NCBI RefSeq assembly: GCF_033842475.1
Contig: NZ_JAWXYB010000018.1
Span: 310,001-374,000, forward strand
From: Acidiphilium acidophilum
GTDB taxonomy: Bacteria > Pseudomonadota > Alphaproteobacteria > Acetobacterales > Acetobacteraceae
Direction of reading: 5' to 3'
Length of the DNA stretch: 64,000 nucleotides
Numbering within the stretch: the first letter of the stretch is position 1; each line of letters begins with the position of its first letter. Below the pieces are notes generated by a model. The model was given only the letters and a program-made list of their open reading frames with translations, had not been told where the DNA came from and ran no database searches. This document shows positions 1 to 64,000 of this stretch, in pieces. Made by a program: the position numbers and the translations under genes.

Positions 1-829
1 CGCTGGAGGCCATGATCACCATGGCCATGTTGACCAAGCCCGCGATGCCGAGGGCGATGATGACTTCACGGTTGGAGAAGCGGAGCAGCAGGCGCTTTTC
101 GGCGGGGTTGCGCGGGGCCACGCGGCCCCCGGTGAGGCCGGAGTGGAGATAGAGCGCGTGGGGCATGACGGTGGCGCCGACGATGCCGACCGCGATGGTG
201 AGGGCGGCGGCGTTCGGGATGTTCGGCAGGACCGAATGCAGGGCGGTCTGGCCCCAATCGACCGGGGCGATGAACATTTCGGCGAGGTAGCAGAGGCTGA
301 TCACCCCGACCAGCGCGCCGATGGCGATTTCCATCGGGCGGAAGCCGCGCCGGTCGAGCAGGAGGATCGCGTAGGTGATGAGGCCGGTGATCACCATGGC
401 GGCGAAGAGCGGGATGTGGGTGAGCAATGAGATGCCGATGGCGCCGCCGAGGAATTCGGCGAGGTCGGTCGCCATCGCGGCGATTTCACTGACGATCCAC
501 ATCGGGATGGTCAGGGTGGTCGGGAATTCGTCGCGGCAGAGTTCGGCGAGGTTGCGGCCGGTGACGATGCCGAGCTTGGCCGAGAGGGCCTGGAACAGCA
601 TGGCGATCAGGCTCGCCATGACGACCACCCAGAGCAGGGTGTAGCCGTAGGCGGCGCCGGCCTGGATGTTGGTCGCGAAATTGCCGGGGTCCATGTAGGC
701 GATCGAGACGACGACGGCGGGACCGACGAACAGCAGCGGATTGCGGCGGCGGACCGTGCCGGAGAGACGGTCGCTGATCGCGGCGGCGGTGCGGTCGCTC
801 AGGCGGGTTCGGGTTCGGGTTTCGCTCAC
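1..829 (-). CDS. mntH: Nramp-family Mn(II)/divalent metal transporter, 3' end cut by window edge
   Basis: Inner-membrane proton-coupled divalent metal importer of the Nramp/MntH family. Translation on the minus strand shows the two family signatures: DPGNFATN in the first membrane helix and MPHALYLHS in the sixth. Only about 276 residues are present because the frame runs off the window start, so the last helices are missing from view. The start is a GTG at 829; no in-frame ATG precedes the DPGN helix. A perfect 16-bp palindrome 29 bp upstream (858-873) looks like a metal-sensing repressor site, which fits Mn regulation. It lies next to the urease genes and could supply Ni instead, but Nramp proteins of this type are mostly Mn/Fe carriers. 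Confidence 0.9.
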   Translation of the reverse strand, partial: MSETRTRTRLSDRTAAAISDRLSGTVRRRNPLLFVGPAVVVSIAYMDPGNFATNIQAGAAYGYTLLWVVVMASLIAMLFQALSAKLGIVTGRNLAELCRDEFPTTLTIPMWIVSEIAAMATDLAEFLGGAIGISLLTHIPLFAAMVITGLITYAILLLDRRGFRPMEIAIGALVGVISLCYLAEMFIAPVDWGQTALHSVLPNIPNAAALTIAVGIVGATVMPHALYLHSGLTGGRVAPRNPAEKRLLLRFSNREVIIALGIAGLVNMAMVIMASS

Positions 830-857
830 GCGGTCAATCCTGCATCGGTCTCTGATT

Positions 858-873
858 TGTAGCCTTGGCTACA
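858..873. promoter_or_regulatory. Palindromic operator upstream of mntH (MntR/DtxR-like)
   Basis: TGTAGCCTTGGCTACA is a perfect inverted repeat with 7-bp arms and a 2-bp centre, 29 bp upstream of the mntH start. Its TAGCC/GGCTA core resembles known MntR and DtxR-family boxes. The position would overlap a promoter, which is consistent with Mn-dependent repression. The repressor itself is not in the window. Confidence 0.6.
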
Positions 874-937
874 TATAGCATGCGGCGTGCGGGGGTAAAC
901 CCTGCGGCGGGGCGCGCCGGGTGATCCCTGCGTTGCG

Positions 938-1546
938 TCAGGCGAGGCCGCCGGTGTGGATGATGAAATCGGCGATGGCGGTGACGCCCTGACCGGTGCG
1001 GATATTGGTGAAGACGAAGGGGCGCTCGCCGCGCATGCGTTTCGCATCGCGGTCCATCACGCCGAGATCCGCGCCGACATAGGGGGCGAGGTCGATTTTG
1101 TTGATGACCAGCAGGTCGCTGCGGGTGATGCCGGGGCCGCCCTTGCGGGGGATTTTGTCGCCCGCCGAGACGTCGATCACGTAGATGGTGATGTCGGCGA
1201 GTTCGGGGCTGAAGGTGGCGGCGAGATTGTCGCCGCCGGATTCGATCAGGATGAGATCGAGGGCGGGGAAGCGGTGTTGCAGGTCGGCGACGCCGGCGAG
1301 GTTGGCGCTGGCATCCTCGCGGATCGCGGTGTGGGGGCAGCCGCCGGTTTCGATGCCGAGGATGCGCTCGGGGATCAACGAACCGGCGCGGGTGAGGAAT
1401 TCGGCGTCCTCCCGCGTGTAGATGTCGTTGGTGATTGCCGCGATGTCGAACCGGTCGCGGAAGGCGCGGCACAGCGCGTCCATCAGTGCGGTCTTGCCGG
1501 AGCCGACCGGGCCGCCGACGCCGACGCGTAATGCGGTTTTGCTCAT
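938..1546 (-). CDS. ureG: Urease accessory GTPase UreG
   Basis: SIMIBI-class GTPase that powers nickel insertion into apo-urease together with UreD, UreE and UreF in the cytoplasm. The 202-residue protein has the P-loop GPVGSGKT at residues 12-19 and the nickel-binding CPH motif at 69-71, followed by the ESGGDN and NKIDLA GTPase motifs. Length is typical. The ATG at 1546 is chosen because it overlaps the ureF stop (ATGA) and gives the family N-terminus [19 protein letters not shown]. It is the last gene of the ureDABCEFG run. Confidence 0.97.
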
Positions 1547-2247
1547 GAGCGGAACAGCCTCGTGTATTGGGTTTCGTGACGCATCGCGGCGATTTCGGCG
1601 ACGATGCAGGCGCTGGCGATGGCATCGAGCGGGAGGTTGCGGGTGAGGGCGGCGGTGGCGTGGAGGACCGGTTCGAGGGCGTGCTGCACGGCGAGGCCGG
1701 CGGTCTGGCCGAGCGGGATCAGGCGGACCCCGGCGGAGACGAGGTTGGCGGTCCAGGCGTGGAGGTAGGCGATTGTGGCGGCGTCTTCCTCGATGCCGGT
1801 GGCGGCGGCGAGGGCACCGACCGCGACGGGGTATGCGATCGGGCCGATGGCGGCGAAGGTTCGGGCCAGGGTATCGGGCAGCCAAAGCCGGGCGGCGGCG
1901 GTGAAGGCGCTGCCCTGATGGAGGGTTTCGGCGGCGAGTTCGCGCGCGGGGGCAGAGGCGGCGGCGAAGGCGGCGATGCTGGCGAGATCGTCGGTCCGGT
2001 AGCTGTGACGGAGGAGGATCGCGTCGTTGCGGCCCGATCCGTGGTGGAGCAGATCGGTCATCCAGTCGCGCAGGGTGTCGGCGGAGGTGACGCCGCCGGA
2101 TTCGACCGCGGATTCGAGCCCGTGGGAGTAGGCGAAGCCGCCGGTCGGGAAGGCGGGGGACAGCCAGGTGAGGAGGTGTAGCAAGGCCCCCGGCGTGTCG
2201 GGTTCAGGCGTGTCGTGTTCAGGCTTGTCGCGTTCAGGCATGGTCAT
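1543..2247 (-). CDS. ureF: Urease accessory protein UreF
   Basis: All-helical urease maturation factor that links UreG to the urease-UreD complex and gates GTP hydrolysis during nickel loading. The 234-residue translation has the family core [18 protein letters not shown] and the C-terminal [11 protein letters not shown]. The first 20 residues are acidic and repetitive ([17 protein letters not shown]), a lineage-specific tail. Start at 2247 overlaps the ureE stop by 14 nt; a second ATG two codons later (2241) is equally possible. The stop overlaps the ureG start by 4 nt, so the genes are likely translationally coupled. Confidence 0.95.
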
Positions 2248-2661
2248 GGGCGTAGGCGCCGGATTCCGGGTCGAAGGCGGCGTTGCTGCGGGTGACGGTG
2301 CCGCCGAGGCCGGTGACCATCGCTTCGATGACGTGATCGGCGCGGATCAGCAGGGAGGTGCCGCGAAAGGCGACGTCGAGATGGCGGTTGCCGAGATGCC
2401 AGGCGAGGCGGATGAGCAGTTCGGGCGGGCCGGTGAGTTCGGCGAGGGGTTCGGCGGCGGCGATGACGCGGATGATGCCGTCCGCGCCGCAATCGAGCCC
2501 GTCGCCGTCGCGGATATGGGTGGTCTCGGCGAGGTCGAGCAGGAGGTCGGCCCCGGCATCGGTGCGCAGGCGGATGCGGCGGCGGTGGCGATGGTCGTAA
2601 TCCAGCGTGATGGTGCCGGCGGTGGGCCAGTCGCCTTGCGGGAGGATGCTGGTGGCGCGCA

Positions 2662-2662
<1 letters not shown>
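2234..2662 (-). CDS. ureE: Urease accessory nickel chaperone UreE
   Basis: Metallochaperone that delivers Ni(II) to the urease activation complex. The 142-residue protein has the N-terminal peptide-binding domain (ILPQGDW, TLDYDHRHRRRIRL) and the C-terminal metal-binding domain containing LAWHLGNRHLDV, where the conserved His sits. The C-terminus is short (AYAHDHA) and lacks the long His-rich tail found in some UreE proteins, so nickel storage capacity is probably low. The ATG overlaps the ureC stop by one base (TGATG). Confidence 0.95.
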
Positions 2663-4367
<1,705 letters not shown>

Positions 4368-4368
<1 letters not shown>

Positions 4369-4673
4369 CAGAGCGTGCCCATGGTGAGGCCGCGAAACCC
4401 GAAGACGATGCGGTCGCCGCGCAGGGGGATCAGGGTGACGTCGCGGGTCTGGCCGGGTTCGAAGCGGATGGCGGTGCCGGCGGGGATGTCGAGCCGGCGG
4501 CCGTGTGCGGCGATGCGGTCGAAGCGGAGGGCGGCGTTGGTTTCGGCGAAATGATAGTGGCTGCCGACCTGGATCGGGCGATCACCGGTGTTGGCGATGG
4601 TGAGGGTGAGCGGGGTGAGACCGGCGTTGAGCTCGATGTCGCCTTCGGCGCAGATGATTTCGCCGGGGATCAT
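4368..4673 (-). CDS. ureB: Urease beta subunit
   Basis: Structural beta subunit of the (UreABC)3 urease complex. The 101-residue form starts at the ATG at 4673, giving the classic MIPGEI N-terminus. An AAGGGA ribosome-binding site lies 8 nt upstream, right after the ureA stop. An ATG 30 nt further upstream (4703) would overlap ureA and add ten residues, but has no comparable support. Family motifs [10 protein letters not shown] and the C-terminal [14 protein letters not shown] are intact. Confidence 0.95.
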
Positions 4674-4686
4674 GGCGCGGTTCCCT

Positions 4687-4989
<303 letters not shown>

Positions 4990-4990
4990 G

Positions 4991-5128
4991 GGAAGAAGGG
5001 TTCTTTTTTGAAAAAAAGAACCAAAAAACTTCTGTTAGCTGGGCCGGAGGCACGGTAGTGCCAGTGCCCATGGTCCCGGGTTCGAAAATTTTTTGCTTCT
5101 TTTTTATAAAAAAGAAGTCTTGCTTCCC
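4991..5128. repeat. Nested-palindrome intergenic element, copy R1
   Basis: First of seven full copies in the window. Order: GGAAG flank, A/T-rich hairpin GGTTCTTTTTTG/AAAAAAAGAACC (4999-5022), AAAAAACTT, a GC-rich centre, AAAATTTTTT, second hairpin (5095-5118), CTTCC flank. The two halves are reverse complements of each other. It fills the gap between the ureD stop and the ureA start, inside the urease gene run. Confidence 0.85.
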
Positions 5129-5962
5129 TCAACACGCCCAAACCCGCGGCATTTTCCGCCCCCCTCGCAGCACATTCATCACGCGCAGCACGATCTCGCG
5201 CAGCGTGGCCCCAGTCTGGGCCAGAATTCGGATCAGAAGCAAGCCGTTCCATGCGCTGGCGCCGGCCTGTTCGGTGCCGAGGGCGGCGCGGACGGCGTCG
5301 AGGTGGCGGGCGGCGTCCGGGGCGGCGAGCAGGATGGTGGCGAGGGCGGTGGCGGTCCCGAACAAGGCGCGGTGGCGGCTGGTTGCGAAATCGGGCGGGG
5401 GATGGAGGGAATCCCGGAAGATCAGGCGCATGTCGCGATGGAGTTCGATCGTGTCGGTGAGGTGGAGCGAGTGGATGGTTTCGCCCATGGCGGTGCGGCC
5501 GAAGATCAGGGCTTCGAGGCCGAGAAAGCGCGCGGTGCCGGTGAGGTCGATGCGGAGGTGGCGGGTGAGGGCGGAACGGTCGAACAGGATGGTTTCCTGC
5601 GGCAGATAGTCGAGCGCGGCGCGATCGGCGAGGGCGATGCGGGTGGTGATGCGGGAAGGCGGGTCGGACGGGGTGGCGCGATAGACCCGTTCGGCCCCCT
5701 GGGTGGTGAGGGTGAGGGTGGTGGCTGCGCTGCCGGTGATCGCGATGTCGTGGCGGTCGCCGCCTGCGATGCCGCCGGCGGTGTTGAGCAGGATGGCGGT
5801 GGTTTCGGTGCCGGGTTCGGGGCGGATGATCCGCAGGCGGAGCGGGCCGGATTGGTGCAGACGGTCGAGCACGGTCGCGCCCTCGCGCGGCTTCACCGCC
5901 AGGGCGATGATCCCGGAGGAACGCTGCGCGGTGCTGGTGATGCGGGGCGCCAGCGCGTTCAG
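5129..5962 (-). CDS. ureD: Urease accessory protein UreD
   Basis: Scaffold protein that binds apo-urease and recruits UreF and UreG for nickel insertion. The family core is clear: VLDRLHQSGPLRLRI, LLNTAGGIAGGD, TTQGAERVYRA and QETILFDRS. About 277 residues follow if translation starts at a CTG at 5962, which overlaps the fmdB stop as CTGA. The only alternative in the expected region is a GTG at 5896, which would remove part of the first strand (RSSGIIALA). The start is therefore uncertain. The stop codon lies exactly at the edge of repeat R1, which separates it from ureA. Confidence 0.88.
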   Translation of the reverse strand: MNALAPRITSTAQRSSGIIALAVKPREGATVLDRLHQSGPLRLRIIRPEPGTETTAILLNTAGGIAGGDRHDIAITGSAATTLTLTTQGAERVYRATPSDPPSRITTRIALADRAALDYLPQETILFDRSALTRHLRIDLTGTARFLGLEALIFGRTAMGETIHSLHLTDTIELHRDMRLIFRDSLHPPPDFATSRHRALFGTATALATILLAAPDAARHLDAVRAALGTEQAGASAWNGLLLIRILAQTGATLREIVLRVMNVLRGGRKMPRVWAC

Positions 5963-6279
5963 TGGCCGATCATCCAGGGGCGTTTGCCGGGGAAGGATTT
6001 CTTGACGCTGGCGGTGGGGACGAGCGGTTTGCAGCAGCCGCAGCCCGAGGGGTGCCTGCCGGTGCGGCGCGAGGTTTCCGGGGCGTTGGCGCTGCGCTCG
6101 TTGGTGGCGAAGGCGCGGCGGCGGGCTGATCCCATGATCGCGAGCATCGGGGCGGACAGCAGGGCGCGGGGCGCGGCCTCGGCGCATTCGGGGCAGGGCT
6201 GCGGCTGATCGAACGCGGCGATCGGGGCGATGGTTTCGAAACCGCCGCAGGTGGGGCATTCGTATTCGTAGACCGGCAT
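5959..6279 (-). CDS. fmdB: FmdB-family zinc ribbon protein
   Basis: Small protein of 106 residues with an N-terminal zinc ribbon: MPVYEYECPTCGGFE, then CPEC about 20 residues on. A second CGCC cluster lies near the C-terminus. The FmdB family was named for a neighbour of formamidase in Methylophilus and is thought to be regulatory, though no biochemical role is proven. Here it again sits between formamidase and, unusually, ureD, overlapping ureD by about 4 nt. The ATG at 6279 gives the conserved N-terminus. Confidence 0.85.
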   Translation of the reverse strand: MPVYEYECPTCGGFETIAPIAAFDQPQPCPECAEAAPRALLSAPMLAIMGSARRRAFATNERSANAPETSRRTGRHPSGCGCCKPLVPTASVKKSFPGKRPWMIGH

Positions 6280-6305
6280 GTCGGCTCCGTGGGCTAAGGG
6301 AGGAC

Positions 6306-6442
6306 AGGAAGCAAGCGCTTCTTTTTTGTAAAAAAGAAGCAAAAAACTTTTTTGACTGGGCACGGGCGTTTTCACCGGCACGGACCCAGAGGAGCAAAGT
6401 TTTTTTGCTTCTTTTTTTTCAAAAAAAGAAGTGCTTGCTGAC
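6306..6442. repeat. Nested-palindrome intergenic element, copy R2
   Basis: Full copy between the fmdA stop (14 nt away) and fmdB. Outer flanks AGGAAGCAAGC and GCTTGCTGACCT are complementary. Each half contains a GCTTCTTTTTT/AAAAAAGAAG hairpin, and the inner AAAAAACTTT and AAAGTTTTTT tracts can also pair. This copy shows the proposed four-way fold most clearly. Confidence 0.85.
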
Positions 6443-6455
6443 CTTTTCCCCCGCG

Positions 6456-7688
6456 TCAGAGATCAGGCGCAAGCAGCACATCCGAGCCTGCCATATCGCG
6501 TGGGATCGGTCCATCCGCGGTTGGGTTGATATCGAAGTCGAAGATTTCGGTGGGCAGATAGAGGGTGGCGCAGGCGTTGGGGATGTCGACCACGCCGGAG
6601 ATGTGGCCGTGGACGGGGGCGGTGCCGAGGATGGAGTAGGCTTGCGCGCCGGAGTAGCCGAATTTTTTCAGGTAGTTGATCGCGTTCAGGCAGGCTTGCT
6701 GGTAGGCGACGAAGACGTCGAGGTAGTGCTGGCCGCCTTGGTCGTCGACCGAGATGCCTTCGAAGATCAGGAAGTCGTTGTAGTCGGGTTTGATCGGGCT
6801 GGGTTTGAAGATCGGGTTTTTGATGCCGTATTTGGCGACGCCGCCCTTGATGAGGGAGTGGATGCCGAGGTGAATCCAGCCGGGCATTTCGATGGCGCCG
6901 CAGAAGGTGATTTCGCCGTCGCCCTGGCTGAAATGGAGGTCGCCGACCGAGAGGCCGGCGCCTTTGACGTAGACCGGGAAATACACCCGCGCGCCGCGTG
7001 ACAGATCCTTGATGTCGCAATTTCCGCCGTGTTCGCGGGGCGGGACGGTGCGGGCGCCGGTGGCGGCGGCGGCGTCGCGCGCTTCGCCCTTGAGGCGGCC
7101 CATATGGGCGGTGGCGGCGAAGGGCGCGTTGGCGAGCGGGGGGATGCGGGTGGGGTTGGTGGCGATGAAATCGGTCTCGCGCTTGTTCCAGGTCGCTAGC
7201 AGGGAGGGGTCGGGCAGGCAGCCGATCAGGCCGGGGTGGATCAGGCCGGCGAAGCGGACACCGGGGATGTGGCGCGAGGAGGTGAACATGCCCTTTATGT
7301 CCCAGATCGATTTCTGGGCCTGGGGGAAATGGTCGGTCAGGAAGCCGCCGCCGTTGTTTTTCGAGAAGAAGCCGTTGAAGCCCCATTCGTTGCCGGGGAG
7401 GGTGCCGATGTCGAGGATATCGACCACCAGGAGATCGCCGGGTTCCGCACCTTCGACCGCGATCGGGCCGGAGAGGAAGTGGACGGTGGTGAGGTCGATA
7501 TCGCGGACATCGGCGGCGGAGTCGTCGTTTTTGATGAAGCCGCCGGTCCAGTCATAGGTTTGCAGGATGAAATCGTCGCCGGGTTTGACGGTGGCGACCA
7601 TCGGCACGTCCGGGTGCCAGCGGTTGTGGATCATGTCGTTTTCGTAGGGGGATTGGCTGAGATCGACCTTGATCAACGTTTCCGTCAT
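6456..7688 (-). CDS. fmdA: Formamidase (acetamidase/formamidase family)
   Basis: Cytoplasmic amidohydrolase releasing ammonia from formamide or other short amides. The 410-residue protein matches the FmdA/AmdA family throughout: VDLSQSPYENDMIHNRWHPD at the N-terminus, WEIKG-like SIWDIKGMFTSSRHIPGVRF, PPREHGGNCDIKDLS, and GDGEITFCGAIEMPG. Length is typical for formamidase. An AGGAGA ribosome-binding site precedes the ATG at 7688. It is transcribed divergently from the permease-kinase, sharing a 103-bp promoter region, and leads into fmdB and the urease genes. That layout suggests shared nitrogen-source control. Confidence 0.95.
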   Translation of the reverse strand: MTETLIKVDLSQSPYENDMIHNRWHPDVPMVATVKPGDDFILQTYDWTGGFIKNDDSAADVRDIDLTTVHFLSGPIAVEGAEPGDLLVVDILDIGTLPGNEWGFNGFFSKNNGGGFLTDHFPQAQKSIWDIKGMFTSSRHIPGVRFAGLIHPGLIGCLPDPSLLATWNKRETDFIATNPTRIPPLANAPFAATAHMGRLKGEARDAAAATGARTVPPREHGGNCDIKDLSRGARVYFPVYVKGAGLSVGDLHFSQGDGEITFCGAIEMPGWIHLGIHSLIKGGVAKYGIKNPIFKPSPIKPDYNDFLIFEGISVDDQGGQHYLDVFVAYQQACLNAINYLKKFGYSGAQAYSILGTAPVHGHISGVVDIPNACATLYLPTEIFDFDINPTADGPIPRDMAGSDVLLAPDL

Positions 7689-7750
7689 GGCATTCTCCTG
7701 AAAAACCGGTCAATGATGCGGCAGGGTCCGGCTTATTCGGGCCGGGCTGA

Positions 7751-7768
7751 ATACGGGGTTCGGCGTAT
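7751..7768. promoter_or_regulatory. Candidate operator in the fmdA/kinase divergent promoter
   Basis: ATACG-8 bp-CGTAT is an exact 5-bp-arm inverted repeat in the 103-bp divergent region. A related ACGTA-containing palindrome (CTACGTAG, 12103-12110) precedes the free-standing permease gene. Both could be sites for the LuxR-type regulator encoded at 11220. Sequence similarity is short, so this is a proposal only. Confidence 0.3.
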
Positions 7769-7791
7769 AGGCATGCGCGAGACTGCGGGCG

Positions 7792-10700
7792 ATGACCGCG
7801 GCGGATGGACCGGAGGGATGGCGCGCCTTGATGGGAAAGGGTCGGCTCGTGGCATTGCGCCAACGGATTACCGCGCCGCGCCGTTCGTATAATCAGTGGG
7901 TTGCGAACGAGACGATGGAGGATTACGCGCTGCGGTTCACCGCCGTGGGCGCGCGGCGGTTTTCGGCGGGGCGGGTGGCCGATACCGCGTTCGGGGCGAC
8001 GGCGTTTCTGGCGCTGGAGGCGATCGGCGGGGCGATCACGCTGCGCTACGGGTTCGCCAATGCGATGCCGGCGATACTGGCGGCGGGGCTGATCATTGCG
8101 CTGACCGCCGGGCCGATCGCGCTGGTGGCGGCGCGGGCGGGGGTGGATATCGATCTGCTGACGCGCGGCGCGGGGTTCGGGTATCTGGGCTCGACCGTGA
8201 CCTCGTTGATCTATGCCTCGTTCACCTTCATTTTTTTCGCCATCGAGGCGTCGATATTGTCGGGGATGCTGGGCTATTGCCTGGGGGTGCCGGCGTGGCT
8301 CGGGTATATTGTGTCGGCGTGCATGGTGCTGCCGATGGTGGCGTTCGGGATCACGTTCATCAGCCGGTTCCAGTGGCGGACGCGCGGATTGTGGCTGGCG
8401 CTGAATTTTCTGCCGCTGGTGGCGCTGCTGGCGCTCGCGGCGCGCGGGCGGGTGGATCTTGCGCCGTGGGTGCATTACGGCGCGCGGTTCGACTGGCTGG
8501 ATTTCGGGGCGGCGGTTTCGGTGATCGTGTCGCTGATCGTGCAGATCGGCGAGCAGGTGGATTACCTGAGATTTCTGCCGCCGCCGGGGGTGGGCGAGCG
8601 GGCGGCGTGGTGGCGGGCGGTGATCATTGCCGGGCCGGGCTGGGTGGTGCCGGGGATTGCCAAGCTGATGGCGGGATCGCTGCTGGCGGTGCTGGCGGTG
8701 CAGGCGGGGGCGGCGCTGGGCGAGGCGGGTCAGCCGGTCGCGATGTATCGGGCCGCGTGGGGGCTGGTGTTGCCGCAGGGGCTGGCGTTTCTCGCGATTC
8801 CGCTGACCGTGGCGCTGGTGCTGGTGGCGCAGTTGAAGATCAATGTGACCAATGCCTATGCCGGGTCGATCGCGTGGTCGAATTTTTTCTCGCGGCTGAC
8901 GCATCGGCATCCCGGGCGGATCGTGTGGGTGTTTTTCAACGTCGCGATCGCGTTGCTGCTGATGGAGTTGGGGATTTACCGGGCGATCGAGCATATTCTG
9001 GCGTTCTATGCGGTGCTGGCGTGTTCGTGGGTGGGGGCGATTTTCGGCGATATCGCGATTGCCAAGCCGCTGGGGCTGGCACCACGGCGGATCGAGTTCA
9101 AGCGGGCGCATCTGTTCGATCTCAACCCGGTCGGGCTGGGGGCGATGGGGCTGGCGGTGGCTTCGGGCTGCGCCGCGATGGCGGGATGGCTCGGGCCGGT
9201 GGCGCATGCGTTTTCGCCGATTCTGGCGCTGGTGATCGCGATCGGCGCGGCGCCTGCGATTGCGGCGGCGACCGGCGGGCGGTTCTATCTGGCGCGCAAG
9301 CCACGGGCGTCGTGGCAGGGAAAGGGGTCGTTGATCTGCAGCGTGTGCGCCAATGCGTTCGAGGCGGCGGATATGGCGCATTGCCCGGTCTATGCCGCGC
9401 CGATCTGTTCGCTGTGCTGCACGCTGGAGGCGCGGTGCCATGATGCGTGCAAGCCGCAGGGGCGGTATGGCGCGCAATTATCCGCGCTGGTCGCCCCGGT
9501 GCTGCCGGATTGGGTGCGACGGCGATTGTCGCCGCCGGTGCTGCGGTTTGCCTTCGTGTTCGCCGTGGCGGTGCTGCTGCTCGGCGGGTTGCTGGCGGCG
9601 CTGTATCAGTTGGCGAGCCCGGCGGATGCGGGGGCGGCGGCGCTGCTTGCCCATGCGCTGTGGCGGGCGTTTTTCCTGCTGGCGATCGTGGCCGGGGTGG
9701 TGGCGTGGCTCGGCGTGCTCGGGCGGGAATCGCGGGCCGCCGCCGAGGCGGAGACCGCGCAGCAGACCGGGTTGCTGCTGGCCGAGATTGCGGCGCACCG
9801 GCGCACCGATGCGCAACTGGCCCGTGCGCGGGCGGCGGCGGAATCGGCCAATCTGGCCAAGAGCCGCTTCGTGGTCGGGATCAGTCATGAACTGCGCTCG
9901 CCGCTCAATGCGATTCTGGGGTATGCGCAATTGCTGGAAATCGATCCGGCGATTCCGGAGAAGCGCCGCCATGCGGTGCGGGTGATCCGCCGTTCGGGGG
10001 AGCATCTGTCCGGGTTGATCGAGGGGTTGATGGATATTGCCAAGATCGAGGCGGGGCGGATCGAGATCGAGCGGCGCGAGGTGCGGTTGCATGAGTTTTT
10101 GAGCCAGATTGCCGATATGTTCAGCCATCAGGCGGCGGCGCGGGGGATCGGGTTCGTGTTCGATTGCCCGCCGACCTTGCCGGAGACGGTGATGACCGAT
10201 CCGACCCGGTTGCGCCAGATTCTGATCAACCTGCTGTCGAACGCGATCAAGTTCACCAGCGTGGGCGAGGTGCGGCTGGCGGTGCGGGTGCCGGGGCAGG
10301 TGGCGGAGTTTACCGTGAGCGATACCGGGCCGGGGATTGCGGCGGATCAACTCGCGCGGATTTTCGAGCCGTTCGAGCGGATCGCGCCGCGCGCGGGGGC
10401 GGCACCGCCGGGGATCGGGCTGGGGCTTACGATCACCAAGCTGCTCGCGCAGATCCTCGGCGGCGATGTCACGGTGCGGTCGGTGCCGGGGCAGGGGAGC
10501 AGTTTCAGCGTGCGGCTGATGCTGTCGCACCGGAGCCGGGGGGTCGCGATCGCGCCGCCGCGCCGGGCGGTGAGCGGGTATCGGGGGGTCAGGCGGCGGA
10601 TTCTGGTGACCGATGACAATGCGACCCACCGCGCGTTGCTGGAGGATGCGCTGACGCCGCTGGGGTTCGAGGTGCTGGCGGCGCCGGATGCGGAGACCTG

Positions 10701-11223
10701 CGTGCAACTGGCCGGATCGGCGCGGCCCGATCTGTTTCTGCTCGATCTGACCATGCCGGATTGCGACGGGATTACGCTCGCCGGCCGGTTGCGGGAGGCG
10801 GGGCATGCGGCGACGCCGATGGTGCTGATTTCGGCGGATGCCAGCGAGGTGGCGCGGCTGCGGCCCGATCCCGCGCCGTTCGATGCGGTGATGGTCAAGC
10901 CGGTGGATTTGCGCGACCTGATCGATGAGATCGGGCGGTTGCTCGGTCTTGCTTGGTCGGATGAGGTGGTGCCGGGGGTGGTACCAGGGGCGGTGCCGGA
11001 GCGCGTGGCTGTGCCGCTGGAGCGGCTGGCGCCCTATGCCGGGGAGTTGCGGCGGCTTGCCGAGATCGGGTTCGTGCGGCCGCTGCGCGAACGGCTCGAC
11101 GAGATTGCCGCCGCCGATCCGGGGCTGGCACCGGGACTCGCGGATTTGCGGGGATTGCTCGATGCGTTCCGGTTGCCCGAACTGATCGCGGCACTCGCCG
11201 ATCTCGATCGGGATGCGGCATGA
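7792..11223 (+). CDS. NCS1-type permease fused to hybrid histidine kinase (transporter-linked sensor)
   Basis: A 1143-residue membrane sensor. Residues about 25-505 form an NCS1 (purine-cytosine permease-like) module close to the free permease at 12214: both share DLLTRGAGFGYLGST, LIYASFTFIFF, QIGEQ-DYLRF and INVTNAY-GS--WSNFFSRL. A cysteine-rich module follows (C516, C519, C531, C538, C541, C542, C548, C552). Then come two further hydrophobic stretches, a kinase with H-box histidine H699 (ISHELRSPLN), an ATPase domain with DTGPGIA, a receiver domain with phosphoacceptor D985, and a helical C-terminal tail. By analogy with CbrA, the transporter module probably senses substrate or flux. The stop overlaps the regulator start. 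The start could also be the ATG at 7831. Confidence 0.92.
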   Translation: MTAADGPEGWRALMGKGRLVALRQRITAPRRSYNQWVANETMEDYALRFTAVGARRFSAGRVADTAFGATAFLALEAIGGAITLRYGFANAMPAILAAGLIIALTAGPIALVAARAGVDIDLLTRGAGFGYLGSTVTSLIYASFTFIFFAIEASILSGMLGYCLGVPAWLGYIVSACMVLPMVAFGITFISRFQWRTRGLWLALNFLPLVALLALAARGRVDLAPWVHYGARFDWLDFGAAVSVIVSLIVQIGEQVDYLRFLPPPGVGERAAWWRAVIIAGPGWVVPGIAKLMAGSLLAVLAVQAGAALGEAGQPVAMYRAAWGLVLPQGLAFLAIPLTVALVLVAQLKINVTNAYAGSIAWSNFFSRLTHRHPGRIVWVFFNVAIALLLMELGIYRAIEHILAFYAVLACSWVGAIFGDIAIAKPLGLAPRRIEFKRAHLFDLNPVGLGAMGLAVASGCAAMAGWLGPVAHAFSPILALVIAIGAAPAIAAATGGRFYLARKPRASWQGKGSLICSVCANAFEAADMAHCPVYAAPICSLCCTLEARCHDACKPQGRYGAQLSALVAPVLPDWVRRRLSPPVLRFAFVFAVAVLLLGGLLAALYQLASPADAGAAALLAHALWRAFFLLAIVAGVVAWLGVLGRESRAAAEAETAQQTGLLLAEIAAHRRTDAQLARARAAAESANLAKSRFVVGISHELRSPLNAILGYAQLLEIDPAIPEKRRHAVRVIRRSGEHLSGLIEGLMDIAKIEAGRIEIERREVRLHEFLSQIADMFSHQAAARGIGFVFDCPPTLPETVMTDPTRLRQILINLLSNAIKFTSVGEVRLAVRVPGQVAEFTVSDTGPGIAADQLARIFEPFERIAPRAGAAPPGIGLGLTITKLLAQILGGDVTVRSVPGQGSSFSVRLMLSHRSRGVAIAPPRRAVSGYRGVRRRILVTDDNATHRALLEDALTPLGFEVLAAPDAETCVQLAGSARPDLFLLDLTMPDCDGITLAGRLREAGHAATPMVLISADASEVARLRPDPAPFDAVMVKPVDLRDLIDEIGRLLGLAWSDEVVPGVVPGAVPERVAVPLERLAPYAGELRRLAEIGFVRPLRERLDEIAAADPGLAPGLADLRGLLDAFRLPELIAALADLDRDAA

Positions 11224-12110
11224 ATTTCCGCCCGACGATTCTGGTGGTCGACGACGATCCGGCGATGCTCGGGCTGCTCAGCGAGACGCTGGAGGCGGCG
11301 GGGTATAACGTGCTGGTCGCGTTGCAGGGGGAGATGGCGTTGAGCATCATCGACCGGATCACCCCGGATGCCGTGCTGCTCGATGCGATGCTGCCGGGGA
11401 TCGACGGGTTCGAGACCTGCCGGCGGATCAAGCAGCGCCCGGCCTGCGCGCTGGTGCCGGTGATTTTCATGACCGGGCTGGCCGAGACCAATCATGTGAT
11501 CGACGGGTTGCAGGCGGGCGGAGTGGATTACGTGACCAAGCCGGTGCGGCCCGACGAGGTCGCGGCGCGGCTCAAGGTGCATCTGGCCAATGCCGGGCTG
11601 ACCCGCAGCGTGCAGGCGGCGATGGATGCGGCGGGGCGGTTTTTACTGGCGTGCGACCGGAGCGGGCGGATTTTGTGGAGCACGCGCCAGGCGGCGAAAC
11701 TCGCCGGGCTCGGCACCGGCGAGCCGTTGCCGCCAGCGATTGCGGCGTGGCTTGCCGAGCGGATCGCGCGCGAGACCACGAGCGAGACGCAGATGCTCGA
11801 TCTGGCGGACCGGGTGGTCGAGATCGCGCTGCTCGGGCAGATCGGGACCGATGAATTCCTGTTGCGGATCACCCAGCAGGATGTCGAGGCGGATCTGGCG
11901 CGGTTGCGCGCCCATGCGGCGCTGACGCCGCGCGAGGCGGAGGTGCTGTTCTGGCTGGCGCGCGGCAAATCGAACCGGGATATCGGGACGATTTTGACGG
12001 TCAGCCCCCGCACGGTCGATAAACATCTTGAACAGATCTACGTGAAACTGGGCGTCGAGAACCGGGCTTCGGCGGTCTCGATTGCGATGCGCGCGCTGGG
12101 CTCTACGTAG
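11220..12110 (+). CDS. Two-component response regulator, receiver plus LuxR-type HTH
   Basis: Partner regulator of the preceding sensor kinase, with which it overlaps by 4 nt (ATGA). The 296-residue protein has a CheY-like receiver at residues 1-120 with acidic pocket DDD, phosphoacceptor D55 (LLDAMLPG) and conserved K107 (TKP). A middle region of about 100 residues (RSGRILWSTRQAA...) looks PAS-like but is unassigned. A LuxR/FixJ helix-turn-helix forms the C-terminus (LTPREAEVLFWLARGKSNRDI, TVDKHLEQIYVKLGV). It probably controls the adjacent amide, urea and permease genes. That target set is inferred from position only. Confidence 0.93.
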   Translation: MNFRPTILVVDDDPAMLGLLSETLEAAGYNVLVALQGEMALSIIDRITPDAVLLDAMLPGIDGFETCRRIKQRPACALVPVIFMTGLAETNHVIDGLQAGGVDYVTKPVRPDEVAARLKVHLANAGLTRSVQAAMDAAGRFLLACDRSGRILWSTRQAAKLAGLGTGEPLPPAIAAWLAERIARETTSETQMLDLADRVVEIALLGQIGTDEFLLRITQQDVEADLARLRAHAALTPREAEVLFWLARGKSNRDIGTILTVSPRTVDKHLEQIYVKLGVENRASAVSIAMRALGST

Positions 12111-12213
12111 TTTTACGCAGCACGGGGCGCGATTAGGCCCATTCCGCCGGATGGGCCGGGCATGGCCTGATCGATTTACTGAAAATTCATTTTATCGATC
12201 GAAAGGTGCAGCC

Positions 12214-13911
12214 ATGTCGATTACCTTGCCCGAAGGCGGGAGCGTGCCAAAGCCGGAAGGCGGCGCGGTACCAAAGAAGCGAAAGTTCAATCGCTTCGTC
12301 AATAATCCGGTCATCGAGGATTATTCGCTCCGCTATGCGCCGAAGAGTTTCCGGACCTGGTCGCAATATGCGGTGTTTTCCGCAGCGCTTGGCGGCATCG
12401 CCTATCTGGCCGATCAGGCGATCGGCGGATCGCTTGCGGTGCAGTACGGTTTCACCAATGCGTTTTACGGGATTCTCGCGGCGGCGACGGTGATTTTTCT
12501 CACCGGCATCCCGATTGCGTATTACTGCGCGAAATACAATGTCGACGTCGATCTGCTGACGCGCGGGGCGGGGTTCGGGTATCTCGGCTCGACGATCACC
12601 TCGGTGATCTATGCGAGTTTCACCTTCATTTTCTTCGCCCTCGAAGGCTCGATCATGGCGCAGGCCTTCCTGCTCTATTTCGGCCTGCCGTTGCCTTATG
12701 GCTATGCGCTCGCCTCGCTGCTGATTATTCCGCTGGTGGCGTTCGGGATGACGCTGCTGTCGAAATTGCAGGTCTGGACCCAGCCGGTCTGGCTGTTCCT
12801 GCTGTTCTCGCCGCCGATCGCGGTGCTCGCGGTCGATCCCCATGCGATCAGCCAGTGGACCAGCTTTGCCGGGTCTTCGCCTTCGGGCACCGCGTTCAAT
12901 CCGTTGCTGTTCGGTGCGGCGGCGGGCATCGCGCTGTCGTTGATCGCGCAGATCGGCGAGCAGGCGGATTATCTGCGGTTCATGCCGGACAAGACCAAGC
13001 AGAACTCGATCGGCTGGTGGCTCGCCGTGCTCGGCGCGGGTCCGGGCTGGGTTATTCTTGGTGCGGCCAAGCAGCTGATGGGGTCGTTTTTCGCCTCGGT
13101 CGCGTTCAACCACGGCACGCCGCTGGCCAAGGCGAACGAGCCGATCCAGATGTATCACGCCGGGTTCACCGCGATGTTCGGGGCCGGGATGGTCGCGATT
13201 TCGGTGGCGACCTTTTTTGTGGTGCTGTCGCAGATCAAGATCAACGTGACCAACGCCTATTCGGGTTCGCTCTCGTGGTCGAACTTCTTTTCGCGGCTGC
13301 TGCATGCCCATCCGGGGCGGATCGTGTATATTTTCCTCAACATCGGCATCTCGCTGACGCTGATGGAAGCCAACATGTTCAGCTTTCTCGGCAAGATCCT
13401 TGGCTTTTATTCCAACGTCGCGGTCGCCTGGATCGGCGCGGTGGTCGCTGACCTCGTGATCAACAAGCCGCTGCTCAAGCTCAGCCCGTCCTATATCGAG
13501 TTCAAGCGGGCGCATCTGTATAATTTCAACCCGGTCGGGTTCGGCTCGATGGTGATTGCCTCGATCATTTCGGTTGCGGCGTTCTTCGGATTGTTCGGCG
13601 CCTATGCGGCGGCGTTCTCGTCCTTCATCGCGCTCGGTGTCGCTTTCGTCGCCTCGCCGATCATCGCGATCGCGACCAAGGGCAAATACTATATCGCGCG
13701 GGAGGCGACCTATGCCGCCGGGGTCGATCACTCGACGCTGAACTGCGTGTCCTGCGGCTATGAATACGAAAAACAGGACATGACCTCCTGCCCGTTCCAT
13801 GCCGGAAGCATCTGCTCGCTCTGCTGCTCGCTCGACAGCGATTGCGGTGACATGTGCAAGCAGCCGCATGCGGCACCTGTGCTGTCATACGGCACGCCGC
13901 CGGTGGTGTAG
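12214..13911 (+). CDS. NCS1-type permease with C-terminal eight-cysteine module
   Basis: A 565-residue inner-membrane transporter of the nucleobase/cation symporter-1 superfamily, about 12 hydrophobic segments. It is a clear paralogue of the permease half of the sensor at 7792. The last 70 residues form a cytoplasm-sized tail with cysteines spaced C-x2-C-x11-C-x7-C-x2-C-C-x5-C-x3-C, exactly as in the kinase. The ATG at 12214 is preceded by a GAAAGG ribosome-binding site; the open frame extends further upstream without support. Substrate is not evident from sequence. The amidase and urease neighbours suggest an amide, urea or nitrogen heterocycle. Confidence 0.9.
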   Translation: MSITLPEGGSVPKPEGGAVPKKRKFNRFVNNPVIEDYSLRYAPKSFRTWSQYAVFSAALGGIAYLADQAIGGSLAVQYGFTNAFYGILAAATVIFLTGIPIAYYCAKYNVDVDLLTRGAGFGYLGSTITSVIYASFTFIFFALEGSIMAQAFLLYFGLPLPYGYALASLLIIPLVAFGMTLLSKLQVWTQPVWLFLLFSPPIAVLAVDPHAISQWTSFAGSSPSGTAFNPLLFGAAAGIALSLIAQIGEQADYLRFMPDKTKQNSIGWWLAVLGAGPGWVILGAAKQLMGSFFASVAFNHGTPLAKANEPIQMYHAGFTAMFGAGMVAISVATFFVVLSQIKINVTNAYSGSLSWSNFFSRLLHAHPGRIVYIFLNIGISLTLMEANMFSFLGKILGFYSNVAVAWIGAVVADLVINKPLLKLSPSYIEFKRAHLYNFNPVGFGSMVIASIISVAAFFGLFGAYAAAFSSFIALGVAFVASPIIAIATKGKYYIAREATYAAGVDHSTLNCVSCGYEYEKQDMTSCPFHAGSICSLCCSLDSDCGDMCKQPHAAPVLSYGTPPVV

Positions 13912-13933
13912 GCGGATCGACTGAATGAGGGGC

Positions 13934-13980
13934 GGGCCGGATGGCAGCATCCGGCCCGTTCACGTGACGGCACGTTTTTT
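13934..13980 (+). terminator. Probable terminator after the permease gene
   Basis: A strong hairpin GGGCCGGATG/CATCCGGCCC (13934-13957) is followed by a second small stem CGTG-ACGG-CACG that runs straight into TTTTTT. It separates the sensor-regulator-permease unit from the ABC transporter genes. Confidence 0.65.
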
Positions 13981-14040
13981 GCGTCACACGTTTCCTGCGA
14001 CGGCGGAAAAACCCATTGGTATCGAAATCGGGAGTGATGA

Positions 14041-14871
14041 ATGGCGAGAGTGATGAAGAGTCGATCCATCGTGGCGGTCGCGGTGGCGGCGTTGAGCCTC
14101 GCGGTTGCGGGCGCGCCTCGCGCACGGGCGGCGCTGCCGCCGGCAATGGCGAAGTCGAAGACCATCCGGTTCTGCAGTGCGATCAATCTGCCGCCGATGG
14201 AGTTCATGAGTCCGCAGACGAAACCCGAAGGCGTGGACATCGACCTTGGCGATGCGCTGGCGAAAAGCCTCGGGCTCAAGGCGGTGTATATCAATATGCC
14301 GTTCGCCGGGTTGATCCCCGCGCTGCTGGCGGATCATTGCGACGCGATCATTTCGCAGTTGTTCATCAAGAAATCCCGGCTCCAGGTGATCGACGAAATC
14401 CCCTATATGGTCTCGCACGAGGCGGTGCTGCTCAAACCCGGCGCGCCGAAAGTGCCCGACCTTGAGGCATTGTCGGGCAAGAAAGTGGCAACCGTGACCG
14501 GTACCACGGCGACGGTGCTGCTCGACAAGGCGAATGTCGCCCTGAAGGCGGCGGGCAAGCCGCCGATCGACATCGTGGCGTTTCCGGAAAACACCCAGGC
14601 CCTGCAGCAATTGCAGTTCGGCCAGGTCGCGGCTTATGGCGTCGCTTACGAGACGGCGCGTTATTACGTCCACAAGGTGCCCGGTCAGTTCGCGATGGGC
14701 GGACCGCCCTATTTCAAGATCGCAACCGGGATCGGCCTGCGCAAGAACGACACCGCGCTCAATCAGGCGCTGACGGGCGCACTCGCGACGCTGATGAAAA
14801 ACGGTACCTATGCGGCGATTTTCAAGAAGTGGGATCTCGGGATCGACATGATCAAGCCGGAAGGTGGCTGA
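14041..14871 (+). CDS. ABC importer periplasmic solute-binding protein, family 3
   Basis: Periplasmic receptor of a polar amino-acid-type ABC importer, 276 residues. It has a Sec signal peptide (charged MARVMKSR, hydrophobic core, cleavage near ARA-ALPPA) and the family 3 pattern PMEFMS...GVDIDLGDALAKSLG and GLIPALLADHCDAIIS. A GGAG ribosome-binding site precedes the ATG; an internal ATG four codons later would also keep the signal peptide. It is followed 6 nt later by its permease. The ligand cannot be read from sequence. Location beside amidase and urease genes hints at a nitrogenous ligand. Confidence 0.92.
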   Translation: MARVMKSRSIVAVAVAALSLAVAGAPRARAALPPAMAKSKTIRFCSAINLPPMEFMSPQTKPEGVDIDLGDALAKSLGLKAVYINMPFAGLIPALLADHCDAIISQLFIKKSRLQVIDEIPYMVSHEAVLLKPGAPKVPDLEALSGKKVATVTGTTATVLLDKANVALKAAGKPPIDIVAFPENTQALQQLQFGQVAAYGVAYETARYYVHKVPGQFAMGGPPYFKIATGIGLRKNDTALNQALTGALATLMKNGTYAAIFKKWDLGIDMIKPEGG

Positions 14872-14877
14872 GGGCCG

Positions 14878-15630
14878 ATGCATTTCGACTGGCCGTATTT
14901 CTGGCATCAGTTGCTGGAGCCTGACGGTGCGTTTCTGCAGGGGCTATGGCTGACCATTCTGATCAGCGTCGGCGGGCAGGTCATTGGTCTGGTGATCGGC
15001 CTGCCGATGGCGCTGGCCCGGCGTTCGGCTTCGGTGTTTCTGATGTGGCCCGCGCGGTTCTATATTTTTCTGATGCGCGGCACGCCGCTGCTGGTGCAGA
15101 TCGTGTTCATCTATACCGGTCTGGCGGCAGCCGGGATTTTGCGGTTTCATGATATCACTGCCGGGCCGTTCACCCTTTCGGGCAATGTGCAGGCGGGGAT
15201 TCTGGCGCTCGGGCTGAACGAGGGCGCCTATATGGCGGAGATTTTCCGCGCCGGGATCGATGCGGTGGATCGCGGCCAGACCGAGGCGGCGAAATCGCTC
15301 GGCATGGTGCCGGGACAGATCCTGCGGTTCGTGGTGCTGCCGCAGGCGTTGCGGATCATTTTGTTGCCGATCGGCAATCAGTTCAATATCATGCTGAAGA
15401 ATTCGACATTGGTGAGCGTGATCGGGGTTTCCGAGATGCTGCTGGTGACCGAAACGATCAACTCGGCGACCTTTCGTACCTTCGAGCTGTACTCGGTGCT
15501 GGCGCTGTATTTTCTGGCTCTGACGTCGATCTGGGGCGGGGTGATGCGCTATGTCGAATGGCGGATGGATCGCGGGGCCGTGCGCGGCGATGCGGCGGTG
15601 ATCGGTATGCTGCAGGGCGAGCACATCTGA
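14878..15630 (+). CDS. ABC importer permease, HisM/GlnP family
   Basis: Inner-membrane permease of 250 residues with about five membrane helices. It carries the amino-acid transporter EAA loop ([34 protein letters not shown]) and the [13 protein letters not shown] motif. Only one permease gene is present, so it probably works as a homodimer. It overlaps the ATPase gene by one base (TGATG), confirming a three-gene operon. Confidence 0.94.
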
Positions 15631-16394
15631 TGGCGGACGTGCTGGTGCAGGCGGAGAGGGTCGAGAAATTCTTTGGCCCGAACAAGATCCTCGATGGTGT
15701 CAGCTTCACCGTGACGCGGGGCGAAACCGTGGTGCTGATCGGCTCATCGGGCTCGGGCAAGACTACGTTGCTGCGCTGTATCAACCATCTGGAAAAGATC
15801 GAGGCGGGGCGGATCACGGTCAATGGTTTTCTGATCGGCTATCGGGACCGGCGCGGCGTGCTGATCGAGGATCGGGAGCGCAATATCGCGCGCCAGCGCC
15901 GCGATGTCGGCATGGTGTTCCAGCGGTTCAATCTGTTCGCCAATCTGAGCGTGCTCGACAACATCATTCTGGCGCCGATGCGGGTGCGCGGCGAAAGCCG
16001 GGAGGTGGCGACCGGACGAGCGATGCGGCTGCTCGCGCGGGTGGGGCTGGCCGAGAAGGCGCGCAGCTTTCCGGCCTCGCTCTCGGGCGGGCAGCAACAG
16101 CGCGTCGCGATCGCCCGCGCCCTTGCGATGGAACCGGCGGTGATGCTGTTCGACGAACCGACCAGCGCGCTCGACCCGGAAATGGTCGGCGAAGTGCTGG
16201 CCGTGATGCGCGGGCTCGCGCAGGACGGCATGACCATGATGATCGTGACCCACGAAATGGGCTTTGCGCGCCAGGTGGCGGACCGCATCATCGTGATGGA
16301 CCGGGGGCGCATCGTGGAGGACGGGCCGCCCGAACGATTGTTCAATGCTCCGGCCCACGCCAAGACCCGCGCCCTGCTCGCAGCACGGCATTGA
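15630..16394 (+). CDS. ABC importer ATPase, GlnQ/HisP family
   Basis: ATP-hydrolysing subunit of the importer, 254 residues. Walker [11 protein letters not shown]-loop VFQRFNLF, signature LSGGQQQR and Walker [12 protein letters not shown] are all intact, as is the switch His in VTHEMGF. The start at 15630 overlaps the permease stop. A longer open frame upstream lies inside the permease and is ignored. A 20-residue insertion after the Q-loop helix ([19 protein letters not shown]) is typical of the GltL/GlnQ group. Confidence 0.95.
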
Positions 16395-16455
16395 TAGGCT
16401 GAGGTTGGATTTGAGGGGCGGTTTAGGAAGGCCAGGGGCTCTCCCTCCGGAGCCA

Positions 16456-16666
16456 TTCCAGCGATGAAGAGCATCGCTGGAACCTTCGGCTCCTCCGCCC
16501 CTGGACCCCGTTAAAGGCGGAGCCTTTAAAATCCATCAGTTTTAGGCAAGGGGAGGGCGACCCGGGCCAGATCATTGGAAAATCCGAGGCAGCGCCCTCC
16601 CCTTGCCTAAAACTAGCGGGTTCTAAGGGCTCCGCCCTTAGTGGGGGTCGAGGGGGCAAAGCCCCC
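16456..16666. repeat. Composite of five palindromes between the ABC operon and carD
   Basis: In order: TTCCAGCGATG/CATCGCTGGAA (16456-16482); TTAAAGGC-GGA-GCCTTTAA (16511-16529); a 21-bp inverted repeat with arms at 16539-16559 and 16593-16613 enclosing about 33 bp; CTAAGGGC-TCC-GCCCTTAG (16623-16641); GGGGGC-AAA-GCCCCC (16652-16666). It lies between convergent genes and differs from the R elements. It is probably a REP-like or decayed mobile sequence that may also terminate transcription both ways. Confidence 0.7.
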
Positions 16667-16674
16667 CGCCTTCC

Positions 16675-17541
16675 TTACTCGCTCTTCAAAAACAACAGCA
16701 GTTTATCGATGGCTTCCTGTTTGCCGAGGCCTTCGAGGGCGCCGTATTCGGCGGCGAGGCGTTCGAGGGCGGCTTCGAAGATCTGGCGTTCGGAGAAGCT
16801 CTGGTCGGGTTGGCCGGCGTTGCGGTGGAGGTCGCGCACGACTTCGGCGATCGCCATCGGGTCGCCGGAGTTGATTTTGGCTTCGTATTCCTGGGCGCGG
16901 CGGGACCACATGGTGCGTTTGACCCGGGCGCGGCCTTTGAGGGTGGCGAGCACCTCGTCGAACGATTTTTTGCTGGAGAGTTTGCGCAGGCCGGCGGTGC
17001 GGGCCTTGTTGACCGGCACCCGCAGGGTCATGCGGTTCTCATCGAAGGTGATGTGGATGAGTTCGAGTTTCTGGCCGGCGATTTCCTCGGCGGCGATGCG
17101 ATCGACCTTGCCGACGCCGTGGGTCGGGTAGACCACGTGATCGCCGGGTTTGAAGTTTTCCGCCTTGGCGATCGCGCGTTGTGGCAGCACCGGGCGGGGG
17201 CCGGGCGGCGGCATGGCATCGCGTTCGACCGCCGGTGCGGCGGCTTCGGCCTCGGGCGCGGGCATCTCGGGTTGATCGTCCGGCGGCTCGCTCTCGGGGG
17301 CGGGTTTCGCTGTGGGTTTGGCGGCGGTTTTTGAAGCGGCGGTCATGTCGGGGGAGGAGCCTTTTTTCGTTGCCGGCGGCGGAGCCGCGCTGTCGGGTCG
17401 GGTCGATTGAGGAGGGGCAGCGGATTTGGATCGGGCCGGTTTTGCCTTGGATTCGGAAGGAGTGGTTGACGTGTCGCCGGTTTTGCGCGACGCGCCCTTG
17501 CTGGCGGCGGCCGCGCGCGACCGCGGCTTGGTTTCGGTCAT
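16675..17541 (-). CDS. carD: CarD/CdnL-family RNA polymerase-binding regulator with long N-terminal extension
   Basis: Transcription factor that binds the RNA polymerase beta subunit and stabilises open promoter complexes. Residues about 130-288 form the CarD domain: FKPGDHVVYPTHGVGKVDRI, then the helical part with VKRTMWSRRAQEYEAKINSGD. The first 130 residues are a low-complexity Lys/Ala/Pro/Ser then acidic extension, making the protein (288 residues) much longer than the usual 160-170. The start at 17541 has a GGGG-type ribosome-binding site. An ATG four codons upstream (17553) is possible, and the open frame extends over fdxA without support. Confidence 0.9.
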   Translation of the reverse strand: MTETKPRSRAAAASKGASRKTGDTSTTPSESKAKPARSKSAAPPQSTRPDSAAPPPATKKGSSPDMTAASKTAAKPTAKPAPESEPPDDQPEMPAPEAEAAAPAVERDAMPPPGPRPVLPQRAIAKAENFKPGDHVVYPTHGVGKVDRIAAEEIAGQKLELIHITFDENRMTLRVPVNKARTAGLRKLSSKKSFDEVLATLKGRARVKRTMWSRRAQEYEAKINSGDPMAIAEVVRDLHRNAGQPDQSFSERQIFEAALERLAAEYGALEGLGKQEAIDKLLLFLKSE

Positions 17542-17665
17542 GATCAACCCCATCGAGATGCGGATGCGCCGCCGCGCGCCCATCGGCCGCGGCGCATCGA
17601 GCCCGCTGAATCTCATGATCATATCACAGAATTGCCGCGCCGGGAACGTCGGCCCGGCAGGCGGG

Positions 17666-17998
17666 TCAGGCGACGCCGGGTTCCGCGGAGAACAGGGCGG
17701 CTTTGCCGGGCTTGTCCTTCCATTCGTCGGCATCGTCCGGCGGGGTGCCCTTGCGGGTGATGTTGGGCCAGGCGATCGCGAAATCGCGGTTCTTTTCCAG
17801 CCAGGCGGCGGCCTTGTCGTCCGAATCCGGCACGATCGCTTCCGCCGGGCATTCCGGTTCGCAGACACCGCAATCGATGCATTCGTCCGGATGGATGACG
17901 AGCATGTTTTCGCCGACGTAGAAGCAGTCGACCGGGCAGACCTCGACGCAATCCATGAACTTGCACTTGATGCAGTTTTCGGTGACCACATAGGTCAT
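17666..17998 (-). CDS. fdxA: FdxA-type 7Fe ferredoxin
   Basis: Electron-transfer protein of 110 residues with two clusters. The first is built from [19 protein letters not shown], where the pattern suits a [3Fe-4S] cluster. The second is [12 protein letters not shown] for [4Fe-4S]. The N-terminus [13 protein letters not shown] and total length match FdxA of alphaproteobacteria. The ATG at 17998 has AGGAG 5 nt upstream, so it is preferred to the one at 18016. It lies between the S4 protein and carD on the same strand. Confidence 0.96.
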
Positions 17999-18062
17999 CG
18001 GGCACTCCTGAGACAATTAAAACTTGATCGCGATATGCCCCCGCCCCGGCATTTACGCAAGA

Positions 18063-18356
18063 TTACGGCGCTTCCACGACCTCGTAGAGACCTTGCGCCT
18101 CGGCGGCGGGACCGCGGCGGAGACCCAGCGCGCGGACCCGGATGACCCGCACGTCGCGCGGCAGAGCGAGGGTGAGGACATCGCCGGGGCGGAGTTTCGC
18201 GTGGGGTTTTTCGGTGATCTGGCGGTTGATCCGCACGCATCCGGCGCCGATCAGGCTCGCGGCGATGCTGCGGGATTTGGCCAGCCGGGCGTGGAACATG
18301 AATTTGTCGAGCCGCTGCCAGCCGACATCCTCGGTGAGCGGGTCAGGAGGCTTCAC
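18063..18356 (-). CDS. S4-domain RNA-binding protein (HslR-like)
   Basis: Small RNA-binding protein of about 97 residues. The S4 domain is QRLDKFMFHARLAKSRSIAASLIGAGCVRINRQ followed by the strand KLRPGDVLTLAL. Family members such as Hsp15 rescue stalled 50S subunits carrying nascent chains. A GTG at 18356, overlapping the helicase stop by 14 nt, is the nearest canonical start and leaves about 20 residues before the domain. No good ribosome-binding site is seen, so the exact N-terminus is uncertain. Confidence 0.82.
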   Translation of the reverse strand: MKPPDPLTEDVGWQRLDKFMFHARLAKSRSIAASLIGAGCVRINRQITEKPHAKLRPGDVLTLALPRDVRVIRVRALGLRRGPAAEAQGLYEVVEAP

Positions 18357-20847
18357 GGCGGAAGGCGGCCAGGACCGCGAAGGGGTGGTCGGGGTTGTGC
18401 GGGCGGGCAGGCTCGGCATGTGATGCGGTCGCGGGGCGGCGGAGGGCGGTGATGGCGATGCGGGCGGTTTGCGGCGGGCCGAAAGCGGCATCGTCGAGAA
18501 TTTCAGGCGGGATCAACCGCAGGCCGAGTGCCTGGAGCACCGGGGCGAGGTCGACCGGGGCGATGCCGAGGCGCGAGGCGAGGCCGTGGGGGAGTGGCAC
18601 CGGGCGGCGGCGGGCAGCGTGGCGGAGTTCGGCGGCGATGCGTTCGGCGATGTCGAGCCGGATCGCGCGGGGGCCGCAATCGAGCCAGCCGAGATAGGTG
18701 GCGAGGCCGGCGGGCCAGTCGGGTGTTGCAATCGAGATGCGGCCGGGGGCGGGCAGCGGCGGCAGCCAGCGTTTGCGCCATGCGGCCCAGAGGGTCGCGC
18801 GCAGGGCGGCGGGGCGGGGTTTGAGCAGGGCCGGCAGATAGAGGGCGAAGTGACCCGCGCGCACGCCGATCCGCCGCAAGGCTGGGCGCAGGGCGGCATC
18901 GATCGGGGTGGCGGGGAGGATTCCGGCCTGTTCGGCGAGGCGGTGGACCACGCCGCGCAGTTCGGGCGTGGAGTCAGCCGCGCGGGCGGCGGCGAAGAGC
19001 GGCATGAGGTCGTGGGCGATGACGGTTTCGACATAGCGGGCGAGGCGGGCGCGGAGGGTTTCGCGTTGGGCGCCGTCGAGAAATTCGCTGTCGATGATTT
19101 CGATGGCGGGGGCGAGCAGGGCACTGCCCTGGCGGAGCCGGGCGATCGGGGCGGTGCGCCAGGTGATCACGCCGTCGGGCTGGAGGGCGAGGTCGGCGTC
19201 GGGTGCGGCCTCGACGCGGGCGACGCGGCGGGGCATTTCGCCGCCGAGGGCGCGGCGGGCGGCGCGCAGGACGAGGCGCTTGTCGGCGCCGCCGATGGTT
19301 GCGTCCGGCTCGAAGCGGAATCCGTCGATCCGGCCGACCGGATGGCCCTCGACCACGACTTCGCCGCTGGAGGTCACGGCGGAAATCAGGCCGGCGGGTT
19401 CCCCGGCATCGAGGCTGCGGGTGATTTTGGCGGCGCGGCGATCGACGAAGCGGGCCATGAGTTTTTCGTGCAGCGCGTCCGACAGGAGGTCTTCGGCTTC
19501 GCGGGCGCGGTTCTGCCAGACCAGGGCGTTGCGGACCCAGTCGGGCCGCGCCGCGATATAGGCCCAGATCCGGACATCGGCGAGGCGTTGCATCAGCGTG
19601 TCGATGTCGCCGTCGGTGCGGCCGAGGACGGCGATCTGGGCCGCGACCCAGTCTTCGGGCAGGGAACCGTCATCGAGCAGGTGCTGGAAGACCCGGGCGC
19701 AGAGTTTGGTGTGGGCATCGGTCGCGAGTTTACGGAAATCCGGGATCTGGCAGGCATCCCACAGCAGGCGGACCGCGCGGGGGGTTCGGGTGCGGTCGCG
19801 GGTGGCGGCATCGCCGGACAGGCTGACCAGGGTGAGGAGATCGGATGCGTCATGGCCGCGCGTGAGGCCCTGACGTTCGGGCGATGCGAGAAGGCTCGCC
19901 AGCAGCGCGTCGATCGAGGTGAAATCGAGGTTTGCGTTGCGCCACGCGAGTTGTTCGAGCGGTTCGAAGGCGTGGGTTTCGACGGCGGTGACCAGTTCCT
20001 CGGTGAGCGGGCGGCAGCGGCCGGTGGTGCCGAAGGTGCCGTCGCGCATGCCGCGACCGGCGCGGCCGGCGATCTGCGCGATTTCGGCGGCGGCGAGCGG
20101 GCGGGGGCGATGACCGTCGAATTTCGAGAGGCCGGCGAAGGCGACGTGGTCGACATCCATGTTCAGCCCCATCCCGATCGCATCCGTCGCGACCAGAAAA
20201 TCGACCTCCTTGTCCTGATAGAGGGCGACCTGGGCGTTGCGGGTGCGCGGGCTGAGCCGGCCCATCACCACGGCGCAGCCGCCCCGGCGCGAGCGGACCG
20301 CCTCGGCGATGGCGTAGACCTCGGCGGCGGAGAAGGCGACGATGGCGGAGCGCGGCGGCAGGCGGGAGAGTTTGGTGTGACCGGCGAAGCTGAGCTGGGA
20401 CAGGCGGGGACGGGTTTCGACTTCGGCTTCCGGGACCAGGCGCTTGAGGAGCTTGCGGATAGTTTCCGCTCCGAGAAACATGGTTTCGACCATGCCGCGG
20501 GCGTGGAGCAGCCGGTCGGTGAAGACGTGGCCGCGATCGGCGTCGGCGCAGAGCTGGATTTCATCGACGGCGATGAATTCGACCGCGCGGTCGAGCGGCA
20601 TGGCCTCGACGGTGCAGGAGAACCAGCGCGCGTCGGGCGGGACGATCTTTTCCTCGCCGGTGATGAGTGCCACGTGGCGGGCACCTTTGATCGAGACCAT
20701 CCGGTCGTAGTTTTCGCGGGCGAGCAGGCGCAGGGGAAATCCGATGATCCCTGAGGCGTGGCCCAGCAGACGCTCGATGGCGAGATGCGTCTTGCCCGTG
20801 TTGGTGGGGCCGAGCACCGCTTTCACGCGCGGGGCGAATCCGGACAT
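18343..20847 (-). CDS. SUV3/Mgps2-like DEAD/H-family helicase
   Basis: ATP-dependent RNA (or DNA) helicase of 834 residues. Walker A is LGPTNTGKT at residues 12-20, Walker B VDEIQ near 95, and the second RecA domain carries VATDAIGMGLNMDVDHV and QIAGRAGRG. This set defines SUV3-like helicases, which in mitochondria act with RNA-degrading enzymes and in alphaproteobacteria are largely uncharacterised. The C-terminal half (about 350-834) is Ala/Arg-rich and poorly conserved. It overlaps the downstream S4 gene, which suggests a joint role in RNA metabolism. Confidence 0.9.
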   Translation of the reverse strand: MSGFAPRVKAVLGPTNTGKTHLAIERLLGHASGIIGFPLRLLARENYDRMVSIKGARHVALITGEEKIVPPDARWFSCTVEAMPLDRAVEFIAVDEIQLCADADRGHVFTDRLLHARGMVETMFLGAETIRKLLKRLVPEAEVETRPRLSQLSFAGHTKLSRLPPRSAIVAFSAAEVYAIAEAVRSRRGGCAVVMGRLSPRTRNAQVALYQDKEVDFLVATDAIGMGLNMDVDHVAFAGLSKFDGHRPRPLAAAEIAQIAGRAGRGMRDGTFGTTGRCRPLTEELVTAVETHAFEPLEQLAWRNANLDFTSIDALLASLLASPERQGLTRGHDASDLLTLVSLSGDAATRDRTRTPRAVRLLWDACQIPDFRKLATDAHTKLCARVFQHLLDDGSLPEDWVAAQIAVLGRTDGDIDTLMQRLADVRIWAYIAARPDWVRNALVWQNRAREAEDLLSDALHEKLMARFVDRRAAKITRSLDAGEPAGLISAVTSSGEVVVEGHPVGRIDGFRFEPDATIGGADKRLVLRAARRALGGEMPRRVARVEAAPDADLALQPDGVITWRTAPIARLRQGSALLAPAIEIIDSEFLDGAQRETLRARLARYVETVIAHDLMPLFAAARAADSTPELRGVVHRLAEQAGILPATPIDAALRPALRRIGVRAGHFALYLPALLKPRPAALRATLWAAWRKRWLPPLPAPGRISIATPDWPAGLATYLGWLDCGPRAIRLDIAERIAAELRHAARRRPVPLPHGLASRLGIAPVDLAPVLQALGLRLIPPEILDDAAFGPPQTARIAITALRRPATASHAEPARPHNPDHPFAVLAAFRREAS

Positions 20848-20889
20848 AGGATGAGTTTGGCGATTTCGGCGGCGATTGCAAGGCGTGGT

Positions 20890-22428
20890 CTACGGGCCGG
20901 AGATTGACTCCAGCGCGAGGCCGAGGCGGCGGGGGTCGTCGCCCTCGCCCGCGTCGAGCGGCGATTGGGGGGCGAGGATGTGAAACGCGAGACGCAGCGC
21001 GCCGGACTGGCCGCGCCAGAGCGAGTCGGGGATCGCAAGGCGGTGAATGATGCTTTCGGAGCGCCCGTAGTCGCGGCGCAGGAAGCTCAATCGGGCGAGC
21101 AGGCGACCGGCGGCGCGGATTTCAACGGGACGCAGCCGGTCTTGTTCGTCGCCGGCGGGGAAATAATGGTTGCAGCGGAGAACGAGATTGCCATCCCATG
21201 CGTTCAGATGCGCGATCGGCAGGTCGATCGTCGCGACCGGAGCGATGGTCCAGACCCCCCAGGCTTCGGGGTCGGCCCAGCCGGTGTGGAGCAGGCCGAG
21301 AGCGGGACTCATGTTGTCGAATGGCAGATCGGGCACGGGGAGCTGTTCGAGACGGGTCCGCCGATCCAGCCAGGCATCGAGGCGGATCAGGCGGGCGTCG
21401 AGAGATAGCGCGTCATGGTGCAGATCCGACGGCAGGTCGAAGCGGGGAAAGGTGCGTTCGAGGAAGGTCGCGAGACCCGTGCTTGCGCTTTCGGCGGGAG
21501 CGGCAAGTACCTGATCGTAGATCGCTTCGTAGCGTGTGGTCATGTCGTCGAGCGAGAGTTTCTGGCGGACGATCGTGGCGACACGTGCGGTATCGACCGG
21601 GTCGTAGCGCAAAATGGCATCGGAAATGCTGGCCGGCGTGACCGCCATTGGCAGGATCTGGCGGCCGAGTTGGCCTTCGGGGTAGCGCTCGGCAATGGCG
21701 GTGGTGAGCAGGCCGCCGAATCCGTACTCGGAGCACAGGATCACGCTGGCACCGGTGGCTGCGGCTTCGATAGCGCTCCGCGCCCAGCCGAACACGATGT
21801 CCGCGTCCCTCATGCGTGCCGGGAGGTCATCGACGCTGCGGTTAACTCCGGGTCCGACTTCGGTAAGCGCGATTCCTGCGGTGGCGCAGGCTTCGCGCAC
21901 GGCGGGCAACCAGGGCGCGCGTGCCTTGGTGACCGCGAGGGCGGTACGTGGCGTGGCGGCGAAATTCGTTCGACAGATAAATCGGTCGAGGTCCACCGCG
22001 TTGGGGATCAGGTGCAGTTGGGCCGCCTCCACTCCCTGGGTCAGCAGGCGGGCGGCGCTGCCTTGATCGACGGCGATATAGGCGCCGATCCGGGGGGCGA
22101 TGATCGGTTCGTCATATGGTGTGGCGACATCGTGACAGACGAAAATGGCCGGTGTCGCCGGAAAACGGACCATTGCGACGGCCAGAGGGGTATTGTGGTG
22201 GCCGTGGATGATGTCGGGGGGGCTGGTCAGGGTTTCGACCCGATCGGTCACGGGAATGCCATGGGCCATCACCCTCATGGCGAGGTCGCCGATCCGGGGG
22301 CTGTAGATGGCGACGTGGTGGCCGCGCGCGGCGAGGGCGAATGCGAGTTCGGCGGTCATCACCTCGGTGCCGGTACGGGTACGCAGGGTGATGTTGGTGA
22401 TCAGGATCGAGCGCGGCGCCATAGGCAT
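20890..22428 (-). CDS. Glycosyltransferase, GT4-like N-terminal domain with extra C-terminal domain
   Basis: Protein of 512 residues. The first 300 resemble GT-B glycosyltransferases of family 4: TRTGTEVMTAELAFALAARGHHVAIYSP, DIIHGHHNTPLA, LIPNAVDLDRF, and a donor-site-like stretch EAAATGASVILCSEYGFGG. The last 200 residues are a separate, probably beta-rich domain (APVATIDLPIAHLNAWDGNL...), not recognised. Acceptor and product are unknown; cell-surface glycan work is likely. It begins 3 nt after the pepP stop. Confidence 0.7.
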   Translation of the reverse strand: MPMAPRSILITNITLRTRTGTEVMTAELAFALAARGHHVAIYSPRIGDLAMRVMAHGIPVTDRVETLTSPPDIIHGHHNTPLAVAMVRFPATPAIFVCHDVATPYDEPIIAPRIGAYIAVDQGSAARLLTQGVEAAQLHLIPNAVDLDRFICRTNFAATPRTALAVTKARAPWLPAVREACATAGIALTEVGPGVNRSVDDLPARMRDADIVFGWARSAIEAAATGASVILCSEYGFGGLLTTAIAERYPEGQLGRQILPMAVTPASISDAILRYDPVDTARVATIVRQKLSLDDMTTRYEAIYDQVLAAPAESASTGLATFLERTFPRFDLPSDLHHDALSLDARLIRLDAWLDRRTRLEQLPVPDLPFDNMSPALGLLHTGWADPEAWGVWTIAPVATIDLPIAHLNAWDGNLVLRCNHYFPAGDEQDRLRPVEIRAAGRLLARLSFLRRDYGRSESIIHRLAIPDSLWRGQSGALRLAFHILAPQSPLDAGEGDDPRRLGLALESISGP

Positions 22429-22431
22429 CGG

Positions 22432-24195
22432 TTATCCGTCGAGCGGCGCGCAGGCGGTGGCGAGCCATGCGGCTTCGGGGGGTTGGAGGTCGGGGGCGAG
22501 GGTTTGGTGGACATGGGCGTGGTAGGCGTCGATCCAGGCGAGGGCGGCGGGGTCGAGCAGGGCGGGGTCGATCAGGGTGCGGTCGAAGGGGGCGAGGGTG
22601 AGGGTTTCGAATTTGAGGAAGCGGCGAGGGCCGGTGATGGCGGCTTCGGTGACCAGGAGGAGGTTTTCGAGCCGGATGCCGAAGGCACCGGGTTCGTAAT
22701 AGCCGGGTTCGTCCGACAGGATCATGCCCGGCGCGAGCGGCACCGGTTTGGCCAGTTTGTGGAAGCTGACCGGGCCTTCATGCACCGAAAGATAGGAGCC
22801 GACGCCGTGGCCGGTGCCGTGATCGAAATCGAGCCCGGCCTCCCAGAGCGGGGCGCGGGCCAGGGCGTCGAGCTGCGGGCCGGTGGTGCCGAGCGGGAAT
22901 TGCGCCCGGGCCAGCGCGATATGGCCGGCGAGAACCCGGGTGAACCGGTCCCTGATCAGGGCGGGCGGCGCATCGGGGCCGGTCCAGAGGGTGCGGGTGA
23001 TGTCGGTCGTGCCGTCGGGGTACTGGCCGCCGCTGTCGATCAGGTAGACTTCGTCGGGGTGGATCGGCCGGTTGCTCGCCGCATCGGCGGCGTAGTGGAT
23101 GATTGCCCCGTGCTCGCCGGCACCGGAGATCGGGTTGAAGCTCTCGGCGCGGAAATCCGGCGTGGCGGCGCGGCATTCGCGCAACCGGGCGGCGGCGGAG
23201 AGTTCGGTGAGGGTTCCGGTGGGGGCGGTGGCCGCGAACCAGGCGAGGAAGCGGCACATCGCGATGCCGTCGCGGCGATGGGCGGCGCGGGCACCGGCTT
23301 GTTCGACCGGGTTTTTCATCGCGCGTGGCAGGACGCAGGGATCGTCGCCCGAGACGGTGATGGCACCGGCGTCACCCAGCATCTGGGTCAGGCGGATCGG
23401 CGCGGTGGCGGGGTCGAGGCGGACGCGTTTGCCCCGCAGGGTCGCGAGGGTTTCGGCCATGGCGTCGCGGGGGACGATGGTGACGGAGTGGCCGAGATGG
23501 GACGCGGTTTCCGGCGGGATTTTCGCGGGATCGATGAACAGGACCGCCGAGGAATCGCGACGCAGCAAGGCGAAGGCCAAGGCGATCGGGGTATGCGGCA
23601 GATCGCCGCCGCGCAGGTTGAGCAGCCATGCGGCGGCGTGGGGATCGGTCAGCAGCACGGCGTCCGCGCCGTCGCGCCCGATGATGTCGGCGATGCGCAG
23701 ACGCTTGGCGCTCGCGCTCTCGCCGGCATAATCGAGCGGATGGGGCATGGCGGCGGCGGCGGGCGGGGCCGGGCGGTCGTTCCAGAACGGGTCGATCGGG
23801 TTGGCGACCGGCACCATGACCAGCCCGGCATCGCTGAATTTCGCGACCGTATTGGCGCTCATCAGCCACGGATCGTAGCCGATCCGGGCGCCGGGGGCGG
23901 TGGTTTTCAGCCAGGTTTCGGGCGGGGTTTCGGTGATGTGGCAGCGCTCCCACAGCGCCGGATCGGTCTGGCTGGCGAGTTGGAGCGTGTAGCGGCCATC
24001 GGAGAACACCGCTGCCTTGTCGGCGAGGACGATGGCGAGGCCCGCGCTGCCGGTGAAGCCGGTCAGCCAGGCGAGGCGGGCGGCGGAATCGGGGACGTAT
24101 TCGCCGAGGAATTCATCGTTGCGCGGCTGGATGAAACCGTCGAGACCCTGAGCCCGCAATGCCGCCCGCAAGGATGAGATGCGCTCTTTCATCAT
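22432..24195 (-). CDS. pepP: Aminopeptidase P (Xaa-Pro aminopeptidase), M24B family
   Basis: Metallopeptidase cleaving the residue before a proline. The 587-residue form has three domains, as in the long cytosolic (XPNPEP1-like) group: two creatinase-like N-terminal domains and the pita-bread catalytic domain from about residue 290. Metal ligands can be seen in LIDSGGQYPDGTTDITRT (two Asp), GHGVGSYLSVHEGP (His), SDEPGYYEPG (Glu) and GIRLENL (Glu). Start MMKERISSLR at 24195 or the next codon. It leads into the glycosyltransferase gene. Confidence 0.94.
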   Translation of the reverse strand: MMKERISSLRAALRAQGLDGFIQPRNDEFLGEYVPDSAARLAWLTGFTGSAGLAIVLADKAAVFSDGRYTLQLASQTDPALWERCHITETPPETWLKTTAPGARIGYDPWLMSANTVAKFSDAGLVMVPVANPIDPFWNDRPAPPAAAAMPHPLDYAGESASAKRLRIADIIGRDGADAVLLTDPHAAAWLLNLRGGDLPHTPIALAFALLRRDSSAVLFIDPAKIPPETASHLGHSVTIVPRDAMAETLATLRGKRVRLDPATAPIRLTQMLGDAGAITVSGDDPCVLPRAMKNPVEQAGARAAHRRDGIAMCRFLAWFAATAPTGTLTELSAAARLRECRAATPDFRAESFNPISGAGEHGAIIHYAADAASNRPIHPDEVYLIDSGGQYPDGTTDITRTLWTGPDAPPALIRDRFTRVLAGHIALARAQFPLGTTGPQLDALARAPLWEAGLDFDHGTGHGVGSYLSVHEGPVSFHKLAKPVPLAPGMILSDEPGYYEPGAFGIRLENLLLVTEAAITGPRRFLKFETLTLAPFDRTLIDPALLDPAALAWIDAYHAHVHQTLAPDLQPPEAAWLATACAPLDG

Positions 24196-24363
24196 ATCTT
24201 AACCAAATTCCTATCATGTTTTTGCATAGCTGACCGAGGAATCCTTCGCTCCACAAGGCGCGGCCGGAGGCCTATGTTGCGCTGCAAGACGACGATAACG
24301 ATCGGTAACGACGAAAACAGTTCCCGGATCGCCGTCGGTTCCCTGATCTGAAAGTGAAATACC

Positions 24364-24639
24364 ATGGCCACCTCGACATCTACCTCAACCAAGCTCGCCT
24401 CGCCGGTCGCGCACGCGATCGCCTCGCAGAACGCCGCGATCGATGCCGCGCTGCGCGATAATTTCAACCGGACCGTCGCGATGTTCGACCGGGTGCGGGA
24501 TTATTTCGTGCAGCTGAGCACGGCACGCGCGGCGTTCCGCGAATTGTCGCAGCTCAACGATCGCGAACTCGCCGATCTCGGCATCGCGCGCTCGGATATC
24601 CGCAACGTGGTGCGCGGCAAGTTCCCGACGCGCGTCTGA
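24364..24639 (+). CDS. DUF1127 small protein
   Basis: A 91-residue protein whose C-terminus FRELSQLNDRELADLGIARSDIRNVVRGKF is the DUF1127 arginine-rich motif. Short DUF1127 proteins in alphaproteobacteria have been tied to RNA turnover and phosphate or carbon regulation, and some of their 3' UTRs yield small RNAs. Codon use is typical of the window. It stands alone on the plus strand, followed about 50 nt later by a strong terminator (24690-24741). Confidence 0.9.
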   Translation: MATSTSTSTKLASPVAHAIASQNAAIDAALRDNFNRTVAMFDRVRDYFVQLSTARAAFRELSQLNDRELADLGIARSDIRNVVRGKFPTRV

Positions 24640-24689
24640 CCCACTGCGACCGCAGGCCGTCGCATTCCGGTGCGCGGGCCTGACAAGGC

Positions 24690-24741
24690 AAACCCGGGTC
24701 GATTCCCCTTTCATGCGAAGGGGGGATCGATCCGGGTTTTT
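24690..24741 (+). terminator. Rho-independent terminator after the DUF1127 gene
   Basis: AACCCGG...CCGGGTTTTT stem with an inner CGATTCCCC/GGGGGATCG stem and a T-run at 24737-24741. It also covers the last ten codons of prmA on the other strand, so prmA's C-terminal residues (KTRIDPPFA) are encoded by terminator DNA. The A-run at its left edge may make it act in both directions. Confidence 0.85.
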
Positions 24742-25667
24742 GCTGTGGTGGGCATTGAGGGGGCGCGCATGGCGGGGGCGCGCATCGGCTTTTCGAGAAT
24801 CAGCGTGGTCCATTCGCCATCGTCGATCCGTGATTTCAGCACCAGCCCGTGTCGTCGGTGGGCCGAGAGCACCCAGCGGGCCTGACGGTCGAGCAGGCCG
24901 GCGAGGATCGCGATGCCGCCGGGGGCGAGTTTGGCCGCCAGCTGATGCGCCATCGCTGTGAGCGGACGGGCGAGGATGTTGGCGAAGACCAGATCATACG
25001 GTGCGTGACGGCGCAGCACCGGGCTGAGCCAGCCATCGGCGCGGCGGGCGCGGAACAGGCGGGCGGTGCCGTTGAGCGCCGCGTTGGCGGTGGCGACCCG
25101 GACCGCCCGCGCGTCGATATCGGTGGCGAGCACCGGGCGGCCCCAGATTTTCACCCCGGCAATCCCGAGCACGCCCGAGCCGGTGCCGAGATCGAGAATA
25201 TTGAGCGGGCGGCGGCGCTTGGCCATCATTTCCAGGGCGAGCAGGCAGCCGCGCGTCGAGCCGTGTTCGCCGGTTCCGAAGGCGAGCCCGGCATCGACCG
25301 TGATGCTGTGGCGCCCGGCGGGCTTTTTATCCTTGATGTGCGTGCCGCGAATGGCGAATCGATCGCCGATTTTCTGTTCGGGAAAGCCCTGGTAGCTGCG
25401 CGCGAGCCAGCCGCCGGCAGGAACCCTGATCCGCTCTATCTCGGGGGTGATGCCGCTCGCGGCTTCCGCGAGGATCAGCGCGGTCACCAGATCGCCGTCC
25501 GAGCCGTCGATTTCGCGCAATCCCTCGACGACCCAGGTGTTGGTGGCTTCGTTAAGAAAGAAGCCGACGGTGCGGCAGCAGCAGCCGAGCGCGGCCTCGA
25601 AGGCTTCGAGGGCGGTGGCCGGTACGGTGAGGACGATGCGTTCGAGATGTTCGGGTTGGGGCATCAC
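24711..25667 (-). CDS. prmA: Ribosomal protein L11 methyltransferase PrmA
   Basis: SAM-dependent methyltransferase that trimethylates ribosomal protein L11. The 318-residue protein has an N-terminal substrate-recognition domain, the PrmA signature DAGLAFGTGEHGSTRGCLLALE, the SAM-binding LDLGTGSGVLGIAG, and catalytic-loop motif VFANILARPL. The last 25 residues extend beyond the usual end and run through a terminator. The start overlaps the upstream helicase stop (ATGA). Confidence 0.95.
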   Translation of the reverse strand: MMPQPEHLERIVLTVPATALEAFEAALGCCCRTVGFFLNEATNTWVVEGLREIDGSDGDLVTALILAEAASGITPEIERIRVPAGGWLARSYQGFPEQKIGDRFAIRGTHIKDKKPAGRHSITVDAGLAFGTGEHGSTRGCLLALEMMAKRRRPLNILDLGTGSGVLGIAGVKIWGRPVLATDIDARAVRVATANAALNGTARLFRARRADGWLSPVLRRHAPYDLVFANILARPLTAMAHQLAAKLAPGGIAILAGLLDRQARWVLSAHRRHGLVLKSRIDDGEWTTLILEKPMRAPAMRAPSMPTTAKTRIDPPFA

Positions 25668-27841
25668 GCGCGCTCCACGAAACGGTCGAGCACGCGTTTT
25701 TCGCCGGCGGTCTCGAACCGGATGTCGAGCCGGTCGTCATCGGCGTCGATGACGATGCCGTAGCCGAATTTCTGGTGAAACACGCGGGTTCCTTCGGTGA
25801 GTTTGTCGGCGCGGGCCGGGCGGGACGGGGTGTTCCAGGCGTCGTCACGCCGGGCCAGCAGGGGGGTTGCGGTGGCGAATACCGGCGGGGCGGACAGGCG
25901 CTGGTCGCGCGCGAGGCTCGCCGAGCCGCCGAGGGTGATGAAATCGGCCGGCAGTTCCCCGATGAAGCGCGAGGGCACGCTCGATTGCCAGTTGGCGTAG
26001 ATGCGCCGGTTGGCGCAATGCGAGATGATCGCGCGCTGTTTGGCGCGGGTGATGCCGACATAGGCGAGGCGGCGTTCCTCCTCCAGCGACTTGGCCCCGC
26101 CTTCGTCGAGCGCGCGCTGGTTGGGAAATACGCCTTCCTCCCAGCCGGGCAGGAAGACGGTGTCGAACTCCAGACCTTTGGCGGCATGCAGGGTCATCAG
26201 GAACACTTTATCGTCATCCACCTCGTTATCATTGTCCATAACGAGCGAAACATGTTCGAGGAAGCCTTCGAGCGTGTCGAAATCGGCCAGCGCGCGGACG
26301 AGTTCCTTGAGGTTCTCGATCCGCCCGGCGGCATCCGGGGTTTTCTGCTCCTGCCACATCGCGATGATGCCGCTTTCGTCGAGCAGGGTGGACAGGGTGA
26401 TGACATGGCCGTCGCGTTTGAGGGTTGTTCGCCAGTCCGCGAATTTGGCGATCAGGTCGCGCAGCCCGTCGCGTGCCTTGCCCCGCAATGTCGCTTCCGC
26501 CGCGATCCGGGCGGCGGCTTCGGCGAGGGGGACGCCATCGGCGCGGGCGCGTTCGTGCATCGCGCGCAAGGCGGTGTCGCCCAGGCCGCGCTTGGGGGTG
26601 TTGACGATGCGTTCGAAGGCGAGGTCGTCGGCGGGTTGGGCGAGGACGCGGAGATAGGCGATGGCGTCGCGGATTTCGGCGCGTTCGTAGAAGCGCAATC
26701 CGCCGATGATGCGGTAGGGCAGGCCGATCGCGATGAACCGTTCCTCGAAGGCGCGGGTCTGGAACCCGGCGCGGACCAGCACGGCACATTCGGCGAGTTT
26801 GTGCCCCTCGCGGCGGAGGGTTTCGACGCGGGTGGCGACGGCGCGGGATTCCTCGTCGGAATCCCAGAAGGCGAAAACCTCGACGTTCTCGCCGGTGGCA
26901 TCGGTGCGGCCCGCGTGCAGGGTTTTGCCGAGGCGGCCTTCGTTATGGGCGATCAGGCCGGAGGCGGCGGCGAGGATCGGGGCGGTCGAGCGGTAATTGG
27001 CTTCGAGCCGGACGATTTTCGCGCCCGGGAAATCGGCCTCGAAGCGCAGGATGTTCTCGATCTCGGCACCGCGCCAGGAATAGATGCTCTGGTCGTCATC
27101 GCCGACGCAGCAGATGTTTCTGGAATGCTGGGCGAGCAGGCGGAGCCAGTAATACTGGACCAGATTGGTGTCCTGGTATTCATCGACCAGAATGTAGCGG
27201 AACCGGCGATGGTAGTCGGCCAGAACCTCGGGGTCGCGGCGGAGCAGATCGTAGGCGAGCAGCAGCAAGTCGCCGAAATCGCACGCGTTGAGGGCGCGCA
27301 GGCGGTCCTGATAGGCGGCATAGAGGTCGCGGGCGGATTCGGCACCCCAATCGATATCCTGATCGCGCGGCACCGCATCCGGCAGCAGGGCACGATCTTT
27401 CCAGCGCTGGATTGTGCCCATCAGCCCCTGCGGGGTGAAGCGCTTGGTGTCCATCCGGCGGGCTTCCATCACCTGTTTGAGCAGGCGCAACTGATCGTCG
27501 GTATCGAGGATGGAGAAGCTCGATGTGCGGTCGACCCGCTCGGCGTAGCGGCGCAGCATACGGGCGGCGAGGGCATGGAAGGTGCCGAGCCAAAGGCCCT
27601 CGGCTGGCTGGTCGAGCAGGGCCGAAACCCGCTCGCGCATTTCGCGCGCCGCCTTGTTGGTGAAGGTGACCGCGAGGATCTGGCTGGGGAAGGCGCGGCG
27701 GCTGAGCAGGATATGCGCGAATCTGGTGGTCAGCACCCGGGTCTTGCCGGTGCCGGCGCCGGCCAGGACCAGGACGGGGCCGTCGGTTGCTTCCACCGCT
27801 TCGCGCTGGGCCTGGTTCAGGCGGGTGAGGTAGTCGGTCAT
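25664..27841 (-). CDS. uvrD: UvrD/PcrA-family 3'-5' DNA helicase
   Basis: SF1A DNA helicase of 725 residues for repair and replication-fork or transcription conflicts. Motifs in order: LNQAQREAV (Q motif), LAGAGTGKTRVL (Walker A), VTFTNKAAREM (Ia), DEYQDTN (II), GDDDQSIYSWRGA (III), LEANYRS (IV), TLHAAKGLEFDTVFLPG (V) and ERRLAYVGITRAK (VI). The C-terminus carries a small tudor-like strand set (FHQKFGYGIVID). Repeat R3 lies 19 nt before its start, between it and metF. Confidence 0.96.
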   Translation of the reverse strand: MTDYLTRLNQAQREAVEATDGPVLVLAGAGTGKTRVLTTRFAHILLSRRAFPSQILAVTFTNKAAREMRERVSALLDQPAEGLWLGTFHALAARMLRRYAERVDRTSSFSILDTDDQLRLLKQVMEARRMDTKRFTPQGLMGTIQRWKDRALLPDAVPRDQDIDWGAESARDLYAAYQDRLRALNACDFGDLLLLAYDLLRRDPEVLADYHRRFRYILVDEYQDTNLVQYYWLRLLAQHSRNICCVGDDDQSIYSWRGAEIENILRFEADFPGAKIVRLEANYRSTAPILAAASGLIAHNEGRLGKTLHAGRTDATGENVEVFAFWDSDEESRAVATRVETLRREGHKLAECAVLVRAGFQTRAFEERFIAIGLPYRIIGGLRFYERAEIRDAIAYLRVLAQPADDLAFERIVNTPKRGLGDTALRAMHERARADGVPLAEAAARIAAEATLRGKARDGLRDLIAKFADWRTTLKRDGHVITLSTLLDESGIIAMWQEQKTPDAAGRIENLKELVRALADFDTLEGFLEHVSLVMDNDNEVDDDKVFLMTLHAAKGLEFDTVFLPGWEEGVFPNQRALDEGGAKSLEEERRLAYVGITRAKQRAIISHCANRRIYANWQSSVPSRFIGELPADFITLGGSASLARDQRLSAPPVFATATPLLARRDDAWNTPSRPARADKLTEGTRVFHQKFGYGIVIDADDDRLDIRFETAGEKRVLDRFVERA

Positions 27842-27860
27842 GCGCGGCGGCAGGTAAGGT

Positions 27861-27996
27861 CAGGAAGCGCTTCTTTTTTGGAAAAAAGAAACAAAAAACT
27901 TTCGGTTGTCTGGGGCATGGGAGATTTTACCGGCACGGGCCAATCGGGATCAAAGTTTTTTTGTTTCTTTTTTTTCAAAAAAAGAAGCGCTTGCCT
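27861..27996. repeat. Nested-palindrome intergenic element, copy R3
   Basis: Full copy between metF and uvrD (both minus strand). GGAAGCGCTTC flank and hairpin on the left, TTTCTTTTTTTTCAAAAAAAGAAGCGCTT on the right in halves that mirror each other. The right half is translated as the end of metF, whose stop at 27950 lies inside the element. Confidence 0.85.
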
Positions 27997-28936
27997 CCTT
28001 CGCCTTCACCCCCAGAATCCGCGCGATCGCGTAGGTGAGGTCGGCCCGGTTCAGCGTGTAGAAATGGAATTCGTCGATCCCATTGGCCTGCAAGGTGCGG
28101 ACCTGCTCGGCGGCGATGGCGGCGGCGACCATCTGGCGGGTTTCGGCATCGTCGTCGAGGCCGTCGAACATTTCGGCCATCCAGCCGGGGACGTAGGTGC
28201 CGCCCATTTCGCTGATCCGCTTCGCCTGCGCGAAGTTCGAGACCGGCATGATGCCGGGGATGATCGGGGCGGTGATCCCGGCGGCGAGGGCGCGGTCGAG
28301 GAAGTCGAGGAAGTTTCCGGTCTCGAAGAACACCTGGCTGATCGCGCGGCTGGCCCCGGCATCGAGCTTGCGCTTGAGGTTGTCGAGGTCGGCCTGCGGA
28401 TTTTCGGCCTGGGCGTGGGTTTCGGGATAGGCGGCGACCGAGATGTCGAAATCGGCGACGCGCTTGAGCCCGGATACGAGGTCGGCGGCGTATTCGTAGC
28501 CTTGCGGATGGGGCTGGTAGGGCGCTTTCGACGGCGGATCGCCACGCAGGGCGACGATATGGCGCACCCCGGCATCCCAGTAGCGGCGGGCAACATCGTC
28601 GACCTCGCCGCGTGAGGCACCGACGCAGGTGAGGTGGGCGGCGGGTGTCAGGCTGGTTTCGCGCACGAGGCGGGTGACGGTGGCGTGGGTGCGCTCCTGG
28701 GTCGAGCCGCCGGCACCGTAGGTGACCGAGACGAATTGCGGGGCCAGCGCTTCGAGCCGGCGGATGCAGGACCAGAGCTGGGTTTCCAGCGCCTCGGTTT
28801 TGGGCGGAAAGAACTCGAACGAGATCGCCGGGGCGGGCGCGCGCGGCGCGCGGGTGGGCAGCGGCGCGATGCGCGGGCTCGCGAGCCAGCGTTCGAGCGA
28901 GGCCTGCGGTAACGGGCTTGGGGATTCGTGGTTCAT
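27950..28936 (-). CDS. metF: 5,10-methylenetetrahydrofolate reductase MetF
   Basis: Flavoenzyme making 5-methyl-THF for methionine synthesis. The 328-residue protein has ISFEFFPPKTEALE at the start of the barrel, FVSVTYGAGGSTQERT, IVALRGDPP and the FETGNFLDFLDRA region. An AGGAG site precedes the ATG at 28936, so the longer upstream frame is rejected. The last 14 residues (ASASFFEKKETKKL) are encoded by repeat R3, lengthening the protein past the usual end; the original stop was presumably lost when the element arrived. Function should be unaffected. Confidence 0.95.
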   Translation of the reverse strand: MNHESPSPLPQASLERWLASPRIAPLPTRAPRAPAPAISFEFFPPKTEALETQLWSCIRRLEALAPQFVSVTYGAGGSTQERTHATVTRLVRETSLTPAAHLTCVGASRGEVDDVARRYWDAGVRHIVALRGDPPSKAPYQPHPQGYEYAADLVSGLKRVADFDISVAAYPETHAQAENPQADLDNLKRKLDAGASRAISQVFFETGNFLDFLDRALAAGITAPIIPGIMPVSNFAQAKRISEMGGTYVPGWMAEMFDGLDDDAETRQMVAAAIAAEQVRTLQANGIDEFHFYTLNRADLTYAIARILGVKAKEASASFFEKKETKKL

Positions 28937-29144
28937 CGCACTTTCTCCTCGGTCGATTTCGTGGCAGCAAGCGATCGGTGGGGCAAGGCTCGAACGCCGT
29001 GGCGCGAACGGGTCGGCGCGCGGCATGACTGATCGTTGTGCGGTGCGGTTGATCAGCCGCACCACTGCGCTACATAAAGTGAACTAGGCGGGCTCGCAAA
29101 CGCGTCCGGCTTCGGCGGAACGCGCCGGTCGTGATAGTGACGAT

Positions 29145-29150
29145 CGTATA
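29145..29150 (+). promoter_or_regulatory. -10 element upstream of mlaA
   Basis: A consensus TATAAT lies 43 nt before the mlaA start. No good -35 hexamer is seen at 16-18 nt spacing. Inverted GC-rich stretches just upstream (29096-29130) may hold an operator. Confidence 0.45.
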
Positions 29151-29193
29151 ATGGAAAGGCGGTCCCGGTTTTCGGGGTCGATGAAGGAGGCCT

Positions 29194-30006
29194 ATGGGCA
29201 TCGTGGTAAAATCGGTTGCGCCGCTGCTGGCGGTGGGTGCTCTCCTGGCCGGATGTGCCACCGCGCCGCCGCAGTCCAATCACGCGGCCTACGAGGCCTA
29301 TGAGCAGCAGAATGATCCGCTCAAGCCGTTCAACAAGGTCTCCTATCATTTCGACAACAAGCTCGACACCTATGTGCTGAAGCCGATCGCGCTCGGGTAT
29401 ATCGATGTGACGACGCCGGGCATTCGGGCGCATGTGGCCGATTTCATGAGCAATACCGATGCGCCGGCTCAGCTGCTGGAATTCATGGCCGCCGGAAAGC
29501 CGCGCGATGCCGGGACCACGCTGGTGCGTTTTCTGGTCAATTCGACCGTGGGGATCGGCGGGTTGTTCGATCCCGCCGGTGCGCTCGGGTATCATCGGGT
29601 CTATACCGATCTGGGGTTGACCCTCGCGGGTTATGGCGTGCCGGAAGGGCCGTATCTCTATCTGCCCTTCGCCGGACCTTCGGATCTGCGTGACGCGACC
29701 GGGATTCCGGCGAGTATCGTGCTGACCCCGACCTTCCCGGCCCCGCCCTCGACCGGCCTGACCATTTTCAACTACGGGTCGGATGCGCTGAGCGTGGTGA
29801 ACACCCGCGCGCAACTGCACGGGACGATTTCCAATATCAGGAAAACCTCGCTCGACCCCTATGCCACATTCCGGAGCCTTTATCGCCAACATCGTGCCGC
29901 ACTGTTGAAGGAGATCAACAAGCGCGATGTCGCGACGCCGCCGGCCTGGTATTCCGCCGCGCAGCGCAAGGCGATGCGGCATGAAGAATACGACGCCTCG
30001 AACTAG
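29194..30006 (+). CDS. mlaA: MlaA (VacJ) phospholipid-transport lipoprotein
   Basis: Outer-membrane lipoprotein that removes misplaced phospholipid from the outer leaflet and passes it to MlaC. The 270-residue protein has a lipobox LLAGC (Cys at residue 21) and family motifs DPLKPFNKVSYHFDNKLD, FLVNSTVGIGGLFDPA and GPYLYLPFAGPSDLRD. A GGAGG ribosome-binding site precedes the ATG. mlaC follows 25 nt later. The inner-membrane MlaFED transporter is not in the window. Confidence 0.95.
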   Translation: MGIVVKSVAPLLAVGALLAGCATAPPQSNHAAYEAYEQQNDPLKPFNKVSYHFDNKLDTYVLKPIALGYIDVTTPGIRAHVADFMSNTDAPAQLLEFMAAGKPRDAGTTLVRFLVNSTVGIGGLFDPAGALGYHRVYTDLGLTLAGYGVPEGPYLYLPFAGPSDLRDATGIPASIVLTPTFPAPPSTGLTIFNYGSDALSVVNTRAQLHGTISNIRKTSLDPYATFRSLYRQHRAALLKEINKRDVATPPAWYSAAQRKAMRHEEYDASN

Positions 30007-30031
30007 ATCGAACTTCAGAAAGGACTGCCCT

Positions 30032-30670
30032 ATGGCTGCCTATTTCCGCCGGGTTCTGCTCGGCGCCTTCGCCGTGATGCCGGTGCTCGCCACCGCCCCG
30101 ATCATTGCCGCCACCAGTGCCTACGCGGCGTCCCCCAGTGCCTCGGCCGCGAAAACCTTCATCAATGATTCCGGCCAGAAACTGGTGGGGATCATCAACG
30201 GGCCGGGCTCGACCAGCGAGAAATCCGCCCGGCTGCGCGCGTTGGTCAATAACATCGTGGCGGTCGATCAGATCGGTAAATTCGTCCTCGGGCGGTACTG
30301 GCAGGTGGCGACGCCGGCGCAGCGCAGCGAGTATATGCAACTGTTCCACCAGACGCTCGCCTATAACATCACCACCCAGATCCGCGCCTATAAAGGTGTC
30401 ACGTTCACCACGGGTCGGGCGACCACCGGGCCCGAGGGCGAGATGGTCAGCACCGAGGTCAGCCGTCAGGGCCAGTCGCCCGCTCATGTGCAATGGGTGG
30501 TCGACACTGTGGGCGGCCAGCCGAAAATCGTCGACGTCGTGGTCGAGGGAACCTCGCTGCGGGTGACCGAGCGTTCGGAATATTCCAGTGTGATCAATGA
30601 TCATGGCGGCCAAGTGAGCGCGCTGCTCGATGCGATGAAGCAGCAGCTTGCGCGTATGCAGGCTGGCTGA
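30032..30670 (+). CDS. mlaC: MlaC periplasmic phospholipid-binding protein
   Basis: Periplasmic lipid shuttle of 212 residues, ferrying phospholipid between MlaA and the MlaFEDB complex. It has a signal peptide ending near TSAYAA and the MlaC (Tol-Tol Ttg2) pattern: FVLGRYWQVATPAQRSEYMQLFHQTLA and the strand pair QWVVDTVGGQPKIVDVVVEGTSL. The ATG at 30032 with AAAGGA upstream is preferred to an earlier in-frame ATG inside mlaA. The stop is directly followed by regulatory DNA for rimP. Confidence 0.93.
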   Translation: MAAYFRRVLLGAFAVMPVLATAPIIAATSAYAASPSASAAKTFINDSGQKLVGIINGPGSTSEKSARLRALVNNIVAVDQIGKFVLGRYWQVATPAQRSEYMQLFHQTLAYNITTQIRAYKGVTFTTGRATTGPEGEMVSTEVSRQGQSPAHVQWVVDTVGGQPKIVDVVVEGTSLRVTERSEYSSVINDHGGQVSALLDAMKQQLARMQAG

Positions 30671-30702
30671 GTTGACATAGCGCCCGACCCCCGGGGCGCA
30701 TA

Positions 30703-30731
30703 TTGCCTTTGTGCGTCCCGGGGTCTATAGA
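30703..30731 (+). promoter_or_regulatory. Sigma-70-type promoter in front of the rimP-nusA-infB leader
   Basis: TTGCCT (30703-30708), 17-bp spacer, TATAGA (30726-30731). The predicted start is near 30738. The spacer overlaps an inverted repeat (GACCCCCGGGGCGCA with TGCGTCCCGGGGTC, 30686-30725), which may be an operator or the mlaC terminator stem. Confidence 0.55.
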
Positions 30732-30745
30732 GACGAAAAATAATA

Positions 30746-30787
30746 CTCCAACCTTCACGGAGGTGGCCTCAACGGGCCGCCTTTTTT
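30746..30787 (+). terminator. Leader terminator or attenuator upstream of rimP
   Basis: AGGTGGCC (30761-30768) pairs with GGGCCGCCT (30774-30782) and is followed by TTTTTT. The upstream ACCT (30751-30754) can pair instead with AGGT of the same arm, an alternative fold. It lies about 50 nt after the predicted start site and 22 nt before rimP. Premature termination control of the operon is therefore plausible; a free RNA of about 50 nt is the other reading. Confidence 0.6.
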
Positions 30788-30808
30788 GTTGCCTGTTACC
30801 CAGACTTG

Positions 30809-31357
30809 ATGATCCTGATACGAGTCGATTGCTTGAACCAGACACGTCCGCAACATACCGGCCTCGAAGGCCGCATCGCCGATCTGATCGCCCCCGGGCT
30901 GGAATCGATCGGGTACGAACTCGTCCGCGTCACCATCATGGGCAAGCAGACGCCGACGGTGCAGATCATGGCGGACCGGGCGGACCAGACCCAGCTCTCG
31001 CTCGATGATTGCGAGCGGATCAGCCATCTGGTGTCGGCGGTTCTCGATGTCGATGATCCGATCAGCACGGCCTGGACCCTGGAGGTCAGTTCCACCGGGA
31101 TCGACCGGCCGCTGACCCGGGTGAAGGACTGGAACCGGTTTGCCGGACACCTCGCCAAGATCGAGATGGATGTGCCGATCGCCGCCGGGCGCAAGCGGGT
31201 GACCGCGACGGTGCTGAGTGCGGATGACACCGCCGCACGGGTCAAGCTCGATACCGGCGAGACGGTCGATCTGCCGCATCATGATATCCGCAAGGCCAAG
31301 CTCGTCCTGACCGAAGATCTGATCAAGGCGACCGAAACGCCGTCTCCCCCTAACTGA
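30809..31357 (+). CDS. rimP: Ribosome maturation factor RimP
   Basis: Assembly factor for the 30S subunit, acting on the S12/h44 region. The core is typical: [45 protein letters not shown] and [13 protein letters not shown], then a Sm-like C-terminal domain. The ATG at 30809 gives 182 residues; a TTG at 30833 would trim the N-terminus to LNQTRPQ. Neither has a clear ribosome-binding site. It is the first gene of rimP-nusA-ylxR-infB-rbfA-tsaC. Confidence 0.92.
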
Positions 31358-31386
31358 ACTATCCAGAGCAAAAGAGCGAGAATTCC

Positions 31387-32901
31387 ATGGACACCGCGAT
31401 TGCCCGCCCCGAACTGCTCCTCGTCGCCGACGCCGTTGCCCGCGAGAAGCAGATCGACCGCGACGAAGTGCTGGAAGCGATGGAACAGGCCATCCAGAAG
31501 GCCGGTCGTGCCAAATACGGGCACGAGAAGGACATTCGAGCGACGATCGACCGCAAGACCGGCGATGTCCGGCTGTCCCGCTGGACCGAGGCGGTCGAGG
31601 TGGTGGAAAACGAGGAGACCCAGATTCCGCTGCATATCGCCAAGAAGTTCAAGCCGGATATCGAGTTGGGCGGTCATCTGATCGATCCGCTGCCGCCGAT
31701 CGATTTCGGGCGCATCGCGGCGCAGACCGCCAAGCAGGTGATCGTGCAGCGGGTGCGCGAATATGAGCGCAAGCGCCAGTATGACGAATTCAAGGACCGG
31801 GTCGGCGAGATCATCACCGGGGTGGTCAAGCGGACCGAGTACGGCAATCTGATGGTTGATCTCGGCCGGTCCGAAGCGCTGCTGCGGCGGGATGAAACCA
31901 TTCCGCGCGAGAATCTGCACAATGGCGACCGGGTGCGGGCGTTCATTTACGACGTGCGCGAAGAGCCGCGCGGGCCGCAGATCTTTTTGTCGCGCACCCA
32001 TCCCGGCTTTCTGGCCAAGCTGTTCGCGCAGGAAGTGCCGGAGATTTACGAGGGGATCATCGAGATCAAGGCGGTTTCGCGCGATCCCGGATCGCGGGCG
32101 AAGATGGCGGTGATCAGCCGCGATTCCTCGATCGATCCGGTCGGCGCCTGTGTGGGCATGCGCGGCTCGCGGGTGCAGGCGGTGGTGGCCGAGTTGCAGG
32201 GCGAGAAGATCGACATCATTCCCTGGTCGCCCAACCCCGCGACCTTCGTGGTCAATGCGCTCGCTCCGGCGGAAGTGTCGAAAGTCGTGCTTGACGAGGA
32301 GGCCGGCAAGGTCGAGGTCGTGGTGCCCGATACCCAGTTGTCGCTCGCGATCGGCCGGCGCGGGCAGAATGTGCGGCTCGCCTCGCAGCTGACCCGCTGG
32401 GATATCGACATTCTGACCGAGGCGGAGGAAAGCGAACGCCGCCAGGAGGAATTCCGTCGCCGGTCGCATCTCTTCGTCGATGCGCTCGACGTCGACGACG
32501 TGATCGCCGGCCTGCTTGTCACCGAAGGATTTGAAGGGATCGAAGACTTGGCTGCCACACCGCTTGACGAACTCGCCTCGATCGAAGGTTTCGACGAGGG
32601 TATTGCCACCGAACTGCAGCGGCGCGCCGAAGCCGCGATCGAGAAGCGCGCGACCGAAATGGAAGACAAGCGCAACGAGCTTGGCGTGACCGACGAACTC
32701 GCCAGCCTCGAAGGCCTGTCCGCCGCCATGCTCGTCGCCCTCGGCGAGGCCGGGGTGAAGACGCTCGACGATCTGGGCGATCTCGCCAGCGACGAACTGA
32801 TCGACATTCTCGGCAAGGACACGCTCGACGAGGAAAGTGCTAACGCGATCATCATGGCCGCGCGCGCCCACTGGTTCGAGGGAGACCAGACACCTGCCTG
32901 A
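31387..32901 (+). CDS. nusA: Transcription termination/antitermination factor NusA
   Basis: RNA polymerase-associated elongation factor of 504 residues. Domains in order: N-terminal polymerase-binding domain (1-125), S1 (about 135-200, GEIITGVVKRTEYGNLMVDLG), KH1 and KH2 (200-345, including GACVGMRGSRVQAVVAEL and LAIGRRGQNVRLAS), and two C-terminal acidic helix-hairpin-helix repeats (365-500). The two acidic repeats are the usual form in Gram-negative bacteria. In E. coli NusA controls its own operon, which bears on the terminator upstream of rimP. Confidence 0.97.
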   Translation: MDTAIARPELLLVADAVAREKQIDRDEVLEAMEQAIQKAGRAKYGHEKDIRATIDRKTGDVRLSRWTEAVEVVENEETQIPLHIAKKFKPDIELGGHLIDPLPPIDFGRIAAQTAKQVIVQRVREYERKRQYDEFKDRVGEIITGVVKRTEYGNLMVDLGRSEALLRRDETIPRENLHNGDRVRAFIYDVREEPRGPQIFLSRTHPGFLAKLFAQEVPEIYEGIIEIKAVSRDPGSRAKMAVISRDSSIDPVGACVGMRGSRVQAVVAELQGEKIDIIPWSPNPATFVVNALAPAEVSKVVLDEEAGKVEVVVPDTQLSLAIGRRGQNVRLASQLTRWDIDILTEAEESERRQEEFRRRSHLFVDALDVDDVIAGLLVTEGFEGIEDLAATPLDELASIEGFDEGIATELQRRAEAAIEKRATEMEDKRNELGVTDELASLEGLSAAMLVALGEAGVKTLDDLGDLASDELIDILGKDTLDEESANAIIMAARAHWFEGDQTPA

Positions 32902-33604
32902 ACCGACGTTCGAACCCGATTTTCCGATCGAGCCGGATGTTCCGGTCGAGGACGACGCGGCGGATCATGTCGGTCCGCTGCGGCGATGCCTCGTCACGCG
33001 CGAGCGGCAGGAACGCGAAATCATGCTGCGCTTCGTGGTCGGGCCGGACTCGACCCTGCTCGGCGATGCGCTGGTGTTCGATGTGACTGCAACCCTGCCC
33101 GGTCGCGGTCTGTGGTTGAGTGCGCGCCGGGATGTGGTAGAGATGGCGATCAAGCGCGGCGTCTTTTCCAAGGCCGCGCGCAAGCGACTGATCATTCCCG
33201 AGCGGCTTGCCGATCGGGTTGAAACTGTTTTGGAAAATCGGATCATCGAACTGCTCGGTCTGGCACGGCGTGCCGGGGCGGCGGTCGGTGGCTTCGAGAA
33301 GGTCAGGGAGCGGCTGGCTTCCGGGCAGAGTGCGCTGCTGGTGGCGGCGTCCGATGGCAGCGAGGCCGAGCAGGCCAGGTTGCGCGGGCATCGTCAGGTA
33401 TCCGTCGTGCGGCCTTTGACGGCGGGGCAGCTCGGCGCGGTGTTCGGGCGCGAGCGTACCGTTCATGTCTCGATCGGGCCCGGCAAGCTGGCCGGCATGA
33501 TCGCGGTGGCGGCGGGACGGCTTGCCGGATTTCGGCCGGTCGAGGTGGCGCAGGAGATTGCCACCATGGCGGAGAGCGGGCAGAGAGAGCCGCAACCGGG
33601 ATGA
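32894..33604 (+). CDS. YlxR (DUF448) fused to an L7Ae-like RNA-binding domain
   Basis: RNA-binding protein of about 236 residues. The N-terminal part is YlxR: RRCLVTRERQEREIMLRFV, GRGLWLSARRDVVEMAIKRGVFSKAARK. The C-terminal half resembles ribosomal L7Ae/YlxQ: IIELLGLARRAGAAVGGFEKVRERLASG...LLVAASDGS. Fusion of the two, which are separate neighbours in Firmicutes, is common in alphaproteobacteria. The start is unclear. A CTG at 32894 with GGGAGA upstream fits well, and the only canonical choice is a GTG at 32837 deep inside nusA. Confidence 0.85.
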   Translation: MPEPTFEPDFPIEPDVPVEDDAADHVGPLRRCLVTRERQEREIMLRFVVGPDSTLLGDALVFDVTATLPGRGLWLSARRDVVEMAIKRGVFSKAARKRLIIPERLADRVETVLENRIIELLGLARRAGAAVGGFEKVRERLASGQSALLVAASDGSEAEQARLRGHRQVSVVRPLTAGQLGAVFGRERTVHVSIGPGKLAGMIAVAAGRLAGFRPVEVAQEIATMAESGQREPQPG

Positions 33605-33687
33605 GCCCGGAGTGGGGCTGAAGATTGCGGCCCCGTGCCGCGATGAATACGACGACTAAGAAACTGATTGAATACGGACCGGATTGT

Positions 33688-36405
33688 ATGAGCGACGAGC
33701 AGGATCAAGGCGAAACCAAAGGGCGGCTCTCGCTGCGGCCGGCGAACCGGACCGAGCTCGGCCGTACGGTCGATGCCGGGTCGGTGCGGCAGAGCTTCAG
33801 CCATGGCCGCTCGAAAGTGGTCCAGGTCGAGGTGCGCAAAAAGCGCGGCGGGGCCCCCGGCGCGCCGGAATCCACCGCAACCCGGCCCGCGACCGCTCCC
33901 GTTCGTGGCGGCAACACGGTCTCGCCGGTGCCGCGCGGCCTGACCGCGACCGAGCAGGCGGCGCGGCAGCGTGCGGTTGCCGAACAGGCGCGCGAATCCG
34001 CCAAGCGCGAGGCCGAGCGCCGCGAACAGGAAACGATCTCGATCCTGTCCGCCGCCGAGGAAGCGCGCCGTCGCGACGAGGAGGCCGCCCGGCAGGCCGA
34101 AGAGGACAACCGCAAGCGGATCGAGGAAGAATCGCGCCGCCGCGAGGAAGAAGCCGCCGCGCCCGCCCCGACGGCGGCGCCCGCAGAGGCCGTGGCACCG
34201 GACGCGCCTGCGGCGACGACCGCTGCGGCCCCCTCATCGCCATCGCCATCGCCATCGTCAACGGCATCGGCCCCGGTGGCCCCGCCGGTGCGCCGCGTCG
34301 AGACCAGCGGTGCGCCGCGCCGCCCGACCGCCACGGCTCCGGCCCCGGCGGCTGCGCCGGAAACGTTGCGGCTCAAGACCGGCCGGACCGGTGGCCGCGA
34401 CGAGGACGACGAAGCCCCGCGGGTTGCCCGCCGCCCCGGCGGCGGTGCCACCCCGGCGCGCAAGCCGGTCGCGCCACCCCCCAAAAAAGTGGTCGACGAT
34501 CGCCGCCGCGGCGGTGCCCGTATCGACGTGCAGGCCGCGATGTCCGGCGAGGACGAACGGGTGCGCTCGCTCGCCTCGGTCCGCCGCCAGCGCGACCGCG
34601 AGCGTCGCCAGGCCGAACTCGAAATGCTCCGTTCAGATCAGGTGCGTGTAGTGCGTGACGTTATTCTCCCCGAGACCATCACGGTCCAGGAACTCGCCAA
34701 CCGCATGGCCGCGCGGGTGCCGGATGTGGTCAAGTCGCTGATGAAACTCGGCGTCATGGCGACCGCGACGCAATCGATCGATGCGGACACCGCCGAGATC
34801 GTGGTCGAGGAATTCGGCCATAAATCCAAGCGCGTTTCGGAAGGCGATGTCGAGATCGGCCTTGAGGGCGTGGTCGATGCCGATGCCGATATGCGGACGC
34901 GTCCGCCGGTCGTGACCATCATGGGCCATGTCGATCATGGCAAGACCTCGCTGCTCGATGCGCTGCGCTCCACCTCGGTGGCGGCGGGCGAGGCGGGCGG
35001 CATCACCCAGCATATCGGCGCCTATCAGGTCACGCTGCCGAGCGGCGATAAAATGACCTTCATCGACACGCCGGGCCACGAAGCCTTCACCGCCATGCGT
35101 GCCCGTGGCGCGCAGGTGACCGACATCGTGGTGCTCGTGGTCGCCGCCGATGACGGGGTGATGCCCCAGACGATCGAGGCGATCCGCCACGCCAAGGCGG
35201 CCAACGTGCCGATCATCGTCGCGATCAACAAGATCGACCGGCCCGACGCCAACCCGACCCGGGTGCGCAGCGAGTTGCTGCAATACGACATCGCGGTCGA
35301 GGAGATGGGTGGTGAAACCCAGGATGTCGAAGTCTCCGCGCTCAAGCGCGAAGGTCTCGACAAGCTCCAGGAAGCCATTCTGCTGCAAGCAGAAATTCTC
35401 GATCTCAAGGCCAATCCCGACCGGAGCGCCGAAGGCACCGTGGTCGAATCCCGGCTCGATCGCGGTCGCGGTCCGGTCGCGACCATTCTGGTCCAGAAGG
35501 GCACGCTCAAACAGGGCGACATCGTGGTGGCGGGCACCGAGCAGGGCCGCATCCGCGCGATGCTCGACGAGCATGGCAAACCGGTCACCAGTGCCGGTCC
35601 GTCGGTGCCGGTCGAAATTCTCGGCCTGTCCGGCGTGCCGTCGGCGGGCGAGGCGTTCGTGGTCGTCGAGGATGAAGGCCGTGCCCGCGAAATCGCCGAG
35701 TTCCGCCAGCGTCGCCAGCGCGAGACCAATGCGGTCGCCGGCGCCGCCGCACGCGGCACGCTCGACCAGATGCTCGCGCGCATTCAGGCGGGCGAACAGA
35801 AGGAAGTCGCGCTGCTGATCAAGGCCGATGTGCAGGGCAGCGCCGAGGCGATCCAGGCGCTGGTCACCAAGCTCGGCAACGAGGAAGTCCGCGTCCGCGT
35901 CCTGCTCGCCGGGGTCGGCCAGATCACCGAGAGCGACGTGCAGCTGGCCAAGGCGTCGGATGCCATCGTGGTCGCCTTCAACGTGCGCGCCAATGCCCAG
36001 GCCCGCGCGCTGTCCAACCGCGACGGGGTCGATATCCGCTACTATTCCATCATCTATCAGGTGGCGGACGACATCGAGAAACTGGTCAAGGGCAAGCTCG
36101 CTCCGGTCCATCGCGAGAAATTCCTCGGCTATGCGGAAATCCGCCAGGTGTTCAACATCACCAAGACCGGCAAGGTCGCGGGTTGTTATGTCACCGAAGG
36201 GCTGGTCAAGCGCGGCGCCGGTGTGCGCCTGCTGCGCGAGGGCGTCGTGGTCCATCAGGGCGAGCTTTCGCAGCTCAAGCGCTTCAAGGACGATGTCCGC
36301 GAAGTGGCGCGCGGCTACGAATGCGGCCTGTCCTTCGCCGGCTTCGGCGATATTCGCGAAGGCGATGTGGTAGAATGCTACGAGACCGAACTCGTTCCGG
36401 CGTAA
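33688..36405 (+). CDS. infB: Translation initiation factor IF-2
   Basis: GTPase that places initiator tRNA on the 30S subunit. About 905 residues: a variable N-terminus with an Arg/Glu-rich coiled stretch (about 90-165) and a Pro/Ala/Ser linker, then IF2_N and the G domain with G1 [12 protein letters not shown]3 DTPGHEAF and G4 NKID, followed by domains II-IV. The linker contains a short tandem CATCGC repeat near 34236-34259. The ATG at 33688 gives [27 protein letters not shown]; an upstream ATG at 33643 adds 15 residues without a ribosome-binding site. Confidence 0.96.
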
Positions 36406-36839
36406 GCCGGGGCAAGCCCGATCGGGCCGGGGTCACCGGCAAGGTTCAGGACGGCCCGACCCAGCGCATGCGCCGGGTCGCCGAGGACATCCGCCACCGG
36501 CTTTCGGCGGTGCTGGCGCGCACCGATTTCCGCGATCCCGACCTGATCGGCGTGCATCTCACCGTCGCCGAAGTCCGCATGAGTCCGGATTTGAAGCACG
36601 CGACGATCTTCGTCTCGCGCCTCGGCAACATTCCGACCGACCCGTTGCTGCCGGCGCTCAAGCGGGTCAGCCCGTTCCTGCGGAGCGCGATCGGGCAGGG
36701 GATGCGGACCAAATTCGTGCCCGATCTGCATTTCCAGCCGGATCAGGCGCTCGACGAGGCGACCCGGATCAACCGGCTGCTCCACACACCGGAAGTCGTG
36801 CGCGATCTGGCCCCGCGATCAGACGCCGACGATAAATGA
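36375..36839 (+). CDS. rbfA: Ribosome-binding factor A
   Basis: Late 30S assembly and cold-adaptation factor, 154 residues. The KH-like core is visible as [49 protein letters not shown] and a conserved [23 protein letters not shown]. The ATG at 36375 overlaps infB by 31 nt and is the only ATG close to the domain. The stop overlaps the next gene (ATGA). Confidence 0.92.
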
Positions 36840-37795
36840 CCCTGCGTCTGCGTGACGATGCCGAGGGCATCGCGCAGGCTGCGTCCCTGTTGTGTAACGG
36901 GCAACTCGTGGCTTTCGCGACCGAAACGGTTTACGGACTCGGGGCGGATGCGCGCAACGCGCAAGCAGTCGCCGCGATCTATACCGCCAAGGGGCGTCCC
37001 CGGTTCAATCCGCTGATCTGCCATTTCGCCGATGGGGCCGAGGCTTTCGCGCATGTGACGCCGGATGAACGTGCCGCGGCGCTGGCCGCTGTGTTCTGGC
37101 CGGGGCCGTTGACGCTGGTGCTGCCGCGGCGTGCCGACAGCACGATTGCGACGCTGGCCGGGGCCGGACTGCCGACCGTTGCGGTCCGCGTTCCCGCCCA
37201 CGAAACCGCCCGCGCCTTGCTGCGGGCGGCTGGCGTGCCGATCGCCGCGCCCTCGGCCAATGGATCGGGGCGGCTCAGCCCGACCACGGCCAGCCACGTG
37301 CTCGCGGATCTGGAGGGGCGGATTGCGGCGGTGATCGACTCGGGTGCCGCGCGGGTCGGGCTGGAATCCACCATCCTCGATCTTTCCGGCGCCCGACCCC
37401 GCATGCTGCGTCCCGGCGGGATCGCGATCGAGGAGCTGATCGCGGTGATCGGCGATATCGAAATCATCGGGGCCGATGAGGCGGTCATCGCCCCCGGCAT
37501 GATGGTTTCGCATTACGCCCCGCGCCAGACAGTGCGCCTCGATGCAAGGGCACCGACCTCAAGCGAGGCATGGCTGGGTTTCGGGCCGGATGGCGTCACC
37601 GGGGCCCTAATGATCAATCTCTCGGAAGCGGGCGATCTGACCGAAGCGGCGGCGTCGTTGTTCGATGCGCTTCACGCCCTGGAAGCGCGCGCGACCGCGC
37701 AGGGTCTGACCGGCATAGCGGTCGCGCCGATCCCCTGCCATGGGCTGGGTGTCGCAATCAACGACCGTCTGGCCCGGGCCGCGGCACCCCGCTGA
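36836..37795 (+). CDS. tsaC: L-threonylcarbamoyladenylate synthase (Sua5/TsaC)
   Basis: First enzyme of the t6A37 tRNA modification, making threonylcarbamoyl-AMP from Thr, bicarbonate and ATP. The 319-residue length with a C-terminal extension after residue 200 corresponds to the Sua5 form: YrdC domain with LVAFATETVYGLGADARN, KGRPRFNPLICHF, SANGSGRLSPTTASHV and GLESTILDLSG, then the Sua5 domain beginning at APGMMVSHYAP. It ends the rimP operon, coupled to rbfA by ATGA. Confidence 0.94.
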   Translation: MTLRLRDDAEGIAQAASLLCNGQLVAFATETVYGLGADARNAQAVAAIYTAKGRPRFNPLICHFADGAEAFAHVTPDERAAALAAVFWPGPLTLVLPRRADSTIATLAGAGLPTVAVRVPAHETARALLRAAGVPIAAPSANGSGRLSPTTASHVLADLEGRIAAVIDSGAARVGLESTILDLSGARPRMLRPGGIAIEELIAVIGDIEIIGADEAVIAPGMMVSHYAPRQTVRLDARAPTSSEAWLGFGPDGVTGALMINLSEAGDLTEAAASLFDALHALEARATAQGLTGIAVAPIPCHGLGVAINDRLARAAAPR

Positions 37796-37821
37796 CGGGG
37801 GCCGCGATCGGGCGGAGCGGC

Positions 37822-38163
37822 TCAGTGAAGAGGGACGCTGATCCCGAAGGACACGCTCGGCGGGCCGTAATAGGCCGGGGGCGGCGGTGCGTAATAGACT
37901 GGCGGCGGCGGCGGTGGTGGTGGCGCATAATAGACCGGCGGCGGCGGCGGATAGAAGCCGGGCGGTCCACCGTAATACCCGCCGTGCCAGTGGCGGTGAT
38001 GCCAGCCGGGATGGCCGTGCCAACCATGACCGTGCCAGCCGCCGTGATCCCAGGGCGGATCGGCCAGCGCCGTGCCGGCTGTCGCGCCAAGACCGATGGT
38101 GCCCGCAAGCAGGGCGACGACGAAGCGTTTGCGCCGGGCGAAACGATCCAGGTTGCCGTTCAT
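37822..38163 (-). CDS. Secreted Gly/His/Tyr/Pro-rich protein
   Basis: 113-residue exported protein with no assignable family. A signal peptide (RRKRFVVALLAGTIGLGATAGTALA) precedes a region dense in Trp, His and Gly (DHGGWHGHGWHGHPGWHHRHWHGG), then Tyr/Pro repeats of the PPPPVYYAPP type. The ATG has AAGGAG 8 nt upstream, so the gene looks real. The His cluster could bind metal. Similar low-complexity envelope proteins are common in acidophilic and soil alphaproteobacteria, without known roles. Confidence 0.7.
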   Translation of the reverse strand: MNGNLDRFARRKRFVVALLAGTIGLGATAGTALADPPWDHGGWHGHGWHGHPGWHHRHWHGGYYGGPPGFYPPPPPVYYAPPPPPPPPVYYAPPPPAYYGPPSVSFGISVPLH

Positions 38164-38401
38164 GGTCGAAACTCCTTGTTAACCTCGCCATGATATAAGC
38201 AGTCATCATGGCAGGGGAGGGGCGGCAATTCGGGCAAAATGTGGCTGACCGAAATTTCATCTGAACCGGGCCGGGCGTGGCGTTAAAATCGGCTGTGCCC
38301 CTTGCGGAACGGGCGACCGGGCGGGCATTGTCCGGCGTAATGACATGTCCCGGACCGAGCATCGGTAGAAATGGCCGTTGCGACCTGGCGGATAGCGGGT
38401 C

Positions 38402-38785
38402 GTGAAGCGTCGTCTGCGCGGCATCATCCTGCCGCTCCTCCTGCTGATCGTGACCGGGTATTTCGTGTTCAATGCGATCAACGGCTCGCGAGGCATCACC
38501 GCCCAGCGCCATGACCGCGCGATTCTCGCGACCGATACCGCCACTCTCGGTTCGGTGAAGCAGCGGCAGGATCGCTGGCAGTCGCGGGTGGACGCCCTGC
38601 GCCATCACGCCATCGCCCGCGACATGCTGAACGAACAGGCGCGCGCCGTGCTCAATCTTGCCAATCCGGACGATCTGGCGGTGCCCCTGCCGCCGGCCCC
38701 GAATAGCGCGCCCCCGGCGGCTCAGACCGGTTCGCAGCCGGGTGCCAAGCCGCATGTCGAGTCCAAATCCCCATCGCCACCCTGA
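38402..38785 (+). CDS. ftsB: FtsB/DivIC-type septum formation initiator
   Basis: Bitopic cell-division protein of 127 residues: short cytoplasmic RR tail, one membrane helix (GIILPLLLLIVTGYFVFNAI), then a periplasmic coiled coil with DTATLGSVKQRQDRWQSRVDALR and HHAIARDMLNEQARAVLNLANPDDLAV, the pattern of alphaproteobacterial FtsB. The C-terminus is Pro/Ala-rich. Start is a GTG at 38402. It lies just before pdhA, a position often seen in alphaproteobacteria. Confidence 0.87.
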   Translation: MKRRLRGIILPLLLLIVTGYFVFNAINGSRGITAQRHDRAILATDTATLGSVKQRQDRWQSRVDALRHHAIARDMLNEQARAVLNLANPDDLAVPLPPAPNSAPPAAQTGSQPGAKPHVESKSPSPP

Positions 38786-38865
38786 ACCGCAACTGGCGCG
38801 CGTCTCGGTTGCATCGCTGACGCCCCGATCCGCCGGTCTGCCCGATTTGTCGAGTGGATGAAGCG

Positions 38866-38888
38866 CGTTAACCATAAATCGGTTAACG
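38866..38888. promoter_or_regulatory. Inverted repeat upstream of pdhA
   Basis: CGTTAACC-ATAAATC-GGTTAACG has perfect 8-bp arms and a 7-bp spacer, 100 bp before pdhA. The left arm with its spacer contains TTAACCAT, the CtrA half-site motif of alphaproteobacteria, but the two TTAA cores are 11 bp apart rather than the 7 bp of a full CtrA box. A dedicated pdh repressor is equally possible. Confidence 0.55.
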
Positions 38889-38987
38889 TTCATATTGCGT
38901 TGCACAACCAATGTTTTTCCGCTGCCGCGCTTGCCATTTGATCGCGTTGCGGCGATTGAGGAACAGTCTGACCGCATGGAGGGGATC

Positions 38988-40022
38988 ATGGCTGCGCGCC
39001 AAGCGAAATCTGCGTCTAAGGCATCCGCGAAACCGAGTCGCAAAGGGGCGCGTCCTGTGGCGCCGGGTCGTGACGAATTGCTCGCCGCCTATTCGAAAAT
39101 GCTGCTGATCCGCCGGTTCGAGGAAAAGGCCGGGCAATTGTACGGCATGGGGCTGATCGGCGGTTTCTGTCATCTCTATATCGGGCAGGAAGCCGTGGTG
39201 ACCGGCATGCAGATGGCGCTGGAACCGGGCGATCAGGTCATCACCTCCTATCGCGATCACGGGCATATGCTGGCCTGCGAAATGGACCCGAAGGGCGTGA
39301 TGGCCGAGTTGACCGGCCGATCCGGCGGGTATTCGCACGGCAAGGGCGGCTCGATGCATATGTTCTCCAAGGAGAAGGGGTTCTATGGCGGGCACGGCAT
39401 CGTGGGCGCGCAGGTGTCGCTCGGAACCGGTCTCGCCTTCGCCAATCGCTATCGCGGCAACGACCGGGTCTGCGTGACCTATTTCGGCGAGGGCGCGTCG
39501 AACCAGGGCCAGGTGTTCGAAAGCTTCAACCTCGCCGCGCTGATGAAGCTGCCGGTGATTTTCGTGATCGAGAACAACCGTTACGGCATGGGGACCAGCG
39601 TCGAGCGCGCTTCGGCCTCGCGCGATCTCAGCCAGAACGGTGCGCCGTGGCACATTCCAGGCTTGCAGGTGGACGGGATGGACGTGATGGCGGTGAAGGC
39701 GGCGGGCGAGCAGGCGGTGGCGCATTGCCGCGCCGGCAACGGGCCGTTTCTGCTCGAAATGAAGACCTATCGCTATCGCGGACATTCGATGTCCGACCCC
39801 GCGAAGTACCGCACACGCGAGGAGGTCCAGAAAATGCGGACCGAGCATGATTGCATCGATCTGGTCCGCAAGGCGCTGGAGCAGCAGGGCGAGACCGAAG
39901 AGGCGCTCAAGAAGATCGATGACGATATCAAGAAGCGTATTCAGGATGCGGCGGATTTCGCGCAGCAGAGTCCCGAACCGGATGAAGCCGAACTCTGGAC
40001 CGATATTCTGGTGGAAGCATAA
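38988..40022 (+). CDS. pdhA: Pyruvate dehydrogenase E1 component, alpha subunit
   Basis: Thiamine-diphosphate subunit of the pyruvate dehydrogenase complex, converting pyruvate to acetyl-CoA with PdhB, PdhC and Lpd. 344 residues: MLLIRRFEEKAGQLYGMG, YRDHGHMLACEMDP, HGKGGSMHMFS, the ThDP-binding GEGASNQGQVFESFNLAAL...ENNRYGMGTS and the phosphorylation-loop-like RYRGHSMSDPAKYRTREEV. A GGAGG site 5 nt before the ATG at 38988 fixes the start. pdhB follows 3 nt later. Confidence 0.97.
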   Translation: MAARQAKSASKASAKPSRKGARPVAPGRDELLAAYSKMLLIRRFEEKAGQLYGMGLIGGFCHLYIGQEAVVTGMQMALEPGDQVITSYRDHGHMLACEMDPKGVMAELTGRSGGYSHGKGGSMHMFSKEKGFYGGHGIVGAQVSLGTGLAFANRYRGNDRVCVTYFGEGASNQGQVFESFNLAALMKLPVIFVIENNRYGMGTSVERASASRDLSQNGAPWHIPGLQVDGMDVMAVKAAGEQAVAHCRAGNGPFLLEMKTYRYRGHSMSDPAKYRTREEVQKMRTEHDCIDLVRKALEQQGETEEALKKIDDDIKKRIQDAADFAQQSPEPDEAELWTDILVEA

Positions 40023-40025
40023 ATC

Positions 40026-41378
40026 ATGAGCACTGAAGTGTTGATGCCCGCGCTGAGCCCGACCATGACCGAGGGCAAGCTCGCGAAATGGCTCAAGAAA
40101 GTCGGCGATCAGGTGAAATCCGGTGACGTTCTGGCCGAAATCGAGACCGACAAGGCGACGATGGAGGTCGAGGCGGTCGATGAGGGCGAGTTGCTGAAAA
40201 TCCTGGTTCCCGAAGGCACCGAGAGCGTGGCGGTCAACGCGCCGATCGCCGTGCTCGGCACCAAGGGCGAAAGCGTGGCGGCGTCTCCCGCGCCGAAGCC
40301 CGAAGCCGAACCCGCTGCTGCGACCAGACCGGAACCAAAATCCGAGTCCAAGGCCGCGCCGAAGCCTTCATCGGCCCCGTCCAGCGACAAGGATTGGGGA
40401 CCGACGAGCGAAATCACCGTCCGCGAGGCCCTGCGCGATGCGATGGCCGCCGAGATGCGCCGCGATGGCGATGTGTTTCTGATGGGCGAGGAAGTTGCGC
40501 AGTATCAGGGCGCCTACAAGATCAGCCAGGGCCTGCTCGACGAATTCGGCGAGACGCGCGTGATCGATACGCCGATCACCGAACACGGGTTCACCGGCAT
40601 GGCGGTGGGGGCAGCGATGTCCGGCCTGAAACCGATCGTCGAGTTCATGACCTTCAATTTCGCGATGCAGGCGATCGACCAGATCATCAATTCGGCGGCG
40701 AAAACCCTTTATATGTCCGGCGGGCAGATGGGGTGCCCGGTGGTGTTTCGCGGTCCCAACGGGGCTGCCGCCCGCGTCGCCGCCCAGCACAGCCAGTGCT
40801 ACGCCTCGTGGTATGCGCATTGCCCGGGGCTCAAGGTCGTCGCACCGTATTCCGCGGCGGATGCCAAGGGCTTGCTGCGCGCGGCGATCCGCGATCCCAA
40901 CCCGGTGATCTTTCTGGAGAACGAGATTCTTTACGGGCATAAATTCGACGTGCCGACCGATGAGGATTTCATCCTGCCGATCGGAAAGGCCAAAATCGAG
41001 CGGTCGGGCGAGGATGTCACCATCGTCGCGTTTTCGCTGATGGTCGATGTCGCGCTGAAAGCCGCCGAACTGCTCGACCAGCAGGGGATTTCGGCCGAGG
41101 TGATCAATCTGCGGACCATCCGCCCGCTCGATATCGAGACCATCGTTGCCTCGGTGAAAAAGACCAGCCGGGTCGTCAGCGTCGAGGAAGGCTGGCCGTT
41201 TGCCGGCATCGGCGCCGAGATTGCCACGCAGATCACCGAACACGCGTTCGACTGGCTGGACGCGCCGCCGACCCGGGTTTCCGGCCTCGATGTGCCGATG
41301 CCCTACGCCGCCAATCTCGAAAAACTGGCGCTGCCCCAGCCGAACTGGGTGGTCGATGCCGTGAAAAAACTGTTCTGA
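40026..41378 (+). CDS. pdhB: Pyruvate dehydrogenase E1 beta subunit with N-terminal lipoyl domain
   Basis: 450-residue fusion. Residues 1-80 form a lipoyl domain with attachment lysine in [17 protein letters not shown]. An Ala/Pro/Lys linker (85-125) follows, then the E1 beta transketolase-like domain ([35 protein letters not shown]...). This arrangement is characteristic of alphaproteobacteria such as Sinorhizobium and Zymomonas. The first 70 residues are nearly the same as the start of pdhC, indicating an origin by domain duplication. Confidence 0.97.
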
Positions 41379-41393
41379 ACCGGGAGCGCTGCC

Positions 41394-42692
41394 ATGGCCA
41401 CCAACATCCTGATGCCGGCCCTGTCGCCCACCATGACCGAGGGCACCCTCGCGAAATGGCTGAAAAAAGAGGGCGATACCATCAAATCCGGCGATGTCAT
41501 CGCCGAGATCGAGACCGACAAGGCGACCATGGAGGTCGAGGCGGTCGATGAGGGCGTCCTCGGCAGAATTCTGGTCGCGGCGGGTACCGAGGGCGTTGCG
41601 GTGAACGCGCCGATCGCCGTGCTGGTCGATGCCGGTGAGGCGGTGCCGAGCGCGGCAGCGGCTCCGGCTCCAAAAGCTGAGGCTCCCGCACCAAAGGCCG
41701 CCGCCGAGGCGACGCCGGCCCCTGCGCCGCGCGGCGAACCCAAGGCGAACGGGCACGATGCCAGCGATCATGGCGAGCGTATTTTTGCCTCGCCGCTCGC
41801 GCGCCGCATGGCGCAGCAGGCCGGACTCGATCTGGCGGGCATCACAGGGTCCGGGCCGAACGGGCGCATCGTCAAGGCCGATATCGATGCCGCCCGCGGC
41901 AAGGCACATGCCCCGGCCAGCGCGCCGCAAGCGACACAAGCCAGCCTGCCGCAGGCGGTCCCCGTCAGCGCGCCGCAGGCGGCACCGATCACCGCGCCGC
42001 ACGATGCTGTGCCGCATTCCTCGATGCGCAAGGTCATCGCCAGGCGGCTTCAGGCCGCGAAGCAGACGATCCCCCATTTCTATCTGTCGATGGATGTCGA
42101 ACTCGACGCCCTGCTGAAACTGCGCGCTGACCTCAATGCCCAGTCGCCCAAGGATGGCGCGGGCGCGTTCAAGCTTTCGGTCAACGACCTGATCATCAAG
42201 GCCAGCGCCATCGCGCTGCGCCGGGTCCCCGCCGCCAATGCCAGCTTCACCGACGAGGCCATGATCCGCTATCACGATGTGGATATTTCGGTTGCCGTCG
42301 CGATTCCCGATGGACTGATCACCCCGATCGTCCGCAAGGCCGACCAGAAAGGCCTCGCCGCGATCAGCAACGAAATGAAGGACCTCGCGGCCCGCGCCAA
42401 ATCCGGCAAGCTGAAACCCGAGGAATTCCAGGGTGGATCGTTCTCGATCAGCAACCTCGGCATGTTCGGCATCACCAGCTTCTCCGCCATCATCAACCCG
42501 CCGCAAGGAGCCATCCTCGCGATCGGCGCGGGCGAGAAACGCCCGGTGGTGCGCGGGTCGGAACTCGCGATCGCCACGGTGATGACCGTGACGCTGTCGT
42601 GCGATCACCGCGTGGTCGATGGCGCGATCGGGGCGGAGTTCCTCGCGGCGTTCAAGGCGATCGTCGAGGCGCCGTTGAGTTTGATGCTTTAA
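41394..42692 (+). CDS. pdhC: Pyruvate dehydrogenase E2, dihydrolipoamide acetyltransferase
   Basis: Core acetyltransferase of the complex, 432 residues. One lipoyl domain ([17 protein letters not shown]), a peripheral-subunit-binding domain ([35 protein letters not shown]), an Ala/Pro/Gln linker, and a catalytic domain ending in the active-site [16 protein letters not shown] with catalytic His. Repeat R4 begins 8 nt after its stop and separates it from the GNAT and lpdA genes. Confidence 0.97.
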
Positions 42693-42700
42693 GGGGGCGA

Positions 42701-42834
42701 GGAAGGTGTTCTTTTTTGAAAAAAAGAACCAAAAAACTTTTTTGAGCTGGGCCGTGGGCTGTGGCGTCCGTGCGCCCCGGACCCGGATCAATGAAAGTTT
42801 TTGCTTCTTTTTACAAAAAGAAGCCTTCCCTTCC
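42701..42834. repeat. Nested-palindrome intergenic element, copy R4
   Basis: Full copy inside the pdh gene run: GGAAGG flank, GTTCTTTTTTG/AAAAAAAGAAC hairpin, AAAAAACTTTTTT, GC-rich centre, AAAGTTTTT, GCTTCTTTTT/AAAAAGAAGC hairpin, CCTTCC flank. It ends 2 nt before the GNAT start codon. Confidence 0.85.
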
Positions 42835-42836
42835 TG

Positions 42837-43331
42837 ATGGCCAGTATCTCCCTCCGCCCGGCCCAACCGGATGACGTGCCCGCGCTGCTCGGCCTCGTTC
42901 ACGACCTCGCAATTTACGAGCGCGCCCCCAATGCCGTCGAAATGACCGCGCCGATGCTCCATGCGGCCTTGTTCGGCGATGCGCCGCTGGCCCGCGCGGT
43001 CGTTGCCGTCGCCGACGACATCCTCGGCTTCGCGGTCTATTTCACGACATTCTCGACCTGGACCGGCAAGGCCGGGCTTTATCTGGAAGATCTGTTCGTC
43101 AAACCCGAAGCGCGGGGCCGGGGCATCGGCAAGGCGCTCCTGCGGCATCTGGCCGGCGAGGCGATCCGCCGCGATTGCGCCCGGCTCGAATGGCAGGTGC
43201 TCGATTGGAACGAGCCCGCCATCGCGTTCTACAAATCCCTCGGTGCCGAACCGCTCGATGAATGGACGCGCTATCGCGTCAAAGGCGCGGCGCTCGCGGC
43301 CCTCGCCAATCAGGAGACCCTTCATGGCTGA
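42837..43331 (+). CDS. GNAT-family N-acetyltransferase
   Basis: 164-residue acetyltransferase; substrate unknown, though the sequence resembles diamine (spermidine-type) acetyltransferases. Visible motifs: SLRPAQPDDVPALLGLVHDLAIYE at the N-terminus, the acetyl-CoA loop VKPEARGRGIGKALLRHLAGEA, and WNEPAIAFYKSLGAEPLDEW. The ATG at 42837 directly follows repeat R4 and has no visible ribosome-binding site. The stop overlaps the lpdA start by 8 nt, so lpdA may depend on its translation. Confidence 0.9.
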   Translation: MASISLRPAQPDDVPALLGLVHDLAIYERAPNAVEMTAPMLHAALFGDAPLARAVVAVADDILGFAVYFTTFSTWTGKAGLYLEDLFVKPEARGRGIGKALLRHLAGEAIRRDCARLEWQVLDWNEPAIAFYKSLGAEPLDEWTRYRVKGAALAALANQETLHG

Positions 43332-44721
43332 TCAGACATTCGACGTCATCGTGGTTGGCGGCGGGCCGGGCGGCTACGTCACCGCCATTCGCGCGACGCA
43401 GCTTGGCATGAAGACCGCGCTGGTCGAGCGCGAGAATTTGGGCGGCATCTGCCTCAACTGGGGCTGTATCCCGACCAAGGCGCTGCTGCGTTCATCGGAG
43501 ATCAACCATTTGCTGCATAATCTCGGCGAGTTCGGATTTGCGGCGGACAATATACGTTTCGATCTCGCCAAGGTCGTCAAGCGCTCGCGCGGGGTCGCGA
43601 AGCAATTATCCTCGGGCGTCGCGCATCTGATGAAAAAGAACAAGATCACCGTGTTCGATGGTTCGGGCAAACTGGCCGGCAAGAACACGCTCGCGGTTGA
43701 AAAGGACGGCAAGGCGGTCGCCACGCTGACCGCGAACCACATCATTTTCGCAACCGGCGCCCGCGCCCGCATTCTGCCCGGGCTGGAGCCGGACGGGAAA
43801 TTGATCTGGTCGTACCGCGAGGCGATGGTGCCGGACATGATGCCGAAATCGCTGGTGGTGATCGGGTCCGGCGCGATCGGTATCGAATTCGCCAGCTTCT
43901 ATCGCAACATGGGGGCGGAGGTTACGGTGATCGAAGCCCTGCCGCGCATCCTCCCGGTCGAGGACGAGGAAATCTCGGCCTTCATGCACAAGCAGTTCGA
44001 AAAACAGGGCATGAAGCTGCTGACCAAGGCGGTGTTCAAATCGGCGGAGACGGGCAGGGACAACATTACCGTGACCGTCGAAGCCGGCGGCACGGCGCAC
44101 AGGATCACCGCCGATCGCGCGATTTCGGCCATCGGTATCGTCGGCAATTTCGAGAATCTCGGGCTTGAGGCGGCAGGGGTAAAGGTCGAACGCACCCATG
44201 TCGTGGTCGATGGTTTCGGGCGCACCGGCATCGAGGGCATTTACGCGATCGGCGACCTCACCGGGCCGCCCTGGCTCGCGCACAAGGCCAGCCATGAGGG
44301 GATCATCTGCATCGAGAAAATCGCGGGCCTCGATCCGCACGAATTCGAGACCGGCAACATCCCCGGCTGCACCTATTGCCGCCCGCAGGTGGCCTCGGTC
44401 GGCATGACCGAAGCGAAGGCGAAAGAGTCCGGCCGGACCATCAGGGTCGGGCGGTTTCCCTTCATCGGCAACGGCAAGGCGATCGCGATGGGCGAACCTG
44501 AAGGTATCATCAAGACGATTTTCGATGCCGAAACCGGCGAGTTGCTCGGCGCCCACATGGCCGGTGCCGAAGTGACCGAGATGATCCAGGGCTATGTCAT
44601 CGCCCGGCAGCTCGAAACCACCGAAGCCGACCTGATGCACACGGTCTTCCCCCATCCCACGGTCAGTGAAGCGATGCATGAATCGGTGCTTGACGCCTAT
44701 GGTCAGGTCATCCACTTCTGA
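43324..44721 (+). CDS. lpdA: Dihydrolipoamide dehydrogenase
   Basis: FAD flavoprotein (E3) that reoxidises dihydrolipoamide of the pyruvate dehydrogenase complex with NAD. 465 residues: FAD fold [13 protein letters not shown], redox-active disulfide [19 protein letters not shown]-binding [16 protein letters not shown] and the catalytic [10 protein letters not shown]. The ATG at 43324 yields [14 protein letters not shown]. It sits downstream of pdhABC and just before lipA, giving a complete lipoate-dependent module. Confidence 0.97.
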
Positions 44722-44725
44722 GCGC

Positions 44726-45673
44726 ATGATGCGTATCGAAATAGATCACCGGGTGAGGCACCCGGAAAAGCAGCACCGGAGCGACAATCCGATCCAGCGC
44801 AAGCCGGCGTGGATCCGGGTGAAGGCGCCGACGCACCCGATCTATCTCGAAACCCGCGACCTCATGCGCGAAAGCGGGCTGGTAACCGTCTGCGAGGAAG
44901 CCGCCTGCCCGAATATCGGCGAATGCTGGTCGCAGCGCCATGCCACCATGATGATCATGGGGGAAATCTGCACCCGTGCCTGCGCATTCTGCAATGTCGC
45001 GACCGGCCACCCCAACCCGCTCGCCGCCGATGAACCTCAGCGTGTCGCCAGCGCCGTCGCAAGGCTCGGTCTTCGCCATGTCGTGATCACCTCGGTCGAT
45101 CGTGACGATCTGCCGGATGGCGGGGCCGCGCATTTCGCCGCCGTGATCGCGGCAATCCGGGCTGCGACGTCGGACACCACCATCGAAATCCTCACGCCGG
45201 ATTTCCTGCGCAAGCCCGGCGCGGTCGAGACCGTCGCCGCCGCCCGGCCCGACGTGTTCAATCACAATCTCGAAACCGTGCCGCGCCTCTACCCCACCAT
45301 CCGCCCCGGCGCGCGCTATTTCCAGTCCCTCCGCCTGCTCGATCAGGCCAAGCGCTTCGATCCATCGATCTTCACGAAATCGGGTCTGATGGTCGGGCTC
45401 GGTGAAACCAGGGCCGAGATCGGTCAGGTGATGGACGATCTGCGGATCGCCGAGGTCGATTTCCTCACCATCGGCCAATATCTGCAACCCACCGTCAAGC
45501 ACGCGGCGGTGGACCGGTTCGTAACGCCCGACGAGTTCGCCGAACTGGCCGCGATGGCGCGGGCCAAGGGGTTCCTGATGGTCTCGGCGACCCCGCTCAC
45601 CCGTTCCTCCTACCATGCCGATGCCGATTTCGCGTCGCTCCGCGCGGCGCGCGCCGCCCGTCTGGCCGCCTGA
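44726..45673 (+). CDS. lipA: Lipoyl synthase LipA
   Basis: Radical-SAM enzyme inserting two sulfurs into octanoyl groups on lipoyl domains. 315 residues with the auxiliary-cluster cysteines in [15 protein letters not shown] and the radical-SAM [13 protein letters not shown] (CxxxCxxC), plus the C-terminal serine motif [11 protein letters not shown]. Two adjacent ATGs (44726 and 44729) could serve as start. Substrates for it (lipoylated PdhB and PdhC) are encoded just upstream. Confidence 0.97.
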
Positions 45674-45675
45674 GC

Positions 45676-46143
45676 ATGCCGAAATATTCCGAGCGCAAAC
45701 TGGTGCCCTACCGCCCCGACCAGATGTTCGATCTGGTCGCGGATGTCGGCAAATACCCGCAATTCCTGCCGTGGTGCGTCGGCGCGCGAATCCGCTCGCG
45801 CCAGGGCGACAATCTCGTCGCCGACCTCACCATCGGTTTCGGCCCGTTCCGCGAAAGCTTCACCTCCCGCGTGACGCTGGACGCGCCCGAACGCATCCAT
45901 GTTCACTACGAGAACGGGCCGTTCAAATATCTGCGCAACGAATGGCGCTTCATCCCCGATCCGCGCGGCACCGTGATCGATTTCTACGTCGATTTCGAGT
46001 TCCGCAGCTTCATCCTGCAGAAAGCGATCGGCGCGGTATTCGCCGAAGCGGTGCGGCGAATGGTCGCGGCGTTCCTCACCCGGGCGCGGGCGATCTATGG
46101 CGCGCCGCAGATTGCGAAAGTGCCGGAGGAGGTTAAGGTTTAG
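45676..46143 (+). CDS. RatA/Coq10-type START-domain protein
   Basis: 155-residue lipid-binding-fold protein of the polyketide cyclase/dehydrase family: YRPDQMFDLVADVGKYPQFLPWCVGARI and a C-terminal helix AVFAEAVRRMVAAFLTRARAIYG. Bacterial homologues are called RatA (proposed ribosome-association toxin), and mitochondrial ones are Coq10, needed for ubiquinone function. The Coq10-like role is more plausible in alphaproteobacteria. It starts 2 nt after lipA; its stop is adjacent to repeat R5. Confidence 0.9.
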   Translation: MPKYSERKLVPYRPDQMFDLVADVGKYPQFLPWCVGARIRSRQGDNLVADLTIGFGPFRESFTSRVTLDAPERIHVHYENGPFKYLRNEWRFIPDPRGTVIDFYVDFEFRSFILQKAIGAVFAEAVRRMVAAFLTRARAIYGAPQIAKVPEEVKV

Positions 46144-46269
46144 GGCTGCTTTTTTGAAAAAAAGTAGAAAAAAACTTCCGCTCCCTGCGGCACGATCCGG
46201 TCACGCCACCGTGCCCCAACCAAAGAGAGTTTTTTGGTTCTTTTTTGCAAAAAAGAACCCTTCCTTCCT
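46144..46269. repeat. Nested-palindrome intergenic element, copy R5
   Basis: Full copy beginning at the base after the ratA stop and ending 11 nt before the threonine aldolase start. Its GC-rich centre matches the other copies only when read on the minus strand, so R5 is inverted relative to the rest. Hairpins: CTTTTTTGAAAAAAAG-type on the left, GGTTCTTTTTTGCAAAAAAGAACC on the right. Confidence 0.85.
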
Positions 46270-46280
46270 GAAAGCACCCC

Positions 46281-47339
46281 ATGTACGCCCCCCTCCCGCT
46301 CGACCCGACCGCCCCGCCGGTCACGATCAATCTGTTTTCCGACACCCAGACCCGCCCTTCGCGCGCCATGCGCGAAGCGATGCTCGATGCCGAGGTCGGC
46401 GACGAACAACTCGGGCTCGACCCCACGGTCAACGCCCTCTGTGCCCGGGTCGCTGCCCTGCTCGGCAAGGAGGCGGCGATGTTCCTGCCCTCCGGGGCGA
46501 TGTGCAATTCGGTCGCCATCCTGACCCATTGCCGCCCCGGCGATGAAATCATCGCCCACGAGTCCGCCCATATCATCGAGGCCGAGGGCGGCGCACCCTG
46601 GGCGCTGGCCGGCGCGCGGGTGCACGGGCTGCACGGTGCACGCGGCTTTTTCACCCCGGACGATCTGCGCGCCAGCCTGCGCGCCCCCTCGCGCTATTCC
46701 GCCCCGCAGACCCTGCTCGAAGTCGAGCAGACCTCCAACCTCGGCGGCGGTGCGATCTGGCCGCTCGATGTGCTGCAACAGCTTGCCGGCATCGCGCATG
46801 AGGCGGGCATGGCCACCCATATGGATGGCGCGCGGCTGATGAACGCGGTGGTCGCCTCCGGCATTGCCGCCGCCGATTATGCCGCCCCGTTCGACACTGC
46901 GTGGATCGATTTCACCAAGGGGCTCGGCGCGCCGCTCGGTGCCGTGCTCGCGGGATCGGCGGAGGTGATCGACCGGGCATGGCGCTGGAAGCAGCGGCTC
47001 GGCGGCGCGCTGCGCCAGGCCGGCATCTGCGCCGCCGCCTGCCTGTATGCGCTCGATCACAATGTCGATCGGCTGGCCGAGGATCACGCCAATGCGCGGC
47101 GGCTCGCGGCGGGGCTGGCCGGGATTGCCGGGTTGCAGGTCGAAACCCCCGAGACCAATCTGGTCTATGCCGATGTCGCCGCCAGTGGCCGATCGCCGAA
47201 CGACTGGGCGGCCTCACTGCGCGCCCAGGGTATCATGGTCTCGGTGATGGGCCGCACAAGGCTGCGGCTCTGCACGCATCTCGATGTGACCGCCGGGATG
47301 ATCGAGACGACGATCGCGGCCTTCACCGCGATCAACTGA
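46281..47339 (+). CDS. ltaE: Low-specificity threonine aldolase
   Basis: PLP enzyme splitting threonine to glycine and acetaldehyde. 352 residues: NLFSDTQTRPSRAMREAMLDAEVGDEQLGLDPTV, FLPSGAMCN, HESAHIIEAEGG and the PLP lysine in WIDFTKGLGAPLGAVLAG. The start follows repeat R5 and lacks an obvious ribosome-binding site. Its stop overlaps the convergent xre gene by 8 bp. Confidence 0.95.
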   Translation: MYAPLPLDPTAPPVTINLFSDTQTRPSRAMREAMLDAEVGDEQLGLDPTVNALCARVAALLGKEAAMFLPSGAMCNSVAILTHCRPGDEIIAHESAHIIEAEGGAPWALAGARVHGLHGARGFFTPDDLRASLRAPSRYSAPQTLLEVEQTSNLGGGAIWPLDVLQQLAGIAHEAGMATHMDGARLMNAVVASGIAAADYAAPFDTAWIDFTKGLGAPLGAVLAGSAEVIDRAWRWKQRLGGALRQAGICAAACLYALDHNVDRLAEDHANARRLAAGLAGIAGLQVETPETNLVYADVAASGRSPNDWAASLRAQGIMVSVMGRTRLRLCTHLDVTAGMIETTIAAFTAIN

Positions 47340-47709
47340 CCCGGCCACCCTCGGTTTCGCCCTCCTGCAACAACGCGTCGATCGCCGCGACAGTCGCAGG
47401 CGGCAGATGGCGGAGCCGGCGGGCGAAGCGGTTGGCCAGGGCCGTCTGCTCGGGCGTCAACCCCGCGCTGTCGAGGCGGAGTTTCGGTTTCGACACCCGC
47501 GCCAGATCGGCCAGATCATGCGCGTCGTCCCAAATCAGGCCGAACTTCTCGCAGATCTGATGGATCAGCCCCGGTGAGGGCGCGCCGCGACGGCCATGTT
47601 CCAATGCCGAAAGATAGGCGGGCGAGATATCGAGCGCCGCCGCCATGGCCCGCAGGGTGATCCGGCGTTCGGCGCGGAGCGCGCGCAGCCGGGCGCCGAA
47701 CGGTGTCAT
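47332..47709 (-). CDS. XRE-family helix-turn-helix regulator
   Basis: 125-residue DNA-binding protein. HTH at residues 5-60: GARLRALRAERRITLRAMAAALDISPAYLSALEHGRRGAPS, followed by a helical region and a C-terminal helix found in alphaproteobacterial homologues that accompany Smr or murein-enzyme genes. It overlaps the smr stop by 4 nt. Target genes unknown. Confidence 0.9.
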   Translation of the reverse strand: MTPFGARLRALRAERRITLRAMAAALDISPAYLSALEHGRRGAPSPGLIHQICEKFGLIWDDAHDLADLARVSKPKLRLDSAGLTPEQTALANRFARRLRHLPPATVAAIDALLQEGETEGGRVS

Positions 47710-48278
47710 GCCCGGTTGCGCCGGAGCAGCACCCGCAACGCGCCTTCATTGGCGGCGTGGGGGTGGCAGACCGCGAGGATGAGGGCGTGCAGCGGTGCAT
47801 CGTTCAGCCAGAACGGCACCTCGCGGCGCAGCACGCCCTCACCGCCGCCGCGCCTGCCGTGACCGGTGACGATTTCAACGCAGCGCAGCCCGTGCCCGGC
47901 GGCCCCGGCGATCAGTGCCGTTACCGCGACATGGGCGGATGCCTTGGTCATGCCGTGCAGATCGAGCACGCGTTCGGGGGCGATCTTGCCGGCGCGGAAC
48001 CGGGCCCAGGTCGCCCGATCGAGACCGGGGGGTGCCACGCCGATCGAAAGCGCCGCCCGGCGCGGGGCTTTCCCTGCGGCTTTCGGCTCCGGCCCAGCGG
48101 TGGGCTGTGCCGGGGTGGCCTTCCGATCGACCGGAGCGGGTTCGGTCAACTTCGGCTCGGTCAACTTCGGCTCGGGCGGCATCGGCACGGAAACGCCCGG
48201 CAGCGGCGTCACGTGCCGCAGATACCGTGCCCATGCCTCCAGCTCGGCCGCAGGAATAGGTTTCCGTCTGACTCCCAT
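47706..48278 (-). CDS. Smr-domain protein
   Basis: 190-residue protein with a C-terminal Smr (MutS2-related) nuclease-type domain: RVLDLHGMTKASAHVAVTALIAGAAGHGLRCVEIVTGHGRRGGGEGVLRREVPFWL, with the conserved DLHG and GHG motifs. The N-terminus is Pro-rich with a short KLTEP repeat. Smr domains cut or bind nucleic acid; the role of stand-alone bacterial versions is unclear. It is 30 nt downstream of lutC. Confidence 0.9.
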   Translation of the reverse strand: MGVRRKPIPAAELEAWARYLRHVTPLPGVSVPMPPEPKLTEPKLTEPAPVDRKATPAQPTAGPEPKAAGKAPRRAALSIGVAPPGLDRATWARFRAGKIAPERVLDLHGMTKASAHVAVTALIAGAAGHGLRCVEIVTGHGRRGGGEGVLRREVPFWLNDAPLHALILAVCHPHAANEGALRVLLRRNRA

Positions 48279-48308
48279 GATCGGGATCTTTAACAGATAA
48301 CGTGGCGT

Positions 48309-49001
48309 TTATCCGGCGTTCTGCGCCCCGACCAGCACGATATGCAGCCGGCGCGGCCCATGCGCGCCGAGTTCCAGCGTCCGCTCGATATCCGCCGAGC
48401 GCGACGGGCCGGTGACCAGCATGACATTGCGCGGCATCGGCCCCGCAGCGCGCAGCCGGTCGAACGCATCCTCATACGGCCCCACGATGGCGTCGGCGTC
48501 GAGCACCACGATCTCGGTATCCGGCAACAGGTTGAGCGTGGTCGGCGTCGCCGCACCGGAGGGCAGCATCAGGGTGCCGGTTTCAGCGATACCGGCGAAC
48601 CCGGCCTGAAGCGAGACCATGTCGGTCGGGGTGGCACGCCCGTAGCGGGTGGTCAGCAGGGTGTGCGCCGCCCAGTCGATCGACTCCAACTCGGGATGGG
48701 GCGCGATCACGAGGTCGAGCGGCAGGTTCTGGCCGCGCAGATAGGTCGCGATCGCCTCGGGCAGGTCGGCCCGGTCGGCGATATGGTCGATCGTGGCATA
48801 TTCGCGTGTGGCGTTGGCGATGAACAGCGCGACCAGCGCCTCGTGATCCTGCAATGACCGGGCGGGAATGATCTGGCGCGGATGGGCGGCCAGCCGCGCC
48901 TCGATCATCATCGCCTGATCCGCCGGCAGGGCATCGCGCCGGAGCCCGCGCCGGATGCTGCCGAGAATCGCGGCCTTGCGGGCCTGGTTGTCGATTTTCA
49001 T
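48309..49001 (-). CDS. lutC: LutC-type lactate utilisation protein
   Basis: 230-residue subunit of the LutABC L-lactate oxidation complex. The LUD domain pattern is clear: FAGIAETGTLMLPSGAATPTTLNLLPDTEIVVLDADAIVGPYEDAF and a final SRSADIERTLELGAHGPRRLHIVLVG. The ATG at 49001 overlaps the lutB stop (ATGA). An open frame reaching further upstream lies inside lutB and is a shadow. Confidence 0.93.
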   Translation of the reverse strand: MKIDNQARKAAILGSIRRGLRRDALPADQAMMIEARLAAHPRQIIPARSLQDHEALVALFIANATREYATIDHIADRADLPEAIATYLRGQNLPLDLVIAPHPELESIDWAAHTLLTTRYGRATPTDMVSLQAGFAGIAETGTLMLPSGAATPTTLNLLPDTEIVVLDADAIVGPYEDAFDRLRAAGPMPRNVMLVTGPSRSADIERTLELGAHGPRRLHIVLVGAQNAG

Positions 49002-50419
49002 CGGCCGCGCTGCTCCCGTGCGTAACGGGCAAAGAAGGTCTCGCCCTCCGGTGCCGGCATGTCGCGCGCCGTGGTCCAGGCTCCGGCGAAGGGCAACCAG
49101 CCGAACCGGCCGCGTTTGCGCCCGGCAAGCCCCATCGCCCCGGCGGCCATGCGGGTCACGGCGCGGTAGAGGGCGGGGCGGCGCGCAAAAAATCCCCAGA
49201 CCCCGATGCCGTAGCGCGTCGTCGCCGGGGCGAGGTTGCGCTCGAAGGCGCGTTCCCGCCAATGCCGCATCATGCCGGTAAGGGGTATCTTCATCGGACA
49301 GACGCTCTCGCATTTGCCGCAGAACGTCGAGGCGCTGGGCAGCAGATGCGCCTGATCCGCGCCGAAGATCGCCGGCGTCAGCACGCTGCCCATCGGCCCG
49401 GAATACATCGAGCCATAGGCATGACCCCCGACCGTCAGATAGACCGGGCAGTGGTTCATGCAGGCCGAGCAGCGGATGCAGCGCAGCATGTCCTGAAACT
49501 CGGTGCCGACCATGTTGGAACGGCCATTATCGAGCAGGATGACGTGATATTGCTCCGGCCCGTCGAGATCGCCCGCGCGTTTCGGGCCGGTCGAGAACGT
49601 CGTGTAGACCGAAAACTCCTGCCCGGTCGCCGAGCGCGCCAATACCCGCAGCAGCGAAACCGTGTCCTCGATGGTCGGCACCACTTTTTCCAGCGAAGCC
49701 AGCACGATGTGCACGCGCGGCAGGGTTTGCGTGAGGTCGCCATTGCCCTCGTTGGTCACGATGATCGAGGTGCCGGTCTCGGCGATCAGGAAATTGGCCC
49801 CGGTGATGCCGACATCGGCGGCGATGAATTTTTCCCGCAGCACGGCGCGGGCCTCGGCCTGGATATCGCGCTTTTCGGGAAAGACCCGGTCGCTCGGCAG
49901 ATGGGTGTGGGCGGCGCGGAAACTTTCCTCCCAATCCTCGCGATTGAGATGGAAGGCCGGGCCGATGATGTGGCTGGGGGCCTCGTTGCGCAGTTGCAGG
50001 ATATATTCGCCGAGATCGGTCTCGATCGGCTCGATCCCCTGTTCGGCAAGAAACTCGTTGAGACCGATCTCCTCGGAAATCATCGACTTGCCCTTGGTGA
50101 CCGTTCGCGCCCCGACCGAGCGGCAGATTTCCAGCACCGCGTCGCGCGCATCGGCGGCATCGCGGCACCAATGCACCTGGCCGCCATGCGACTCGACCTG
50201 GCGCGTATAGTGATCGAGATAGACATCGAGATGGGCGATGGTGTGGTTCTTGATGCCTTTGGCGGTCTCGCGAAGCGCCTCGAATTCCGGAAGCCGCCCG
50301 ACCGCGGCGGTCCGGGTTTCAGCGAAGGGCTTTTTCGCCCGGGCGAGCGCCTTCTGCAGCCCGGCATCGTCGAGCGCGGCGCGAACGTTGGACTTGAAGG
50401 CAGGACTGGTATTGAGCAT
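48998..50419 (-). CDS. lutB: LutB-type iron-sulfur lactate utilisation protein
   Basis: 473-residue iron-sulfur protein of the LutABC system. N-terminal LUD domain (TKGKSMISEEIGLNEFL, GITGANFLIAETGTSIIVTNEGNGDL), then two [4Fe-4S] ferredoxin motifs CIRCSACMNHCPVY and CGKCESVCPMKIP, and a C-terminal DUF3390-like region. LutA, the CCG-domain partner, is not next to it. A plausible promoter lies at 50443-50470. Confidence 0.95.
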   Translation of the reverse strand: MLNTSPAFKSNVRAALDDAGLQKALARAKKPFAETRTAAVGRLPEFEALRETAKGIKNHTIAHLDVYLDHYTRQVESHGGQVHWCRDAADARDAVLEICRSVGARTVTKGKSMISEEIGLNEFLAEQGIEPIETDLGEYILQLRNEAPSHIIGPAFHLNREDWEESFRAAHTHLPSDRVFPEKRDIQAEARAVLREKFIAADVGITGANFLIAETGTSIIVTNEGNGDLTQTLPRVHIVLASLEKVVPTIEDTVSLLRVLARSATGQEFSVYTTFSTGPKRAGDLDGPEQYHVILLDNGRSNMVGTEFQDMLRCIRCSACMNHCPVYLTVGGHAYGSMYSGPMGSVLTPAIFGADQAHLLPSASTFCGKCESVCPMKIPLTGMMRHWRERAFERNLAPATTRYGIGVWGFFARRPALYRAVTRMAAGAMGLAGRKRGRFGWLPFAGAWTTARDMPAPEGETFFARYAREQRGR

Positions 50420-50442
50420 GAGCTACTCCGGGGCTGGAAACC

Positions 50443-50470
50443 AGTGTAGAAGCTCCATTGCGCGGCGCAA
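50443..50470 (-). promoter_or_regulatory. Candidate lutB promoter
   Basis: On the minus strand TTGCGC (50465-50470), 16-bp spacer, TACACT (50443-50448), about 25 nt before the lutB start codon. A moderate match to a sigma-70 promoter. Confidence 0.4.
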
Positions 50471-50525
50471 AGACCGCCTTGGGGCCGACGATCATCGCGC
50501 GTGAGATCCGGTTTGTTTCCAGGTC

Positions 50526-50613
50526 AAAAAAAATGGCGACACTTTCGTGCCGCCAAGTTTAGGGAGGAAACGTCCAAGAAAGCAAACATAGCGAACAAGC
50601 CGCCGTGTTGCTG
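50526..50613 (-). ncRNA. Candidate small RNA (about 90 nt) with CCUCCC motif
   Basis: On the minus strand a promoter (50620-50648) is followed about 90 nt later by a Rho-independent terminator. Its hairpin is GGCGGCAC-GAAA-GTGTCGCC (50535-50554), with an eight-T run at 50526-50533. Between them lies UUUCCUCCCU (complement of 50561-50570), an anti-Shine-Dalgarno stretch like those of alphaproteobacterial trans-acting sRNAs. No open frame explains the unit. A lutB leader with attenuation is the alternative, but lutB appears to have its own promoter. Confidence 0.5.
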
Positions 50614-50619
50614 AAGATG

Positions 50620-50648
50620 GTTATACGCATAGGCTAAGCATGATGCAA
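50620..50648 (-). promoter_or_regulatory. Sigma-70-type promoter of the candidate small RNA
   Basis: Minus strand TTGCAT (50643-50648), exactly 17 bp, TATAAC (50620-50625). Predicted start near 50613. The rest of the 359-bp lutB/transglycosylase gap (50650-50778) shows no other clear signal. Confidence 0.5.
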
Positions 50649-50778
50649 GAACTATTTTGCAGTGCAGCATCGCGATTCCGATGGGGATTCGCCTGATTTG
50701 CCATCAATTTGTCCGGCGTGGCGTCGATATGGGCGGAAACTAACTCCAAATTAATCATTTACCGGCATACCACCCGTC

Positions 50779-51645
50779 ATGAACCGGTATCGGATCGTCG
50801 TGGCATTGATGGTGGCGTGGGTCGGCATGGTCTGGCCGCGGATCGCTGCGGCCCTGCCCGAAGGGGCGGTGCCGGCTTTCGTCCCCGTTGCCGATCCTTC
50901 GACCCTGTGCGCCGCGGCGGTCAATATGGCGCAGGCCATGGTTCACACCCCGCCGGGTCTGCTGAACGCGATCGCCACGGTCGAAAGCGGTCGCCAGGAT
51001 GCGGCGACCGGGCATCGCGCGGCCTGGCCCTGGACGATCGATGCGAATGGCGCGGGTCACATGTATGCCACCGAAGCCGAAGCGATTGCCGCGGCGCAAT
51101 CGTTCGAAAGCCAGGGGATCAATTCGCTCGATATCGGGTGCATGCAGATCAATCTGGCCCATCATCCGGATGCGTTCACCAGTCTGGCCCAGGCATTCGA
51201 CCCCGTCGCCAACGCCGTGTACGGGGCGCAATTCCTTCGCCGCCTCAAAACCCGGACCGGCGGCTGGACCCAGGCCGTGGCGGCCTACCACTCGCAGACC
51301 GCCGCACTCGGAACGCCCTATGCGCGCGAGGTCTTCGCCGTGTGGCACGATCAGGGCGGCCCGGCACCAGGCAATCTGCCGCAATTGACCCCGATCAGCG
51401 CAATGACGCCAGGCGCGATGACGGCGATCCCCACACCGGATACCAAAAGCGTCAAGCCGCAGGCCGGTGCGATCCCGCTGCGCCATTTCGGCGTCGGCGG
51501 TTTCGCCTTCACCGGCTTGCGGGGCCGCGCCGCATTGATCCCGATCGCCACCGCGATTCCTTCAGGCGGTGGCACCGCCGGTGCGGTCGGGCGCGGTCTC
51601 GCCGCCTACCGGCGCGACCCGATCCCGATCACGGGGGCGAAATGA
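50779..51645 (+). CDS. Exported lytic murein transglycosylase, SLT family
   Basis: 288-residue periplasmic muramidase-like enzyme. A signal peptide (IVVALMVAWVGMVWPRIAAA) precedes an SLT fold with catalytic glutamate in LLNAIATVESGRQ and the substrate-binding DIGCMQINLAHH and NAVYGAQFLRRL...AVAAYHSQT motifs. The C-terminal 80 residues are low complexity. Members of this group cut peptidoglycan during secretion-system or envelope assembly; nothing nearby assigns a specific machine. Confidence 0.9.
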   Translation: MNRYRIVVALMVAWVGMVWPRIAAALPEGAVPAFVPVADPSTLCAAAVNMAQAMVHTPPGLLNAIATVESGRQDAATGHRAAWPWTIDANGAGHMYATEAEAIAAAQSFESQGINSLDIGCMQINLAHHPDAFTSLAQAFDPVANAVYGAQFLRRLKTRTGGWTQAVAAYHSQTAALGTPYAREVFAVWHDQGGPAPGNLPQLTPISAMTPGAMTAIPTPDTKSVKPQAGAIPLRHFGVGGFAFTGLRGRAALIPIATAIPSGGGTAGAVGRGLAAYRRDPIPITGAK

Positions 51646-51671
51646 GGGCTATCTCCGCGCCCCGCTCACGA

Positions 51672-53081
51672 TCAGGACAGCAGCGGACCCCAGGATGGAT
51701 CGGTCGCATCGGTCGGCGTCGGCGTGACCCGCTCGTTGAACCCGTCACTGCCGATCGTGACGAGATGCGACACGTTGCCGACCCGCAGCGGGGTCTGCCG
51801 GTAGAACATGATGACCCGCCCGTTCGGGCAGAAGGTCGAGCCGCCTTCGAGAAACCCCTGCGAGAGCAGGCGCTCGCCCGAACCATCGGGCTTCATCACC
51901 CCGATCCCGAACCCGCCCGAACCGATCCGGGTGAACGCGATCAAATCCCCGCGCGGCGACCAGTCGGGCTCCGCGTAGCTGCCCTTGCCGTAGGAAATCC
52001 GGCTCGGACTCGATCCATCCGCCCCCATGACGAACAATTGCTGCTCGCCCGGGCTGTCGCGGTCGGAGGCGAAGACGATCTTGGTGCCATCGGGACTGTA
52101 GCAGGGCGTCACGTTGATCGAATTGGCATCGGTCAGGGGACGCATCTGGCGGCTGCCAAGATCGTATTTCACGATCATCGCGCCACCGCCCTTGGTCACC
52201 GAAATCAGCAATGCGCTGCCGTCCGGGCTGAAACGCGGCCCGATGCTCATTTCCCCGAACCCGCCGACCACGGAACGCGCGCCGGTCTGCAGATCGAACA
52301 GAAACACGCGGGGGCGGTTGTTTTCGAAGCTGACGAAAGCGAGCTGCTGGCGGGTGGGGTTGAACTGCGGGGTCAGGGCCATCCAGCGGCCCGATGTCAG
52401 AAAGCGGACTTCGGCGCCGTCGTAATCCATGATCGCGAGCCGCCGTGTCGGGCTGGTCGGCGGGCCGGACACCGAGATGAACGCGACGCGGGTGTCGAAA
52501 TAGCCTTTTTCCCCGATCATCTGCTGATAGATGTCATCGGCGATGATGTGAGCGATGCGCCGCCAGTTGCCCGAGGCCGTGGTGTAGGCGGTCCCTTGCA
52601 GCTGCTTCTGATCGGCGATGCTCCACAACCGGTATTCCACCCGGACCTGACCGCCGCCCTGATCGGTCACGCTGCCGGTGACCAGGGCCTGAGCGCCCAG
52701 GATCGACCAGTTCGCCCAGACCGGCACGCCGTTCGCGGTGGAATTGGGCACGAAGCTGCTCTGCCCGATCGAGCGGAACAGGCCGCAATGATCGAGATCG
52801 GAGGTAATCACCTGGATCATCTGATCCCCCAGCTCCGACGTCCCGCCGCTGGCATTGGTGAAGGCGGGCAGGGCAATCGGGATCGGGGCGTTGTGCGCGC
52901 CGGACACGTTGATCGCATCGCTCGGCCCGCTGGTTGCCGATTGCGCCCGCGCGATGCCGGGCAGGACCAGACCCGCCGCCCCCGCGCCGAGCATGAAGCG
53001 GCGCGATAATGGTGCCAGGCGTTCGACCATCGTGCCGGGCACGCGCGGATGGGGCTGTGGGCTTGGGCGATCTGTCGTCAT
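51672..53081 (-). CDS. tolB: TolB periplasmic beta-propeller protein
   Basis: Periplasmic component of the Tol-Pal system, 469 residues. An N-terminal TolB_N domain (PIPIALPAF, LDHCGLFRSI, GSVTDQGGGQVRVEYRLWS) is followed by WD40-like propeller repeats (PRFSPDGSALLIS, PCYSPDGTKIVFASDR, PDWSPRGDLIAFTR). The signal sequence contains SRRFMLGAGAAG, a twin-arginine-like motif rather than a plain Sec signal. The ATG at 53081 has AGAGG upstream. No pal gene follows; the next gene is convergent. Confidence 0.95.
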   Translation of the reverse strand: MTTDRPSPQPHPRVPGTMVERLAPLSRRFMLGAGAAGLVLPGIARAQSATSGPSDAINVSGAHNAPIPIALPAFTNASGGTSELGDQMIQVITSDLDHCGLFRSIGQSSFVPNSTANGVPVWANWSILGAQALVTGSVTDQGGGQVRVEYRLWSIADQKQLQGTAYTTASGNWRRIAHIIADDIYQQMIGEKGYFDTRVAFISVSGPPTSPTRRLAIMDYDGAEVRFLTSGRWMALTPQFNPTRQQLAFVSFENNRPRVFLFDLQTGARSVVGGFGEMSIGPRFSPDGSALLISVTKGGGAMIVKYDLGSRQMRPLTDANSINVTPCYSPDGTKIVFASDRDSPGEQQLFVMGADGSSPSRISYGKGSYAEPDWSPRGDLIAFTRIGSGGFGIGVMKPDGSGERLLSQGFLEGGSTFCPNGRVIMFYRQTPLRVGNVSHLVTIGSDGFNERVTPTPTDATDPSWGPLLS

Positions 53082-53112
53082 CGGTAACCTCTATCGTGTA
53101 AATTCGGCGGTA

Positions 53113-54084
53113 TTACGGCGTGAAGCGGAATATGAAGGTATGAACCGAGCCGAGCATATAAGGCGGAAGCGGCAGCTTGGCACATTGATAGTTTTTCACC
53201 GCATCGACAGCTCTCTGCGCGAACGCCGCGAATACCGGGTCGCCCAGTTTGCCCTGATCGGCGGGGGCGACTTCGGCCTCGCGCACCACGCCGGAGGCAT
53301 CGGTCACCACCTGCAACAGCACGCTGAAGCTTGAGACGCCCGGCGCACCGGCATCGATCCCCCAGCACGGCTGGACTTCCGAGCCGATCGCATTGCGCTG
53401 CGCCGCCGAGAGGCCGGAATTCGCCGTGCTCATTTTCGTGCCCCCGCCTTGCGGGGCACCGCCCTGACGCGGGTTGTACTTCGCGGTCGGCGCTTTTTTC
53501 TGTTTTTCCAGCGACCGCAGTTTCGCGATCGTGTTCAGGACCGACTGGCTCATCGCCGCCGGGGTCTTGACCACGTGCTTCTGGCTGGTCGGGCTCTTTG
53601 GCGCCGGGGTGGGCGGCTGCTTTTTCGGCGGCAGCGGTAGTTTTTTGGCAGGCTTCACCACCGGTTTTTTCGGTGGCGGACGAGGCGGCTGCGGCGGCGG
53701 TGGCGGCGGTGTGGGCAGTGGCGTCGGGGCGCGGGTTGGCGGCGGCGGCGGCGGTGCGGGGGCGGGCGGGCGCGGCAGTTTCGGCTGGGCGTGCGGTGTG
53801 GGCGGCGGCGGCGGGGGCGGTGGCGGTGGCGCGACTTTCGGCTGGTCCTTCGGCCTTTCCTTGCTGAGATGCGCCTTATGGACCTGTTTCGTGTTGGCCG
53901 GCGCCGGGACTTTGCCCTTGTGCAGGGCCTGCTGGGGCACGTGCGGCCCGATGATCGTCACGTCCACCGCGGCGGTCGCGGGCGATTTCAGCTTTTCGGT
54001 CGGCAGCACCACGATCGCGAGCAGGATCACGGCCAGATGCACCAGCCCCGAAATCAGCGCGCTCCGCTTCAACCGTGGTTCCAC
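53113..54084 (-). CDS. tolA: TolA-type energy-transduction protein with proline-rich linker
   Basis: 323-residue protein with one N-terminal membrane helix (SALISGLVHLAVILLAIVVLP), a very Pro-rich periplasmic arm (about 85-165, long runs of proline with Lys-rich ends) and a C-terminal TonB/TolA-like domain (GSEVQPCWGIDAGAPG...VLLQVVTDASGVV). It spans the periplasm and connects TolQR to TolB/Pal. The arm is proline-based instead of the alanine/lysine helix of E. coli TolA. Confidence 0.9.
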   Translation of the reverse strand: MEPRLKRSALISGLVHLAVILLAIVVLPTEKLKSPATAAVDVTIIGPHVPQQALHKGKVPAPANTKQVHKAHLSKERPKDQPKVAPPPPPPPPPPTPHAQPKLPRPPAPAPPPPPPTRAPTPLPTPPPPPPQPPRPPPKKPVVKPAKKLPLPPKKQPPTPAPKSPTSQKHVVKTPAAMSQSVLNTIAKLRSLEKQKKAPTAKYNPRQGGAPQGGGTKMSTANSGLSAAQRNAIGSEVQPCWGIDAGAPGVSSFSVLLQVVTDASGVVREAEVAPADQGKLGDPVFAAFAQRAVDAVKNYQCAKLPLPPYMLGSVHTFIFRFTP

Positions 54085-54137
54085 CGGTCAGGCCTTCCCG
54101 CCGATATGGTCGCGATCCCGCATTCCGACCGACCGGT

Positions 54138-54581
54138 TCAGCGGGCTGACGGGGTTGGCTGCTGCGCGAGCAGGGCGACCTTGTCGAAACCGCCATCGGT
54201 GATGGTGGCCATCACTTTCAGCATGGTGCCGTAGGGCACGCTGGTATCGCCCCGGACGAAGATCCGGCGATCGGTGTTGTTCTTCGCGATCTGCTGAAGG
54301 GTCGCGACCAGATTGGTCAGCGCCACCTTCGAGTTCTGGAGGTAGACATCGCCCGCTGCGTTGATGGTGATGGTGATGGGGGTCGCGTCGGTATTGACCG
54401 GCTTGGCGTTGGCTTGGGGCAGATTGACCGAGACGCCCGAGGTGATCAGCGGGGCGGTGATCATGAACACGATCAGCAACACCAGCATGACGTCGACCAG
54501 CGGGGTCACGTTGATTTCCGCCATCGGGCGATAGCGGCTGCGCCGGTTGCCGCGTTTGTTGTCGAGCAGACCGCCGGCCAT
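54138..54581 (-). CDS. tolR: TolR biopolymer transport protein
   Basis: 147-residue ExbD/TolR-family protein: one membrane helix (VTPLVDVMLVLLIVFMITAPL) carrying the proton-path aspartate in the PLVDVMLVLL motif, then a periplasmic domain. With TolQ it forms the proton-driven motor of the Tol-Pal system. The start overlaps the tolQ stop by one base. Confidence 0.95.
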   Translation of the reverse strand: MAGGLLDNKRGNRRSRYRPMAEINVTPLVDVMLVLLIVFMITAPLITSGVSVNLPQANAKPVNTDATPITITINAAGDVYLQNSKVALTNLVATLQQIAKNNTDRRIFVRGDTSVPYGTMLKVMATITDGGFDKVALLAQQPTPSAR

Positions 54582-55297
54582 TATGCGCGCTCTTCGGCTT
54601 GGCGCGACAGGATGGCGCTGAATTCCGCGCCGAACGCTTCGAGCCGCGCGGCGACGCGGGAGAGATCGGTCGAGAGCTTGTTATAGGCGAGCACGGCGGG
54701 AATAGCGGCGACCAGGCCGATCGCGGTGGCGAACAGCGCCTCGGCGATGCCGGGGGCGACGACCGCGAGATTGGTGTTGTGCATCGCGGCGATCGCGGCG
54801 AAGGAGTGCATGATGCCCCAGACGGTGCCGAACAGGCCGACGAAGGGCGCGACCGCGCCGATCGAGGCGAGGAACACCATGTGGCGTTCGAGCCGTTCCA
54901 TCTCGCGCATTGTGGTCACACCCATGGCCCGGTCGACCCGTTCGTTGATGCTGGAGCGGACGATATCGGCCCCGGCGACGCGGGAGGAGCGGCGCCATTC
55001 GCCCATGGCGGCACCGAAGACCGCGGCCATCGGGTGGCCGGGTTCGGAGCCTTCCTGTTCGTAAAGCTCATCGAGGCTGCGGCCCGACCAGAATTTGTCC
55101 TCGAAGGCGGTGGCGTCGCGGTTGACCCGGCGGATGGTGATGGTTTTCTCGATGATGATCGCCCAGACCCAGATGCTGGCGGCGAGCAGCAGCAGCATGA
55201 CGAACTGCACCACGAAGCTCGCCTGCATAAACAGGCTGAGCAGTGACAGATTCGCACTCGGTGCGGCGAGCCCCGCGGCGTTGACAGCCTGATCCAT
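54581..55297 (-). CDS. tolQ: TolQ proton channel subunit
   Basis: 238-residue inner-membrane MotA/TolQ/ExbB protein with three membrane helices (FVVQFVMLLLLAASIWVWAII; HMVFLASIGAVAPFVGLFGTVWGIMHSF; VAPGIAEALFATAIGLVAAIPAVLAYN). It forms the Tol motor with TolR. The ATG at 55297 has AAGGGA upstream; an upstream TTG would add two residues. It lies 2 nt after ybgC. Confidence 0.96.
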   Translation of the reverse strand: MDQAVNAAGLAAPSANLSLLSLFMQASFVVQFVMLLLLAASIWVWAIIIEKTITIRRVNRDATAFEDKFWSGRSLDELYEQEGSEPGHPMAAVFGAAMGEWRRSSRVAGADIVRSSINERVDRAMGVTTMREMERLERHMVFLASIGAVAPFVGLFGTVWGIMHSFAAIAAMHNTNLAVVAPGIAEALFATAIGLVAAIPAVLAYNKLSTDLSRVAARLEAFGAEFSAILSRQAEERA

Positions 55298-55299
55298 GT

Positions 55300-55761
55300 T
55301 CAAGTCCCTTCCACGGCACGAGGGCCGTCTGCAATTCCGCCTACCCGCATCCGCTCCAGCGCCGCACGCATCGGCACCGGGAGTCGTGCGGCCCTTTGAC
55401 TGACCGCGTCGATACAGGCAAGCCCGAGGTCGATCCGCACCAGCGCCACATCGTCGCGCCAGATCGTCTGGTCAAGCGTGACCTGCGCCGCGCCGATGGC
55501 GAGGACACGGGTTGTTACCACCAGCCAGTCATCGAGTCGCGCGGGCCGCTCATAGTCGATATTGGCGCGGCGCACCACGAACATCCGGTGGTGGGTGGCG
55601 ATCATTTCCGCGTGGGGGGCGCCGAGGGTGCGCAGGGCCTCGGAACGGGCGCGTTCGGCGTAGCGCAGGTAATTGGCGTGATAGACGATGCCGCCAGCAT
55701 CGGTATCCTCGAAATAGATCCGCAACCCCAGGCGGTGGATGCCGTTGCGCAGTTCGTTCAT
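55300..55761 (-). CDS. ybgC: YbgC-type acyl-CoA thioesterase of the Tol-Pal operon
   Basis: 153-residue hot-dog-fold thioesterase: [27 protein letters not shown] includes the catalytic aspartate, followed by [18 protein letters not shown]. Linked to phospholipid metabolism in proteobacteria. It couples ruvB (ATGA overlap) to tolQ, the standard gene order. Confidence 0.95.
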
Positions 55762-56801
55762 GGTTCGAACAGCAGGTCCTGCTGGCCGTTGGGCGACGGG
55801 GGCGGGATGATGCCGAGATGGGACCAGGCGTCGCGCCCGAGCATGCGGCCCCGCGAGGTGCGGGTGAGCAGGGCCTCCTGGATCAGGAAGGGTTCGACCA
55901 CGTCTTCCAGCGTGTCGCGCGGTTCGGACAGGGCGGCGGCGAGGGTTTCGATGCCGACCGGGCCGCCGTTATGATGTTCGGCGATCCGGCGGAGATAGCG
56001 GCGGTCCATGGCGTCGAGGCCGCGATGATCGACGTCGAGCCGGCGGAGGGCGGCGTCGGCGGCGGCGCGGTCGATGGTGGTGGTGCCCGCGACGGTTGCA
56101 AAATCGCGGATGCGGCGGGTCAGGCGGCCGGCGATGCGGGGGGTGCCACGCGAGCGCTTGGCGATTTCGGCGGCGCCGTCCGGGGTGAGGTTCATGTTCA
56201 ACAGATGGGCGGCGCGGGTTACAATCCGTGTCAATTCTTCCGGCGTGTAGAAGATCAGGCGGAGCGGGATGCCGAAGCGGTCGCGCAGCGGGTTGGCGAG
56301 CAGGCCGGAGCGGGTGGTGGCGCCGATCAGGGTGAAGCGGGGCAGGTCGATCCGGACCGAGCGGGCGCCGGGGCCTTCGCCGATGATGAGGTCGAGGACG
56401 AAATCCTCCATCGCGGGGTAGAGGACTTCCTCGATCGCGGGTTGGAGGCGGTGGATTTCGTCGATGAACAGGACGTCCTTCGGCTGAAGGTTGGTCAGGA
56501 TCGCCGCGAGGTCGCCGGCTTTCTGGATGATCGGGCCGGAGGTCGCGCGGAAGCCGACACCCATTTCGCGGGCGATGATTTGCGCCAGGGTGGTTTTGCC
56601 GAGGCCGGGCGGGCCGTGGAGGAGGACGTGATCGAGCGGGTCGCCACGGCCCCGGGCGGCGGCGATGAAGATGGCGAGGTTTTCGCGGCTGGCCTGCTGG
56701 CCGGTGAAATCGGCGAGGGTTTGGGGGCGGAGGGCGGCTTCGGGTCCGTCCTCGGTGTCGCGGGCGGCGGAGAGGAGGCGGGAGTCTTCGGGTTCGGTCA
56801 T
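55758..56801 (-). CDS. ruvB: Holliday junction branch migration ATPase RuvB
   Basis: AAA+ motor (347 residues) that drives branch migration with RuvA. Walker [14 protein letters not shown], Walker [12 protein letters not shown], sensor 1 GATTRSGLL, sensor 2 [20 protein letters not shown] and a winged-helix C-terminus. It overlaps ruvA and ybgC by 4 nt each. Confidence 0.98.
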
Positions 56802-57409
56802 CGGGCGAGGCGACGCAGGCCGTCGCGGATCAGGGCATCAAGCGTGGTGTCGGGGCCGAGAGTGGCGAGGGTGGCGGCGACGGCCTGTTCGGCCTCGCCG
56901 CGCCGGTAGCCGAGGTTGGTCAGGGCGGAGATGGCGTCGCCGGCGAGCGTGGGGGTTGTGGTGGCGGGGAGGATCGGGACGGGGGCGAAGCTGGTGCCGG
57001 TGGGCATGGCGGCGATGCGTTCGCGGAGTTCGGCGATCAGGCGGGCGGCGAGTTTGGGGCCGACGCCGGGGGCGCGGGTGATGGCGGCGCGGTCCGCGCT
57101 CGCGATGGCGCTGGCGAGTTTGTCGGGCGGGAGGGCGGAGAGCAGGGCCAGGGCGACTTTGGAGCCGACGCCCTGAATGGTGGTGAGGAGGCGGAACCAG
57201 TCGCGTTCGGCGCTGTCGATGAAACCGTAAAGGGTGATGGCGTCTTCGCGGACCTGGGTTTCGATCAGCAGGCTGGCGCGGGCGGGTGGGGCGGGGAGGG
57301 CCGACAGGCTGCGGGCGGAGAGGAAGACGACATAGCCGACGCCGCCGACATCGATCAGGCAGCGGCCGTCTTCGATCTGTTCGGCGAGGCCGGTGAGTTT
57401 GCCGATCAT
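56798..57409 (-). CDS. ruvA: Holliday junction DNA-binding protein RuvA
   Basis: 203-residue tetrameric junction-binding protein. OB-fold domain I ([31 protein letters not shown]), the helix-hairpin-helix region ([37 protein letters not shown]) and the RuvB-binding domain III ([19 protein letters not shown]). Coupled to ruvC and ruvB by ATGA overlaps. Confidence 0.98.
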
Positions 57410-57924
57410 GCGGTTGCGGCCAATGGAGCGGGGATGGCGGAGGCGGTGGCGAGGTGATGGGCGTGGCAGATGGCGACGGCCAGGGCGTCGGCGGCGTCGG
57501 CGCGTTTGATCGTGGCACCGGGGAGGAGACGGCGGACCATGAGGGCGACCTGGGATTTTTCGGCGTTGCCGGTACCGACAACAGCGCGTTTGACGGTTTT
57601 GGCCCCGTATTCCGCAACCGGGATGCCGGCGCGGGCGGGGGCGAGGAGGGCGACACCGCGGGCGTAGCCGAGTTTGAGGGTCGCGGTGGCGTTGCGGTTG
57701 ACGTAGGTTTCCTCGACAGCGGCGAAATCGGGGGCGTAGGTTTGGAGGAGTTCGGTCAGGGCGGCATCGAGAACGCGGAGACGCTCGGCGACCGAGGTAT
57801 CGCCATCGGTGGGGATGACCCCGTCCGCAATATGGCGCAGGCGGTTGCCATCGACCTCGATGATGCCGAAGCCGGTGAAACGTAGGCCGGGATCAAGCCC
57901 CAGAATGCGCGCGCGAATCGCCAT
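57406..57924 (-). CDS. ruvC: Holliday junction resolvase RuvC
   Basis: 172-residue endonuclease with the first catalytic Asp in RILGLDPGLRFTGFG, the Glu in AAVEETYVNRN and C-terminal acidic residues in KRADAADALAVAICHAH. The ATG at 57924 gives MAIRARILGLDPG; a start 12 codons upstream is less likely. Repeat R6 lies 49 nt before it. Confidence 0.97.
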   Translation of the reverse strand: MAIRARILGLDPGLRFTGFGIIEVDGNRLRHIADGVIPTDGDTSVAERLRVLDAALTELLQTYAPDFAAVEETYVNRNATATLKLGYARGVALLAPARAGIPVAEYGAKTVKRAVVGTGNAEKSQVALMVRRLLPGATIKRADAADALAVAICHAHHLATASAIPAPLAATA

Positions 57925-57972
57925 TGGCGGGGTTATACGCCGGGGGCGGCGGTGGCCCAAATTCGGGGCTGT

Positions 57973-58106
57973 GAGGAAGGAAGGGCTACTTTTTTGAAAA
58001 AAAGTAGCAAAAAACTTCTATTCGCCGGGGCGTGGCGGTGAAAGGTCACGGACCCAGAGGAGCAAAGTTTTTTTGCTTCTTTTTGTTCACAAAAAGAAGG
58101 CCTGCC
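57973..58106. repeat. Nested-palindrome intergenic element, copy R6
   Basis: Full copy between the hypothetical gene at 58123 (stop 16 nt away) and ruvC. GCTACTTTTTTG/AAAAAAAGTAGC on the left, AAAGTTTTTTTGCTTC and TTTTTGTTCACAAAAAGAAG on the right. The left stems of R6 and R7 are identical. Confidence 0.85.
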
Positions 58107-58122
58107 TTTGCCTTTTCCCTAT

Positions 58123-58644
58123 TTAGTTACGATATCGTAACGATATAGGCGTGACTGATTGCGGATTGGGAGCGGCAAATTTTCGCTTTGGGGGGCGGAA
58201 ATGGGTGGTGTGGTCGAGGTCAATGATGCGGCGGATCGGGGTTGGTTGGGGCGCGGTGTGAGCGCGCGGTGCCGGGGGTTCGACCGGAGCGACGGGCTCG
58301 CGGACGGCCGGGGCGGCGGGAATGGGGGTTGTGGGATATGGATCGTCCAACCAGCCAGAATCGTGCGGGCGCGGCGCGGGGGTGCGCGGGCGGCGGGGTT
58401 TTGCGGGTGTGGGATTGGGGGTGTGCCGTTGTTCGCGGGTGGGCGCGAGCGGGTTGGATAGCGCTGCGACGGCTTTCGCGAGGCTGGCGGCGATGCTGTC
58501 GAGCAGGAGGAACAGAAGTTCCATGAATTTTACGATGGCGGGATGATGGTGATCGGCGCCCGCCTCGTAGGCATGGCGGAAGTCTTCAAATATGACTTTG
58601 AAGTTTTCGGTCAAGGCTTCACGAGGGGGAGATGCTTGGGTCAC
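58123..58644 (-). CDS. Hypothetical proline-rich protein between two repeat copies
   Basis: 173-residue protein of no recognised family. Residues 1-65 look helical (LTENFKVIFEDFRHAYEAG, then an amphipathic or hydrophobic FMELLFLLLDSIAASLAKAVAAL). The remainder is Pro/Arg-rich and probably disordered. It is flanked by R6 and R7 within an otherwise conserved yebC-ruvC interval. The codon pattern on this strand (GC-rich third positions) favours a real gene. Confidence 0.6.
   Translation of the reverse strand: MTQASPPREALTENFKVIFEDFRHAYEAGADHHHPAIVKFMELLFLLLDSIAASLAKAVAALSNPLAPTREQRHTPNPTPAKPRRPRTPAPRPHDSGWLDDPYPTTPIPAAPAVREPVAPVEPPAPRAHTAPQPTPIRRIIDLDHTTHFRPPKRKFAAPNPQSVTPISLRYRN
58126..58141. 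repeat. 16-bp perfect palindrome at the end of the hypothetical gene
   Basis: GTTACGATATCGTAAC, self-complementary over 16 bp, overlaps the last codons of the hypothetical gene and is followed by a further CGATAT. It could be a regulator site or a chance feature of the gene end. Confidence 0.5.
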
Positions 58645-58702
58645 ACGGGACTATAAGCATAGGAGGCGGGAGGTGAGAAAGCGGAGAGAAGGGAAGGGCA
58701 GG

Positions 58703-58836
58703 CGAGGAAGGGCTACTTTTTTGAAAAAAAGTAGCAAAAAACTTTTGTTATTTGGGCTATGGGCGGTGTCAGGGGAACGGGCTCAGAGTCAGAGAGTTTT
58801 TTGGTTCTTTTTTGCAAAAAAGAACTCTTTTTGCCT
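58703..58836. repeat. Nested-palindrome intergenic element, copy R7
   Basis: Full copy between yebC (stop 47 nt away) and the hypothetical gene (start 58 nt away). GGCTACTTTTTTG/AAAAAAAGTAGC on the left, GGTTCTTTTTTGCAAAAAAGAACT on the right, which is the same right hairpin as R5. Confidence 0.85.
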
Positions 58837-58883
58837 TATCTTTTGCGAAACTGATTGCTTCGCTGGGCTCGCGGTGGCGTGGG

Positions 58884-59633
58884 TCAGGAGTCGAGGGATT
58901 GCATGATGGTGTCGGGGATTTCGAAGTTGGCGTAGGTGTTTTGGACGTCGTCGCTGTCTTCGAGGGCGTCGATGAGTTTGAGGACGGCGCGAGCGGCGTC
59001 TTCGTCGAGGGTTGTGGTGGTGGTGGGGCGCCAGTCGAGTTTGGCGGTTTCGGGTTCGCCGAAGTGGGATTCGAGGGTATCGCGGACGGCGAAGAAGGAT
59101 TCGACGGCGCAGGTGATTTCGTGGTGGTCGGTGGTTGATTGGGCGTCGTCGGCGCCGGCTTCGATGGCGGCTTCGAGCATGGCGTCGGCGCTGGCGGCGG
59201 TGGCGGGGTAGCGGATGAGGCCGATGCGGTCGAACATGAAGGAGACGGAGTTGGATTCGCCGAGGGTTCCGCCGTGTTTGGAGAAGGCGGTGCGGATATC
59301 GGAGGCGGTTCGGTTGCGGTTATCGGTGAGGGCTTCGACGATGATGGCGATTCCGGCGGGGCCGTAGCCTTCGTAGCGGACTTCGACGTAGTCATCCGAG
59401 CCGTTTTGTCCGGCGGCTTTTTTGATGGCGCGTTCGATGGTGTCGCGGGGCATGTTGGATTGGCGGGCGGCGGCGCAGGCGGCGCGGAGGCGGGGGTTGG
59501 CGGCGGGGTCCGGCAGGCCTTGTTTGGCGGAGACGGTGATTTCGCGGATGAGTTTGGCGAATTGCCGGGCGCGGCGGATGTCCTGCGCGCCTTTGCGGTG
59601 CATGATGTTCTTGAACTGGGAATGTCCGGCCAT
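58884..59633 (-). CDS. yebC: YebC/PmpR-family transcriptional/translational regulator
   Basis: 249-residue DUF28 protein: [32 protein letters not shown] at the N-terminus, [46 protein letters not shown]. In other bacteria such proteins regulate transcription or relieve ribosome pausing. One feature differs from many homologues: [12 protein letters not shown] replaces the more usual KWANIKHKKAAQD. It belongs to the yebC-ruvCAB neighbourhood. Confidence 0.95.
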
Positions 59634-59640
59634 GGTCTGC

Positions 59641-59679
59641 CTCGATGGGTTCGCTCGATGGGTTCGCTCGATGGGTTCG
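59641..59679. repeat. Three tandem 13-bp repeats in the yebC leader
   Basis: CTCGATGGGTTCG occurs three times head to tail directly upstream of the yebC start (8 nt away). On the minus strand each unit reads CGAACCCATCGAG. Copy number could vary and alter the leader. Confidence 0.85.
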
Positions 59680-59837
59680 GTGTCGAGGGGGGCGGCATAG
59701 CAGGGGTGGGCGGGTTTGTCAGGGTGGGCGGGGACGCGATGGGATGGGGAAATGTGGCTCACCAGACGGAGCGTGGCGATCAGCGCCAGACCGATCTCAT
59801 TTTGCGAGAATTGGCAGGATTGTCAGGATTTTTTTCA

Positions 59838-59853
59838 CTCACGCGTTCGTGAG
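59838..59853. promoter_or_regulatory. Inverted repeat upstream of the sigma-54 promoter
   Basis: CTCACG-CGTT-CGTGAG, perfect 6-bp arms, 35 bp before the -24 element. The placement suits an enhancer-binding regulator. Two direct CAGGATT repeats lie just upstream (59813-59830). Confidence 0.45.
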
Positions 59854-59888
59854 ATTGGTAAATTATTGAAATTACGATTAATTCATGT

Positions 59889-59905
59889 CTGGCATGGTTT
59901 TTGCT
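59889..59905 (+). promoter_or_regulatory. Sigma-54 (RpoN) promoter of the PEP-CTERM gene
   Basis: CTGGCATGGTTTTTGCT matches the -24/-12 consensus YTGGCACGRNNNTTGCW at all fixed positions except one (C to T), with the required 10 bp between GG and GC. Predicted start near 59916, leaving a leader of about 23 nt. PEP-CTERM genes are known in other bacteria to be driven by RpoN with the PrsK/PrsR pair. Confidence 0.75.
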
Positions 59906-59938
59906 TAAGTTTTTAGACGCACTTATTGAGGATCATTT

Positions 59939-60613
59939 ATGAAACTTCGTTCTTATCTGTTTCGTGGGCTGGGATTTCTGGCTTTGTCGGTGGGCGGCAT
60001 TGCCGTGGCCAACGCCGGGACCATGCCGACGATTTTTGGTGGTGTTTACACCAGTAAAACAAAGTTGCCCTTTACCTTGCTTGATCTTGGCACCGGCAAT
60101 GGCTCCGGCAAGCAAACGGTCACCAGCCCGTTTACCGTCTCCGGTGAAACGATCAGTTTCGTTGGAAATTCGGGCGTCTATTCGGGCAGCAAAACCGGTA
60201 TCGCGGCGTCGCCCTTTGGCACGAGCGACGAGAATTATCTGGTTGCGGAGCCAAAAGCGTTTCATGCGAACCCTTCGAATGTCACTATTACCTTTCAGTC
60301 GCCGCAGACGACGTTCGATCTGATCTGGGGCAGTGTGAGCAGCGACAATGTCCTGTCGTTCAAGACATCGGCTGGTCAGACCATCGATGGTCGGCAGATA
60401 TTCGACGCGATTCCGCAACTGGATGGCAAGTCGTTGAATGCTTACGTCTCGATCGGGAGTCTGGCGCCGTTTACGACGGTCGTTGTGACCACCAAATCGC
60501 CGTTTGAATTCAACCCGAGCACTCCTGTTCCCGAACCCGGATCGCTTCTGCTGCTCGGCACCGGTTTGATGGGGCTGGGTCTGGTGCTTCGCAAGCGCAA
60601 GACGCGCGGCTGA
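59939..60613 (+). CDS. PEP-CTERM sorted surface protein
   Basis: 224-residue exported protein. Signal peptide 1-26 (cleavage near ANA-G), a beta-rich Ser/Thr/Gly body, and a PEP-CTERM tail: VPEPGS at 197-202, a hydrophobic helix (LLLLGTGLMGLGLVL) and the basic end RKRKTRG. Such tails are recognised by exosortase for cleavage and transfer at the cell surface. The body pattern TFDLIWGSVSSDNVLSF is seen in other exosortase substrates. No exosortase gene is in the window. Base composition is lower in GC than the neighbours. Confidence 0.9.
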   Translation: MKLRSYLFRGLGFLALSVGGIAVANAGTMPTIFGGVYTSKTKLPFTLLDLGTGNGSGKQTVTSPFTVSGETISFVGNSGVYSGSKTGIAASPFGTSDENYLVAEPKAFHANPSNVTITFQSPQTTFDLIWGSVSSDNVLSFKTSAGQTIDGRQIFDAIPQLDGKSLNAYVSIGSLAPFTTVVVTTKSPFEFNPSTPVPEPGSLLLLGTGLMGLGLVLRKRKTRG

Positions 60614-61000
60614 TTGCACTGAGCGGTCGGTAGCGCCGGGTGAGGCGGCGGTTGATCGCCGCACCACCCGGCGGCCGGGCCGGGTTACGCATGTGATTTG
60701 TGCTGCGAATCACATGCACGGTGACGCGTTGCTGGCCTTTGCTGCGGCACGGCTGCCGAGGTCGCTGAACCGGAGTTTGGCGTCTTCCAGTTTGCGGTTC
60801 AGGACGGAGAGATAGGCGATGGGGTAGGTGGCGCACGATAGCGGCGTATTGCGCTTCGCTTTTCCGCCCTACGATTTTTTACCGTGCAGGTAGTTTTGGC
60901 AAGACGGCTGGGCGTGGGCGTATCAGGCCGAAAGGTTGGGGCGGCGACGTGGTGGGGTGCTCAAGTGCACCCCACCCTACGCGTGCTTCGCCACTTTGCC
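60614..61000. other. Non-coding stretch with several hairpins
   Basis: No convincing gene. It holds a GCCGGGTG/CACCCGGC stem with an inner stem (about 60635-60672), possibly the terminator of the PEP-CTERM gene; GCATGTGATT/AATCACATGC (60689-60717); a GGCG...CGCC hairpin (60843-60868); and GTGGGGTGC/GCACCCCAC (60952-60975). The last two are each followed by CCTACG. On the minus strand near 60740-60836 a short frame (TYPIAYLSVLNRKLEDAKLRFSDLG) may be a gene remnant. Confidence 0.5.
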
Positions 61001-61090
61001 TTAACCTTGCTGAGAAGCGGTTGATCCATGCCAATTTTTATATTTTCTTCCCGAACCACAGTGACATCGATCGTTTCGACCAAGGAGTTT
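61001..61090 (-). pseudogene. Detached C-terminal SEC-C motif of the IS-split gene
   Basis: A 29-codon frame ending in TAA at 61001 encodes KLLGRNDRCHCGSGRKYKNW and a short tail. This matches the SEC-C zinc-binding motif (GRNDPCPCGSGKKYKxC[CH]) except that the third metal Cys is Trp. It is on the same strand as the N-terminal part at 62326-63792, with the insertion sequence between, so it is read as the severed end of that gene. An in-frame TAG (61091-61093) precedes it. Confidence 0.6.
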
Positions 61091-62395
61091 CTATTGGCTC
61101 ACAAAATCTGTAAATCTCCGGTCCTTTGGGGTTCCGGTTTCAAAAAATCCCAACATCTCGTTCGCCTCACTCATCCCCTCATTACGTAGCCGGCATGGAA
61201 TTGCCGAATATGCCGCTGCTGCGCAGCATTTCCGTGAACCGCCGCATCAGAGGCAGTAGCCGGTGCTTCGGCATGTTCGGGATCAATTCATAGAGCATGC
61301 ACCCCTGACGGAACAACGAGTGTGAGCGGGTCTTCGATGTGTTGGACTTGAGTAGTCGATCCATTCCCAGGCTCTCGCCCGCCGTCCCGAGCATGGTCAG
61401 CAGCGCCATCGCAAACGCGCTGATCAGCAGCAGCCGATCGCGCCGCTCTGGTTCGGCGATGCGGATCTCAGCCATCCCCATCCCAAAACGCAAATCCTTG
61501 ACGTCCCTGAAGCTGGGTTCGATCGTCCAGCGCCGGGAATATTGCTTGATCAATGTCCCTGCAGACGCCACGGCGTCACTGCTCGCCAGGCACCACGGCT
61601 CCTTCATGTCACGCGCATGTACGCACACCACGGCACCGACCTGATAGGCGTGCGAGGCGGTGACGCGCGCACCACGCAGTTTGCGCGCCCGGCCTGATTT
61701 GCCGACCCAGTCCGCCGCGGTTCGCGTCTCGCCTGCGGCATCGGTGACATGGATGTTGCCACGAAAGCGAATGACATAGGCAAAGCCAAGCTCCGCAAGA
61801 TACGCGAACAGCTTGTGGTCACCGAAGCCGCGGTCGGCGAGGATGGTCACCCGGCAGCCGGGCGGGACAACCTCCGACAGGCGGCGCAGGCAAGTATCCT
61901 CGATGGCGTTGCGCTGATCTTTCAGCTCATCTTTCCACATCGACAGCCACAACAGAGGCATTGCCCGGCCATGGCTGCTCACCAGGTTGAGCGCCAACGT
62001 TGCCTGATCGTCGCCGTCGAAATCCGTCCAGTCCATGGCAACGACGATGTCGGTCTGCGAACCCACCAAATGCGGTACCCAACGGGCGAAGCTTTCCCAG
62101 ACGTCGATACTCTCGTTACTGAGCATGCGATCAACCTGCTTGATCGCGTGCTTGGTCACCAGCCCGCGCGCCTGTGCCAACGCCTGACCGATCATCGCGA
62201 CGGCGAGCGACGCGCCGGTCATCACGCCCAGTGTCGCAGCAGACAGGGAGTCAACGCGTTTGGCGTGGAGATCGTGGGCATACAACTCGTCAATGAATGC
62301 GCGGATGTCCTTCAACCGCCCACCGTCACGCTTTTTCGATGCTGCAATTCCCATGATCCACCCTCATCCATGCATTCCAACGCTTGGTAGAGAAT
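61091..62395 (-). mobile_element. IS4-family insertion sequence (ends approximate)
   Basis: One transposase gene with short flanks, inserted into a foreign AT-rich gene. The limits are set by where host coding resumes on each side (SEC-C fragment on the left, SEC-C protein N-part on the right). No convincing terminal inverted repeats or target duplication could be identified by eye. Confidence 0.6.
61182..62354 (-). CDS. IS4-family DDE transposase
   Basis: 390-residue transposase, apparently intact. Catalytic residues are visible: D108 (AMDWTD), D174 (LADRGFGD) and E279 in the signature Y272-x2-R275-x3-E279-x6-K286 (YSRRWTIEPSFRDVK). The N-terminus (SAATLGVMTGASLAVAMIGQALAQARG...KHAIKQVDRMLSN) is the IS4-type DNA-binding part. 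Its GC-rich codon use contrasts with the AT-rich gene it interrupts, so it probably came from within a high-GC lineage. Confidence 0.95.
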   Translation of the reverse strand: MGIAASKKRDGGRLKDIRAFIDELYAHDLHAKRVDSLSAATLGVMTGASLAVAMIGQALAQARGLVTKHAIKQVDRMLSNESIDVWESFARWVPHLVGSQTDIVVAMDWTDFDGDDQATLALNLVSSHGRAMPLLWLSMWKDELKDQRNAIEDTCLRRLSEVVPPGCRVTILADRGFGDHKLFAYLAELGFAYVIRFRGNIHVTDAAGETRTAADWVGKSGRARKLRGARVTASHAYQVGAVVCVHARDMKEPWCLASSDAVASAGTLIKQYSRRWTIEPSFRDVKDLRFGMGMAEIRIAEPERRDRLLLISAFAMALLTMLGTAGESLGMDRLLKSNTSKTRSHSLFRQGCMLYELIPNMPKHRLLPLMRRFTEMLRSSGIFGNSMPAT

Positions 62396-63792
62396 CGCAG
62401 CGAATCGGCGCAAGACCTACGCTTATGGAAAATAAGGGGAGTCGTGAGCTCGTTCGCCCGTTTGTATTCGATAGAGTCTTCATCCGACCATTTTTCGCAT
62501 TCGAGAAGAATAAGATCTTCTGAGTTCTCCGCAGCGAATCTCGGGGCGTCTGTTGCTATTCCTACAATTTTTTTCAGATCAGGAAATTTATTTTTAGCGC
62601 TGCCGCAAGCTATTTTTAGTAAATTTTGACGAAAAGTTCTGTAGATATCATAATTCGAAATTCTTAATTTTCTAATCTGAAGAAAAACATAGCCTTTGGT
62701 TCTATCGAATGAAGTCATAAAGATCATTTTTCGTTGGATACTGTCCTCATCAAGTTCTTCATAAGGAAACGAATTAATAGCTTCGGCTATCCCGTTTGCT
62801 AGAGCGCGACGGGCCAAACGTCCCTCCTTAGCCATCTCTTGAACGGCGCTTGGTCCAAACGGAGTTGTATTACCTAATGCGGTCCCGTCCAGTATGTGTC
62901 TGCTGGTCTTTTGAATCAATCTATCCCAAAGATACGATATTTTATTGGCTTCATTCCGCTCACGATATTGCGCGGACGCTGCAAAACGTTTCCACTCTCC
63001 CTCACCAATTACCAAGAAATTACAGCTATTTTTCTGTGGGCCGATGCGATATTTCTCGGCCTTATCATCAAAATTCAGGAAGTAGTGAGCAAGTAAATCT
63101 TCTTCTCCAGCGTACACTAGACCATCATATTTTTTGATTACACGCTCTTTTTCAACAAAATACTCTGTTAGATCTTTTATCGTATCCAATTCTTTCAGTA
63201 TGATTTCAAGATTGTGACTATCTAATACATGAGTAGGATCATCTTTATTAAGTGATATCATAAATGGGAGCTGTAAAGGTAATTTTACATCACCGTATCC
63301 GATAGCCATACTGCCATATACGTTTTCAGTTGAAAATCCTTCGCAGGCTTCTTTTGCGCCGTGTGCGATAATTATCTGAAATATATTAATTTTAGAACGA
63401 TCGTTAGGCAATGATATATGATTTTTGCACTTTGGATCAGAAAAAATAGGTCTGCCGCTTGTGATGTGCCGCTTTGCGCCTCTTGCTGTATTTATCTGAT
63501 CGGTTATTACTTTTTTGTGCCAACGCGTCCATGCAAGTTCAAGATCGTCAGTATCGTTGGATATGCGGACCTCACGATCAAAAAATAAGAAAATATTCTC
63601 GTCTGAGATGGCTATCAAGTCGCACATTTCAGTTCCAGGGCTGCGGAACGGATTTGCATAACTCCATAAGCGGAGGAACGTTCGGTCGCAAAGCTGAGCA
63701 AGTAGACGCTCAGTAGCCGTCACACCCAAAGATTTTGAGATCACTTCCAACCGTCCAATAAAATATAAAATGCACGAGCATTCACCAAGCAC
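62326..63792 (-). pseudogene. SEC-C-family protein of unknown function, 3' end displaced by the IS
   Basis: About 470 residues of an AT-rich, foreign-looking gene. The N-terminal region ERLLAQLCDRTFLRLWSYANPFRSPGTEMCDLIAISDENIFLFFDREV is a conserved block of a widespread uncharacterised family that often ends in a SEC-C motif. Its acidic pattern (E55, D58, D72, E74) is faintly like a PD-(D/E)xK nuclease core, which is speculation. Host coding ends around 62385; the last 20 residues (NAWMRVDHGNCSIEKA) come from IS sequence and overlap the transposase start. Start is a GTG at 63792, with internal TTG/GTG alternatives. Confidence 0.65.
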
Positions 63793-63935
63793 TCTCTAAC
63801 TGAACTCTTGAAACGAATCAAGAACGGACATGGAGTATTCGATCCAGCCTAAAGCGTCACGAAGTAAATGCTATGTCAACGGTCTTGGAATGATGCAGTT
63901 TTAGTTTCACGACCGCTTTTCGGGCCGCTCTTAAT
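63793..63935. other. Promoter region of the AT-rich gene, otherwise featureless
   Basis: On the minus strand a TTGACA (complement of 63874-63879) lies about 85 nt before the GTG start, but no good -10 follows at normal spacing. Nothing else is recognised up to the half repeat. Confidence 0.3.
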
Positions 63936-63990
63936 GATCAAAGTTTTTTTTGCTTCTTTTTTGTTCACAAAAAAGAAGATTCTTCTACCT
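63936..63990. repeat. Half copy of the nested-palindrome element (R8)
   Basis: Only the right half is present: TGATCAAAGTTTTTTTTGCTT, then the hairpin CTTCTTTTTTGTTCACAAAAAAGAAG. The left hairpin and centre are replaced by unrelated AT-rich sequence, so the element is truncated at the border of the foreign segment. Confidence 0.8.
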
Positions 63991-64000
63991 GACCTGACCT

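Follow-up and report, generated by a model that had tools for sequence, protein, structure and literature searches.

A short hairpin unit dispersed at gene ends in Acidiphilium acidophilum and among late genes of tailed phages: a possible mRNA punctuation element

The window analysed here is a 64,000-nt stretch of the Acidiphilium acidophilum genome (G000). It holds seven full copies (c1 to c7) and one half copy of a palindromic element, all present where a preliminary description of the same DNA had placed them, with boundaries accurate to a few bases. The copies and their neighbours are the following.

c1, 4991–5128: full element; hairpins 4999–5022 and 5095–5118; between ureD (ends at 5129, minus strand) and ureA (4687–4989, minus strand), according to Pfam; kept in the relatives G001 and G012.
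c2, 6306–6442: full element; hairpins 6317–6340 and 6406–6433; after a formamidase/acetamidase gene (6456–7688, minus strand); kept in G001, G004 and G010, absent from G012.
c3, 27861–27996: full element; hairpins 27870–27891 and 27962–27989; overlaps the 3' end of an MTHFR-family ORF (27950–28936, minus strand), the stop codon of which lies inside the element; a uvrD-like gene (25664–27841) is next.
c4, 42701–42834: full element; hairpins 42708–42729 and 42803–42824; a 2-oxoacid dehydrogenase acyltransferase gene (41394–42692) on one side, a GNAT gene (42837–43331) and then a Pyr_redox (lpd-like) gene on the other; full in G001, G004, G010 and G012, with just the left half in G005 and no element in G002 or G003.
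c5, 46144–46269: full element; hairpins 46146–46167 and 46236–46259; preceding gene 2 nt away, next gene 21 nt away; in G004 and G010 the right half is accompanied by a degraded left part; absent from G002, G003, G005 and G012, where -1 to 4 bp separate the same two genes.
c6, 57973–58106: full element; hairpins 57985–58008 and 58076–58099; in the yebC-ruvC gap; kept in G001.
c7, 58703–58836: full element; hairpins 58712–58735 and 58803–58826; after a yebC/TACO1 gene (58884–59762, minus strand); no orthologous copy found among the relatives' loci compared.
63936–63990: single unit with T-run, hairpin (63953–63978) and flank.

The pattern T6-N2..6-A6 gave 17 partly overlapping matches in the window, all inside these eight copies, against 0.00 expected from 100 dinucleotide shuffles. 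The preliminary description had taken a 135-bp nested palindrome as the element. Its copies are real, but the recurrent unit is the half, because a single hairpin at threshold was found in 36 out of 75 elements from the fetched own-genome stretches and the window (some with a degraded partner) and in 7 out of 14 elements from an unselected 400-kb sample. The elementary repeat is a unit of about 50 nt, comprising a purine flank, an AT-rich hairpin and an A6-C-T4 tail; each of the seven full copies consists of two such units in inverted orientation, and lone units are common. We observed full inverted doublets, back-to-back (RL) doublets and singles. Units vary symmetrically in stem sequence, T/A-run length and loop size, and form subfamilies, such as those with GCTAC/GGTTC stems, within which the centres are similar. 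The 53 own-genome stretches (L001–L053) were picked with an exact hairpin pattern among the first 100 of its 241 places and are therefore enriched in perfect hairpins; loci L054–L173 and the phage loci were likewise found by exact patterns. We counted 364 perfect ten-pair stems, in sets partly fetched by the perfect pattern.

The stem variants GGTTC, GCTTC and GCTAC remain paired, as had been reported from the first reading of the sequence. Since MAFFT alignments misregister the right hairpin, pair counts were made on arms extracted by script. The first hairpin finder itself demanded pairing, which inflates its local z values (+7.9, +8.2, +10.1, +11.1, +6.6 and +8.5), so the local-pairing test was repeated with units found without that demand. 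When units in the unselected stretches were located by T-run, A-run and tail alone, 27 out of 33 distinct units were paired at all four clamp positions and the other 6 at three. Own arms paired above re-dealt arms in the three larger sets, with z +7.2 for the unselected stretches (33 units), +13.2 for other records (92 units) and +5.1 for phages (53 units); a fourth set, too small at 4 units, gave z +0.8. The proposal of a conserved structure with compensatory stem changes is thus upheld. The halves had also been described as matched reverse complements, able to fold together as a four-way junction or a cruciform. In many copies the stems of the two hairpins (H1 and H2) differ, and they do not covary: H1–H2 cross-pairing did not exceed the re-dealt level in the own genome (z -1.7 and -1.3), other records (-2.1 and -1.8) and phages (-4.1 and -3.6), a result that the bias of the first finder does not favour. 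Own-genome centre arms showed no gain in pairing over re-dealt ones (z +2.9, in the wrong direction), and those of other records showed a weak one (-2.8); in the outer flanks the re-dealing test found no covariation. Because pairing covaries within each hairpin and not between the two, the whole-element junction or cruciform is unsupported, and the re-dealing test rejects it as the conserved structure. Stem mismatches oriented to the neighbouring gene carried no RNA-sense signature: the informative ones, only 14 in number, comprised 6 G-U and 8 A-C. Finally, two candidates were rejected by eye: a terminator formed by the purine flank pairing with CTTC, followed by T6, which does not work with the stem variants GGTTC and GCTAC, and a fixed phased A-tract bend, given that loop and run lengths vary.

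The genome-wide count that the preliminary description had called for gave 241 hairpin cores in the own genome (exact pattern). Among 395 genomes of the family Acetobacteraceae the core was present in 133, with 0 to 1210 copies each, and core plus tail occurred in 0 out of 381 sampled Alphaproteobacteria from other families; these exact-pattern scans miss variants, and the genus, family and class samples overlap. Copy number ranged from 0 to 346 within one genus, so many relatives do without the element. At three shared sites, c4, c2 and c1, all picked because the element is still present there, six distant comparisons showed 350 out of 362 identical positions in the unit, 258 out of 338 in the centre and 254 out of 329 in the flank, with three G001 rows left out and gene ends included in the flank counts. 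Identity was therefore 97% in units versus 76–77% in centres and flanks (Fisher p 1.6e-16 and 1.7e-15). At seven sites compared between G000 and G001, the full element was present in both genomes at six (c4, c6, c1, c2, E142150 and E145695) and only the right hairpin was missing from G001 at the seventh (E156994); hence no fresh insertion within the species was seen among them. Empty sites exist in relatives and are too diverged for a target-site duplication to be read, and a non-exhaustive look revealed no parent transposon with the same ends.

Genes were called with our own hexamer gene finder, not a standard one. From stop codon to element the median distance was 25.5 nt for L001–L053 taken with the window, and 20 nt for the unselected 400 kb; the corresponding medians to start codons were 110 and 128 nt. 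When the 400-kb elements were placed at random in their own gaps, the mean median was 66 nt, although, with 15 gene ends, a few of the 1000 placements were as low as observed (minimum 17.5). Single units in hosts had the hairpin on the stop side more often than not (48 vs 21, p 0.0016), the bias being modest in the other host records that form part of this count (30 vs 18). Elements were called inside genes in 6 cases in other records and in 0 in the own genome. Several sit where two genes of a likely operon meet (ureD|ureA, response regulator|histidine kinase, pth|ychF, rel/spoT|acpS and 2-oxoacid dehydrogenase E2|GNAT-lpd-like), operon membership being deduced from gene order and known gene neighbourhoods.

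Unexpectedly, elements were also found between late genes of tailed phages, in particular at terminase|portal and scaffold|major head junctions and beside the tail sheath gene. All 48 phage full elements with a called gene on each side were between codirectional genes, and the median stop-to-element distance was 17.5 nt for full and single elements. The same late-gene junctions are marked in diverged phages, with portal proteins down to 46% identity, and several copies are kept; single units in phages had no orientation bias (10 vs 10). The element-bearing phages appear to infect bacteria of the acetic-acid family. No unit occurs in the 37.4 kb covered of the 53.2-kb genome of phiKX1, a named Komagataeibacter phage, the terminase and portal genes of which are 15 nt apart. 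A host copy found no match in the phage database, and a phage piece found one of 34 nt. Mycobacteriophages also have short repeated sequences at gene borders, namely stoperators and start-associated sequences; to our knowledge, these are unrelated to the element in sequence and structure.

The element had been presented as undescribed, and no catalogued family was found for it: Rfam 15 at the gathering threshold gave two matches in the window, neither at an element, the open-access literature held no description, and neither GTAG nor CGTC was conserved beside the hairpin in the unit profiles (129 own and 257 other units, read from the consensus). REP/BIME sequences of the GTAG and CGTC superfamilies are short extragenic palindromes with copy numbers of up to hundreds or more per genome, found as singles and as head-head or tail-tail dimers with spacers mostly of 20–100 bp (PMC3733652). 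Our element resembles them in being a short extragenic palindrome with many copies, singles and inverted dimers; it differs in lacking the tag, in its AT-rich runs within GC-rich genomes, its conserved A6-C-T4 tail and its recurrent phage late-gene junctions. REPINs are inverted doublets with a spacer, also found as singles, whose ends pair together into one hairpin and which are tied to RAYT genes (PMC3116915). The element shares with them the inverted doublet, the spacer and the singles, but its hairpins pair only internally (cross z -1.3 to -4.1). Nor was a transposase able to move it, which the preliminary description had proposed to look for, identified. PF01797 (Y1 transposase, RAYT) had no match in G000 or in 17 out of 20 further genomes, including those with 1210, 988 and 894 copies, so RAYT/IS200-type mobilisation finds little support. 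One weak match each was obtained in G004, G045 and G317 (346, 553 and 659 copies), that is in 3 out of 13 element-rich and 0 out of 7 element-poor genomes.

These comparisons bear on a reading in which the element is a selfish palindromic repeat of REP/MITE type that does nothing for its host, is spread by some recombinase, is tolerated just after stop codons and is a passenger in phages. Its dispersed and patchy distribution within one family, the REP-like mixture of singles with inverted and back-to-back doublets, the subfamilies with similar centres, a copy on plasmid pACMV3 and the restriction of Y1 matches to element-rich genomes would all fit. We nevertheless consider it unlikely, given the much higher identity of units than of centres and flanks at shared sites, the several copies that phages keep at the same junctions and the lack of Y1 matches in G000 and in the three sampled genomes richest in copies; the CGTC REP families, for their part, have no dedicated transposase either (PMC3733652). 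A bidirectional transcription terminator, in which the centre and a T6 on each strand end transcripts from both sides, is quite unlikely too. The inverted A6..T6 tails flank the centre, elements lie at gene ends, and a centre composed by hand has a folding energy of -32.1 kcal/mol (z -7.2). A general terminator scan marked only 2 out of 6 full copies, with two weak sites at c2 and one at c6, all of 3 G-C pairs, and its totals were near the shuffled level (26 vs 17.3 ± 4.2 and 20 vs 17.3 ± 5.0); a stricter rule of at least 4 G-C pairs marked 0 out of 18 element-bearing gene ends, element included. Read in one direction the unit hairpin is followed by A6 and in the other by the flank, without a conserved GC-rich stem and U-tract. 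Own-genome centre arms show no covariation, and single units have no centre. In addition, 13 out of 32 codirectional full elements in hosts and 22 out of 56 in phages leave 35 nt or less to the next start, hardly room for a promoter, and only 8 out of 39 full own-genome elements were called between convergent genes.

Least probable to us is an action at the DNA level, either as a site for a hairpin- or palindrome-binding protein or as a recombination linker for host-phage module exchange, with template switching keeping the palindromes perfect. Near-perfect Watson-Crick stems without wobble bias and the same sequence at phage gene and module borders agree with it, and template switching is reported to homogenise inverted-repeat arms (PMC8604942). 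The symmetrical variation of stem, runs and loop is unlike a fixed protein site, and template switching alone would not explain why the T and A runs are conserved where sites are shared. Instead, its constant shape and its position indicate, as far as sequence can tell, that the element may help to mark or protect mRNA ends and is not junk DNA. We tentatively favour, at somewhat less than even confidence, a punctuation element for mRNA that would act between cistrons and at 3' ends and is built from either one hairpin unit or two independent ones; its layout is REP-like, without the REP tag. In its most likely mechanism, the stop-adjacent hairpin would block 3'-to-5' exonucleases on the mRNA of the upstream cistron, and the unpaired A/U-rich tails and the non-conserved centre would be the site where the transcript is cut, by an RNase E-like enzyme, or ends. 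Where two hairpins are present, the second may cap the downstream mRNA at its 5' end or, if the genes are convergent, protect the 3' end of the other gene; tailed phages would use the same element between late structural genes. The sequences themselves establish the anatomy of the unit, the pairing of each hairpin on its own, the conservation where sites are shared and the position after stops in likely operons and phage late modules, and the events proposed in RNA and their enzymes build on these. Several results count against this reading: the wobble test gave it no support, single units in phages are unbiased in orientation and those in other host records only modestly biased, a lone hairpin is weak (-9.1 kcal/mol for one unit folded), many relatives do without the element, 4 out of 39 full own-genome elements were called between divergent genes, and the identity figures come from three sites picked for still having the element.

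Bacterial repeats of this short palindromic kind are mostly regarded as selfish DNA whose use is unclear. This family is kept at shared sites amid changing surroundings, inside likely operons and at the same late-gene junctions in diverged phages, so the question of whether such a repeat serves gene expression becomes directly testable. No comparable system was found described for these organisms in the open-access literature, and the units could, if the mechanism holds, offer ready-made parts to set expression ratios within operons. A broader and more doubtful idea is that Acetobacteraceae and their tailed phages have a common, dedicated transcript-punctuation code, in which a putative host factor reads the hairpin-A6 unit and sets polycistronic cut sites and cistron lifetime; patchy copy numbers would then arise because phages carry and spread the unit. 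Among known structures, those of the malE-malF and papBA type also lie between cistrons and, in one model, guard a 3' end or, once RNase E has cut, a 5' end (PMC5927463). They are individual structures, whereas the element is a dispersed repeat common to host and phage with a putative protective action. A faint likeness to 3'UTR RNA families was seen at c4, which matched Plastid-psbA-3/-4 of Rfam below threshold (24 bits, with 48–57 needed).

We confirmed all eight places at which the preliminary description had located the element in the window:

4991-5128, full element (c1)
6306-6442, full element (c2)
27861-27996, full element (c3)
42701-42834, full element (c4)
46144-46269, full element (c5)
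57973-58106, full element (c6)
58703-58836, full element (c7)
63936-63990, single unit

The GC content of the window was 64.8%, and the pattern T6-N2..6-A6 had 17 matches in it, all inside these copies (0 expected after shuffling). The hairpin TTCTTTTTN2-8AAAAAGAA was found 241 times in the 4.16-Mb genome of A. acidophilum (G000) and its reversed control 0 times. The window and 53 fetched G000 stretches, which are the surroundings of listed pattern matches, contained 75 elements, 39 with two hairpins and 36 with one according to our own threshold. An unselected 400-kb stretch of G000 contained 14 elements (7 full and 7 single), a density that extrapolates to ~145 elements in the genome. Single units of one orientation, spaced ~0.7-1.1 kb apart, followed one another in two fetched stretches: four in L022 and three in L023. 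We also found that an MTHFR-family reading frame (window 27950-28936) extended into c3, the repeat supplying its last codons and stop.

The unit profile, based on 129 G000 units and 257 units of other records, comprised a purine-rich flank (~GGaAAGgAAG), a 4-5 bp clamp, a T-run, a short loop, an A-run, the clamp again and A6-C-T4. In the other records (mostly Acetobacteraceae; at least 120 stretches from a pattern scan), the hairpin-A6-C-T4 unit was combined with different centres and also formed back-to-back pairs; thus, the elementary repeat is the half, two of which in inverted orientation form the 135-bp element.

Varying stem bases stay paired, as first proposed: in 135 G000 hairpins, clamp exchanges (CG/GC/TA or TA/AT) kept pairing. 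Those hairpins came from a search favouring pairing, and the local test, in which 3' arms were re-dealt among units, was redone on units identified solely from their runs and tail. Local pairing exceeded chance in the unselected stretches (33 units, z +7.2) and, for units outside the scan pattern, in other records (92 units, z +13.2) and phages (53 units, z +5.1); the fetched G000 stretches had 4 such units, too few for the test (z +0.8). Pairing between the two hairpins (H1 and H2) of full elements, in contrast, was at or below chance (43 G000, 61 other-record and 46 phage elements), and the two hairpins are therefore independent. Centres and outer flanks gave no consistent pairing signal in G000 and other-record full elements, and an RNA-specific G-U tolerance test was negative (6 G-U vs 8 A-C).

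Based on borders from our own gene finder, the median distance from stop codon to element was 25.5 nt in the selected set (74 gene ends), 20 nt in the unselected set (17) and 18 nt in other records (174), and the distance to start codons was 110, 128 and 62.5 nt, respectively. The hairpin adjoined the stop in 48 out of 69 host single units (by set 12/15, 6/6 and 30/48) and in 10 out of 20 phage single units. Elements often lay between codirectional genes (ureD and ureA; response regulator and histidine kinase; pth and ychF; rel/spoT and acpS; IMPDH and rsmB-like; 2-oxoacid dehydrogenase E2 and GNAT-lpd-like). At most 35 nt separated the element from the next start codon in 13 of the 32 codirectional full elements, which is evidence against a terminator in the strict sense, even though sites at c2 and c6 were marked as weakly terminator-like in a general scan. 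Independent hairpins beside stops, in likely operons and around an unconserved, A/U-bordered centre, would be best fitted by an mRNA-end element; the protective-structure model is that described for malE-malF and papBA (PMC5927463). REP and REPIN were used as defined in PMC3733652 and PMC3116915, respectively. A search of an open-access library returned no description of this hairpin-unit family. Rfam matches in the window were 5_ureB_sRNA (3930-4219, +) and suhB/mmgR (50519-50590, -).

Two exact patterns recovered 38 and 36 stretches from IMG/VR contigs, giving 68 loci, 64 of which were analysed (GC > 0.52). Wherever genes were called on both sides of a phage full element (48 cases), they were codirectional. 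PHROGs-named neighbours in the contigs searched placed elements between terminase large subunit and portal, between scaffold and major head, around tail sheath, and by tail fibre, baseplate wedge and endolysin. By protein clusters, full or single elements recurred at the junctions of sheath-like and next gene (10 loci), terminase-like and portal (8) and scaffold-like and major head (4); some of these loci come from near-identical phages or from parts of a single phage, and the PHROGs search covered some members only. Portal proteins of element-bearing phages were as low as 46% identical. One contig, picked because it bears units, had 9 full elements in 27.0 kb, vs 7 in 400 kb of host. A search with one sheath protein gave three named phage records, of which two Komagataeibacter xylinus phages were nearest (50% identity); phiKX1 had no unit in the 37.4 kb examined.

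We compared sites with the second same-species genome (G001) and related genomes (G002, G003, G004, G005, G010 and G012). The c4 site was full in G001, G004, G010 and G012, had the left half only in G005 and was empty in G002 and G003; c2 was present in G001, G004 and G010 and absent from G012; c1 was present in G001 and G012 and absent from G004 and G010. At the c5 site, the flanking genes touched (-1 to 4 bp) in G002, G003, G005 and G012. The gap between yebC and the ruvC-like gene (window 57960-58884; 924 bp, two elements, no called gene) was 77 bp in G004 and G010 and almost none in G002 and G003. With c4, c2 and c1 taken together in six distant comparisons, identity was 350/362 in units, 258/338 in centres and 254/329 in flanks (difference assessed by Fisher test). 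This conservation at shared sites, together with the repeated placement in phage late modules, argues for function.

The right hairpin of another G000 full element (site E156994) was missing in G001 (L253), and this site shows directly how a full element may turn into a half. A second, longer palindromic repeat of ~250 bp (CCAGGGGCTC...GCCCCTGGACCCCGTTAAAGG...) lay between convergent genes at window 16421-16680, with purine/pyrimidine outer flanks of the AT-element kind; in G004 and G010, a copy of it occupied site E156994.

Hairpin counts ranged from 0 to 346 over 13 genomes of the genus, with 152 in the second same-species genome (83% complete). Across the family, the hairpin was present in 133 out of 395 genomes and 42 out of 99 genera, with a maximum of 1210 copies and at most 3 in reversed controls. 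When the pattern was made stricter by adding the tail, it matched none (0/381) of the genomes that the class sample took from other families, and 2/5 of those it took from this family. A Y1 transposase matched in 3 of the 20 genomes tested, all three element-rich, with no match in G000 or in the three tested genomes with most copies. The coordinates of an element in G003 (C2:12324-12457) were identical to those of a copy on plasmid pACMV3 of Acidiphilium multivorum. Among the matches listed, exact ones also occurred in records labelled Clostridia, Defluviitaleaceae, Nitrospirae and Acidobacteria; low-GC records with the first three labels (L058, L072, L109, L112, L156, L073, L075, L107, L158, L074) matched unit and tail exactly, and the purine flank was mostly absent among those inspected. 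Finally, a Microviridae record had a 34-nt exact match, and Mycoplasmopsis and Bacteroides plasmids had matches of 28-30 nt (96-97%).
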